Source of the DNA: Chamaelirium japonicum
Lineage: Eukaryota > Streptophyta > Magnoliopsida > Liliales > Melanthiaceae
Direction of reading: 5' to 3'
NCBI GenBank assembly: GCA_947650365.1
Contig: OX393550.1
Span: 121,894,374-121,958,373 of the forward strand
Length of the DNA stretch: 64,000 bases
The notes below the pieces were generated by a model, which saw only the letters and a program-made list of their open reading frames with translations, was not told the DNA's origin and searched no databases. Of the stretch, positions 1-64,000 are shown one piece after another; the first letter of the stretch is position 1, and every line of letters begins with the position of its first letter. The translations under genes were made by a program, and so were the position numbers.

Positions 1-3000
1 GAATAAATTAGAATGGATTGTATGAATGAATTAGAATAGATTGTGCGAATGAATTAGAATGGATCGTATGAATGAATTAGAATGGATACATTCGTGCGAA
101 TGAATTAGAATGGATCGTATGAATGACTTAGAATCGATCGTACGAATGAATTAGAATTGATCATGCGAATGAATTAGAATGGATCGTGCGAATGAATTAG
201 AATGGATCGTACGAATGAAATAGAATGGATTGTACGAATGAGATAGAAAGGATCGTACGAATGAATTAGAATGGATACATTCATGCGAATGAATTAGAAT
301 GGATCATACGAATGAATTAGAATGGATTCATTCGTGCGAATGAATTAGAATGGATCGTACAAATGTGTAAGAATGGATCGTACGAATGAATTAGAATGGA
401 TTGAATTAGAATGAATCGTACGAATGAATTAGAATGGATCGTACGAATGAATTAGAATGGATCGTACGAATGAATTAGAATGGATTGAATTAGAATGAAT
501 CGTACGAATGAATTAGAATGAATCATACCGTACGAATGAATTAGAATGGATCATACGAAGGAATTAGAATGGATCGTACGAATGAATTAGAATGGATCGT
601 ACGAATGAATTAGAATGGATCGTACGAAGGAATTAGAATGGATCGTACGAAGGAATTAGAATGGATAGTACGAATGAATTAGAATGGATACCTTCGTGCA
701 AATGAATTAGAATGGATCGTACGAATGAGTAAGAATGGATCATACGAATGAAATAGAATGGATCGTATGAATGTATTAGAATGGATCGTGCGAATGAATT
801 AGAATGGATCGTACGAATGAATTAGAATAGATTGTGCGAATGAATTAGAATGGATCCTACGAATGAATTAGAATGGATCGTATGAATGAATTAGATTGGA
901 TTGTGCGAATGAATTAGAATGGATCGTACGAAGGAATTAGAATGGATCGTACGAATGAATTAGAATGGATCGTTCGAATGAATTAGAATAGATTGTGCGA
1001 ATGAATTAGAATGGATCGTACGAATGAATTAGAAAGGATACATTCGTGCGAATGAATTAGAATGGATCGTATCAGTGTGAATGAATTAGAATGGATCGTG
1101 CGAATGAATTAGAATGGATCGTATTAATGAATTAGAATGGATCGTGCGAATGAATTAGAATGGATCGTACGAATGAGTAAGAATGGATCGTGCGAATGAA
1201 TTAGAATGGATCATATGAATGAATTAGAATGGATCGTATGAATGAATTAGAATGGATCGTGCGAATAAATTAGAATGGATCGTATGAATGAATTAGAATA
1301 GATTGTGCGAATGAATTAGAATGGATCGTACGAATGAATTAGAATGGATACATTCGTGCGAATGAATTAGAATGGATCGTATGAATGAATTAGAATCGAT
1401 CGTACGAATGAATTAGAATGGATCATGCAAATGAATTAGAATGGTTCGTGCGAATGAATTAGAATGGATCGTACGAATGAAATAGAATGGATTGTACGAA
1501 TGAGATAGAATGGATCGTACGAATGAATTAGAATGGATACATTCATGCGAATGAATTAGAATGGATCATACGAATGAATTAGAATGGATTCATTCATGCG
1601 AATGAATTAGAATGGATCGTACGAATGAATTAGAATGGATCGTAGGAATGAATTAGAATGGATCGCACGAATGAATTAGAATGGATCGTGCTAATGAATT
1701 AGAATGGATCGTGCGAATGAATTAGAATGGATCGTGCGAATGAATTAGAATGGATCGTACGAATGAATTAGAATGGATCGTTCGAATGAATTAGAATAGA
1801 TTGTGCGAATGAATTAGAATGGATCGTACGAATGAATTAGAAAGGATACATTCGTGCGAATGAATTAGAATGGATCGTATGAGTGTGAATGAATTAGAAT
1901 GGATCGTGCAAATGAATTAGAATGGATCGTATTAATGAATTAGAATGGATCGTGCGAATGAATTAGAATGGATCGTACGAATGAGTGAGAATGGATCGTG
2001 CGAATGAATTAGAATGGATCATATGAATGAATTAGAATGGATCGTATGAATGAATTAGAATGGATCTTGCGAATAAATTAGAATGGATCGTATGAATGAA
2101 TTAGAATAGATTGTGCGAATGAATTAGAATGGATCGTACGAATGAATTAGAATGGATACATTCGTGCGAATGAATTAGAATGGATCGTATGAATGAATTA
2201 GAATCGATCGTACGAATGAATTAGAATGGATCGTGCGAATGAATTAGAATGGATCGTACGAATGAAATAGAATGGATTGTACGAATGAGATAGAATGGAT
2301 CGTACGAATGAATTAGAATGGATACATTCATGCGAATGAATTAGAATGGATCATACGAATGAATTAGAATGGATTCATTCGTGCGAATGAATTAGAATGG
2401 ATCGTAAAAATGTGTAAGAATGGATCGTACGAATGAATTAGAATGGATTGAATTAGAATGAATCGTACGAATGAATTAGAATGGATCGTACGAATGAATT
2501 AGAATGGATCGTACGAATGAATTAGAATGGATTGAATTAGAATTAATCGTACGAATGAATTAGAATGAATCATACCATACGAATGAATTAGAATGGATCA
2601 TACGAAGGAATTAGAATGGATCGTACGAATGAATTAGAATGGATCGTACGAAGGAATTAGAATGGATCGTACGAAGGAATTAGAATGGATAGTACGAATG
2701 AATTAGAATGGATACCTTCGTGCAAATGAATTAGAATGGATCGTACGAATGAGTAAGAATGGATCATACGAATGAAATAGAATGGATCGTATGAATGTAT
2801 TAGAATGGATCGTGCGAATGAATTAGAATTGATCGTACGAATGAATTAGAATAGATTGTGCGAATGAATTAGAATGGATCGTACGAATGAATTAGAATGG
2901 ATCGTATGAATGAATTAGATTGGATCGTGCGAATGAATTAGAATGGATCGTACGAAGGAATTAGAATGGATCGTACGAATGAATTAGAATGGATCGTTCG

Positions 3001-4511
3001 AATGAATTAGAATAGATTGTGCGAATGAATTAGAATGGATCGTACGAATGAATTAGAAAGGATACATTCGTGCGAATGAATTAGAATGGATCGTATGAGT
3101 GTGAATAAATTAGAATGGATCGTGCAAATGAATTAGAATGGATCGTATTAATGAATTAGAATGGATCGTATGAGTGTGAATGAATTAGAATGGATCGTGC
3201 GAATGAATTAGAATGGATCGTATTAATGAATTAGAATGGATCGTGCGAATGAATTAGAATGGATCGTACGAATGAGTAAGAATGGACGAGCGAATGAATT
3301 AGAATGGATCATACGAATGAATTAGAATGGGTCATATGAATGAATTAGAATGGATCGTGCGAATAAATTAGAATGGATCGTATGAATGAATTAGAATAGA
3401 TTGTGCGAATGAATTAGAATGGATCGTACGAATGAATTAGAATGGATACATTCGTGTGAATGAATTAGAATGGATCGTATGAATGAATTAGAATTGATCG
3501 TACGAATGAATTAGAATGGATCATGCGAGTGAATTAGAATGGATCGTGCGAATGAATTAGAATGGATCGTACGAATGAAATAGAATGGATTGTACGAATG
3601 AGATAGAATGGATCGTACGAATGAATTAGAATGGATACATTCATGCGAATGAATTAGAATGGATCATATGAATGAATTAGAATGGATCGTATGAATGAAT
3701 TAGAATGGATCGTGCGAATAAATTAGAATTAGAATGGATCGTACGAATGAATTAGAATGGATCGTACGAATGAATTAGAATGGATCGTACGAATGAATTA
3801 GAATGGATTGAATTAGAATGAATCGTACGAATGAATTAGAATGAATCATACCGTACGAATGAATTAGAATGGATCATACGAAGGAATTAGAATGGATCGT
3901 ACGAATGAATTAGAATGGATCGTACGAATGAATTAGAATGGATCGTACGAAGGAATTAGAATGGATCGTACGAAGGAATTAGAATGGATAGTACGAATGA
4001 ATTAGAATGGATACCTTCGTGCAAATGAATTAGAATGGATCGTACGAATGAGTAAGAATGGATCGTATGAATGAAATAGAATGGATCGTATGAATGAATT
4101 AGAATGGATCGTGCGAATGAATTAGAATGGATCGTACGAATAAATTAGAATAGATTGTGCGAATGAATTAGAATGGATCGTACGAATGAATTAGAATGGA
4201 TCGTACGAATGAATTAGAATGGATCGTATGAATGAATTAGAATGGATCATGCGAATGAATTAGAATGGATCGTGCGAATGAATTAGAATGGATCGTACGA
4301 ATGAATTAGAATGGATACATTCGTGCGAAAGAATTAGAATAGATCGTATGAATGAATTAGAATGGATCCTGTGAATGAAATAGAATGGATCGTACGAATG
4401 AATTAGAATGGATCGTGCGAATGAATTAGAATGGATCGTACGAATGAATTAGAATGGATCGTACGAAGGAATTAGAATGGATCGTACGAATGAATTAGAA
4501 AGGATACATTC
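1..4511 (+). repeat. Forward satellite block 1
   Basis: Longest forward block but one. It holds a higher-order pattern: the run GAATCGATCG, CATGCG, GTGCG, GAAATAG, GAGATAG recurs near 131, 1391, 2201 and 3491, so spacing alternates between about 0.8 and 1.3 kb. The GAATCATACCG 28-mer lies near 524, 2570 and 3847, and the CCTTCGTGCAAATG unit near 690, 2714 and 4014. Ends at a J2 switch. Confidence 0.93.
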
Positions 4512-4709
4512 GAATTCATTCGTACGATCCATTCTAATTCCTTCGCACGATCCATATTCTAATTCATTCGCACGATCCATTCTAATTCATTCGCACGATC
4601 CATTCTAATTCATTCATACGATCCATTCTAATTCATTCACACAATCCATTCTAATTCATTCTAATTTATTCTAATTCATTCACACAATCCATTCTAATTC
4701 ATTCTAATA
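4511..4709 (-). repeat. Reverse satellite block 2
   Basis: Short reverse insert of about 200 bp. It matches the reverse block before the T6 spacers at 9404-9562 and 61087-61244 (shared GATCCATATTCTAATTC and CACACAATCC units). Here the 35-bp spacer is missing and two extra satellite units stand in its place before the return at CATTCTAATAGATCGTACG. Confidence 0.92.
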
Positions 4710-4950
4710 GATCGTACGAATGAATTAGAAAGGATACATTCGTGCGAAAGAATTAGAATGGATCGTATGAATGAATTAGATTGGATCGTATAAATGAATT
4801 AGAATAGATCGTACGAATGAATTAGAATGGATCGGGCTAATGAATTAGAATGGATCGTGCGAATGAATTAGAATGGATCGTTCGAATGAATTAGAATGGA
4901 TCGTACGAATGAATTAGAATAGATCGTACGAATGAATTAGAATGGATCGT
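4710..4950 (+). repeat. Forward satellite block 3
   Basis: About ten forward monomers opening with a GAAAGGATACATTCGTGCGAAAG unit, the same order as in block 7. The block ends at the exact centre of a J3 palindrome (4941-4960). Confidence 0.92.
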
Positions 4951-5091
4951 ACGATCCATTCTAATTCATTCATACGATCCATTCTAATTCATTCGCACTA
5001 TCTATTCTAATTCATTCGTACGATCCATTCTAATTCATTCGCACGATCCATTCTAATTCATTCATACGATCCATTCTATTTCATTCGTACA
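4951..5091 (-). repeat. Reverse satellite block 4
   Basis: Six reverse monomers that pair with the forward monomers on their left across the J3 centre. It returns to forward at a K1 switch, ATTCGTACAATAGATCATATG. Confidence 0.92.
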
Positions 5092-8000
5092 ATAGATCAT
5101 ATGAGTGTGAATGAATTAGAATGGATCATGCGAATGAATTAGAATGGATCGTATTAATGAATTAGAATGGATCGTGCGAATGAATTAGAATGGATCGTAC
5201 GAATGAGTAAGAATGGATCGTGCGAATGAATTAGAATGGATCATATGAATGAATTAGAATGGATCGTATGAATGAATTAGAATGGATCGTGCGAATAAAT
5301 TAGAATGGATCGTATGAATGAATTAGAATAGATTGTGTGAATGAATTAGAATGGATCGTACGAATGAATTAGAATGGATACATTCGTGCGAATGAATTAG
5401 AATGGATCGTATGAATGAATTAGAATCGATCGTACGAATGAATTAGAATGGATCATGCGAATGAATTAGAATGGATCGTGCGAATGAATTAGAATGGATC
5501 GTACGAATGAATTAGAATGGATCGTACGAATGAATTAGAATAGATTGTGCGAATGAATTAGAATGGATCGTACGAATGAATTAGAATGGATCGTACGAAT
5601 GAATTAGAATGGATCGTATGAATGAATTAGAATGGATCGCACGAATGAATTAGAATGGATCGTGCTAATGAATTAGAATGGATCGTGCGAACGAATTAGA
5701 ATGGATCGTGCGAATGAATTAGAATGGATCGTACTAATGAATTAGAATGGATCGTACGAATGAATTAGAATGGATCGTTCGAATGAATTAGAATAGATTG
5801 TGCGAATGAATTAGAATGGATCGTACGAATGAATTAGAAAGGATACATTCGTGCGAATGAATTAGAATGGATCGTATGAGTGTGAATGAATTAGAATGGA
5901 TCGTGCAAATGAATTAGAATGGATCGTATTAATGAATTAGAATGGATCGTGCGAATGAATTAGAATGGATCGTACGAATGAGTAAGAATGGATCGTGTGA
6001 ATGAATTAGAATGGATCGTATCAATGAATTAGAATGGATCGTACGAATAAATTAGAATGGATCGTATGAATGAATTAGAATAGATTGTGCGAATGAATTA
6101 GAATGGATCGTACGAATGAATTAGAATGGATACATTCGTGCGAATGAATTAGAATCGATCGTATGAATGAATTAGAATCGATCGTATGAATGAATTAGAA
6201 TGGATCATGCGAATGAATTAGAATGGATCGTGCGAATGAATTAGAATGGATCGTACGAATGAAATAGAATGGATTGTACGAATGAGATAGAATGGATCGT
6301 ACGAATGAATTAGAATGGATACCTTCATGCGAATGAATTAGAATGGATCATACGAATGAATTAGAATGGATTCATTCGTGCGAATGAATTAGAATGGATC
6401 GTACAAATGAGTAAGAATGGATCGTACGAATGAATTAGAATGGATTGAATTAGAATGAATCGTACGAATGAATTAGAATGGATCGTACGAATGAATTAGA
6501 ATGGATCGTACGAATGAATTAGAATGGATCGTATTAATGAATTAGAATGGATCGTGCGAATGAATTAGAATGGATCGTATTAATAAATTAGAATGGATCG
6601 TATGAGTGTGAATGAATTAGAATGGATCGTGCGAATGAATTAGAATGGATCGTATTAATGAATTAGAATGGATCGTGCGAATGAATTAGAATGGATCGTA
6701 CGAATGAGTAAGAATGGATCGAGCGAATGAATTAGAATGGATCATACGAATGAATTAGAATGGATCATATGAATGAATTAGAATGGATCGTGCGAATAAA
6801 TTAGAATGGATCGTATGAATGAATTAGAATAGATTGTGCGAATGAATTAGAATGGATCGTACGAATGAATTAGAATGGATACATTCGTGTGAATGAATTA
6901 GAATGGATCGTATGAATGAATTAGAATCGATCGTACGAATGAATTAGAATGGATCATGCGAATGAATTAGAATGGATCGTGCGAATGAATTAGAATGGAT
7001 CGTACGAATGAAATAGAATGGATTGTACGAATGAGATAGAATGGATCGTACGAATGAATTAGAATGGATACATTCATGCGAATGAATTAGAATGGATCAT
7101 ATGAATGAATTAGAATGGATCGTATGAATGAATTAGAATTGATCGTGCGAATAAATTAGAATGGATAGTATGAATGAATTAGAATAGATTGTGCGAATGA
7201 ATTAGAATGGATCGTACGAATGAAATAGAATGGATTGTACGAATGAATTAGAATGGATACATTCATGCGAATGAATTAGGATGGATCGTATGAATGAATT
7301 AGAATGGATCGTATGAATGAATTAGAATGGATTAAATTAGAATGAATCGTACGAATGAATTAGAATAAATCATACCGTACGAATAAATTAGAATGGATCA
7401 TACGAAGGAATTAGAATGGTTCGTACGAATGAATTAGAATGGATCGTACGAATGAATTAGAATGGATCGTACGAAGGAATTAGAATGGATCGTACGAAGG
7501 AATTAGAATGGATAGTACGAATGAATTAGAATGGATACCTTCGTGCAAATGAATTAGAATTGATCGTACGAATGAGTAAGAATGGATCATACGAATGAAA
7601 TAGAATGGATCGTATGAATGTATTAGAATGGATCGTGCGAATGAATTAGAATGGATCGTACGAATGAATTAGAATAGATTGTGCGAATGAATTAGAATGG
7701 ATCGTACGAATGAATTAGAATGGATCGTATGAATGAATTAGAATGGATCGTGCGAATGAATTAGAATGGATCGTACGAATGAATTAGAATGGATCGTACG
7801 AATGAATTAGAATGGATCGTTCGAATGAATTAGAATAGATTGTGCGAATGAATTAGAATGGATCGTACGAACGAATTAGAAAGGATACATTCGTGCGAAT
7901 GAATTATAATGGATCGTATGAGTGTGAATGAATTAGAATGGATCGTGCGAATGAATTAGAATGGATCGTGCGAATGAATTAGAATGGATCGTATTAATGA

Positions 8001-9403
8001 ATTAGAATGGATCGTATGAGTGTGAATGAATTAGAATGGATCGTGCGAATGAATTAGAATGGATCGTATTAATGAATTAGAATGGATCGTGCGAATGAAT
8101 TAGAATGGATCGTACGAATAAGTAAGAATGGATCGTGCGAATGAATTAGAATGGATCATACGAATGAATTAGAATGGATCGTATGAATGAATTAGAATGG
8201 ATCGTGCGAATAAATTAGAATGGATCGTATGAATGAATTAGAATAGATTGTGCGAATGAATTAGAATAGATCGTACGAATGAATTAGAATGGATACATTC
8301 GTGTGAATGAATTAGAATGGATCGTATGAATGAATTAGAATCGATCGTACGAATAAATTAGAATGGATCATGCGAATGAACTAGAATGGATCGTGCGAAT
8401 GAATTAGAATGGATCGTACGAATGAAATAGAATGGATTGTACGAATGAGATAGAATGGATCGTACGAATAAATTAGAATGGATACATTCATACGAATGAA
8501 TTAGAATGGATCATATGAATGAATTAGAATGGATCGTATGAATGAATTAGAATGGATCGTGCGAATAAATTAGAATGGATCGTATGAATGAATTAGAATA
8601 GATTGTGCGAATGAATTAGAATGGATCGTACGAATGAAATAGAATGGATTGTATGAATGAATTAGAATGGATACATTCGTGCGAATGACTTAGGATGGAT
8701 CGTATGAATGAATTAGAATGGATCGTACGAATGAATTAGAATGGATTGAATTAGAATGAATCGTACGAATGAATTAGAATGAATTATACCGTACGAATGA
8801 ATTAGAATGGATCATACGAAGGAATTAGAATGGATCGTACGAATGAATTAGAATGGATCGTACGAATGAATTAGAATGGATCGTACGAAGGAATTAGAAT
8901 GGATAGTACGAATGAATTAGAATGGATACCTTCGTGCAAATGAATTAGAATGGATCGTACGAATGAGTAAGAATGGATCGTACGAATGAAATAGAATGGA
9001 TCGTATGAATGAATTAGAATGGATCGTGTGAATGAATTAGAATGGATCGTACGAATAAATTAGAATAGATTGTGCTAATGAATTAGAATGGATCGTACGA
9101 ATGAATTAGAATGGATCGTACGAATGAATTAGAATGGATCGTATGAATGAATTAGAATGGATCGTGTGAATGAATTAGAATGGATCGTGCGAATGAATTA
9201 GAATGGATACATTCGTGCGAAAGAATTAGAATAGATCGTATGAATGAATTAGAATGGATCGTATGAATCAAATAGAATGGATCGTACGAATGAATTAGAA
9301 TGGATCGTGCGAATGAATTAGAATGGATCGTACGAATGAATTAGAATGGATCGTACGAAGGAATTAGAATCGATCGTACGAATGAATTAGAAAGGATACA
9401 TTC
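5092..9403 (+). repeat. Forward satellite block 5
   Basis: Uninterrupted 4.3-kb forward block with variant 29-mers GTATGAGTGTGAATG near 5098, 5874, 6601, 7917 and 8005. The last part (from about 7.4 kb) repeats the variant order of 2.5-4.5 kb at an offset of 4.8-4.9 kb. It ends with GAAAGGATACATTCGAATTC, a J2 switch. Confidence 0.93.
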
Positions 9404-9562
9404 GAATTCATTCGTACGATCCATTCTAATTCCTTCGCATGATCCATATTCTAATTCATTCGCACGATCCATTCTAATTCATTCGCACGATCCATTCTAA
9501 TTCATTCATACGATCCATTGTAATTCATTCACACAATCCATTCTAATTCATTCTAATTTATT
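9404..9562 (-). repeat. Reverse satellite block 6
   Basis: Reverse arm leading to the first T6 spacer. It contains an odd unit with two extra bases, GATCCATATTCTAATTC (near 9442), that also marks the sister copies at 4543 and 61127 and, inverted, at 48644-48652. Confidence 0.93.
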
Positions 9563-9597
9563 CGTATGTGAGTGGATCGTGTTTTTTCGTGCTAATG
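9563..9597 (+). other. T6-bearing 35-bp spacer, copy 1
   Basis: Not a satellite monomer: it begins CGTATGTGAGTGGATCGTG, followed by TTTTTT and CGTGCTAATG. The run of six T is the longest homopolymer I noticed in the window. It sits exactly at a reverse-to-forward switch (class K2). Identical in all 35 bases to the copy at 61245-61279 and to the reverse complement of 48520-48554. Possible origins are a captured filler at a break or a remnant of unrelated sequence; no function is visible. Confidence 0.9.
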
Positions 9598-9848
9598 AAT
9601 TAGAATGGATCGTACGAATGAATTAGAAAGGATACATTCGTGCGAAAGAATTAGAATGGATCGTATGAATGAATTAGATTGGATCGTATAAATGAATTAG
9701 AATAGATCGTACGAATGAATTAGAATGGATCGTGCTAATGAATTAGAATGGATCGTGTGAATGAATTAGAATGGATCGTGCGAATGAATTAGAATGGATC
9801 GTACGAATGAATTAGAATGGATCGTACGAATGAATTAGAATGGATCGT
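9598..9848 (+). repeat. Forward satellite block 7
   Basis: Forward monomers after the T6 spacer, with the same GAAAGGATACATTCGTGCGAAAG opening as block 3, ending at the second J3 palindrome (centre between 9848 and 9849). Confidence 0.92.
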
Positions 9849-9990
9849 ACGATCCATTCTAATTCATTCGTACGATCCATTCTAATTCATTCGCACAATC
9901 TATTCTAATTCATTCGTACGATCCATTCTAATTCATTCGCACGATCCATTCTAATTCATTCATACAATCCATTCTATTTCATTCGTACAA
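9849..9990 (-). repeat. Reverse satellite block 8
   Basis: Six reverse monomers, counterpart of block 4 at an offset of about 4,898 bases, ending with the same K1 switch TACAATAGATCGTATGAGTG. Confidence 0.92.
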
Positions 9991-11026
9991 TAGATCGTAT
10001 GAGTGTGAATGAATTAGAATGGATCATGCGAATGAATTAGAATGGATCGTATTAATGAATTAGAATGGATCGTGCGAATGAATTAGAATGGATCGTACGA
10101 ATGAGTAAGAATGGATCGTGCGAATGAATTAGAATGGATCATATGAATGAATTAGAATGGATCGTATGAATGAATTAGAATGGATCGTGCGAATAAGTTA
10201 GAATGGATCGTATGAATGAATTAGAATAGATTGTGCGAATGAATTAGAATGGATCGTACGAATGAATTAGAATGGATACATTCGTGCGAATGAATTAGAA
10301 TGGATCGTATGAATGAATTAGAATCGATCGTACGAATGAATTAGAATGGATCATGCGAATGAATTAGAATGGATCGTGCGAATGAATTAGAACGGATCGT
10401 ACGAATGAAATAGAATTGATTGTACGAATGAGATAGAATGGATCGTACGAATGAATTAGAATGGATACATTCATGCGAATGAATTAGAATGGATCATACG
10501 AATGAATTAGAATGGATTCATTCGTGCAAATGAAGTAAAATGGATCGTACGAATGAGTAAGAATGGATCGTACGAATGAATTAGAATGGATTGAATTAGA
10601 ATGAATCGTACGAATGAATTAGAATGGATCGTAGGAATAAATTAGAATGGATCGTACGAATGAATTAGAATGGATCGTACGAAGGAATTAGAATGGATCG
10701 TACGAAGGAATTAGAATGGATAGTACGAATGAATTAGAATGGATACCTTCGTGCAAATGAATTAGAATGGATCGTACGAATGAGTAAGAATGGATCGTAC
10801 GAATGAAATAGAATGGATCGTATGAATGAATTAGAATGGATCGTGCGAATGAATTAGAATGGATCGTACGAATGAATTAGAACAGATTGTGCGAATGAAT
10901 TAGAATGGATCGTACGAATGAATTAGAATGGATCGTACGAATGAATTAGAATGGATCGTATGAATGAATTAGAATGGATCGTGCGAATGAATTAGAATAG
11001 ATCGTACGAATGAAATAGAATGGATT
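9991..11026 (+). repeat. Forward satellite block 9
   Basis: Opens with GTATGAGTGTGAATG and follows block 5 in variant order to about 10410, then diverges. Ends in a J1a switch (loop TCGCACGAATGT). Confidence 0.92.
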
Positions 11027-11112
11027 CGCACGAATGTATCCATTCTAATTCATTCGTACGATCCATTCTAATTCATTCGTACAATCCATTCTAATTCATT
11101 CGTACAATCCAT
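11027..11112 (-). repeat. Reverse satellite block 10
   Basis: The shortest block, under four monomers. It returns to forward inside a monomer at CAATCCATTAGAATATGG, a join I find only here. Confidence 0.9.
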
Positions 11113-12209
11113 TAGAATATGGATCGTACGAAGGAATTAGAATGGATCGTACGAATGAATTAGAATGGGTCGTTTGAGTGAATGCGAATGGATCGTGCGA
11201 AAGAATTAGAATGGATTGTACGAATGAATTAGAATGGATCGTTCGAATGAATTAGAATAGATTGTGCGAATGAATTAGAATGGATCGTACGAATGAATTA
11301 GAAAGGATACATTCGTGCGAATGAATTAGAATGGATCGTATGAGTGTGAATGAATTAGAATGGATCGTGCGAATGAATTAGAATGGATCGTATTAATGAA
11401 TTAGAATGGATCGTGCGAATGAAATAGAATGGATCGTACGAATGAGTAAGAATGGATCGTGCGAATGAATTAGAATGGATCATATGAATGAATTAGAATG
11501 GATCGTATGAATGAATTAGAATGGATCGTGCGAATAAATTAGAATGGATCGTATGAATGAATTAGAATAGATTGTGCGAATGAATTAGAATGGATCGTAC
11601 GAATGAATTAGAATAGATACATTCGTGCGAATGAATTAGAATGGATCGTATGAATGAATTAGAATCGACCGTACGAATGAATTAGAATGGATCATGCGAA
11701 TGAATTAGAATGGATCGTGCGAATGAATTAGAATGGATCGTACGAATGAAATAGAATGGATTGTACGAATGAGATAGAATGGATCGTACGAATGAATTAG
11801 AATGGATACATTCGTGCGAATGAATTAGAATGGATCATACGAATGAATTAGAATGGATCATATGAATGAATTAGAATGGATCGTGCGAATGAATTAGAAT
11901 GGATCGTACGAATGAATTAGAATGGATCGTACGAATGAATTAGAGTGGATACATTCGTACAAATGAATTAGAATGGATCGTACGAATGAATTAGAATGGA
12001 TCATATGAATGATTAGAATGGATCGTGCGAATGAATTAGAATGGATCATACGAAGGAATTAGAATGGATCGTACGAATAAATTAGAATGGATCGTACGAA
12101 TGAATTAGAATGGATCGTACGAATGAATTAGAATGGATCGTATGAATGAATTAGAATGGATCGTGCGAATGAATTAGAATGGATCGTACGAATGAAATAG
12201 AATGGATTC
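11113..12209 (+). repeat. Forward satellite block 11
   Basis: Contains the diverged unit GATCGTTTGAGTGAATGCG near 11170, the 29-mer near 11338 and the GAATCGA/GAGATAG series at 11661-11775. Ends at a J1a variant whose loop reads TCACACGAATGT. Confidence 0.92.
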
Positions 12210-13066
12210 ACACGAATGTATCCATTCTAATTCATTCGTATGATCCATTCTAATTCATTCGCACGATCCATTCTAATTCATTCATACGATCCATTCTAAT
12301 TCATTCGTACGATCCATTCTAATTCATTCGCACGAATGTATCCATTCTAATTCATTCGTACGATCCATTCTAATTTATTTGTACGAATGTATCCACTCTA
12401 ATTCATTCGTATGATCCATTCTAATTCATTCGCATGAATGTATCCATTCTAATTCATTCGTACGATCCGTTCTAATTCATTCATACGATCCATTCTAATT
12501 CATTCGTACGATCCATTCTAACTCCTTCGTATGATCCATTCTAATTCATTCGCACGGATGTATCCATTCTAATTCATTCGTACGATCCATTCTAATTCAT
12601 TCGTACGATCCATTCTAATTCCTTCGTATGATCCATTCTAATTCATTCGCACGGATGTATCCATTCTAATTCATTCGTACGATCCATTCTAATTCATTCT
12701 TACGATCCATTCTAAATCCTTCGTATGATCCATTCTAATTCATTCGTACATTCAATTCTAATTCATACGATCCATTCTAATTCATTCGCACAATCTATTC
12801 TAATTCATTCGTACGATCCATTCTAATTCATTCGTACGATCCATTCTAATTCATTCGTACAATCCATTCTATTTCATTCATACGATCCATTTTAATTCAT
12901 TCACACGATCCATTCTAATTCATTCATACGATCCATTCTAATTCATTCGTACGATCCATTCTAATTTCTTCATATGATCTATTCTAATTCCTTCGTACGA
13001 TCCATTCTAATTCCTTCGTACGATCCATTCAAATTCATTCGCACGAATCTATCCATTCTAATTCAT
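12210..13066 (-). repeat. Reverse satellite block 12
   Basis: Rich in the 28-bp variant with CGCACGAATGTATCC (near 12329, 12388, 12430, 12552, 12650), spaced as a local tandem series. Returns to forward at ATTCATTTAGAATGG, a unique join. Confidence 0.91.
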
Positions 13067-14188
13067 TTAGAATGGATTGTACGAATGAGATAGAATGGAT
13101 CGTACGAATGAATTAGAATGGATACATTCATGCGAATGAATTAGAATGGATCATACGAATGAATTAGAATGGATTCATTCATGCGAATGAATTACAATGG
13201 ATCGTACGAATGAGTAAGAATGGATCGTACGAATGAATTAGAATGGATTGAATTAGAATGAATCGTACGAATGAATTAGAATGGATCGTACGAATGAATT
13301 GGAATGGATACATTCGTGCGAATGAATTAGAATGGATCGTATGAATGAATTAGAGTGGATACATTCGTACAAATGAATTAGAATGGATCGTACGAATGAA
13401 TTAGAATGGATACATTCGTGCGAATGAATTAGAATGGATCATATGAATGAATTAGAATGGATCGTTTGAGTGAATGCGAATGGATCGTGCGAATGAATTA
13501 GAATGGATTGTACGAATGAATTAGAATGGATCGAATGAATTAGAATGGATGGTACGAATGAAATAGAATGGATCGTACGAATGAATTGGAATGGATACAT
13601 TCGTGCGAATGAATTAGAATGGATCGTATGAATGAATTAGAGTGGCTACATTCGTACAAATGAATTAGAATGGATCATACGAATGAATTAGAATGGATAC
13701 ATTCGTGCGAATGAATTAGAATGGATCATATGAATGAATTAGAATGGATCGTTTGAGTGAATGCGAATGGATCGTGCGAATGAATTAGAATGGATTGTAC
13801 GAATGAATTAGAATGGATCGTACGAATGAATTAGAATGGATACATTCGTGCGAATGAATTAGAATGGATCGTATGAATGAATTAGAATGAATCGTACGAA
13901 TGAATTAGAATGGATCGTACGAATGAATTAGAATGGATCGTACGAATGAATTAGAATGGATTGAATTAGAATGAATCGTACGAATGAATTAGAATGAATC
14001 ATACCGTACGAATGAATTAGAATGGATCGTACGAATGAATTAGAATGGACCGTACGAATGAATTAGAATGGATTGTGCGAATGAATTAGAATGGATCGTA
14101 TGAATGAATTAGAATGGATCGTATGAATGAATTAGAATGGATCGTGCGAATGAATTAGAATGGATCGTACGAATGAAATAGAATGGAT
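13067..14188 (+). repeat. Forward satellite block 13
   Basis: Holds two near-identical copies about 303 bases apart of a run GGAATGGATACATTC, GTATG, GAGTGG(A/C)TACATTCGTAC, CATATG, GTTTGAGTGAATGCG (13300-13470 and 13589-13775): a local tandem duplication. Ends at a J1a variant. Confidence 0.92.
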
Positions 14189-15871
14189 TCGCACGAATAT
14201 CTCCATTCTAATTCATTCGTACGATCCATTCTAATCATTCGTACAATCCATTCTAATTCATTCACACGATCCATTCGCATTCACTCAAACGATCCATTCT
14301 AATTCATTCATATGATCCATTCTAATTCATTCGCACGAATGTATCCATTCTAATTCATTCGTACGATCCATACTAATTCATTTGTATGAATGTATCCACT
14401 CTAATTCATTCATACGATCCATTCTAATTCATTCGCACGAATATATCCATTCCAATTCATTCGTACGATCCATTCTAATTCATTTGCACAATCTATTCTA
14501 ATTCATTCGTACGATCTATTCTAATTCATTAGCATGATCCATTCTAATTCATTCGTACGATCTATTCTATTTCATTCGTACAATCCATTCTTACTCAATC
14601 GTATGATCCATTCTAATCCATTCGCACAATCTATTCTAATTCATTCGTACGATCCATTCTATTTCATTCGTACGATCCATTCTAATTCATACGATCCATT
14701 CTATTTCATTCATACGATCCATTTTAATTCATTCGCACGATCCATTCTAATTCATTCATACGATCCATTCTAATTCATTCGTACGATCCATTCTAATTTC
14801 TTCGTATGATCTATTCTAATTCCTTCGTACGATCCATTCTAATTCCTTCGTATGATCCATTCAAATTCATTCGCACGAATCTATCCATTCTAATTCATTC
14901 GTACGATCCATTCTAATTCAATCGCACGATCCATTCTAATTCATTAATACGATCCAATCTAATTCATTCATACGATCTATTCTAATTAGTTCGCACGAAT
15001 ATATCCTTTCTAATTCATTCGTACGATCCAAATTCATTTATCCGTACGATCTATTCTATTTCATTCGTACGATCCATTCTTATCGTACGATCCATTCTAA
15101 TTCAATCCATTCTAATTCATTCATACGATCCATTCTAATTCATTCGTACGATCCATTTAATTCATTCATACGATTCATTCTAATTCAATCCATTCTAATT
15201 CATTCGTACGATCCATTCTATTTCATTCGTACGATCCATTCTTACTCATTCGTACGACCCATTCGTATCCATTCTAATTCATTCGTACGATCTATTCTAA
15301 TTCATTCGTACGATCCATTCTAATTCCTTCGTACGATCCATTCTAATTCATTCGTACGATCCATTCTAATTCATTCGCACGATCCATTCTAATTCATTCG
15401 TACGATCCATTCTATTTCATTCATACGATCCATTCTAATTCATTCATACGATCTATTCTAATTCTTTCGCACGAATGTATCCATTCTAATTCATTCGTAC
15501 GATCCATTCTAATTCATTCGCACGATCCATTCTAATTCATTCATACAATCCATTCTAATTCTTTTGCACGAATGTATCCATTCTAATTCATTCGTTCGAT
15601 CCATTCTAATTCATTCGTACGATCCATTCTAATTCATTCGCACGATCCATTCTAATTCATGCATACTATCCAATCTAATTCATTCATATGATCCATTCTA
15701 ATTCATTCGCACGAATGTATCCATTCTAATTCATTCGTACGATCCATTCTAATTCATTCGTACGATCCATTTAAATTCATTCATACGATCCGTTCTAATT
15801 CATTCGTACAATCCATTCTAATTCTTTCATACAATTCATTCTAATTCATTCATACGATCCATTCTAATTCA
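14189..15871 (-). repeat. Reverse satellite block 14
   Basis: Carries the inverted GTTTGAGTGAATGCG unit near 14276, the 41-bp CTTACTCAATCG marker at 14590-14630 and a 61-bp irregular module at 15025-15085. Rejoins forward at TTCATACGAATGAATT. Confidence 0.92.
15025..15085 (-). repeat. 61-bp irregular satellite module
   Basis: Reads GATCCAAATTCATTTATCCG at the left and ends ATTCTTATCG: two out-of-register shortened units around one normal GAAATAG unit. The same 61-bp arrangement occurs seven times in the window in both orientations, plus one shorter form. Confidence 0.88.
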
Positions 15872-16287
15872 TACGAATGAATTAGAATGGATTCATTCGT
15901 GCGAATGAATTAGAATGGATCGTACGAATGAGTAAGAATGGATCGTACGAATGAATTAGAATGGATTGAATTAGAATGAATCGTACGAATGAATTAGAAT
16001 GGATCGTACGAATGAATTAGAATGGTTCGAATTAGAATGGATCGTGCGAATGAATTAGAATATGGATCGTATGAATGAATTAGAATGGATCGTGCGAATG
16101 AATTAGAATGGATCGTACGAATGAATTAGAATGGATCGTACAAATGAATTAGAATGGATCATATGAATGAATTAGAATGGATCGTTTGAGTGAATGCGAA
16201 TGGATCGTGCGAATGAATTAGAATGGATTATACGAATGAATTAGAATGGATCGTACGAATGAATTAGAATGGATACATTCGTGCGAA
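15872..16287 (+). repeat. Forward satellite block 15
   Basis: Short forward block with the 15-bp truncated unit GGATTGAATTAGAAT and GTTTGAGTGAATGCG, ending at the first J1b switch (loop ACATTCGTGCGA). Confidence 0.92.
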
Positions 16288-16952
16288 TCCATTCTATTTC
16301 ATTCGTACGATCCACTCTAATTCATTCGCACGATCCATTCTAATTCATTCATACGATCCATTCTAATTCATTCGTACGATCCATTCTAATTCATTCGCAC
16401 GATCCATTCTAATTCATTTGTACGATCCATTCTAATTCATTTGCACGATCCATTCTAATTCATTCGTACGATCCATTCTAATTCATTCGCACGATCCATT
16501 CTAATTCATTCATACGATCCATTCTATTTCATTCGTACGATCCATTCTAATTCATTCGTACGATCCATTCTAATTCATTCGTACGATTCATTCTAATTCA
16601 ATCCATTCTAATTCATTCGTACGATCCATTCTTACTCATTCGTACGATCCATTCAAATTCATTCGCACGAATGAATCCATTCTAATTCATTCGTATGATC
16701 CATTCTAATTCATTCGCATGAATGTATCCATTCTAATTCATTCGTACGATCCATTCTAATTCATTCATATGATCCATTCTAATTCATTCATATGATCCAT
16801 TCTAATTCATTCGCATGAATGTATCCATTCTAATTCATTCATACGATCCATTCTAATTCATTCGCACAATCTATTCTAATTCATTCATACGATCCATTCT
16901 AATTTATTCGCACGATCCATTCTAATTCATTCATACGATCCATTCTAATTCG
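16288..16952 (-). repeat. Reverse satellite block 16
   Basis: Starts with CCATTCTATTTCATTCG as after every J1b. Ends at K3, CTAATTCGTAGAATGGATCG, like blocks 38 and 44. Confidence 0.92.
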
Positions 16953-17682
16953 TAGAATGGATCGTACGAATGAATTAGAATAGATACATTCGTGCGAATG
17001 AATTAGAATGGATTGTACGAATAAATTAGAATGGATCGTACGAATGAATTAGAATATGGATCGTACGAAGGAATTAGAATGGATCGTACGAATAAATTAG
17101 AATGGATACATTCGTGCGAAAGAATTAGAATAGATCGTATGAATGAATTAGAATGGATCGTACGAAAGAATTAGAATAGATCATACGAAGAAATTAGAAT
17201 GGATCGTACGAATGAATTAGAATGGATCGTATGAATGAATTAGAATGGATCGTGCGAATGAATTAAAATGGATCGTACGAAGGAATTAGAATGGATCATG
17301 CGAATGAATTAGAATAGATCATACGAATCAATTAGAATGGATCGTACGAATGAATTAGAATGGATACATTCGTGCAAAAGAATTAGAATGGATTGTATGA
17401 ATGAATTAGAATGGATCGTTTGAGTGAATGCGAATGGATCGTGCGAATGAATTAGAATGGATTGTACGAATGAATTAGAATAGATTGTGCGAATGAATTA
17501 GAATGGATCGTACGAATGAAATAGAATGGATCGTACGGATGAATTAGAATGGATTGTGCGAATGGATTAGAATGGATCATACGATTGAGTAAGAATGGAT
17601 TGTACGAATGAAATAGAATGGATTGTACGAATGAATTAGAATGGATCGTACGAATTTCATTAGAATGGATACATTCATGCGA
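16953..17682 (+). repeat. Forward satellite block 17
   Basis: Includes the K3-flanking unit GAATATGGATCGTACGAAGG and the 41-bp GATTGAGTAAG marker at 17553-17593. A broken unit GAATTTCATTAG near 17655 lies just before a J1b variant (loop ACATTCATGCGA). Confidence 0.92.
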
Positions 17683-18586
17683 ATCCATTCTATTTCATTC
17701 GTACGATCCATTCTAATTCATTCATACGATCCATTCTAATTCATTCGTACGATCCATTCTTATGATCCATTCTAATTCATTCGTACGATCCATTCTAATT
17801 CATTCATACGATCCATTCTAATTCATTCGCACGAATGTATCCATTCAAATTCATTCGTACGATCCATTCTAATTCATTCGCACGATCCATTCTAATTCAT
17901 TCGTACGATCCATTCTAATTCATTTATACGATCCAATCTAATTCATTCATACAATCCATTCTAATTCATTTGACCGAATTTATCCATTCTAATTTATTCG
18001 TACGATCCATTCTAATTCATTCGCACAATCTATTCTAATTCATTCGCACAATCTATTCTAATTCATTCGTACGATCCATTCGAATTCATTCGTACGATCC
18101 ATTCTAATTCATTCGTACGATTCATTCTAATTCAATCCATTCTAATTCATTCGTACGATCCATTCTTACTCATTCGTACGATCCATTCTAATTCATTCGC
18201 ACGATCCATTCTAATTCATTAATACGATCCATTCTAATTCATTCGCACGATCCATTCTAATTCATTCACACAATCCATTCTATTTCATTCGTACGATCCA
18301 TTCTAATTCATTCGCACGATCCTTTCTAATTCATTCATACGATCCATTCTAATTCATTCATACGATCCATTCTAATTCATTCGCACAATCCATTCTAATT
18401 CATTCGCACGATCCATTCTAATTTATTCGCATGATCCATTCTAATTCATTCGTACGATCGATTCTAATTCATTCATACGATCCATTCTAATTCATTCGCA
18501 CGAATGTATCCATTCTAATTCATTCGTACGATCCATTCTAATTCATTCGCACAATCTATTCTAATTCATCCATACGATCCATTCTA
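17683..18586 (-). repeat. Reverse satellite block 18
   Basis: Contains the unit ATTTGACCGAATTTATCC near 17968, related to units at 20040 and 38211, so this is a third, partial relative of that duplication. Rejoins forward at ATTCTAATGGATCGTACG. Confidence 0.92.
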
Positions 18587-19239
18587 ATGGATCGTACGTA
18601 AGAATTAGAATGGATTGTATGAATGAATTAGAATGGATCGTGCGAATGAATTAGAATGGATCGTACGAATGAATTAGAATGGATACATTCGTGCGAAAGA
18701 ATTAGAATAGATCGTATGAATGAATTAGAATGGATCGTATGAATGAAATTAGAAAGGATAAATTAGAATGGATCGTATGAATGAATTAGAATGGATCGTA
18801 TGAATGAATTAGAATGGATCGTATGAATGAAATTAGAAAGGATAAATTAGAATGGATCGTATGAATGAATTAGAATGGATCGTATGAATGAATTAGAATG
18901 GATCGTACGAATGAATTATAATGGATACATTCGTGCGAAAGAATTAGAATAGATCGTATGAATGAATTAGAATGGATCGTACGAAGGAATTAGAAAGGAT
19001 AAATTCATGCAACTGAATTAGAATGGATTGTATGAATGAATTAGATTGGATCGTATAAATGAATTAGAATGGATCGTACGAATGAATTAGAATGGATCGT
19101 GCGAATGAATTAGAATGGATCGTACGAATGAATTTGAATGGATACATTCGTGCGAATGAATTAGAATGGATCGTATGAATGAATTAGATTGTACGAAGGA
19201 ATTAGAATGGATCATACGAATGAAATAAAATGGATCATA
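18587..19239 (+). repeat. Forward satellite block 19
   Basis: Holds a perfect-looking 84-bp tandem duplication around 18746-18914. Ends at a J4 switch in the inverted sense (TAAAATGGATCATAATCTAA). Confidence 0.91.
18746..18914 (+). repeat. 84-bp local tandem duplication
   Basis: The unusual run GAAATTAGAAAGGATAAATTAG starts near 18745 and again 84 bases later; 84 is three 23-bp units plus one 15-bp unit. A weaker third relative (GGATAAATTCATGCAACTG) follows near 18997. Confidence 0.85.
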
Positions 19240-19550
19240 ATCTAATTCATTCATACGATCCATTCTAATTCATTCGCACAATCTATTCTAATTCATTCGT
19301 ACGATCCATTCTAATTCATTCGCACGATCTATTCTAATTCATTCGTACGATCCATTCTAATTCATTCGCAGGAATGTATCCATTCTAATTCATTCATACA
19401 ATTTATTCTAATTCATTCGTACGATCCATTCTAATTCATTCGTACAATCTATTCTAATTCATTCGCACGATCCATTCTAATTCGAACCACTCTAATTCAT
19501 TCGTATGATCCATTCTAATTCATTCGCACGAATGTATCCATTCTAATTCA
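19240..19550 (-). repeat. Reverse satellite block 20
   Basis: Thirteen or so reverse monomers, ending TTCATTAGAATGG. Contains a shortened unit CTAATTCGAACCACTC near 19480. Confidence 0.91.
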
Positions 19551-19816
19551 TTAGAATGGATCATACGAATGAGTAAGAATGGATCGTACGAATGAAATAG
19601 AATGGATTGTACGAATGAATTAGAATGGATCGTACGAATGAATTAGAATAGATTATATGAATGAATTAGAATGGATACATTCATGCGAATGAATTAGAAT
19701 AGATCGTACGAATGAATTAGAATAGATCGTGCGAATGAATTAGAATGGATCGTACGAATGAATTAGAATAGATTGTGCGAATGAATTAGAATGGATCGTA
19801 TGAATGAATTAGATTA
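19551..19816 (+). repeat. Forward satellite block 21
   Basis: The same variant series as block 35 at a constant offset of 18,171 bases; ends at J4 (GATTATGACCCATTTTATTT). Confidence 0.92.
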
Positions 19817-20065
19817 TGACCCATTTTATTTCATTCGTATGATCCATTCTAATTCCTTCGTACAATCTAATTTATTCATACGATCCATTCTAGTTCATTC
19901 GCACGAATGTATCCATTCAAATTCATTCTTACGATCCATTCTAATTCATTCGCACGATCCATTCTAATTCATTTGTACGATCCATTCTAATTCATTTATA
20001 CGATCCAATCTAATTCATTCATACAATCCATTCTAATTCATTTGCACGAATTTATCCATTCTAAT
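19555..20065. repeat. Segmental duplication D, left copy
   Basis: Spans a J4 switch; matches 37726-38236 at a constant 18,171-base offset. Confidence 0.9.
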
Positions 20066-21165
20066 TCATTCGCACAATCTATTCTAATTCATTCGCACAA
20101 TCTATTCTAATTCGTTCGTACGATCCATTCTAATTCATTCGTACGATCCATTCGAATTCATTCGTACGATCCATTCTAATTCATTCGTACGATTCATTCT
20201 AATTCAATCCATTCTAATTCATTCGTACGATCCATTCTTACTCATTCGTACGATCCATTCTAATTCATTCGCACGAATGAATCCATTCTAATTCATTCGT
20301 ATGATCCATTCTAATTCATTCGCATGAATGTATCCATTCTAATTCATTCGTACGATTCATTCCATCTCATTCATACAATCCATTCTATTTCATTCGTACG
20401 ATCCATTCAAATTCATTCGCACGATCCATTCTAATTCATTCGCATGATCCATTCTAATTCATTCGTACGATCGATTCTAATTCATTCATAAGATCCATTC
20501 TAATTCATTCGCACGAATGTATCCATTCTAATTCATTCGTACGATCCATTCTAATTCATTCGCACAATCTATTCTAATTCATTCATACGATCCATTCCAA
20601 TTTATTCGCACGATCCTTTCTAATTCCTTCGTATGATCCATTCTAATTCATTCGTACGGTATGATTCATTCTAATTTATTCGTACGATTCATTCTAATTC
20701 AATCCATTCTAATTCATTCGTACGATCCATTCTAATTCATTTGTACGATCCAATCTAATTCATTCGTACGATTCATTCTAATTCAATCCATTCTAATTCA
20801 TTCGTACGATCCATTCTTACTCATTCGTACGATCCATTCTAATTCATTCGCACGAATGAATCCATTCTAATTCATTCGTATGATCCATTCTAATTCATTC
20901 GCATGAATTATCCATTCTAATTCATTCGTACGATCCATTCTATCTCATTCGGACAATCCATTCTATTTCATTCGTACGATCCATTCTAATTCATTCGCAC
21001 GATCCATTCTAATTCATTCGCATGATCCATTCTAATTCATTCGTACGATCGATTCTAATTCATTCATACGATCCATTCTAATTCATTCGCACGAATGTAT
21101 CCATTCTAATTCATTCGTACGATCCATTCTAATTCATTCGCACAATCTATTCTAATTCATTCATA
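19817..21165 (-). repeat. Reverse satellite block 22
   Basis: Two successive copies of the reverse higher-order unit marked by TCTCATTCRTACAATCC and GATCGATTC (20347-20480 and 20939-21060). Includes the inverted CATACCG 28-mer near 20657. Ends in a unique join within TTCATATTGTGCG. Confidence 0.92.
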
Positions 21166-21813
21166 TTGTGCGAATGGATTAGAATGGATTATACGATTGA
21201 GTAAGAATGGATTGTACGAATGAATTAGAATGCATCGTACTAATGAATTAGAATAGATTGTGCGAATGAATTAGAATGGATCGTACGAATGAATTAGAAA
21301 GGATATATTCGTGCGAATGAATTAGAATAGATCATATGAATGAATTAGATTAGATCGTATGAATGAATTAGAATGGATTATATGAATGAATTAGAATGGA
21401 TCGTGCGAATGAATTAGAATGGATCGTGCGAATGAATTAGAATGGATCGTGCGAATGAATTAGAATGGATCGTATGAATGAATTAGAATGGATCGTATGA
21501 ATGAATTAGATTGGATCCTACGAATGAATTAGAATGGTTCGTACAAATGAATTAGAATGGATTGAATTAGAATGAATCGTACGAATGAATTAGAATGAAT
21601 CATATCGTACGAATGAATTAGAATGGATCATACGAAGGAATTAGAATGGATCGTACGAATGAATTAGAATGGATCGTCCGAATGAATTTGAATGGATCGT
21701 GCGAATGAATTAGAATGGATCGTACGAATGAATTAGAATGGATCGTACGAATGAATTAGAATGGATCGTGCGAATGAATTAGAATGGATCGTACGAATGA
21801 AATAGAATGGATT
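21166..21813 (+). repeat. Forward satellite block 23
   Basis: Opens with the 41-bp GATTGAGTAAG marker (21165-21205), carries GAATCATATCG near 21600, and ends at J1a. Confidence 0.92.
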
Positions 21814-22174
21814 CGCACGAATGTATCCATTCTAATTCATTCGTACGATCTATTCTAATTCATTCGTACAATCCATTCTAATTCATTCGCACGATCCATT
21901 CTTACTCATTCGTACGATCCATTCTAATTCATTCGCACGATCCATTCTAATTCATTAATACGATCCATTCTAATTCATTCGCACGATCCATTCTAATTCA
22001 TTCGCACAATCTATTCTAATTCATTCGAACGATCCATTCTAAGTCATTCGTACGATCCATTCTAATTCATTCGTACGATCCATTCTAATTTATTCGCACG
22101 ATCCATTCTAATTCATTAATATGATCCAATCTAATTCATTCATACGATCCATTCTAATTCATTCGTACGATCCA
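21814..22174 (-). repeat. Reverse satellite block 24
   Basis: Variant order matches 51015-51440 (CTAAGTCATTCG, TTAATATGATCCAATC), minus an internal segment. Returns to forward at ACGATCCATTAGAATGG, a unique join. Confidence 0.92.
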
Positions 22175-22933
22175 TTAGAATGGATCGTATGAATGAATTA
22201 GAATAGATTGTGCGAATGACTTAGAATGGATCGTACGAATGAATTAGAATGGATACATTCGTGCGAATGAATTACAATGGATCGTATGAATGAATCAGAA
22301 TCGATCGTACGAATGAATTAGAATGGATCATGCGAATAAATTAGAATGGATCGTGCGAATGAATTAGAATGGATCGTACGAATGAAATAGAATGGATTGT
22401 ATGAATGAATTAGAATGGATACTTTCATGCTAATGAATTAGAATGGATCATACGAACGAATTAGAATGGATTCATTCATGAGAATGAATTAGAATGGATC
22501 GTACGAATGAGTAAGAATGGATCGTACGAATGAATTAGAATGGATTGAATTAGAATGAATCGTACGAATGAATTAGAATGGATCGTACGAAGGAATTAGA
22601 ATGGATCGTACGAAGGAATTAGAATAGATAGTACGAATGAATTAGAATGGGTACCTTCGTGCAAATGAATTAGAATGGATCGTACGAATGAGTAAGAATG
22701 GATCGTACGAATGAAATAGAATGGATCGTATGAATGAATTAGAATGGATCGTGCGAATGAATTAGAATGGATCGTACGAATGAATTAGAATATATTGTGC
22801 GAATGAATTAGAATGGATCGTACGAATGAATTAGAATGGATCGTACGAATGAATTAGAATGGATCGTATGAATGAATTAGAATGGATCGTGCGAATGAAT
22901 TAGAATGGATCGTACGAATGAAATAGAATGGAT
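22175..22933 (+). repeat. Forward satellite block 25
   Basis: Includes GAATCGATCG near 22310 and a CCTTCGTGCAAATG unit near 22652, ending at J1a in the same context as 14189, 41675, 52263 and 62172. Confidence 0.92.
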
Positions 22934-25106
22934 TCGCACGAATGTATCCATTCTAATTCATTCGTACGATCCATTCTAATTCATTCGTACAATCCATTCT
23001 AATTCGTTCGCACGATCCATTCGCATTCACTCAAACGATCCATTCTAATTCATTCATATGATCCATTCTAATTCATTCGCACGAATGTATCCATTCTAAT
23101 TCATTCGTACGATCCATTCTAATTCATTTGTACGAATGTATCCAATCTAATTCATTCATACGATCTATTCTAATTCATTCGCACGAATATATCCTTTCTA
23201 ATTCATTCGTACGATCCAAATTCATTTATCCGTACGATCTATTCTATTTCATTCGTACGATCCATTCTTATCGTACGATCCATTCTAATTCAATCCATTC
23301 TAATTCATTCGTACGATCCATTCTAATTCTTTCGTACGAACCATTCTAATTCATTCGTAGGATTCATTCTAATTCAATCCATTCTAATTCATTCGTACGA
23401 TCCATTCTATTTCATTCGTACGATCCATTCTTACTCATTCGTACGATCCATTCGTATCCATTCTAATTCATTCATACGATCTATTCTAATTCATTCGTAC
23501 GATCCATTCTAATTCCTTCGTACGATCCATGCTAATTCATTCGTACGATCCATTCTAATTCATTCGCACGATCCATTCTAATTCATTCGTACGATCCATT
23601 CTATTTCATTCATAGGATCCATTCTAATTCATTCATACGATCTATTCTAATTCTTTCGTACGTTTCATTCTAATTCTAATTCATTCGTACGATCCATTCT
23701 AATTCCTTCGTACGATCCATTCTTACTCATTCGTACAATCCATTCTAATTCATTCGCACGAATGAATCCATTCTAATTCATTCGTATGATCCATTCTAAT
23801 TCATTCGCATGAATGTATCCATTCTAATTCATTCGTACGATCCATTCTATCTCATTCGTACAATCCATTCTATTTCATTCGTACGATCCATTCTAATTCA
23901 TTCGCACGATCCATTCTAATTCATTCGCATGATCCATTCTAATTTATTCGTACGATCGATTCTAATTCAGTCATACGATCCATTCTAATTCATTCGCACG
24001 AATGTATCCATTCTAATTCATTCGTACGATCCATTCTAATTCATTCGTACGATCCATTCTTACTCATTCGTACGATCCATTCTAATTCATTCATACGATC
24101 CAATCTAATTCATTCATACGATCCATTCTAATTCATTCGCACAATCTATTCTAATTCATTCATACGATCCATTCTAATTTATTCGTACGATCCATTCTAA
24201 TTCATTCATACGATCCATTCTAATTCATTCATATGATCCATGCTAATTCATTCGCACGATCCATTCTTACTCATTCGTACGATCTATTCTAATTCATTCA
24301 TACTATCCATTCTAATTCATTCATACGATCCATTCTATTTGATTCGTACGATCCATTCTTACTCATTCGTACGATCCATTCTAATTCATTTGCACGAAGG
24401 TATCCATTCTAATTCCTTCGTACGATCCGTTCTAATTCCTTCGTATGATCCATTCTAATTCATTCGTACGATCCATTCTAATTCATTCGCACGATCCATT
24501 CTAATTCATTCGCACGATCCATTCTAATTCATCAGCACGATCCATTCTAATTCATTCGTACGATCCATTCTAATTCATTTATACGATCCAATCTAATTAA
24601 TTCATACGATCCATTCTAATTCTTTCGCACGAATGTATCCATTCTAATTCATTCTAATTCAATCCATTCTAATTCATTCGTACGATCCATTCTAATTCAT
24701 TCGTACAATCCATTCTAATTCATTCGCACAATCCATTCGCATTCACTCAAACGATCCATTCTAATTCATTCATATGATCCATTCTAATTCATTCGCACGA
24801 ATGTATCCATTCTAATTCAGTCGTATGATCTATTCTAATTCATTTGTACGAATGTATCCACTCTAATTCATTCATACGATCCATTCTAATTCATTCGCAC
24901 GAATGTATCCATTCCAATTCATTCGTACGATCAATTCTAATTCATTCGCACAAATGTATCCATTCCAATTCATTCGTACGATCCATTCTAATTCATTCGC
25001 ACGATCCATTCTAATTCATTCGTACGATCCAATCTAATTCATTCGTACGATCCATTCTAATTCATTCGTACGATCCATTCTATTTCATTCATACGATCCA
25101 TTCTAA
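22934..25106 (-). repeat. Reverse satellite block 26
   Basis: A 2.2-kb reverse block with the inverted GTTTGAGTGAATGCG unit near 23026 and 24728, a 61-bp irregular module at 23213-23273 and the TCTCATTCG/GATCGATTC series at 23847-23960. Ends at K4. Confidence 0.92.
23213..23273 (-). repeat. 61-bp irregular satellite module
   Basis: Same length and end motifs as 15025-15085; the shared flank (CGAATATATCCTTTC before, CTAATTCAATCC after) shows a duplicated neighbourhood. Confidence 0.88.
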
Positions 25107-26419
25107 TGAATTAGAATGGATTGAATTAGAATGAATCGTACGAATGAATTAGAAAGGATACATTCGTGCGAATGAATTAGAATGGATCATATGAGTGTGA
25201 ATGAATTAGAATGGATCGTGCGAATGAATTAGAATGGATCGTATTAATGAATTAGAATGGATCGTGCGAATGAATTAGAATGGATCGTACGAATGAGTAA
25301 GAATGGATCGTGCGAATGAATTAGAATGGATCATATGAATGAATTAGAATGGATCGTATGAATGAATTAGAATGGATCGTGCGAATAAATTAGAATGGAT
25401 CGTTTGAATGAATTAGAATAGATTGTGCGAATGAATTAGAATGGATCGTACGAATGAATTAGAATAGATACATTCGTGCGAATGAATTAGAATGGATCGC
25501 ATGAATGAATTAGAATCGATCGTACGAATGAATTAGAATGGATCATGCGAATGAATTAGAATGGATCGTGCGAATGAATTAGAATGGATCGTACGAATGA
25601 AATAGAATGGATTGTACGAATGAGATAGAATGGATCATACGATTGAATTAGAATGGATACATTCATGCGAATGAATTAGAATGGATCATACGAATGAATA
25701 AGAATGGATTCATTCGTGCGAATGAATTAGGATGGATCGTACGAATGAGTAAGAATGGATCGTACGAATGAATTAGAATGTATTGAATTAGAATGAATCG
25801 TACGAATGAATTAGAATAGATCGTACGAATGAATTAGAATGGATCGTACGAATGAATTAGAATGGATTGAATTAGAATGAATCGTACGAATGAATTAGAA
25901 TGGATCGTACGAATGAGTAAGAATGGATCGTACGAATGAAATAGAATGGATCGTATGAATGAATTAGAATGGATCGTGCGAATGAATTAGAATGGATACA
26001 TTCGTGCGAATGAATTAGAATGGATCGTATGAATGAATTAGATTGGATCGTATGAATGAATTAGAATGGATCGTGCGAATGAATTAGAATGGATCGTACG
26101 AATGAATTTGAATGGATCGTTTGAATGAATTAGAATGGATCGTACTTATGAATTAGAATGGGTCATACGAATGAAATAGAATGGATCGTACGAAGGAATT
26201 AGAAAGGATCGTACAAACGAATTAGAATGGATCGTATGAATGAAATAGAATAGATCGTACGAATGAATTAGAATGGGTCGTATGAATGAATTAGATTGGA
26301 TCGTATGAATGAATTAGAATGGATTGTACGAATTAAATAGAATAGATCGTACGAATGAATTAGAATGGATCGTGCGAATGAATTAGAATGGGTCGTACGA
26401 ATGAATTAGAATGGATACA
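25107..26419 (+). repeat. Forward satellite block 27
   Basis: After K4 it carries the 15-bp unit, then the 29-mer near 25190, GAATCGATCG near 25512 and GAGATAG near 25622: the same order as in blocks 9 and 49. Ends at J5. Confidence 0.92.
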
Positions 26420-26605
26420 CAATCCAGATCCATTCTAATTCATTCGCACAATCTATTCTAATTCATTCGTAGGATCCATTCTAATTCATTACTACGATCC
26501 ATTCTAATTCATTCATACGATCCATTCTAATTCATTCGTACGATCCATTCTAATTCATTCGCACGATCCATTCTAATTCATTCATACGATCCATTCTAAT
26601 TCATT
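26370..26605. repeat. Segmental duplication E, left copy
   Basis: Spans the J5 switch with the rare CATTACTACGATCC and CGTAGGATCC units; partner at 59612-59847, offset 33,242. Confidence 0.9.
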
Positions 26606-27393
26606 GTATATATCCATTCTAATTCATTCATACGATCCATTCTAATTCTACGATCCATTCTTACTCATTCGTATTATCCATTTTAATTCATTCACACGAA
26701 TGTATCAACTCTAATTCATTCGTATGATCCATTCTAATTCATTCGCACGAATGTATCCATTCTAATTCATTCGTACGATCCATTCTAATTAATTCATATG
26801 ATCCATTCTAATTCATTCGTACGATCAATTCTAATTCCTTCGTATGATCCATTCTAATTCATTCGCACGAATGTATCCATTCTAATTTATTCGTACGATC
26901 CATAATAATTCATTCGTACGATCCATTATAATTCCTTCATATGATCCATTCTAATTCATTCGCACGAATGTATCTATTCTAATTCATTCGTACGATCCAT
27001 TCTAATTCATTCGTACGATCCATTCTAAATCCTTCGTATGATCCATTCTAACTCATTCGTACGATCAATTCTAATTCATACGATCCATTCTAATTATTTC
27101 GCATAATCTATTCTAATTCATTCGTACGATCCATTCTAAATCATTCGCACGAATGTATCCATTCTAATTCATTCGTACGATCCATTCTAATTTATTCATA
27201 CGATCCATTCTAATTCATTCGCATGAATGTATCCATTCTAATTCATTCGTATGATCCATTCTAATTCATTCGCACAATCTATTCTAATTCATTCATACGA
27301 TCCATCCTAATTTATTCGCACGAATGTATCCATTCTAATTCATTCGTACAATCCATTCTATTTCATTCGTACGATCCATTCTTACTCATTCGT
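26420..27393 (-). repeat. Reverse satellite block 28
   Basis: The first part duplicates 59666-59847 directly. It contains an irregular ATTGTATATATCC unit near 26604 and several CGCACGAATGTATC 28-mers. Rejoins forward at CGTACAAAGGAATTAG. Confidence 0.92.
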
Positions 27394-28105
27394 ACAAAGG
27401 AATTAGAATGGATCGTACGCAGGAATTAGAATGGTTTGTACGAAGGAATTAGAATGGATCGTACGAATGAATTATAATGGATACATTCGTGCGGATGAAT
27501 TAGAATGGATCGTACGAATGAGTAAGAATGGATCGTACGAATGAAATAGAATGGATCGTACGGATGAATTAGAATGGATCGTGCGAATGAATTAGAATGG
27601 ATCGTACGAATGAGTAAGAATGGATCGTATGAATGAATTAGAATGGATCGTGCGAATAAATTAGAATGGATCGAACGAATGAATTAGAATGGATCATACG
27701 AATGAATTAGAATGGATCGTATGAATGAATTAGAATGGATCGTGCGAATGAATTAGAATGGATTATATGAATGAAATAGAATGGATCATACGAATGAAAT
27801 AGAATGGATCGTACGAAGGAATTAGAATGGATCGTATGAATGAATTAGAGTGGATACATTCGTGCGAATGAATTCGAATAGATCGTGCGAATGAATTAGA
27901 ATGGATTGTACAAATGAATTAGAATGGATCGTACGAATGAAATAGAATGGATCGTACGAATGAATTAGAATGGATACATTCGTGCAAAAGAAATAGAATA
28001 GATTGTATGAATGAATTAGAATGGATCGTGTGAATGAATTAGAATGGATCATACGAATGAATTAGAATGGATACATTCGTGCGAATGAATTAGAATGGAT
28101 CGTGC
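27390..28105 (+). repeat. Inverted segmental duplication C, forward copy
   Basis: Runs of rare variants (CGCAGG, GGTTTGTACG, CGTGCGGATG, CGAACG, GAATTCGAATAG) match the reverse complement of 43335-44050; paired coordinates sum to 71,440 throughout. Confidence 0.9.
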
Positions 28106-28343
28106 GAATGAATTAGGATGGATCGTATGAATGAATTAGAATAGATTGTGCGAATGAATTAGCATGGATCGTACGAATGAATTAGAATGGATACATTCAT
28201 GCGAATGAATTAGAATGGTTCGTATGAATGAATTAGAATGGATCGTATGAGTGAATTAGAATGGATACGAAGGAATTAGAATGGATCGTACGAAGGAATT
28301 AGAATGGAGAATGAATCGTGCGAATGAATTAGAATGGATCGTG

Positions 28344-28404
28344 CGATAAGAATGGATCGTACGAATGAAATAGAATAGATCGTACGGATAAATGAATTTG
28401 GATC
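28344..28404 (+). repeat. 61-bp irregular satellite module
   Basis: Forward version: CGATAAGAATGG at the left and GGATAAATGAATTTGGATC at the right, preceded by a GGAGAATGAATCG short unit. Confidence 0.88.
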
Positions 28405-28984
28405 GTGCTAATGAATTAGAATGGATCGTACGAATGAATTAGAATTGATCGTACTAATGAATTAGAATAGATTGTGCGAATGAATTAGAATGGATCGTAC
28501 GAATGAATTAGAAAGGATATATTCGTGCGAATGAATTAGAATAGATCGTATGAATGAATTAGATTGGATCGTATTAATGAATTAGAATGGATCGTGCGAA
28601 TGAATTAGAATGGATCGTACGAATGAATTAGAATGGATCGTACGAATGAGTAAGAATGGATCGTACGAATGAAACAGAATGGATCGTATGAATGAATTAG
28701 AATGGATCGTGCGAATGAATTAGAATGGATCGTACGAATGAATTAGAATAGATTGTGCGAATGAATTAGAATGGATCGTACGAATGAATTAGAATGGATC
28801 GTACGAATGAATTAGAATGGATCGTATGAATGAATTAGAATGGATCGTGCGAATGAATTAGAATGGATCGTACGAATGAATTAGAATGGATCGAACGAAT
28901 GAATTAGAATGGATACATTCGTGCAAAAGAATTAGAATGGATTGTATGAATGAATTAGAATGGATCATGCGAATGAATTAGAAT

Positions 28985-29145
28985 GGATCGTACGAATGAA
29001 TTAGAATGGATACATTCGTGCGAATGAATTAGAATGGATCATACGAATGAATTAGAGTTGATACATTCGTGTGAATGAATTAAAATGGATAATACGAATG
29101 AGTAAGAATGGATCCTAGAATTAGAATGGATCGTATGAATGAATT
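28985..29145 (+). repeat. Segmental duplication H, left copy
   Basis: Marked by GAGTTGATACATTCGTGTG at 29055, AAAATGGATAATACG and the short unit TAGAATTAGAATGG; partner offset 10,002. Confidence 0.87.
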
Positions 29146-31009
29146 AGAATGGATCGTACGAATGAATTAGAATGGATACATTCGTGCGAATGAATTAGAA
29201 TGGATCGTACGAATGAGTAAGAATGGATCGTACGAATGAAATAGAATTGATCGTACGGATGAATTAGAATGGATCGTGCGAATGAATTAGAATGGATCGT
29301 ACGAATGAGGAAGAATGGATCGTATGAATGAATTAGAATGGATCGTGCGAATGAATTAGAATGGATCGTACGAATGAGTAAGAATGGATCGTATGAATGA
29401 ATTAGAATGGATCGTGTTAATAAATTAGAATGGATCGAACGAATGAATTAGAATAGATCATACGAATAAATTAGAATGGATCGTATGAATGAATTAGAAT
29501 GGATCGTGCGAATGAATTAGAATGGATTATATGAATGAAATAGAATGGATCATACGAATGAAATAGAATGGATCGTACGAAGGAATTAGAATGGATCGTA
29601 TGAATGAATTAGAGTGGATACATTGAATGAATTAGAGTGCATACATTCGTACAAATGAATTAGAATGGATCGTATGAATGAATTAGAATGGATCGTATGA
29701 TTGAATTAGAATGGATCGTGCGAATGAATTAGAATGGATCGTACGAATGAATTAGAATGGATCGAACGAATGAATTAGAATGGATACATTCGTGCAAAAG
29801 AATTAGAATGGACTGTATGAATGAATTAGAATGGATCGTGCGAATGAATTAGAATGGATCGTACGAATGAATTAGAATGGATACATTCGTGCGAATGAAT
29901 TAGAATGGATAATATGAATGAAATAGAATGGATTGTACGAATGAGATAGAATGGATCGTACGAATGAATTAGAATGGATACATTCATGCGAATGAATTAG
30001 AATGGATTATACGAATGAATTAGAATGGATTCATTCGTGCGAATGAATTAGAATGGATCGTACGAATGAGTAAGAATGGATCGTACGAATAAATTAGAAT
30101 GGATTGAATTTGAATGAATCGTACGAATGAATTAGAATGGATCGTACGAATGAATTAGAATGGATCGTATTAGTGAATTAGAATGGATCGTGCAAATGAA
30201 TTAGAATGGATCGTACGAATGAGTAAGAATGGATCGTGCGAATGAATTAGAATGGATCATATGAAAGAATTAGAATGGATTGTATGAATGAATTAGAATG
30301 GATCGTGCGAATGAATTAGAATGGATACATTCGTGCGAATGAATTAAAATGGATCGTATGAATGAATTAGATTGGATCGTATGAATGAATTAGAATGGAT
30401 CATGCGAATGAATTAGAATGGATCGTACGAATGAATTAGAATGGATCGTACGAATGAATTAGAATGGATCGTATGAATTAGAATGGATCGTACGAAGGAA
30501 TTAGAATGGATCGTATGAATGAATTAGATTGGATCGTATTAATGAATTTGAATGGATCGTATGAATAAATTAGATTGGATCTATGAATGAATTAGAATGG
30601 ATCTTGCGAATGAATTAGAATGGATCGTACGAATGAAATAGAATGGATTGTATGAAAGAATTAGAATAGATCGTGCGAATGAATTAGAATGGATCGTACG
30701 AATGAATTAGAATGGATCATATGAATGAATTAGAATGGATTGTACGTATGAATTAGAATGGATCGTGCGAATGAATTAGATTGGATCGTATGAATGAATT
30801 AGAGTAGATACATTCGTACGAAGGAATTAGAATGGATCGTACGAATGAATTAGAATGGATTTTATGAATGAATTAGAATGGATCGTACGAATAAATTAGA
30901 ATGGATACATTCGTGCGAATGAATTAGAATGGATTGTACGAATAAATTAGAATGGATCGTACGAATCAATTAGAATAGATTGTACGAATGAATTAGAATG
31001 GATCGTACG

Positions 31010-31863
31010 TCTAATTCATTCGTACGATCCATTCTAATTCATTCATACAATCCATTCTACTTCTTTTGCACGAATGTATCCATCTAATTCATTCGTACGA
31101 CCCATTCTAATTCATTCGCACGATCCATTCTAATTCATTCGTACGATCTATTCTATTTCATTCGTACAATCCATTCTAATTCATTCATACGATCCAATCT
31201 AATTCATTCAAACGATCCATTCTAATTCATTCGTACGATCTATTCTATTTCATTCATACGATCCATTCTAATTCGTTTGTACGATCCTTTCCAATTCCTT
31301 CGTACGATCCATTCTATTTCATTCGTATGACCCATTCTAATTCATAAATACGATCCATTCTAATTCATTCAAACGATCCATTCTAATTCATTCATACGAT
31401 CCATTCTAATTCATTCGCATGATCCATTCTAATTCATTCATACGATCCAATCTAATTCATTCATACGATCCATTCTAATTCATTCGCACGAATGTATCCA
31501 TTCTAATTCATTCGCACGATCCATTCTAATTCATTCATACAATCCATTCTATTTCATTCGTACGATCCATTCTAACTCATTCGTACGATCCATTCTAATT
31601 CATTTGCACGAAGGTATCCATTCTAATTCATTCGTACTATGCATTCTAATTCCTTCGTACGATCCATTCTAATTCCTTCGTACGATCCATTCTAATTCAT
31701 TCGTACGATCCATTCTAATTCATTCGTACGATCCATTCTAATTCCTTCGTATGATCCATTATAATTCATTCGTACGGTATGATTCATTCTAATTCATTCG
31801 TACGATTCATTCTAATTCAATCCATTCTAATTCATTCGTACGATCCATTCTAATTCATTCGTA
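31010..31863 (-). repeat. Reverse satellite block 30
   Basis: Carries the GTTTGTACGATCCTTT series (31271) shared with 36761 and 60094, and an inverted CATACCG unit near 31773. Ends at K5. Confidence 0.92.
31146..31380 (-). repeat. Segmental duplication F, copy 1 of 3
   Basis: Marked by ATTCGTTTGTACGATCCTTT at 31271, then CGTATGACCC and TTCATAAATACG. The same series lies around 36761 and 60094. Confidence 0.87.
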
Positions 31864-32377
31864 CGAATGAATTAGAATGGATCATACGAATGAATTAGAA
31901 TGGATTGAATTAAAATAAATCGTACGAATGAATTAGAATGAATCATACCGTACGAATGAATTAGAATGGATCATACGAATGAATTAGAATGGATACATTC
32001 ATACGAATGAATTAGAATGGATCGTACGAATGAATTAGAATGGATCGTACGAATGAATTAGAATGGATCATATGAATGAATTAGAATAGATCGTATGAAT
32101 GAATTAGAATGGATCGTGCGAATAAATTAGAATGGATCATACGAATGAATTAGAATGGATCGTGCGAATGAATTAGAATAGATCGTACGAATGAAATAGA
32201 ATGGATTGTACGAATGAGATAGAATGGATCGTACGAATGAATTAGAATGGATACATTCATGCGAATGAATTAGAATGGATCATACGAATGAATTAGAATG
32301 GATTGAATTAGAATGAATCGTACGAATGAATTAGAATGGATCGTACGAATGAAGTAGAATGGATACATTCTTGCGAA
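31864..32377 (+). repeat. Forward satellite block 31
   Basis: Short forward block with the GAATCATACCG unit near 31943 and GAGATAG near 32217. Ends at a J1b variant with loop ACATTCTTGCGA. Confidence 0.92.
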
Positions 32378-35300
32378 TCCATTCTATTTCATTCGTACGA
32401 TCCATTCTAATTCATTCGCACGATCCATTCTAATTCATTCATACGATCCATTCTAATTCATTCGTACGATCCATTCTAATTCATTCGTACGATCCATTCT
32501 AATTCATTCGCACAATCTATTCTAATTCATTCGTACGATCCATTCTAATTCATTCGCATGATCCATTCTAATTCATTCATACGATCTATTCTATTTCATT
32601 CGTACGATCCATTCTTACTCATTCGTACGATCCATTCTAATTCATTTGCACGAAGGTATCCATTCTAATTCATTCGTACTATCCATTCTAATTCCTTCGT
32701 ACGATCCATTCTAATTCATTCGTCCGATCCATTCTAATTCATTCGTACGATCCATTCTAATTCCTTCGTATGATCCATTCTAATTCATTCGTACGATTCA
32801 TTCTAATTCATTCGTACGATCCATTCTAATTCATACGATCCATTCTATTTCATTCATACGATCCTTTTTAATTCATTCGCACGATCCATTCTAATTCATT
32901 CATACGATCCATTCTAATTTATTCGTACGATCCATTCTAATTCCTTCGTACGATCCATTCTAATTCCTTCGTATCCATTCTAATTCACTCATATGATCCA
33001 TTCTAATTCATTCATACGATCCATTCTAATTCATTCGCCTGAATGTATCCATTCTAATTCATTCGTACGATCCATTCTAATTCATTCGTACAATCTATTC
33101 TAATTCATTCGTGCGAATGAATCCATTCTAATTCATTCGTATGATCCATTCTAATTCATTCGCATGAATGTATCCATTCTAATTCATTCGTACGATCCAT
33201 TCTATCTCATTCGTACAATCCATTCTATTTCATTCGTACGATCCATTCTAATTCATTCGCACGATCCATTCTAATTCAATCGCATGATCCATTCTAATTC
33301 ATTCGTACGATCGATTCTACTTCATTCATACGATCCATTCTAATTCATTCGCACGAATGTATCCATTCTAATTCATTCGTACGATCCATTCTAATTCATT
33401 CGCACGATCCATTCTAATTCATTCATACGATCCATTCTATTTCATTCGTACGATCCATTCTTACTCATTCGTACGATCCATCCTAATTCATTTGCATGAA
33501 GGTATCCATTCTAATTCATTCGTACTATCCATTCTAATTCCTTCGTACGATCCATTCTAATTCCTTCGTACGATCCATTCTAATTCATTCGTACGATCCA
33601 TTCTAATTCATTCGTAAGATCCATTCTATTTCATTCATACGATCCATTTTAATTCATTCGTACGATCCATTCTAATTCATTCGCACGATCCATTCTAATT
33701 CATTCATACGATCTATTCTAATTCATTCGTACGATCCATTCTAATTCATTCGTACGATCCATTCTAATTCCTTCGTATGATCCATTCTAATTCATTCGTA
33801 CGGTATGATTCATTCTAATTTATTCGTACGATTCATTCTAAATCAATCCATTCTAATTCATTCGTACGATCCATTCTAATTCATTCGTACGATCCATTCT
33901 AATTCATTCGTACGATTCATTCTAATTCAATCCATTCTAATTCATTCGTACGATCCATTCTAATTCATTCGTACGATTCATTCTAATTCAATCCATTCTA
34001 ATTCATTCGTACGATCCATTCTTACTCATTCGTACGATCCATTCTAATTCATTCGCACGAATGAATCCATTCTAATTCATTCGTATGATCCATTCTAATT
34101 CATTCACATGAATGTATCCATTCTAATTCATTCGTACGATCCATTCTTTCTCATTCGTATAATCCATTCTATTTAATTCGTACGAATCATTCTAATTCAT
34201 TTGCACGATCCATTCTAATTCATTCGCATGATCCATTCTAATTCATTCGTAAGATCGATTCTAATTCATTCATACGATCCATTCTAATTCATTCGCACGA
34301 ATGTATCCATTCTAATTCATTCGTACGATCCATTCTAATTCATTCGTACAATCCATTCTAATTCATTCGCATGATCCATTCTTACTCATTCGTACGATCC
34401 ATTCTAATTCCTTCGTACGATCCATTCTAATTCCTTCGTATCCATTCTAATTCACTCATACGATCCATTCTAATTCATTCATACGATCCGTTCTAATTCA
34501 TTCGCATGAATGTATCCATTCTAATTCATTCATACGATCCATTCAAATTCATTCGTACAATCTATTCTAATTCATTCATACGATCCATCCTAATTCATTC
34601 GCACGAATGTATCCATTCTAATTCATTCGTACAATCCATTCTATTTCATTCGTACGATCCATTCTTACTCATTCGTACGATCCATTCGTATCCATTCTAA
34701 TTCATTCGTACGATCCATTCTAATTCCTTCGTATGATCCATTCTAATTCATTCGTACGGTATGATTCATTCTAATTCATTCGTACGATTCATTCTAATTC
34801 AATCCATTCTAATTCATTCGTACGATCCATTCTAATTCATTCGTACGATCCATTCTAATTCATTCGTACGATTCATTCTAATTCAATCCATTCTAATTCA
34901 TTCGTACGATCCATTCTTACTCATTCGTACGATCCATTCTAATTCATTCGCACGAATGAATCCATTCTAATTCATTCGTATGATCCATTCTAATTCATTC
35001 GCATGAATGTATCCATTCTAATTCATTCATACGATCCATTCTATCTCATTCGTACTATCCATTCTATTTCATTCGTACGATTCATTCTAATTCATTCGCA
35101 CGATCCATTCTAATTCATTCGCATGATCCATTCTAATTCATTCGTACGATCGATTCTAATTCATTCATACGATCCATTCTATCTCATTCGTACAATCCAT
35201 TCTATTTCATTCGTACAATCCATTCTAATTCATTCGCACGATCCATTCTAATTCATTCGCATGATCCATTCTAATTCATTCGTACGATCGATTCTAATTC

Positions 35301-35974
35301 ATTCATACGATCCATTCTAATTCATTCGCACGAATGTATCCATTCTAATTCATTAGTACGATCCATTCTAATTCATTCGTACAATCCATTCTAATTCATT
35401 CGCACGATCCATTCTTACTCATTCGTACGATCCATTCTAATTCATTCGCACGATCCATTCTAATTCCTTCGTATCCATTCTAATTCACTCATACGATCCA
35501 TTCTAATTCATTCATACGATCCATTCTAATTCATTCACATGAATGTATCCATTCTAATTCATTCGTACGATCCATTCTAATTCATTCGCACAATCTATTC
35601 TAATTCATTCATACGATCCATCCTAATTCATTCGCACGAATGTATCCATTCTAATTCATACGTACAATCCATTCTATTTCATTCGTACGATCCATTCTTA
35701 CTCATTCGTATGAATAGATCATATTCATTCGCACGAATCTATCCATTCTAATTCATTCGTACGATCCATTCTAATTCATTCGCACGATCCATTCTAATTC
35801 ATTAATACGATCCAATCTAATTCATTCATACGATCTATTCTAATTAATTCGCACGAATATATCCTTTCTACTTCATTCGTACGATCCATTCTAATTCATT
35901 CGCACAATCTATTCTAATTCATTAGTACGATCCATTCTAATTCATTCGTACGATCCATTCTAATTCATTAGCAC

Positions 35975-36035
35975 GATCCAAATTCATTTATCCGTACGAT
36001 CTATTCTATTTCATTCGTACGATCCATTCTTATCG
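35975..36035 (-). repeat. 61-bp irregular satellite module
   Basis: Reverse version in a different flank (TTAGCACGATCC before, a TCCATTCTCCATTC unit after), so the module has reached at least two reverse contexts. Confidence 0.88.
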
Positions 36036-36654
36036 CACGATCCATTTTAATTCATTCGCACGATCCATTCTCCATTCTAATTCCTTTGTACGATCCAATC
36101 TAATTCCTTCGTATCCATTCTAATTCACTCATACGATCCATTCTATTTCATTCATACGATCCATTCTAATTCATTCGCATGAATGTATCCATTCTAATTC
36201 ATTCGTACGATCCATTCTAATTCATTCGCACAATCTATTCTAATTCATTCATACGATCCATCCTAATTCATTCGCATGAATGTATCCATTCTAATTCATT
36301 CGTACAATCCATTCTATTTCATTCGTACGATCCATTCTTACTCATTCGTACGATCCATTCGTATCCATTCTAATTCATTCGTACGATCCATTCTAATTCC
36401 TTCGTACGATCCATTCTAATTCCTTCGTATGATCCATTCTAATTCATTCGTACGTTCCATTCTAATTCATTCGTACGATCCATTCTAATTCCTTCGTATG
36501 ATCCATTCTAATTCATTCGTACGGTATGATTCATTCTAATTCATTCGTACGATTCATTCTAACTCAATCCATTCTAATTCATTCGGACGATCCAATCTAA
36601 TTCATTCATACGATCCATTCTAATTCATTCGTACGATCCATTCTCATTTATTCG

Positions 36655-36880
36655 CACGATCCATTCTAATTCATTCATACGATCCAATCTAATTCATTCA
36701 TACGATCCATTCTAATTCATTCGTACGATCTATTCTATTTCATTCATACGATCCATTCTAATTCGTTTGTACGATCCTTTCTAATTCCTTCGTACGATCC
36801 ATTCTATTTCATTCGTATGACCCATTCTAATTCATAAGTACGATCCATTCTAATTCATTCAAACGATCCATTCTAATTCA
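36655..36880 (-). repeat. Segmental duplication F, copy 2 of 3
   Basis: Same order as 31146-31380 with TTCATAAGTACG in place of TTCATAAATACG. Confidence 0.87.
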
Positions 36881-37071
36881 TTCGTACGATCCATTCTAAT
36901 TCATTCGCACGATCCATTCTAATTCATTCATACGATCCAATCTAATTCATTCATACGATCTATTCTAATTCATTCATACAATCCATTCTAATTCATTCGC
37001 ACGATCCATTCTAATTCATTCGTACGATTCATTCTAATTCAATCCATTCTAATTCATTCGTACGATCCATT

Positions 37072-37405
37072 GATACATTCGTGCGAATGAATTAGAATGG
37101 ATCGTATGAATGAATTAGAGTGGATACATTCGTACAAATGAATTAGAATGGATCGTACGAATGAATTAGAATGGATACATGCGTGCGAATGAATTAGAAT
37201 GGATCATATGAATGAATTAGAATGGATCGTTTGAGTGAATTAGAATAGATTGCGCGAATGAATTAGAATGGATCGTACGAATGAATTAGAATGGATCGTG
37301 CGAATAAATTAGAATGGATCGTATGAATGAATTAGAATGGATCGTGCGAATGAATTAGAATATAGATCGTACGAATGAATTAGAATGGATCGTACGAATG
37401 AATTC
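37072..37405 (+). repeat. Forward satellite block 33
   Basis: Enters abruptly at CCATTGATACATTCG and ends at J2 in the inverted sense (GAATTCGAATGTATCC). Confidence 0.91.
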
Positions 37406-37712
37406 GAATGTATCCTTTCTAATTCATTCATACGATCCATTCTAATTCATTCGTACGATCCATTCTAATTCATTCGTACGATCCATTCTAATTCATTCGC
37501 ACGATCCATTCTAATTTATTCGCACGATCCATTCTAATTCATTCATACAATCCATTCTAATTCTTTTGCACGAATGTATCCATTCTAATTCATTCGTACG
37601 ATCCATTCTAATTCATTCGCACGATCCATTCTAATTCATTCGCACGATCCATTCTAATTCATTCATACGATCCATTCTAATTCATTCGTACGATCCATTC
37701 TAATTCATTCGT
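37406..37712 (-). repeat. Reverse satellite block 34
   Basis: Begins with the ATGTATCCTTTC unit typical of inverted J2 and returns to forward at the K5 relative CATTCGTGCGAATG. Confidence 0.92.
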
Positions 37713-37988
37713 GCGAATGAATTAGAATGGATCATACGAATGAGTAAGAATGGATCGTAAGAATGAAATAGAATGGATTGTACGAATGAATTAGAATGGA
37801 TCGTACGAATGAATTAGAATAGATTGTAGGAATGAATTAGAATGGATACATTCGTGCGAATGAATTAGAATGGATCGTACGAATGAATTAGAATAGATCG
37901 TGCGAATGAATTAGAATGGATCGTACGAATGAATTAGAATAGATTGTGCGAATGAATTAGAATGGATCGTATGAATGAATTAGATTAT
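37713..37988 (+). repeat. Forward satellite block 35
   Basis: Partner of block 21 at constant offset, ending at J4 (GATTATGATCCATTTTATTT). Confidence 0.92.
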
Positions 37989-38236
37989 GATCCATTTTAT
38001 TTCATTCGTATGATCCATTCAAATTCCTTCGTACAATCTAATTCATTCATACGATCCATTCTAATTCATTCGCTCGAATGTATCCATTCAAATTCATTCA
38101 TACGATCCATTCTAATTCATTCGCACGATCCATTCTAATTCATTCGTACGATCCATTCTAATTCATTTATACGATCCAATCTAATTCATTCATACAATCC
38201 ATTCTAATTCATTTGCATGAATTTATCCATTCTAAT
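37726..38236. repeat. Segmental duplication D, right copy
   Basis: Partner of 19555-20065; after the shared TGAATTTATCC unit the two differ by one inserted 23-bp unit. Confidence 0.9.
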
Positions 38237-38388
38237 TCATTCGTACGATCCATTCTAATTCATTCGCACAATCTATTCTAATTCATTCGCACAATCTATT
38301 TTAATTCATTCGTACGATCCATTCGAATTCATTCGTACGATTCATTCTAATTCATTCGTACGATCCATTCTAATTCATTCGTACGGTT
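37989..38388 (-). repeat. Reverse satellite block 36
   Basis: Follows block 22 in order to about 38236, then differs by one 23-bp unit. Rejoins forward at ACGGTTCATACGAATG, a unique join. Confidence 0.92.
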
Positions 38389-38695
38389 CATACGAATGAA
38401 TTAGAATGGATCATACGAATGAATTAGAATGGATCGTGCGAATGAATTAGAATGGATCATATGAATGAATTAGAATGGATCATACGAAGGAATTAGAATG
38501 GATCGTGCGAATAAATTAGAATTGATCGTATGAATGAATTAGAATAGATTGTGCGAATGAATTAGAATGGATCGTATGAATGAATTAGAATGGATCGTAT
38601 GAGTGAATTAGAATGGATACGAAGGAATTAGAATGGATCGTACGAAGGAATTAGAATGGAAAATGGATCGTGCGAATGAATTAGAATGGATCGTG

Positions 38696-38733
38696 CGATA
38701 AGAATGGATCGTACGGATAAATGAATTTAGATC
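38696..38733 (+). repeat. Shortened (38-bp) irregular module
   Basis: Shares both ends of the 61-bp module but lacks exactly one 23-bp unit (the GAAATAG one). It still has the GGATACGAAGG and short GGAAAATGG units upstream, so it is a deletion derivative of a copy like 28344 or 55966. Confidence 0.88.
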
Positions 38734-38986
38734 GTGCTAATGAATTAGAATGGATCGTACGAATGAATTAGAATGGATCGTACGAATGAGTAAGAATGGA
38801 TCGTACGAATGAAATAGAATGGATCGTATGAATGAATTAGAATGGATCGTGCGAATGAATTAGAATGGATCGTACGAATGAATTAGAATGGATACATTCG
38901 TGCGAATGAATTAGAATGGATCATACGAAGGAATTAGAATGGATCGTACGAATGAATTAGAATGGATCGTATGAATGAATTAGAAT

Positions 38987-39147
38987 GGATCGTACGAATG
39001 AATTAGAATGGATACATTCGTGCGAATGAATTAGAATGGATCATACGAATGAATTAGAGTTGATACATTCGTGTGAATGAATTAAAATGGATAATACGAA
39101 TGAGTAAGAATGGATCGTAGAATTAGAATGGATCGTATGAATGAATT
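38987..39147 (+). repeat. Segmental duplication H, right copy
   Basis: Partner of 28985-29145, in a block that also shares the irregular module with block 29. Confidence 0.87.
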
Positions 39148-39628
39148 AGAATGGATACATACGAATGAATTAGAATGGATCGTATGAATGAATTAGAATG
39201 GATCGTGCGAATGAATTAGAATGGATCGTACGAATGAAATAGAATGGATCGTATGAATGAATTAGAATGGATCGTGCGAATGAATTAGAAAGGATCGTAC
39301 GAATGAATTAGAATAAATTGTGCGAATGAATTAGAATGGATCGTACGAATGAATTAGAATGGATCGTACGAATGAATTAGAATGGATCATATGAATGAAT
39401 TAGAAAGGATCGTGCGAATGAATTAGAATGGATCGTACGAATGAAATAGAATAGATTGTGCGAATGAATTAGAATGGATCGTACGAATGAATTAGAATGG
39501 ATCATATGAATGAATTAGAATGGATCATTTGAGTGAATGCGAATGGATCGTGCGAATGAATTAGAATGGAATGTACGAATGAATTAGAATGGATCGTACG
39601 AATGAATTAGAATGGATACATTCGTGCG

Positions 39629-40342
39629 AATCCATTCTATTTCATTCGTACGATCCATTCTAATTCATTCGCACGATCCATTCTAATTCATTCATACGAT
39701 CCATTCTAATTCATTCGTACGATCCATTCTAATTCATTTGTACGATCCATTCTAATTCATTCGCACAATCTATTCTAATTCATTCGTACGATCCATTCTA
39801 ATTCATTCGCACGATCCATTCTAATTCATTCGCACAATCTATTCTAATTCATTCGTACGATCCATTCTAATTCATTCGCACGATCCATTCTAATTCATTC
39901 ATACGATCCATTCTATTTCATTCGTACGATCCATTCTAATTCATTCGTACGATCCATTCTAATTCATTCGTACGATTCATTCTAATTCAATCCATTCTAA
40001 TGCATTCGTACGATCCATTCTTACTCATTCGTACGATCCATTCTAATTCATTCGCACGAATGAATCCATTCTAATTCATTCGTATGATCCATTCTAATTC
40101 ATTCGCATGAATGTATCCGTTCTAATTCATTCGTACGATCGATTCTAATTCATTCATATGATCCATTCTAATTTATTCGTATGATCCATTCTAATTCATT
40201 CGCACGAATGTATCCATTCTAATTCATTCGTACGATCCATTCTAATTCATTCGCACAATGTATTCTAACTCATTCATACGATCCATTCTAATTTATTCGC
40301 ACGATCCATTCTGATTCATTTATACGATCCATTCTAATTCGT
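39629..40342 (-). repeat. Reverse satellite block 38
   Basis: Same variant order as block 16 after J1b, with two extra units near 39830-39895, and the same K3 end. Confidence 0.92.
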
Positions 40343-41675
40343 AGAATGGATCGTACGAATGAATTAGAATGGATACATTCGTGCGAATGAATTAGAATGG
40401 ATTGTACGAATAAATTAGAATGGATCGTACGAATGAATTAGAATATGGATCGTATAAAGGTATTAGAATGGATCGTACGAATGAATTAGAATGGATACAT
40501 TCGTGCGAAAGAATTAGAACAGATCGTAAGAATGAATTAGAATGAATCGTACGAAGGAATTAGAATAGATCATACGAAGAAATTAGAATGGATCGTACGA
40601 ATGAATTAGAATGGATCGTATGAATGAATTAGAATGGATCGTGCGAATGAATTAAAATGGATCGTACGAAGGAATTAGAATGGATCATGCGAATGAATTA
40701 GAATAGATCATACGAATGAATTAGAATGGATCGTACGAATGAATTAGAATGGATACATTCGTGCAAAAGAATTAGAATGGATTGTATGAATGAATTAGAA
40801 TGGATCGTTTGAGTGAATGCGAATGGATCGTGCGAATGAATTAGAATGGATTGTACGAATGAATAAGAATGGATCGTACGAATGAATTAGAATGGATACA
40901 TTCGTGCGAATGAATTAGAATGGATCGTATGAATGAATTAGAATCGATTCATACGAATGAATTAGAATGGATCATGCGAATGAATTAGAATGGATCGTGC
41001 GAATGAATTAGAATGTATCGTACGAATGAAATAGAATGGATTGTACGAATGAGATAGAATGGATCGTACGAATGAATTAGAATGGATACATTCATGCGAA
41101 TGAATTAGAATGGATCATACGAATGAATTAGAATGGATTCATTCGTGCGAATGAATTAGAATGGATCGTACGAATGAATTAGAATGGATTGAATTAGAAT
41201 GAATCGTACAAATGAATTAGAATGAATCATACCGTATGAATGAATTAGAATGGATCATACGAAGGAATTAGAATGGATCGTACGAATGAATTAGAATGGA
41301 TCGTACGAATGAATTAGAATGGATCGTACGAAGGAATTAGAATGGATCGTACGAAGGAATTAGAATGGATAGTACGAATGAATTAGAATGGATACCTTCG
41401 TGCAAATGAATTAGAATGGATCGTACGAATGAGTAAGAATGGATCGTACAAATGAAATAGAATGGATCGTATGAATGAATTAGAATGGATCGTGTGAATG
41501 AATTAGAATGGATCGTACGAATGAATTAGAATAGATCGTGCGAATGAATTAGAATGGATCGTACGAATGAATTAGAATGGATCGGACGAATGAATTAGAA
41601 TGGATCGTATGAATGAATTAGAATGGATCGTGCGAATGAATTAGAATGGATCGTACGAATGAAATAGAATGGATT
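40343..41675 (+). repeat. Forward satellite block 39
   Basis: Starts like block 17 (K3 context), then GTTTGAGTGAATGCG near 40804, GAGATAG near 41053, GAATCATACCG near 41225 and CCTTCGTGCAAATG near 41395. Ends at J1a. Confidence 0.92.
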
Positions 41676-41874
41676 CGCACGAATGTATCCTTTCTAATTC
41701 ATTCGTACGATCCATTCTAATTCATTCGTACAATCCATTCTAATTCATTCGCACGATCCATTCGCATTCACTCAAACGATCCATTCTAATTCATTCATAT
41801 GATCCATTCTAATTCATTCGCACGAATGTATCCATTCTAATTCATTCGTACGATCCATTCTAATTCATTTGTAC
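41676..41874 (-). repeat. Reverse satellite block 40
   Basis: Eight reverse units with the inverted GTTTGAGTGAATGCG near 41762; ends at a K5 relative, CATTTGTACGAATG. Confidence 0.91.
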
Positions 41875-42051
41875 GAATGAATTAGAATGGATCGTACGAA
41901 TAAATTAGAATGGATACATTCGTGCAAAAGAATGAATTAGAATGGATCATACGAAGGAATTAGAATAGATCGTACGAATAAATTAGAATGGATTGTACGA
42001 ATGAATTAGAATGGATCGTATGAATGAATTAGAATGGATACATTCGTGCGA
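41875..42051 (+). repeat. Forward satellite block 41
   Basis: Seven forward units between a K5 relative and a J1b, forming a small inverted island. Confidence 0.91.
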
Positions 42052-44475
42052 ATCCATTCTATTTCATTCGTACGATCCATTCTAATTCATTCGCACGATC
42101 CATTCTAATTCATTCATACGATCCATTCTAATTCATTCGTATGATCCATTCTAATTCATTCGTGCGATACATTCTAATTCATTCGTACGATCCATTCTAA
42201 TTCCTTCGTATGATCCATTCTAATTCATTCGTATGATTCATTCTAATTCATTCGTATGATTCATTCTAATTCAATCCATTCTAATTCAATCGTACGATCC
42301 ATTCTAATTCATTCGTACGATCCATTCTAATTCATTCGTACGATTCATTCTAATTCAATCCATTCTAATTCATTTGTACGATCCATTCTTACTCATTCGT
42401 ACGATCCATTCTAATTCATTCGCACGAATGAATCCATTCTAATTCATTCGTATGATCCATTCTAATTCATTCGCATGAATGTATCCATTCTAATTCATTC
42501 GTACGATCCATTCTATCTCATTCATACAATCCATTCTATTTCATTCGTACGATCCATTCTAATTCATTCGCACGATCCATTCTAATTCATTCGCATGATC
42601 CGTTCTAATTCATTCGTACGATCGATTCTAATTCATTCATACAATCCTTTCGATTTCATTCGTACGATCCATTCTAATTCATTCGCACGATCCATTCTAA
42701 TTCATTCGCACGATCCATTCTAGTTCATTAGCACGATCCATTCTAATTCATTCGTACGATCTATTCTATTTCATTCGTACAATCCATCCTTACTCAATCG
42801 TATGATCCATTCTAATCCATTCGCACAATCTATTCTAATTCATTCGTACGATCCATTCTATTTCATTCGTACAATCCATTCTAATTCATACGATCCATTC
42901 TATTTAATTCATACGATCCATTTTAATTCATTCGCACGATCCATTCTAATTCATTCAAACGATCCATTCTAATTCATTCGTACGATCAATTCTAATTTCT
43001 TCGTATGATCTATTCTAATTCCTTCGTACGATCCATTCTAATTCCTTCGTACGATCCATTCAAATTCATTCGCACGAATCTATCCATTCTAATTCGTTCG
43101 TACGATCCATTCTAATTCATTCGCACGATCCATTCTAATTCATTAATACGATCCAATCTAATTCATTCATACGATCTATTCTAATTCCTTCGCACGAATA
43201 TATCCTTTCTAATTCATTCGTACGATCCATTCTAATTCATTCGCACGATCCATTCTAATTCATTCGCACGATCCATTCTAATTCATTCGCACAATCTATT
43301 CTAATTCATTCGTACGATCCATTCTAATTCATTCACACGATCCATTCTAATTCATTCACACGAATGTATCCATTCTAATTCATTCGTATGATCCATTCTA
43401 ATTCATTCACACGATCCATTCTAATTCATTCATACAATCCATTCTATTTCTTTTGCACGAATGTATCCATTCTAATTCATTCGTACGATCCATTCTATTT
43501 CATTCGTACGATCCATTCTAATTCATTCGTTCAATCCATTCTAATTCATTTGCACGATCTATTCGAATTCATTCGCACGAATGTATCCACTCTAATTCAT
43601 TCATACGATCCATTCTAATTCCTTCGTACGATTCATTCTATTTCATTCATATGATCCATTCTATTTCATTCATATAATCCATTCTAATTCATTCGCACGA
43701 TCCATTCTAATTCATTCATACGATCCATTCTAATTCATTCGTATGATCCATTCTAATTCATTCGTTCGATCCATTCTAATTTATTCGCACGATCCATTCT
43801 AATTCATTCATACGATCCATTCTTACTCATTCATACGATCCATTCTAATTCATTCGCACGATCCATTCTAATTCATCCGTACGATCCATTCTATTTCATT
43901 CGTACGATCCATTCTTACTCATTCGTATGATCCATTCTAATTCATTCGCACGAATGTATCCATTCTAATTCATTCGTACGATCCATTCTAATTCCTTCGT
44001 ACAAACCATTCTAATTCCTGCGTACGATCCATTCTAATTCCTTTGTACGACCCATTATATTTCATTTGTATGATCCATTCTAATTCCTTTGTATGATCCA
44101 GTCTAATTCATTCCCATGAATGTATCCATTCTAATTCATTTGCACGAATGTATCCATTCTAATTCATTCGTACGATCCATTCTAATTCATTGGCACAAAT
44201 GTATCCATTCTAATTCATTCGTACGATCCACTCTAATTCATTCGTACGATCCATTCCAATTCATTCTAATTCTAATTCATTCGCACGAATGTATCCATTC
44301 TAATTCATTCGTACGATCCATTCTAATTCATTCGCACAATCTATTCTAATTCATTCGTACGATCCATTCTAATTCATTCGTACGATCCATTCTAATTCAT
44401 TTGCACGATCCATTCTAATTCATTCATACAATCCATTCTAATTCTTTTGCACGAATGTATCCATTCTAATTCATT
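42052..44475 (-). repeat. Reverse satellite block 42
   Basis: A 2.4-kb reverse block: TCTCATTC/GATCGATTC series at 42505-42620, CTTACTCAATCG marker at 42789-42829, then the inverted partner of 27.4-28.1 kb. Ends at ATTCATTACGAATGAG, a unique join. Confidence 0.92.
43335..44050 (-). repeat. Inverted segmental duplication C, reverse copy
   Basis: Mirror of 27390-28105, recognised by CCTGCGTACG near 44017, CAAACCATTC near 44003 and TATTCGAATTCATTCGC near 43560. Confidence 0.9.
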
Positions 44476-45379
44476 ACGAATGAGTAAGAATGGATTGTAC
44501 GAACGAATTAGAATGGATCGTACGAATGAATTAGAATGGATCGTACTAATGAATTAGAATAGATTGTGCGAATGAATTAGAATGGATCGTACGAATGAAT
44601 TAGAAAGGATATATTCGTGCGAATGAATTAGAATAGATCGTATGAATGAATTAGATTGGATCGTATTAATGAATTAGAATGGATCGTGCGAATAAATTAG
44701 AATGGATCGTATGAATGAATTAGAATGGATAGATTCGTGCGAATGAATTTGAATGGATCGTACGAAGGAATTAGAATGGATCGTACGAAGGAATTAGAAT
44801 GGATCGTATGAATGAATTAGAATGGATCGTGCAAATGAATTAAAATGGATCGTATGAATGAAATAGAATGGATTGTATGAATTAGAATGGATCGTACGAA
44901 TGAAATAGAATGGATCGTACGAATGAATTAGAATAGATTGTGCGAATGGATTAAAATGGATCATACGATTGAGTAAGAATGGATTGTACGAATGAAATAG
45001 AATAGATCGTACGAATGAATTAGAATGGATCATGCTAATGAATTAGAATTGATCGTACGAATGAATTAGAATAGATTGTGCGAATGAATTAGAATGGATC
45101 GTACGAATGAATTGGAATGGATACATTCGTGCGAATGAATTAGAATGGATCGTATGAATGAATTAGAGTGGATACATTCGTACAAATGAATTAGAATGGA
45201 TCATACGAATGAATTAGAATGGATACATTCGTGCGAATGAATTAGAATGGATCATATGAATGAATTAGAATGGATCGTTTGAGTGAATGTGAATGGATCG
45301 TGCGAATGAATTAGAATGGATTGTACGAATGAATTAGAATGGATCGTACGAATGAATTAGAATGGATACATTCGTGTGA
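44476..45379 (+). repeat. Forward satellite block 43
   Basis: Carries the 41-bp GATTGAGTAAG marker at 44937-44977 followed by GGAATGGATACATTC and GTTTGAGTGAATGTG, an order shared with 57.7-58.1 and 59.2-59.6 kb. Ends at a J1b variant (loop ACATTCGTGTGA). Confidence 0.92.
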
Positions 45380-46430
45380 ATCCATTCTATTTCATTCGTA
45401 CGATCCATTCTAATTCATTCGCACGATCCATTCTAATTCATTCATACGATCCATTCTAATTCATTCGTACGATCCATTCTAATTCATTCGTACGATCCAT
45501 TCTAATTCATTCGCACAATCTATTCTAATTCATTCGTACGATCCATTCTAATTCATTCGCACGATCCATTCTAATTCATTCATACGATCCATTCTATTTC
45601 ATTCGTACGATCCATTCTTACTCATTCGTACGATCCATTCTAATTCATTTGCACAAAGGTATCCATTCTAATTCATTCGTACTATCCATTCTAATTCCTT
45701 CGTACGATCCATTCTAATTCCTTCGTACGATCCATTCTAATTCATTCGTACGATCCATTCTAATTCCTTCGTATGATCCATTCTAATTCATTCGTACGGT
45801 ATGATTCATTCTAATTCATTCGTACGATTCATTCTAATTCAATCCATTCTAATTCATTCGTACGATCCATTCTAATTCATTCGTACGATCCTTTCTAATT
45901 CATTCGTACGATCCATTCTAATTCAATCCATTCTAATTCATTCGTACGATCCATTCTTACTCATTCGTACGATCCATTCTAATTTAATCCATTCTAATTC
46001 ATTCGTACGATCCATTCTTACTCATTCGTACGATCCATTCTAATTCATTCGCACGAATGAATCCATTCTAATTCATTCGTATGATCCATTCTAATTCATT
46101 CGCATGAATGTATCCATTCTAATTCATTCGTACGATCCATTCTATCTCATTCGTACAATCCATTCTATTTCATTCGTACGATCCATTCTAATTCATTCGC
46201 ACGAACCATTCTAATTCATTCGCATGATCTATTCTAATTCATTCGTACGATCGATTCTAATTCATTCATACGATCCATTCTAATTCATTCGCACGAATGT
46301 ATCCATTCTAATTCATTCGTACGATCCATTCTAATTCATTCGCACAATCTATTCTAATTCATTCATACGATCCATTCTAATTTATTCGCACGATCCATTC
46401 TAATTCATTCATACGATCCATTCTAATTCA
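45380..46430 (-). repeat. Reverse satellite block 44
   Basis: A full reverse higher-order unit: CATACCG inverted near 45795, TCTCATTCG near 46140, GATCGATTC near 46250. Ends at a K3 relative, CTAATTCATAGAATGG. Confidence 0.92.
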
Positions 46431-46573
46431 TAGAATGGATCGTACGAATGAATTAGAATGGATACATTCGTGCGAATGAATTAGAATGGATTGTACGAAT
46501 AAATTAGAATGGATCGTACGAATGAATTAGAATATGGATCGTACGAAGGAATTAGAATGGATTGTACGAATGA
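46431..46573 (+). repeat. Forward satellite block 45
   Basis: Six forward units from K3 to inverted J2, including the GAATATGGATCG unit. Confidence 0.91.
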
Positions 46574-48519
46574 ATTCGAATGTATCCTTTCTAATTCATT
46601 CGTACGATCCATTCTAATTCCTTCGTACGATCCATTCTAATTCATTCGTACGATCCATTCTAATTCATTCGCACGATCCATTCTAATTCATTCGTACGAT
46701 CCATTCTATTTCATTCATAAGATCCATTCTAATTCATTCATACGATCTATTCTAATTCTTTCGCACGAATGTATCCATTCTAATTCATTCGTACGATCCA
46801 TTCTAATTCATTCGCACGATCCATTCTAATTCATTCATACAATCCATTCTAATTCTTTTGCACGAATGTATCCATTCTAATTCATTCTTACTATCCATTC
46901 TAATTCCTTCGTACGATCCATTCTAATTCCTTCGTACGATCCATTCTAATTCATTCGTACGATCCATTCTAATTCATTCGTACGATCCATTCTAATTCCT
47001 TCGTATGATCCATTCTAATTCATTCGTACGTTATGATTCATTCTAATTCATTCGTACGATTCATTCTAATTCAATCCATTCTAATTCATTCGTACGATCC
47101 ATTCTAATTCATTCGTACGATCCATTCTAATTCATTCGTACGATTCATTCTAATTCAATCCATTCTAATTCATTCGTACGATCTATTCTAATTCATTCGT
47201 ACGATCCATTCTAATTCATTCGCACGATCCATTCTAATTTATTCATACGATCCATTCTATTTCATTCGTACGATCCATTCTTACTCATTCGTACGATCCA
47301 TTCTAATTCATTTGCACGAAGGTATCCATTCTAATTCATTCGTACTATCTATTTTAATTCCTTCATACGATCCATTCTAATTCCTTCGTACGATCCATTC
47401 TAATTCATTCGTACGATCCATTCTAATTCCTTCGTATGATCCATTCTAATTCATTCGTACGGTATGATTCATTCTAATTCATTCGTACGATTCTTTCTAA
47501 TTCAATCCATTCTAATTCATTCGTACGATCCATTCTAATTCATTCGTACGATTCATTCCAAATGTATCCATTCTAATTCATTCGTACGATCCATTCTAAT
47601 TCATTCTCACAATCTATTCTAATTCATTCATACGATCCATTCTAATTTATTCGCACGATCCATCCTAATTCATTCATACGATCCATTCTAATTCATTCAT
47701 ATGATCCATTCTAATTCATTCGCACGATCCATTCTATCTCATTCGTACAATCCATTCTATTTCATTCGTACGATCCATTCTAATTCATTCGCACGATCCA
47801 TTCTAATTCATTCGCATGATCCATTCTAATTCATTCGTACGATCGATTCTAATTCATTCATACGATCCATTCTAATTCATTCGCACGAATGTATCCATTC
47901 TAATTCATTCATACGATCCATTCTAATTCATTCGCACAATCTATTCTAATTCATTCATACGATCCATTCTAATTTATTCGCACGATCCATTCTAATTCAT
48001 TCATACGATCCATTCTAATTCATTCATATGATCCATTCTAATTCATTCGCACGATCCATTCTTACTCATTCGTACGGTCCATTCTAATTCATTCGCACGA
48101 TCCATTCTAATTCATTAATACGATCCATTCTAATTCATTCGCACGATCCATTCTAATTCATTCATACTCATACGATCCATTCTAATTCATTCGCACGAAT
48201 GTATCCTTTCTAATTCATTCGTACGATCCATTCTAATTCATTCGCACAATCTATTCTAATTCATTCGCACAATCTATTCTAATTCATTCGAACGATCCAT
48301 TCTAATTCATTCGTACGATCCATTCTAATTCATTGGTACGATCCATTCTAATTCATTCGCACGATCCATTCTAATTCATTCGCACGATCCATTCTAATTC
48401 ATTCGTACGATCCATTCTAATTCATTTATACGATCCAATCTAATTAATTCATACGATCCATTCTAATTCTTTCGCACGAATGTATCCATTCTAATTCATT
48501 CGTACGATCCATTCTAATT
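46574..48519 (-). repeat. Reverse satellite block 46
   Basis: Includes CGTTATGATTC (47029) and CGGTATGATTC (47460), the TCTCATTCG series near 47728, a CATACTCATACG unit near 48163, and the reverse arm that runs into the T6 spacer. Confidence 0.92.
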
Positions 48520-48554
48520 CATTAGCACGAAAAAACACGATCCACTCACATACG
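48520..48554 (-). other. T6-bearing 35-bp spacer, copy 2 (inverted)
   Basis: Exact reverse complement of 9563-9597 and 61245-61279, seen here as CATTAGCACG, AAAAAA, CACGATCC and so on. The forward monomers on its right are the reverse complement of the reverse arm that precedes the other two copies, down to the ATATGGATCG unit, so the whole neighbourhood has been inverted, not only the spacer. Confidence 0.9.
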
Positions 48555-48690
48555 AATAAATTAGAATGAATTAGAATGGATTGTGTGAATGAATTAGAAT
48601 GGATCGTATGAATGAATTAGAATGGATCGTGCAAATGAATTAGAATATGGATCGTACGAAGGAATTAGAATGGATCGTACGAATGAATTC
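48555..48690 (+). repeat. Forward satellite block 47
   Basis: Reverse-complement counterpart of blocks 6 and 62: ATGAATTAGAATGGATTGTGTG, ATATGGATCGTACG and GAATTCGAATGTATCC in mirrored order, ending at inverted J2. Confidence 0.92.
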
Positions 48691-48830
48691 GAATGTATCC
48701 TTTCTAATTCATTCGTACGATCCATTCTAATTCCTTCGTACGATCCATTCTAATTCATTCGTACGATCCATTCTAATTCATTCGCACGATCCATTCTAAT
48801 TCATTCGTACCATTCTAATTCATTCGTACG
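48691..48830 (-). repeat. Reverse satellite block 48
   Basis: Six reverse units, including a shortened CGTACCATTCTAATTC near 48808, ending at the K5 palindrome. Confidence 0.91.
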
Positions 48831-51014
48831 AATGAATTAGAATGGATTGTACGAATGAATTAGAATGGATACATTCGTGCGAATGAATTAGAATGGATCG
48901 TACGAATGAATTAGAATAGATTGTGCGAATGAATTAGAGTGGATTGTACGAATAAATTAGAATGGATACATTCGTGCCAATGAATTAGAATGGATCGTAC
49001 GAATGAATTAGAATGGATCGTATGAATGAATTAGAATGGATCGTGCGAATGAATTAGAATGGATCGTACGAATGAATTAGAATAGATTGTGCGAATGAAT
49101 TAGAATGGATCGTACTAATGAATTAGAATGGATCGTACGAATGAATTAGAATGGATCGTATGAATGAATTAGAATGGATCGTGCGAATGAATTAGAATAG
49201 ATCGTACGAATGAATTAGAATGGATCGAATGATGAATTAGAATGGATACATTCGTGCAAAAGAATTAGAATGGATTGTATGAATGAATTAGAATGGATCG
49301 TGCGAATGAATTAGAATGGATCGTACGAACGAATTAGAATCGATACATTCGTGCGAAAGAATTAGAATAGATCGTATGAATGAATTAGAATGGATCGTAT
49401 GAATGAAATAGAATGGATCGTACGAATGAATTAGAATGGATCGTGCGAATGAATTAGAATGGATCGTACGAATGAATTAGAATGGATACATTCGTGCGAA
49501 TGAATTAGAATGGATCGTGCTAATGAATTAAAATGGATCGTGCGAATGAATTAGAATGGATCGTGCGAATGAATTAGAATGGATCGTACGAATGAATTAG
49601 AATGGATCGTACGAATGAATTAGAATGGATCGTTCGAATGAATTAGAATAGATTGTGCGAATGAATTAGAATGGATCGTACGAATGAATTAGAAAGGATA
49701 CATTCGTGCGAATGAATTAGAATGGATCGTATGAGTGTGAATGAATTAGATTGGATCGTGCGAATGAATTAGAATGGATCGTATTAATGAATTAGAATGG
49801 ATCGTGCGAATGAATTAGAATGGATCGTACGAATGAGTAAGAATGGATCGTGCGAATGAATTAGAATGGATCATATGAATGAATTAGAATGGATCGTATG
49901 AATGAACTAGAATGGATCGTGCGAATAAATTAGAATGGATCGTATGAATGAATTAGAATAGATTATGCGAATGAATTAGAATGGATCGTACGAATGAATT
50001 TGAATGGATACATTCGTGCGAATGAATTAGAATGGATCGTATGAATGAATTAGAATCGATCGTACGAATGAATTAGAATGGATCATGCGAATGAATTAGA
50101 ATGGATCGTGCGAATGAATTAGAATGGATCGTACGAATGAAATAGAATGGATTGTACGAATGAGATAGAATGGATCGTACGAATGAATTAAAATAGATAC
50201 ATTCATGCGAATGAATTAGAATGGATTCATTCGTGCGAATGAATTAGAATGGATCGTACGAATGAGTAAGAATGGATCGTACGAATGAATTAGAATGGAT
50301 TGAATTAGAATGAATCATACGAATGAATTAGAATGGATCGTACGAATGAATTAGAATGGATCGTACGAATGAATTAGAATGGATTGAATTAGAATGAATC
50401 GTATGAATGAATTAGAATGAATCATACCGTACGAATGAATTAGAATGGATCATACGAAGGAATTAGAATGGATCGTACGAATGAATTAGAATGGATCGTA
50501 CGAAGGAATTAGAATGGATCGTACGAAGGAATTAGAATGGATAGTACGAATGAATTAGAATGGATACCTTCGTGCAAATGAATTAGAATGGATCGTACGA
50601 TTGAGTAAGAATGGATCGTACGAATAAAATAGAATGGATCGTATGAATGAATTAGAATGGATCGTGCGAATGAATTAGAATGGATCGTACGAACAAATTA
50701 GAATGGATCGTACGAAGGAATTAGAATGGATAGTACGAATGAATTAGAATGGATACCTTCGTGCAAATGAATTAGAATGGATCGTACGAATGAGTAAGAA
50801 TGGATCGTACGAATGAAATAGAATGGATCGTATGAATGAATTAGAATGGATCGTGCGAATGAATTAGAATAGATCGTGCGAATGAATTAGAATGGATCGT
50901 ACGAATGAATTAGAATGGATCGTACGAATGAATTAGAATGGATCGTATGAATGAATTAGAATGGATCGTGCGAATGAATTAGAATGGATCGTACGAATGA
51001 AATAGAATGGATTC
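48831..51014 (+). repeat. Forward satellite block 49
   Basis: A 2.2-kb forward block close in order to blocks 5 and 9: 29-mer near 49731, GAATCGATCG near 50052, GAGATAG near 50162, GAATCATACCG near 50418. A 189-bp tandem duplication includes two CCTTCGTGCAAATG units (50567 and 50756). Ends at J1a. Confidence 0.92.
50520..50800 (+). repeat. 189-bp local tandem duplication
   Basis: The series GAAGGAATTAG, GGATAGTACG, GGATACCTTCGTGCAAATG, GAGTAAG appears twice with the CCTTCG motif at 50567 and 50756. The offset is seven to eight units including one 28-mer. Confidence 0.85.
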
Positions 51015-51692
51015 GCACGAATGTATCCATTCTAATTCATTCATACGATCCATTCTAATTCATTCGTACAATCCATTCTAATTCATTCGCACGATCCATT
51101 CCTACTCATTCGTACGATCCATTCTAATTCATTCGCACGATCCATTCTAATTCATTAATACGATCCATTCTAATTCATTCGCACGATCCATTCTAATTCA
51201 TTCACACTCATACGATCCATTCTAATTCATTCAGACGAATGTATCCTTTCTAATTCATTCGTATGATCCATTCTAATTCATTCGCACAATCTATTCTAAT
51301 TCATTCGAACGATCCATTCTAAGTCATTCGTACAATCCATTCTAATTCATTCGTACGATCCATTCTAATTCATTCGCACGATCCATTCTAATTCATTAAT
51401 ATGATCCAATCTAATTCATTCATACGATCCATTCTAATTCATTCGTTCGATCCATTCTAATTCATTCGCACGATCCATTCTAATTCATTCGCACGATCCA
51501 TTCTAATTCATTTGTATGAATGTAGCCACTCTAATTCATTCATACGATCCATTCAAATTCATTCGCACGAATGTATCCATTCCAATTCATTCGTACGATC
51601 CATTCTATTTTATTCGTACGATCCATTCTAATTCATTCGTACGATTCATTCTAATTCAATCCATTCTAATTCATTCGTACGATCCATTCTAA
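51015..51692 (-). repeat. Reverse satellite block 50
   Basis: Contains CACACTCATACG at 51203, CTAAGTCATTCG near 51316 and TTTGTATGAATGTAGCC near 51514; ends at K4. Its right part is the partner of block 54. Confidence 0.92.
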
Positions 51693-52190
51693 TGAATTAG
51701 AATGAATCGTACGAATGAATTAGAATGGATCGTACGAATTAATTAGAATGGATCGTACGAATCAATTAGAATGGATTGAATTAGAATGAATCGTACGAAT
51801 GAATTAGAATGAATCAAACCGTACGAATGAATTAGAATGGATCGTACGAAGGAATTAGAATGTATCGTACGAATGAATTAGAATGGATCGTACGAATGAA
51901 TTAGAATGGATCGTACGAAGGAATTAGAATGGATCGTACGAAGGAATTAGAATGGATAGTACGAATGAATTAGAATGGATACCTTCGTGCAAATGAATTA
52001 GAATGGATCGTACGAATGAGTAAGAATGGATCGTACGAATGAAATAGAATGGATCGTATGAATGAATTAGAATGGATCGTGCGAATGAATTAGAATGGAT
52101 CGTACGAATGAATTAGAATAGATTGTGCGAATGAATTAGAATGGATCGTACGAATGAATTAGAATGGATCGTACGAATGAATTAGAATGG
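51186..52190. repeat. Segmental duplication B, left copy
   Basis: Reverse then forward segment across a K4 switch; landmark positions (CACACTCATACG, K4, GAATCAAACCG, AATAGATTGTGCG) all lie 1,932-1,934 bases before their partners. Confidence 0.9.
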
Positions 52191-52263
52191 ATCGTATGAA
52201 TGAATTAGAATGGATCGTGCGAATGAATTAGAATGGATCGTACGAATGAAATAGAATGGATTC
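51693..52263 (+). repeat. Forward satellite block 51
   Basis: Carries the rare GAATCAAACCG form of the 28-mer at 51815, shared only with 53749. Ends at J1a. Confidence 0.92.
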
Positions 52264-52540
52264 GCACGAATGTATCCATTCTAATGCATTCGTACGATCC
52301 ATTCTAATTCATTCGTACAATCCATTCTAATTCATTCGCACGATCCATTCGAATTCACTCAAACGATCCATTCTAATTCATTCATATGATCAATTCTAAT
52401 TCATTTGCACGAATGTATCCATTCTAATTCATTTGTACGATCCATTCTAATTCATTTGTACGAATGTATCCACTCTAATTCATTCATACGATCCATTCTA
52501 ATTCATTTGTACGAATGTATCCACTCTAATTCATTCGTAC
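52264..52540 (-). repeat. Reverse satellite block 52
   Basis: Eleven units with CATTCGAATTCACTCAAACG near 52338, a variant of the inverted GTTTGAGTGAATG unit, and a repeated TTTGTACGAATGTATCCACTC unit. Ends at K5. Confidence 0.91.
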
Positions 52541-53105
52541 GAATGAATTAGAATGGATCGTATGAGTGTGAATGAATTAGAATGGATCGTGCGAATGAAT
52601 TAGAATGGATCGTATTATTGAATTAGAATGGATCGTATGAATGAAATAGAATAGATCGTACGAATGAATTAGAATGGATCGTATGAATGAATTAGAATGG
52701 ATCGTACAAAGGAATTAGAATGGATCGTACGAAGGAATTAGAATAGATCGTACGAATGAATTAGAATGGATCGTACGAAGGAATTAGAATGGATCGTACG
52801 AAGGAATTAGAATGGATAGTACGAATGAATTAGAATGGATACCTTCGTGCAAATGAATTAGAACGGATCGTATGAATGAGTAAGAATGGATCGTACGAAT
52901 GAAATAGAATGGATCGTATGAATGAATTAGAATGGATCGTGCGAATGAATTAGAATGGATTGTATGAATGAAATAGAATGGATCGTATGAATGAATTAGA
53001 ATGGATCGTGCGAATGAATTAGAATGGATCATACGAATGAATTAGAATGGATCGTACGATGGAATTAGAATGGATCGTACGAATGAATTAGAAAGGATAC
53101 ATTCG
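52541..53105 (+). repeat. Forward satellite block 53
   Basis: Opens with GTATGAGTGTGAATG, includes several GAAGGAATTAG units and ends at J2. Confidence 0.92.
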
Positions 53106-53624
53106 AATTCATTCGTACGATCCATTCTAATTCATTCACACTCATACGATCCATTCTAATTCATTCGCACGAATGTATCCTTTCTAATTCATTCGTACAA
53201 TCCATTCTAATTCATTCGCACAATCTATTCTAATTCATTCGAACGATCCATTCTAAGTCATTCGTACGATCCATTCTAATTCATTCGTACGATCCATTCT
53301 AATTCATTCGCACGATCCATTCTAATTCATTAATACGATCCAATCTAATTCATTCATACGATCCATTCTAATTCATTCGTTCGATCCATTCTAATTCATT
53401 CGCACGATCCATTCTAATTCATTCGCACGATCCATTCTAATTCATTTGTACGAATGTAGCCACTCTAATTCATTCATACGATCCATTCTAATTCATTCGC
53501 ACGAATGTATCCATTCCAATTCATTCGTACGATCCATTCTATTTTATTCGTACGATCCATTCTAATTCATTCGTACGATTCATTCTAATTCAATCCATTC
53601 TAATTCATTCGTACGATCCATTCT
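53106..53624 (-). repeat. Reverse satellite block 54
   Basis: Matches 51186-51692 at an offset of 1,934 bases with scattered single differences only; ends at K4. Confidence 0.93.
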
Positions 53625-54124
53625 AATGAATTAGAATGAATCGTACGAATGAATTAGAATGGATCGTACGAATGAATTAGAATGGATCGTACGAATGAAT
53701 TAGAATGGATTGAATTAGAATGAATCGTACGAATGAATTACAATGAATCAAACCGTACGAATGAATTAGAATGGATCATACGAAGGAATTAGAATGGATC
53801 GTACGAATGAATTAGAATGGATCGTACGAATGAATTAGAATGGATCGTACGAAGGAATTAGAATGGATCGTACGAAGGAATTAGAATGGATAGTACGAAT
53901 GAATTAGAATGGATACCTTCGTGCAAATGAATTAGAATGGATCGTACGAATGAGTAAGAATGGATCGTACGAATGAAATAGAATGGATCGTATGAATGAA
54001 TTAGAATGGATCGTGCGAATGAATTAGAATGGATCGTACGAATGAATTAGAATAGATTGTGCGAATGAATTAGAATGGATCGTACGAATGAATTAGAATG
54101 GATCGTACGAATGAATTAGAATGG
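53120..54124. repeat. Segmental duplication B, right copy
   Basis: Partner of 51186-52190 with only scattered single-base differences by eye, so one of the youngest copy events in the window. Confidence 0.9.
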
Positions 54125-54128
54125 ATTG
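53625..54128 (+). repeat. Forward satellite block 55
   Basis: Continues the duplication of block 51 until about 54124, where GATTGATTCG marks an abrupt join to reverse that I find nowhere else. Confidence 0.92.
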
Positions 54129-55534
54129 ATTCGTACGATCCATTCTAATTCATTCGTACGATCCATTCTAATTCATTCGTACGATCCATTCTAATTCATT
54201 CATTCGATTCATTCTAATTCAATCCATTCTAATTCATTCGTACGATCCATCTTACTCATTCGTACAATCCATTCTAATTCATTCGCACGAATGAATCCAT
54301 TCTAATTCATTCGTCTGATCCATTCTAATTCATTAGCATGAATGTATCCATTCTAATTCATTCGTACGATCCATTCTATCTCATTCGTACAATCTATTCT
54401 ATTTCATTCGCACAATCTATTCTAATTCATTCATACGATCCATTCTAATTTATTCGCACGATCCATTCTAATTCATTCATACGATCCATTCTAATTCATT
54501 CGTACGATCCATTCTAATTCATTCATACGATCCATTCTAATTCATTCGTACGATCCATTCTAATTCATTCGTACGAGCCATTCTAATTCATTCGCACGAT
54601 CCATTCTAATTCATTCGCACAATCTATTCTAATTCATTCGTACGATCCATTCTAATTCATTCGCACGATCCATTCTAATTCATTCGTACGATCCATTCTA
54701 ATTCATTCGCACAAACCATTCTAATTCATTCATACGATCCATTCTATTTCATTCGTACGATCCATTCTAACTCATTCGTACGATCCATTCTAATTCATTT
54801 GCACGAAGGTATCCATTCTAATTCATTTGTACTATCCATTCTAATTCCTTCGTACGATCCATTCTAATTCCTTCGTACGATCCATTCTAATTCATTCGTA
54901 CGATCCATTCTAATTCATTCGTACGATCCATTCTAATTCCTTCGTATGATCCATTCTAATTCATTCATACGGTATGATTCATTCTAATTCATTCGTACGA
55001 TTCATTCTAATTCAATCCATTCTAATTCATTCGTACGATCCATTCTAATTCATTCGTACGATCCATTCTAATTCATTCGTACGATTCATTCTAATTCAAT
55101 CCATTCTAATTCATTCGTACGATCCATTCTTACTCATTCGTACGATCCATTCCAATTCATTCGCACGAATGAATCCATTCTAATTCATTCGTATGATCCA
55201 TTCTAATTCATTCGCATGAATGTATCCATTCTAATTCATTCGTACGATCCATTCTATCTCATTCGTACAATCCATTCTATTTCATTCGTACGATCCATTC
55301 TAATTCATTCGCACGATCCATTCTAATTCATTCGCATGATCCATTCTAATTCATTCGTACGATCCATTCTAATTCATTCGTACGATCCATTCTAATTCAT
55401 TCGCACAATCTATTCTAATTCATTTGTACGATCCATTCTAATTCATTCGCACGATCCATTCTAATTCATTCATACGATCCATTCTATTTCATTCGTACGA
55501 TCCATTCTTACTCATTCGTACGATCCATTCTAAT
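54129..55534 (-). repeat. Reverse satellite block 56
   Basis: Reverse higher-order unit again, with TCTCATTCG near 54376 and 55253, and CGGTATGATTC near 54969. Rejoins forward at CTAATACGAATG. Confidence 0.92.
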
Positions 55535-56728
55535 ACGAATGAATTAGAATGGATCGTACGAATGAATTAGAATGGATTGAATTAGAATGAATCGTACGAA
55601 TGAATTGGAATAGATCGTACGAATGAATTAGAATGGATACGAATGGATCGTACGAATGAGTAAGAATGGATCGTACGAATGAAATAGAATGGATTGTACG
55701 AATGAATTAGAATGGATACATTCGTGCGAATGAATTAGGATGGATCGTATGAATGAATTAGAATAGATTGTGCGAATGAATTAGAATGGATCGTACGAAT
55801 GAATTAGAGTGGATACATTCATGCGAATGAATTAGAATGGATCGTATGAATGAATTAGAATGGATCGTATGGGTGAATTAGAATGGATACGAAGGAATTA
55901 GAATGGATCGTACGAAGGAATTAGAATGGAGAATGGATCGTGCGAATGAATTAGAATGGATCGTGCGATAAGAATGGATCGTACGAATGAAATAGAATAG
56001 ATCGTACGGATAAATGAATTTGGATCGTGCTAATGAATTAGAATGGATCGTACGAATGAATTAGAATGGATCTTACTAATGAATTAGAATAGATTGTGCG
56101 AATGAATTAGAATAGATCGTACGAATGAATTAGAAAGGATATATTCGTGCGAATGAATTAGAATAGATCGTATGAATGAATTAGATTGGATCGTATTAAT
56201 GAATTAAAATGGATCATGCGAATGAATTAGAATGGATCGTACGAATGAATTGGAATGGATACATTCGTGCGAATGAATTAGAATGGATCGTACAAATGAA
56301 TTAGAATGGATCGTACGAATGAATTAGAATGGATCGTATGAATAAATTAGAATGGATCGTGCGAATGAATTAGAATGGATCGTACGAATGAATTAGAATT
56401 GATCGTATGAATGAATTAGAATAGATTCTGCGAATGAATTAGAATGGATCGTACGAATGAATTGGAATGGATACATTCGTGCGAATAAATTAGAATGGAT
56501 CGTATGAATGAATTAGAGTGGATACATTCGTACAAATGAATTAGAATGGATCGTACGAATGAATTAGAATGGATACATTCGTGTGAATGAATTAGAATGG
56601 ATCATATGAATGAATTAGAATGGATCGTTTGAGTGAATGCGAATGGATCGTGCGAATGAATTAGAATGGATTGTACGAATGAATTATAATGGATCGTACG
56701 AATGAATTAGAATGGATACATTCGTGCG
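55535..56728 (+). repeat. Forward satellite block 57
   Basis: Has a 61-bp irregular module at 55966-56026, GGAATGGATACATTC units and GTTTGAGTGAATGCG near 56626, ending at J1b. Confidence 0.92.
55966..56026 (+). repeat. 61-bp irregular satellite module
   Basis: Forward copy with the same upstream run as 28344 (GTATGGGTG, GGATACGAAGG, GGAGAATGG) and the same downstream GATATATTCG unit. Confidence 0.88.
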
Positions 56729-57208
56729 AATCCATTCTATTTCATTCGTACGATCCATTCTAATTCATTCGCACGATCCATTCTAATTCATTCATACGAT
56801 CCATTCTAATTCATTCGTACGATCAATTCTAATTCATTCGTACGATCCATTCTAATTCATTCGCACGAATGTATCCATTCCAATTCATTCGTACGATCCA
56901 TTCTAATTCATTCGCACAATCTATCATTACTAATTCATTCGTACGATCCATTCTATTTCATTCGTACGATCCATTCTTACTCATTCGTACGATCCATTCG
57001 TATCCATTCTAATTCATTCGTACGATCTATTCTAATTCATTCGTACGATCTATTCTAATTCATTAATGCGATCCAATCTAATTCATTCATACGATCCATT
57101 CTAATTCATTTGTACGATCCATTCTAATTCAATCGCACGATCCATTCTAATTCATTCGCACGATCCATTCTAATTCATTCATACGATCCATTCTAATTCA
57201 TTCGTACG
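56729..57208 (-). repeat. Reverse satellite block 58
   Basis: Includes an irregular CAATCTATCATTACTAATTC unit near 56926. Returns to forward at CGTACGATCGTGCG, directly before an irregular module. Confidence 0.91.
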
Positions 57209-57237
57209 ATCGTGCGAATGAATTAGAATGGATCGTG

Positions 57238-57298
57238 CGATAAGAATGGATCGTACGAATGAAATAGAATAGATCGTACGGATAAATGAATTTGGATC
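57238..57298 (+). repeat. 61-bp irregular satellite module
   Basis: Forward copy lying within 30 bases of a reverse-to-forward switch, so only its right-hand flank is shared with 55966. Confidence 0.88.
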
Positions 57299-58629
57299 GT
57301 GCTAAAGAATTAGAATGGATCGTACGAATGAATTAGAATGGATCGTACTAATGAATTAGAATAGATTGTGCGAATGAATTAGAATGGATCGTACGAATGA
57401 ATTAGAAAGGATATATTCGTACGAATGAATTAGAATAGATCGTATGAATGAATTAGATTGGATCATATTAATAAATTAGAATGGATCGTGCGAATGAATT
57501 AGAATGGATCGTAAGAATGAATTAGAATGGATAGATTCGTGCGAATGAATTTGAATGGATTGTACGAAGGAATTAGAATGGATCGTACGAAGGAATTAGA
57601 ATAGATCATACGAAGAAATTAGAATGGATCGTACGAATGAATTAGAAAGGATCGTATGAATGAATTTGAATGGATCGTGCGAATAAATTAAAATGGATCG
57701 TATGAATGAAATAGAATGGATCGTATGAATTAGAATGGATCGTACGAATGAAATAGAATGGATCTTACGAATGAATTAGAATAGATTGTGCGAATGGATT
57801 AGAATGGATCATACGATTGAGTAAGAATGGATTGTACGAATGAAATAGAATAGATCGTACGAATGAATTAGAATGGATCATGCTAATGAATTAGAATAGA
57901 TCGTACGAATGAATTAGAATAGATCGTGCGAATGAATTAGAATGGATCGTACGAATGAATTGGAATGGATACATTCGTGCGAATGAATTAGAATGGATCG
58001 TATGATTGAATTAGAGTGGATACATTCGTACAAATGAATTAGAATGGATCGTACGAATGAATTAGAATGGATACATTCGTGCGAATGAATTAGAATGGAT
58101 CATATGAATGAATTAGAATGGATCGTACTAATGAGTAAGAATGGATCATACGAATGAATTAGAATGGATTGAATTAGAATGGATCGTATGAATGAATTAG
58201 AATTGATCGTACGAATGAATTAGAATGGATCGTATGAATGAATTAGATTGGATCGTATTAATGAATTAGAATAGATCGTACGAATGAATTAGAATAGATC
58301 GTACGAATGAATTAGAATGGATACGAATGGATCGTACGAATGAGTAAGAATGGATCGTACGAATGAAATAGAATGGATTGTACGATTGAATTAGAATGGA
58401 TACATTCGTGCGAATGAATTAGGATGGATCGTATGAATAAATTAGAATAGATTGTGCGAATGAATTAGAATGGATCGTACGAATGAATTAGAATGGATAC
58501 ATTCATGCGAATGAATTAGAATGGATCGTATGAATGAATTAGAATAGATCGTATGAGTGAATTAGAATGAATCGTACGAAGGAATTAGAATGGAGAATGG
58601 ATCGTGCGAATGAATTAGAATGGATCGTG

Positions 58630-58690
58630 CGATAAGAATGCATCGTACGAATGAAAAAGAATAGATCGTACGAATAAATGAATTTGGATC
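58630..58690 (+). repeat. 61-bp irregular satellite module
   Basis: Most diverged copy: GAAAAAG for GAAATAG, CGAATAAATG for CGGATAAATG, and GTGATAATG after it. Confidence 0.87.
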
Positions 58691-59611
58691 GTGATAATGA
58701 ATTAGAATGGATCGTATTAATGAATTAGAATGGATCGTGCGAATGAATTAGAATGGATCGTACGAACGAGTACGAATGGATCGTGCGACTGAATTAGAAT
58801 GGATCATATGAATGAATTAGAATGGATCGTATGAATGAATTAGAATGGATCGTGCGAATAAATTAGAATGGATCGTGCGAATGAATTAGAATGGATTGTA
58901 CGAATGAGATAGAATGGATCGTACGAATGAATTAGAATGGATACATTCATGCGAATGAATTATAATGGATCATACGAATGAATTTGAATGGATTCATTCG
59001 TGCGAATGAATTAGAATGGATCGTACGAATGAGTATGAATGGATCGTACGAATGAATTAGAATGGATCGAACGAATGAATTAGAATGGATACATTCGTGC
59101 ACAAGAATTAGAATGGATTGTATGAATGAATTAGAATGGATCGTGCGAATGAAATAGAATGGATCGTATGAATTAGAATGGATCGTACGAATGAAATAGA
59201 ATGGATCGTACGAATGAATTAGAATAGATTGTGCGAATGGATTAGAATGGATCATACGATTGAGTAAGAATGGATTGTACGAATGAAATAGAATAGATCG
59301 TACGAATGAATTAGAATGGATCATGCTAATGAATTAGAATTGATCGTACGAATGAATTAGAATAGATTGTGCGAATGAATTAGAATAGATCGTACGAATG
59401 AATTGGAATGGATACATTCGTGCGAATGAATTAGAATGGATCGTATGAATGAATTAGAGTGGATACATTCGTACAAATGAATTAGAATGGATCGTATGAA
59501 TGAATTAGAATGGATACATTCGTGCGAATGAATTAGAATGGATCATATGAATGAATTAGAATGGATCGTTTGAGTGAATGCGAATGGATCGTGCGAATGA
59601 ATTAGAATGGA

Positions 59612-59847
59612 TCGTGCGAATGAATTAGAATGGGTCGTACGAATGAATTAGAATGGATACACGATCCAGATCCATTCTAATTCATTCGCACAATCTATTC
59701 TAATTCATTCGTAGGATCCATTCTAATTCATTACTACGATCCATTCTAATTCATTCATACGATCCATTCTAATTCATTCGTACGATCCATTCTAATTCAT
59801 TCGCACGATCCATTCTAATTCATTCATACGATCCATTCTAATTCATT
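59612..59847. repeat. Segmental duplication E, right copy
   Basis: Partner of 26370-26605 with GGATACACGATCCAGATCC in place of GGATACACAATCCAGATCC. Confidence 0.9.
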
Positions 59848-60629
59848 CGTACGATCTATTCTATTTCATTCGTACAATCCATTCTTACTCAATCGTATGA
59901 TCCATTCTAATCCATTCGCACAATCTATTCTAATTCATTCGTACGATCCATTCTTATTCATTCGTACGATCTATTCTATTTCATTCGTACAATCCATTCT
60001 AATTCATTCATACGATCCAATCTAATTCATTCATACGATCCATTCTAATTCATTCGTACGATATATTCTATTTCATTCATACGATCCATTCTAATTCGTT
60101 TGTACGATCCTTTCTAATTCCTTCGTACGATCCATTCTAGTTCATTCGTATGACCCATTCTAATTCATAAGTACGTTCCATTCTAATTCATTCAAATGAT
60201 CCATTCTAATTCATTCGTACAATCCTTTCTAATTCATTCATACGATCCATTCTAATTCATTCGTATGATCCATTCTAATTCATTCGTACGATCCATTCTA
60301 ATTCATTCATACGATCCAATCTAATTCATTCATACGATCCATTCTAATTCATTCGCACGAATGTATCCATTCTAATTCATTCGCACGATCCATTCTAATT
60401 CATTCATACAATCCATTCTAATTCTTTTGCACGAATGTATCCATTCTAATTTATTCGTACGATCCATTCTAATTCATTCGTATGATCTATTCTAATTCAT
60501 TCGCATGATCCATTATAATTCATTCATACGATCCAATCTAATTCATTCGTACGATCCATTCTAATTCATTCGCACGAATGTATCAACTCTAATTCATTCG
60601 TACGATCCATTCTAATTCATTCATACATG
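59666..60629 (-). repeat. Reverse satellite block 60
   Basis: The first 180 bp duplicate 26420-26605; then CTTACTCAATCG at 59884-59924 and the GTTTGTACGATCCTTT series at 60094. Rejoins forward at CATACATGTACGAATG. Confidence 0.92.
59969..60203 (-). repeat. Segmental duplication F, copy 3 of 3
   Basis: Same series with TTCATAAGTACG, shared with copy 2, so copies 2 and 3 may be the closer pair. Confidence 0.87.
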
Positions 60630-61086
60630 TACGAATGAATTAGAATGGATACATTCGTGCGAATGAATTAGAATGGATCGTTTGAATGAATTAGATTGGA
60701 TCGTATGCATGAATTAGAATGGATCGTGCGAATGAATTAGAATGGATCGTACGAATGAATTAGAATGGATCGAACGAATGAATTAGAATGGATACATTCG
60801 TGCAAAAGAATTAGAATGGATTGTATGAATGAATTAGAATGGATCGTGCGAATGAATTAGAATGGATCGTACGAATGAATTAGAATGGATACATTCGTGC
60901 GAAAGAATTAGAATAGATCGTATGAATGAATTAGAATGGATCGTATGAATGAAATAGAATGGATCGTACGAATGAATTAGAATGGATCGTGCGAATGAAT
61001 TAGAATGGACCGTACGAATGAATTAGAATGGATCGTACGAAGGAATTAAAATGGATCGTACGAATGAATTAGAAAGGATACATTCG
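60630..61086 (+). repeat. Forward satellite block 61
   Basis: From 60896 it follows 9214 onward at a constant offset of 51,682 bases, ending at J2. Confidence 0.93.
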
Positions 61087-61244
61087 AATTCATTCGTACG
61101 ATCCATTCTAATTTCTTCGTACGATCCATATTCTAATTCATTCGCACGATCCACTCTAATTCATTCCCACGATCCATTCTAATTCATTCATACGATCCAT
61201 TCTAATTCATTCACACAATCCATTCTAATTCATTCTAATTTATT
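61087..61244 (-). repeat. Reverse satellite block 62
   Basis: Reverse arm before the third T6 spacer, with the ATATTCTAATTC unit near 61128. Confidence 0.93.
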
Positions 61245-61279
61245 CGTATGTGAGTGGATCGTGTTTTTTCGTGCTAATG
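61245..61279 (+). other. T6-bearing 35-bp spacer, copy 3
   Basis: Same 35 bases as 9563-9597, in the same orientation and with the same neighbours on both sides, at a reverse-to-forward switch. Confidence 0.9.
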
Positions 61280-62172
61280 AATTAGAATGGATCGTACGAA
61301 TGAATTAGAATGGATCATATGAATGAATTAGAATGGATCGTATGAATGAATTAGAATGGATCGTGCGAATAAATTAGAATGAATCATGCGAATGAATTAG
61401 AATGGATCGTGCGAATGAATGAGAATGGATCGTACGAATGAAATAGAATGGATTATACGAATGAGATAGAATGGATCATACGAATGAATTAGAATGGATA
61501 CATTCATGCGAATGAATTAGAATGGATCATACGAATGAATTAGAATGGATTCATTCGTGCGAATGAATTAGAATGGATCGTACGAATGAGTAAGAATGGA
61601 TCGTACGAATGAATTAGAATGGATTGAATTAGAATGAATCGTACGAATTAATTAGAATGGATCGTACGAATGACTTAGAATGGATCATACGAATGAATTA
61701 GAATGGATTGAATTAGAATGAATCGTACGAATTAATTAGAATGAATCATACCGTACGAATGAATTAGAATGGATCATACGAAGGAATTAGAATGGATCGT
61801 ACGAATGAATTAGAATGGATCGTACGAAGGAATTAGAATGGATCGTACGAAGGAATTAGAATGGATAGTACGAATGAATTAGAATGGATACCTTCGTGCA
61901 AATGAATTAGAATGGATCGTACTAATGAGTAAGAATGGATCGTACGAATGAAATAGAATGGATCGTATGAATGAATTAGAATGGATCGTGCGAATGAATT
62001 AGAATGTATCGTACGAATGAATTAGAATAGATTGTGCGAATGAATTAGAATGGATCGTACGAATCAATTAGAATGGATCGTACGAATGAATTAGAATGGA
62101 TCATATGAATGAATTAGAATGGATCGTGCGAATGAATTAGAATGGATCGTACGAATAAAATAGAATGGATTC
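61280..62172 (+). repeat. Forward satellite block 63
   Basis: Leaves the block 7 order soon after the spacer (about 61310) and then follows block 39: GAGATAG near 61460, GAATCATACCG near 61747, CCTTCGTGCAAATG near 61890. Ends at J1a. Confidence 0.92.
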
Positions 62173-63090
62173 GCACGAATGTATCCATTCTAATTCATTC
62201 GCACGATCCATTCTAATTCATTCGTACAATCCATTCTAATTCATTCGCACGATCCATTCGCATTCACTCAAACGATCCATTCTAATTCATTCATATGATC
62301 TATTCTAATTCATTCGCACGAATGTATCCATTCTAATTCATTCGTACGATCCATTATAATTCATTTGTACGAATGTATCCACTCTAATTCATTCATACGA
62401 TCCATTCTAATTCATTCGCACGAATGTATCCATTCCAATTCATTCGTACGATCCATTCTAATTCATTCGCACAATCTATTCTAATTCATTCATACGATCA
62501 ATTCTAATTCATTAGCATGATCCATTCTAATTCATTCGTACGATCTATTCTATTTCATTCGTACAATCCATTCTTACTCAATCGTATGATCCATTCTAAT
62601 CCATTCGCACAATCTATTCTAATTCATTCATACGATCCATTCTATTTCATTCGTACGATCCATTATAATTCATACGATCCATTCTATTTCATTCATACGA
62701 TCCATTTTAATTCATTCGCACGATCCATTCTAATTCATTCATACGATCCATTATAATTCATTCGTACGATCCATTCTAATTTCTTCGTACGATCCATTCT
62801 AATTTCTTCGTATGATCTATTCTAATTCCTTCGTACGATCCATTCTAATTCCTTCGTACGATCCATTCAAATTCATTCGCACGAATCTATCCATTCTAAT
62901 TTATTCGTACGATCCATTCTAATTCATTCGCACGATCCATGCTAATTCATTAATACGATCCAATCTAATTCATTCATACGATCTATTCTAATTCATTCGC
63001 ACGAATATATCCTTTCTAATTCATTCGTACGATCCATTCTAATTCATTCGCACAATCTATTCTAATTCATTAGTACGATCCATTCTAATT
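62173..63090 (-). repeat. Reverse satellite block 64
   Basis: The order is close to block 14: inverted GTTTGAGTGAATGCG near 62250, CTTACTCAATCG at 62573-62613, CGCACGAATCTATCC near 62879, TTAATACGATCCAATC near 62950. Rejoins forward at CTAATTAGAATAG. Confidence 0.92.
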
Positions 63091-64000
63091 AGAATAGATT
63101 GTATGAATTAGAATGGATCGTATGAATGAATTAGAATAGATCGTACGAATGAATTAGAATGGATCGTATGAATGAATTAGATTGTGCGAATGAATTAGAA
63201 TGGATACATTCGTGCGAATGAATTAGATTGGATCGTATGCATGAATTAGAATGGATCGTGCGAATGAATTAGAATAGATTGTGCGAATGAATTAGAATGG
63301 ATCGTACGAATGAATTAGAATGGATCGTACAAATGAATTAGAATGGATACATTCGTGCGAAAGAATTAGAATAGATCGTATGAATGAATTAGAATGGATC
63401 GTATGAATGAAATAGAATGGATCGTACGAATGAATTAGAATGGATCGTGCGAATGAATTAGAATGGATCGTACGAATGAATTAGAATGGATCGTACGAAG
63501 GAATTAGAATGGATCGTACGAATGAATTAGAATTAGAATGAATCGTACGAATGAATTAGAATGGATCGTACGAATTAATTAGAATGGATCGTACGAATGA
63601 ATTAGAATGGATTGAATTAGAATCAATCGTACGAATGAATTAGAATGAATCATACCGTACGATCGTGCGAATGAATTAGAATGGATCGTACGAATGAATT
63701 AGAATAGATTGTGCGAATGAATTAGAATGGATCGTACGAATGCATTAGAATGGATCGTACGAATGAATTAGAATGGATTGTCTGAATGAATTACAATAGA
63801 TCGTATGAATGAATTAGAATGGATCTTACGAATGAATTAGAATGGAACGTACGAATGAATTAGAATGGATCGTACGAATGAATTAGAATGGATACATTCG
63901 TGCAAATGAATTAGAATGGATACATTCATGGGAATGAATTAGACTGGATCGTACAAAGGAATTAGAATGGATCATACGAATGAAATATAATGGGTCGTAC
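63091..64000 (+). repeat. Forward satellite block 65
   Basis: Last block, running off the window. A join near 63660 (CATACCGTACGATCGTGCG) drops part of a unit, and GAATTAGAATTAGAATG near 63530 is a short unit. Confidence 0.92.

Follow-up and report, generated by a model that had tools for sequence, protein, structure and literature searches.

We propose a reading of a 64-kb stretch of satellite DNA (the window), in which many of the changes of direction, above all those of one kind, descend from a small number of joins. The window looks like Chio1/Chio2, the known centromere satellite of Chionographis japonica, a resemblance drawn from compared features rather than from compared letters. It probably belongs to a Chio1/Chio2 centromere unit, either in Chionographis japonica itself or in a very close relative, whose flips arose from a few founder joins copied both ways. 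The window is satellite throughout. Two-state segmentation with 10-mers of the 23-bp unit gave 65 blocks and 64 direction changes at each switch penalty tried (10, 20, 30 and 50), the very figures of the original prediction, whose near balance of about 35.8 to 28.2 kb likewise agrees exactly with the 35,781 bp of forward and 28,219 bp of reverse satellite. A 46-state phase hidden Markov model (HMM) also returned 65 blocks (35,845 bp forward, 28,155 bp reverse), as did a 56-state HMM allowing for an optional 5-bp insert (35,843 and 28,157 bp). A flip about every kilobase, as had been claimed, holds as an average (mean interior block length 930 bp, n = 63) but not as a spacing: the median is 667 bp and the range 88-4,695 bp.

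1..64000, no strand, Chio1/Chio2-type satellite array: 23-bp unit GAATGAATTAGAATGGATCGTAC, minor 28-bp unit GAATGAATTAGAATGGATACATTCGTGC, 65 blocks alternating in direction

The 23-bp monomer is dominant, with 2,114 clean copies and 2,334 passages in the 56-state HMM, and the 28-bp variant makes up about 12% of monomers (314 of 2,648 passages; 301 clean copies), its consensus differing from the 23-bp one by ACATT and one A/G change. The 23-bp monomer contains exactly three perfect palindromes of at least 4 bp, namely TCGTACGA (8 bp), GATC and AATT. The same perfect-palindrome scan of the 28-bp monomer gave AATT alone, and further dyads there may be imperfect or spaced. The 9-bp motif TTCGTACGA occurs 404 times in the window and its reverse complement 496 times. 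A longer repeat period was sought in six long blocks; the best lag differed in each, with no common higher-order period.

The convergent switches, at which forward satellite runs into reverse, are listed below. Rows of types A, B and C are based on the 56-state HMM, phase types and mostly also through-joint homology, those of types D to G on the HMM and phase types; strand signs denote merely the two orientations of one joint sequence.

11025..11026, +, type A (16 copies)
12207..12208, +, type A
14188..14189, +, type A, variant core
16286..16287, -, type A inverted
17682..17683, -, type A inverted
21812..21813, +, type A
22933..22934, +, type A
32376..32377, -, type A inverted
39629..39630, -, type A inverted
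41674..41675, +, type A
42051..42052, -, type A inverted
45379..45380, -, type A inverted; 1,234 bp in common through the joint with the copy at 62170, which has the opposite orientation
51012..51013, +, type A
52261..52262, +, type A
56729..56730, -, type A inverted
62170..62171, +, type A
4512..4513, +, type B (7 copies)
9404..9405, +, type B
37404..37405, -, type B inverted
46576..46577, -, type B inverted
48689..48690, -, type B inverted
53105..53106, +, type B by phase; no through-joint homology link to other B copies
61086..61087, +, type B
19238..19239, +, type C (3 copies)
19815..19816, -, type C inverted
37986..37987, -, type C inverted
4950..4951, no strand, type D (2 copies), centre is the GTAC dyad
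9848..9849, no strand, type D
26418..26419, +, type E (2 copies)
59660..59661, +, type E
31009..31010, no strand, type F (single)
54128..54129, no strand, type G (single)

The divergent switches are as follows.

9568..9569, +, recurrent (3 copies, unusual GTGTTTTTTCGTGC variant)
48548..48549, -, type of 9568, inverted
61250..61251, +, type of 9568
16953..16954, no strand, recurrent (3 copies: 16953, 40342, 46431)
40342..40343, no strand, as 16953
46431..46432, no strand, as 16953
5090..5091, no strand, in a 1.4-kb direct duplication with 9988
9988..9989, no strand, copied with 5090
51690..51691, no strand, in a 1,027-bp duplication (98.5%) with 53624
53624..53625, no strand, copied with 51690
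31860..31861, no strand, centre is the GTAC dyad; same phase pair at 37710, 48825 and 52536
4704, 11113, 13067, 15871, 18585, 19552, 21165, 22176, 25104, 27396, 37071, no strand, first half of the 21 other, scattered divergent switches
37710, 38385, 41867, 44475, 48825, 52536, 55533, 57207, 60627, 63086, no strand, second half of these

The two kinds of switch differ in how often they recur. The 32 convergent switches fall into seven phase types (sizes 16, 7, 3, 2, 2, 1 and 1), and types A and B hold 23 of them, whereas the 32 divergent switches are spread over 19 types, 13 of which have a single member (singletons 2/32 against 13/32, Fisher p = 0.002). When a 60-mer was laid on each switch, the median edit distance to its best other match was 1 for convergent switches, 4.5 for divergent ones (p = 7e-6 between the two) and 0.5 for 64 non-switch controls. 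Both p values are too small, since joint copies and match ends are not independent. The count of 19 may itself be too low, because three of the six repeated divergent types (0/24, 1/9 and 9/11) have a flank identity that is near background on the whole. Single linkage of the joint sequences strung together divergent switches that are unrelated, and phase types with through-joint homology were used in its place. Of 120 type A pairs, 116 have at least 60 bp in common both to the left and to the right of the joint, compared with 15 of 300 random same-phase pairs, and so do 15 of 21 type B pairs; in the remaining six B pairs the right-side homology ends within 40 bp. Joint copies lie in both orientations (A 9:7, B 4:3, C 1:2). 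Taken together, the few convergent phase types, the homology through the joints and the two orientations indicate that the convergent flips are mostly copies of a few founder joins.

Copying extends well beyond the joints. An in-window paralogue of at least 200 bp and at least 92% identity exists for 79% of the window; neither this paralogy, nor the 28-bp variant, nor the mutual copying of convergent joints formed part of the original prediction. In-window matches of at least 200 bp comprise 182 direct and 188 inverted ones, three of the latter being palindromic self-matches. Of 1,480 match ends, 39.4% lie no more than 20 bp from a switch, whereas 1,000 circular shifts of the switches gave 4.1% on average (sd 1.7, highest 29.9%). 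Only 20 of the 64 switches are spanned by a match of at least 92% identity with at least 60 bp on each side, so that long modules with intact joints are a minority. At the type G switch, 54128, the left arm copies, at 98.5%, the arm leading to the type A joint at 52261 but turns 69 bp earlier. Farther out than about 100 bp, 13 of 15 type A copies have a right flank that resembles some non-A stretch more than another A copy (at 100 and 150 bp), and for 13 of 16 left flanks at 150 bp another A copy is the closer match, in a comparison whose non-member pool is far larger than the A set; lasting joint descent of the type A copies is secure only near the joint. Founder counts vary with the threshold, from 2 to 10 for convergent and from 14 to 26 for divergent switches when the anchor is allowed a 15-bp slide. 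Through-joint grouping at 40 to 60 bp merges types D, E and G with A into a group of 21, and at 40 bp type C merges with B.

How could a few joins have given rise to so many flips? We envisage that a few rare illegitimate joins first brought forward and reverse satellite together, and that modules copied in both directions would then have multiplied those joins. The copying may have proceeded by homology-driven processes, for example break-induced replication, gene conversion or exchange between inverted copies; the paralogies of the copied modules measure 0.2 to 1.4 kb, the lower figure being the chosen cut-off. The convergent joints would represent the copied part, while many divergent joints would be private joins formed at the meeting of a copied module with the resident array; we infer both the repair pathway and this insertion scenario.

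Other origins of the flips have to be set against this model. Were they random illegitimate inversions alone, each separate and with its own private convergent and private divergent joint, block lengths like those observed, which show no significant departure from an exponential distribution (KS p = 0.30; 63 interior blocks), would be natural, as would the 13 of 32 divergent switches that are sole members of their phase type. The concentration of 23 convergent switches in two phase types and the through-joint homology of the A and B pairs make this origin very improbable, and the same homology contradicts it for most convergent switches; we rejected the view that every flip is an independent event. 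It is hardly credible that the inversions are assembly or fold-back artefacts, produced by chimeric molecules or wrongly joined reads. Assembling tandem arrays is difficult, and the two arms of a switch are on average slightly more alike (mean identity 0.907, sd 0.020; 62 of 64 switches, arms of at least 120 bp) than 300 random opposite-strand pairs (0.900, sd 0.018), in a measure that omits gaps (background 0.90) and is not comparable with the flank comparison, which counts them (0.79-0.85). A recent fold-back would give near-identical arms, however, and arms barely above the random level render it unlikely; we therefore rejected a recent fold-back origin. The highest arm identity is 0.953, only 2 of 64 switches exceed the 99th percentile, and copies of one joint recur between flanks that have diverged. 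Should the window stem from the published assembly, the HiFi libraries behind it, with mean lengths of 14-26 kb, reach far beyond the block length. Symmetric neutral copy-and-paste, in which random segments are copied and the contrast between convergent and divergent joints is luck, is unlikely, if less so than separate inversions. It yields joint copies in both orientations, and toy simulations, a rough guide only with abstract cells, no real sequence and one snapshot per run, produced clones of at least 16 copies in 196 of 600 runs with one insertion end direction-matched and in 29 of 600 without. A singleton-fraction gap as large as that observed did arise, in 2 of 946 runs, but a difference of at least 12 in the number of types appeared in only 2 of 1,200 runs and in none of 946 in an earlier set, and sequence, selection and wider context have no part in the toy model.

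The monomer itself might also drive the flipping, if the 8-bp dyad TCGTACGA carried by each monomer formed hairpins at which replication switches strand. The dyad is present in the consensus, and the mirror axes of the 46-state HMM place 2 convergent and 6 divergent switches on it, 8 of 64 in all, where 1.4 of 32 divergent ones would be expected if all 23 axes were equally likely. These eight are a minority, however; the main joints A and B lie elsewhere, a non-dyad axis (10) equals the dyad axis with six divergent switches, and some of the six dyad-axis switches are related to each other. We consequently discarded the dyad as the usual turning point, and regard dyad-driven flipping as quite unlikely. 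Selection of the flips for hairpins or double-stranded RNA that aid centromere identity or silencing is less plausible still, and in our estimation improbable. RNA transcribed through a switch could fold into a long hairpin, and passages of PMC12321929 and PMC12722358 discuss dyads and non-B DNA among the features of centromeres. The hairpin capacity foreseen for the switches was borne out by in silico folding of a single switch, in which 301 nt spanning 12207 gave -209.1 kcal/mol (z -31.6), compared with -62.4 kcal/mol (z -3.2) for one non-switch stretch of equal length. The further suggestion of double-stranded RNA feeding small RNAs for silencing found no evidence, and the Chio reports, with low CHH methylation and low transcription, speak against it. 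Passages of PMC10264360 describe CHH methylation at Chio repeats as lower and similar to genes, contrary to what siRNA-directed methylation predicts, and give a negative correlation (r = -0.50) between CENH3 chromatin and the transcriptome; the terms 'small RNA' and 'siRNA' have no occurrence in its main text. Moreover, the sister genus Chamaelirium has arrays of uniform orientation, made of a satellite with the 9-bp motif in common (PMC12722358), so that flipping is not required for a working centromere there.

What are the implications of a few founder joins, copied both ways, for the centromere? The joints are descent markers within an otherwise uniform array, and if most flips trace to few founder joints, they provide a way to follow the spread of arrays within and between centromere units, of which 100 have been reported for the assembled chromosomes of Chionographis japonica (PMC10264360). 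In a passage on this spread, the Chio authors call its mechanism unknown. We speculate, as a tentative extension that we consider rather doubtful, that convergent joints are a propagating element of the centromere: a few hairpin-forming joints, with types A and B accounting for 23 of the 32, might break or stall forks at their tip, recombine through homology and be copied in either direction to new sites, a private divergent joint being left behind by each copy. If true, orientation scrambling would be a self-feeding process, and this could set the scrambled Chio arrays apart from those of Chama, which in the sister genus are uniform.

The direction flips as such have already been published for a named centromere satellite: Kuo et al. 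2023 (PMC10264360) described the mixture of forward and reverse Chio arrays, and a 2025 paper states a 'frequently alternating orientation'. An analysis of switch joints was not found in the main text of PMC10264360 ('junction' 0, 'switch' 0, 'breakpoint' 1), the sole 'breakpoint' concerning inversions as a means of spreading arrays. Among other searches, Rfam at gathering scores gave no match for the window, nor did a plasmid database for its first 3,000 of 64,000 bases, nor viral contigs and genome contigs for one exact 34-base pattern each, and five 15-16-base motifs were not found as text in the papers searched. Two papers were found to name both Chionographis and Chio1, the second being PMC12295485. 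Chio1/Chio2 is the CENH3-bound holocentromere satellite of Chionographis japonica (PMC10264360), and CENH3 binding of the present array would follow by analogy with that paper. Five of the six published features tested agree with the window: a dominant 23-bp monomer; a scarcer 28-bp variant, relative to which the 23-bp form has a deletion of 5 bp and a single substituted base; three dyad symmetries in the 23-bp monomer, of which one measures 8 bp; the 9-bp motif that this monomer has in common with Chama; and intermingled variants with forward and reverse arrays mixed. The sixth is the four dyads stated for Chio2, where the perfect-palindrome scan of the 28-bp unit gave AATT only. Human satellites 2 and 3 (Altemose et al. 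2014, PMC4022460) are likewise short-repeat arrays in which, in the passages concerned, some reads match both strands and 1,738 reads were set aside as possible inversion breakpoints; they differ in being CATTC-based and of another lineage, and a recurrent-joint family was not met in those passages. The Chama satellite of Chamaelirium luteum (PMC12722358) has the 9-bp motif found on both strands of the window, but its monomer measures 60 bp as opposed to 23 and 28 bp, and its arrays are homogeneous and keep one orientation over hundreds of kilobases, where the window turns 64 times.

A single satellite fills the window over its whole 64,000 bases, with GAATGAATTAGAATGGATCGTAC as the unit returned by TRF. 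Two-state segmentation, which gave the same block and switch counts at the four penalties tried, resolves the array into 65 blocks separated by 64 switches, or changes of satellite direction, with 35,781 bp in forward and 28,219 bp in reverse orientation. A count of 65 blocks, with 35.8 and 28.2 kb in the two directions, was also obtained from each of two phase-aware HMMs that locate the turning points as well. These counts bear out the original prediction of repeated flips and near balance of the two directions. The 63 interior blocks range from 88 to 4,695 bp (mean 930 bp, median 667 bp), their lengths are compatible with an exponential distribution, and no foreign insert was found among the eight worst-fitting stretches listed, all of which resemble satellite variants. 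The results speak for this one window and not for the rest of the array.

A census of 2,661 monomer starts, excluding other lengths and switch-crossing monomers, gave 2,114 clean monomers of 23 bp and 301 of 28 bp. Compared with the 23-bp consensus, that of the 28-bp monomer, GAATGAATTAGAATGGATACATTCGTGC, has five additional bases, ACATT, and one substitution, in agreement with the difference reported in the main text of Kuo et al. 2023 (PMC10264360) between Chio1 (23 bp) and Chio2 (28 bp), the CENH3-bound satellite of Chionographis japonica holocentromeres. The same text describes three dyads in Chio1, including a conserved 8-bp dyad, and the window consensus holds exactly three perfect palindromes of at least 4 bp (TCGTACGA, GATC and AATT); a perfect-palindrome scan of the window's 28-bp monomer did not recover the four dyads stated there for Chio2. 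The motif TTCGTACGA, common to Chio and the Chama repeat of the sister genus according to the main text of PMC12722358, occurs 404 times and its reverse complement 496 times. Judged by these features rather than by published monomer letters, the array matches the named centromere satellite Chio1/Chio2. In 28-bp monomers across the window the extra ACATT completes CATTCG ahead of TGCGAATG, and CATTCG and CGAATG form perfect inverted arms flanking two bases. The monomer consensus suggests template switching at a hairpin of the 8-bp dyad as a possible origin of this insert.

What do the joints themselves reveal? When a phase pair was assigned to each switch with a 28-phase model, the 32 convergent switches (forward running into reverse) fell into seven types, A to G, with 16, 7, 3, 2, 2, 1 and 1 members, and the 32 divergent switches, of the opposite kind, into 19 types, the largest with four members and 13 single. 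The median edit distance from the 60-mer at a switch to its closest other copy is 1 for convergent switches, 4.5 for divergent switches and 0.5 for 64 non-switch controls. Homology through the joint extends at least 60 bp on both sides in 116 of 120 type A pairs (medians of 202 and 89 bp for the two sides); among random same-phase pairs the figure is 15 of 300 (medians of 37 and 19 bp). Sharing of at least 60 bp on both sides is also found in 15 of 21 type B and 3 of 3 type C pairs. Copies lie in both orientations (A, 9 and 7; B, 4 and 3; C, 1 and 2), and the oppositely oriented type A copies at 62170 and 45379 have 605 + 629 bp in common. Counting founders by through-joint homology at five thresholds gives 2–10 for convergent and 14–26 for divergent joints, with fewer convergent founders at every one; none of 400 junction-to-array-site comparisons in the same analysis reached even 30 bp on both sides. 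Types do not equate with founders: under through-joint grouping at 40 to 60 bp, A absorbs D, E and G, and the type B copy at 53105 stands by itself. At 150 bp, 13 of 16 left flanks of type A have their nearest match in a further A copy and 13 of 15 right flanks in a stretch outside type A; at 100 bp, left flanks of type B are nearest another B in 7 of 7 and right flanks in 3 of 7 with two ties, the non-member pool being far larger than the member pool in these tests. Joint descent is secure only close to the joint. Neither the copies nor the match ends are independent observations, so p values can be taken only as a guide. One divergent joint is present in three copies (9568, 48548 and 61250), one of them inverted, with an unusual GTGTTTTTTCGTGC stretch and an identical 60-mer on the joint. 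The arm that terminates at convergent switch 54128 is a copy of the one leading to the type A joint at 52261, but it turns into a different reverse arm 69 bp (three units) before the equivalent of that joint.

Self-comparison at 92% identity or more yielded 370 matches of 200 bp or longer; 182 of them are direct and 188 inverted, three of the latter being palindromic self-matches, and the longest measure 1,432 bp (direct) and 1,081 bp (inverted). They cover 79% of the window, and half of the window is covered in both directions. Match ends are concentrated at switches: of 1,480 ends, 39.4% are no more than 20 bp from one, whereas 1,000 circular shifts gave 4.1% on average (sd 1.7, highest 29.9%). 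At least one match end is present at 60 of the 64 switches, compared with 34% of 2,000 random sites. When 60 bp are required on either side, matches of this kind bridge only 20 of the 64 switches; long matches therefore tend to end at switches rather than cross them. Two direct duplications were observed:

51166–52192 and 53100–54126: 1,027 bp, 98.5%, including a divergent switch; the right-hand copy has a convergent switch a few bases from either end (53105 and 54128).
4710–6131 and 9608–11025: 1.4 kb, 93.6%, 4.9 kb apart, with one convergent and one divergent switch in the same order in both copies.

How might such joints arise and spread? Recent fold-back chimeras would leave near-identical arms. 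Arm identity at switches averages 0.907 (62 of 64 switches, arms of 120–300 bp), against a background of 0.900 in 300 randomly drawn pairs of 300-bp stretches from opposite strands, and two of 64 switches exceed the 99th background percentile (maximum 0.953); recent chimeras were rejected on these grounds, and old fold-backs or true inversions are possible sources. The 8-bp dyad was ruled out as the usual turning point, since the mirror axis coincides with it at only 8 of 64 switches; six of these are divergent, against 1.4 expected, and one non-dyad axis also has six. Exchange between inverted copies would reverse switches, keeping their number and adding none, and new joints would require an illegitimate join. 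A copied segment carrying one convergent joint would run from forward into reverse satellite and would have to join the resident array by a divergent joint, a new one every time. Convergent joints would be clonal and divergent joints mostly private because segments copied around the former would force fresh examples of the latter, and this is the pattern observed; copying around divergent joints, the mirror case, would produce the opposite pattern. In a symmetric toy model, a convergent/divergent difference of at least 12 types arose in 2 of 1,200 and 0 of 946 runs. Clones of at least 16 copies appeared in 196 of 600 runs with one insertion end direction-matched and in 29 of 600 without, a simulated outcome that fits homology-driven entry and illegitimate exit. 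We infer that this pathway has acted in the window.

It had also been proposed that switches could fold as hairpins or cruciforms and that double-stranded transcripts might feed small-RNA silencing. In silico, the capacity for hairpins is present: the type A switch at 12207, the one switch folded, gave a predicted energy of -209.1 kcal/mol for a 301-nt strand crossing it (shuffles -68.5), against -62.4 (shuffles -50.9) for the one non-switch stretch folded. Silencing directed by small RNAs is not favoured, because the main text of PMC10264360 reports lower, gene-like CHH methylation at Chio and a negative correlation of CENH3 chromatin with the transcriptome (r = -0.50).

The main texts of PMC10264360 and PMC12722358 yielded no analysis of switch joints, as 'junction' and 'switch' occur in neither and 'breakpoint' once in the former and not in the latter. 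What is new is the small set of founders behind the convergent joints and their copying in either orientation. Frequent flipping, the headline of the original prediction, is already described for this centromere satellite, since Kuo et al. 2023 describe a mixture of forward and reverse Chio arrays and the main text of the 2025 paper (PMC12722358) their 'frequently alternating orientation'. In the latter text the Chama arrays of the sister genus, homogeneous and consistently oriented, stand in contrast to those of Chio.
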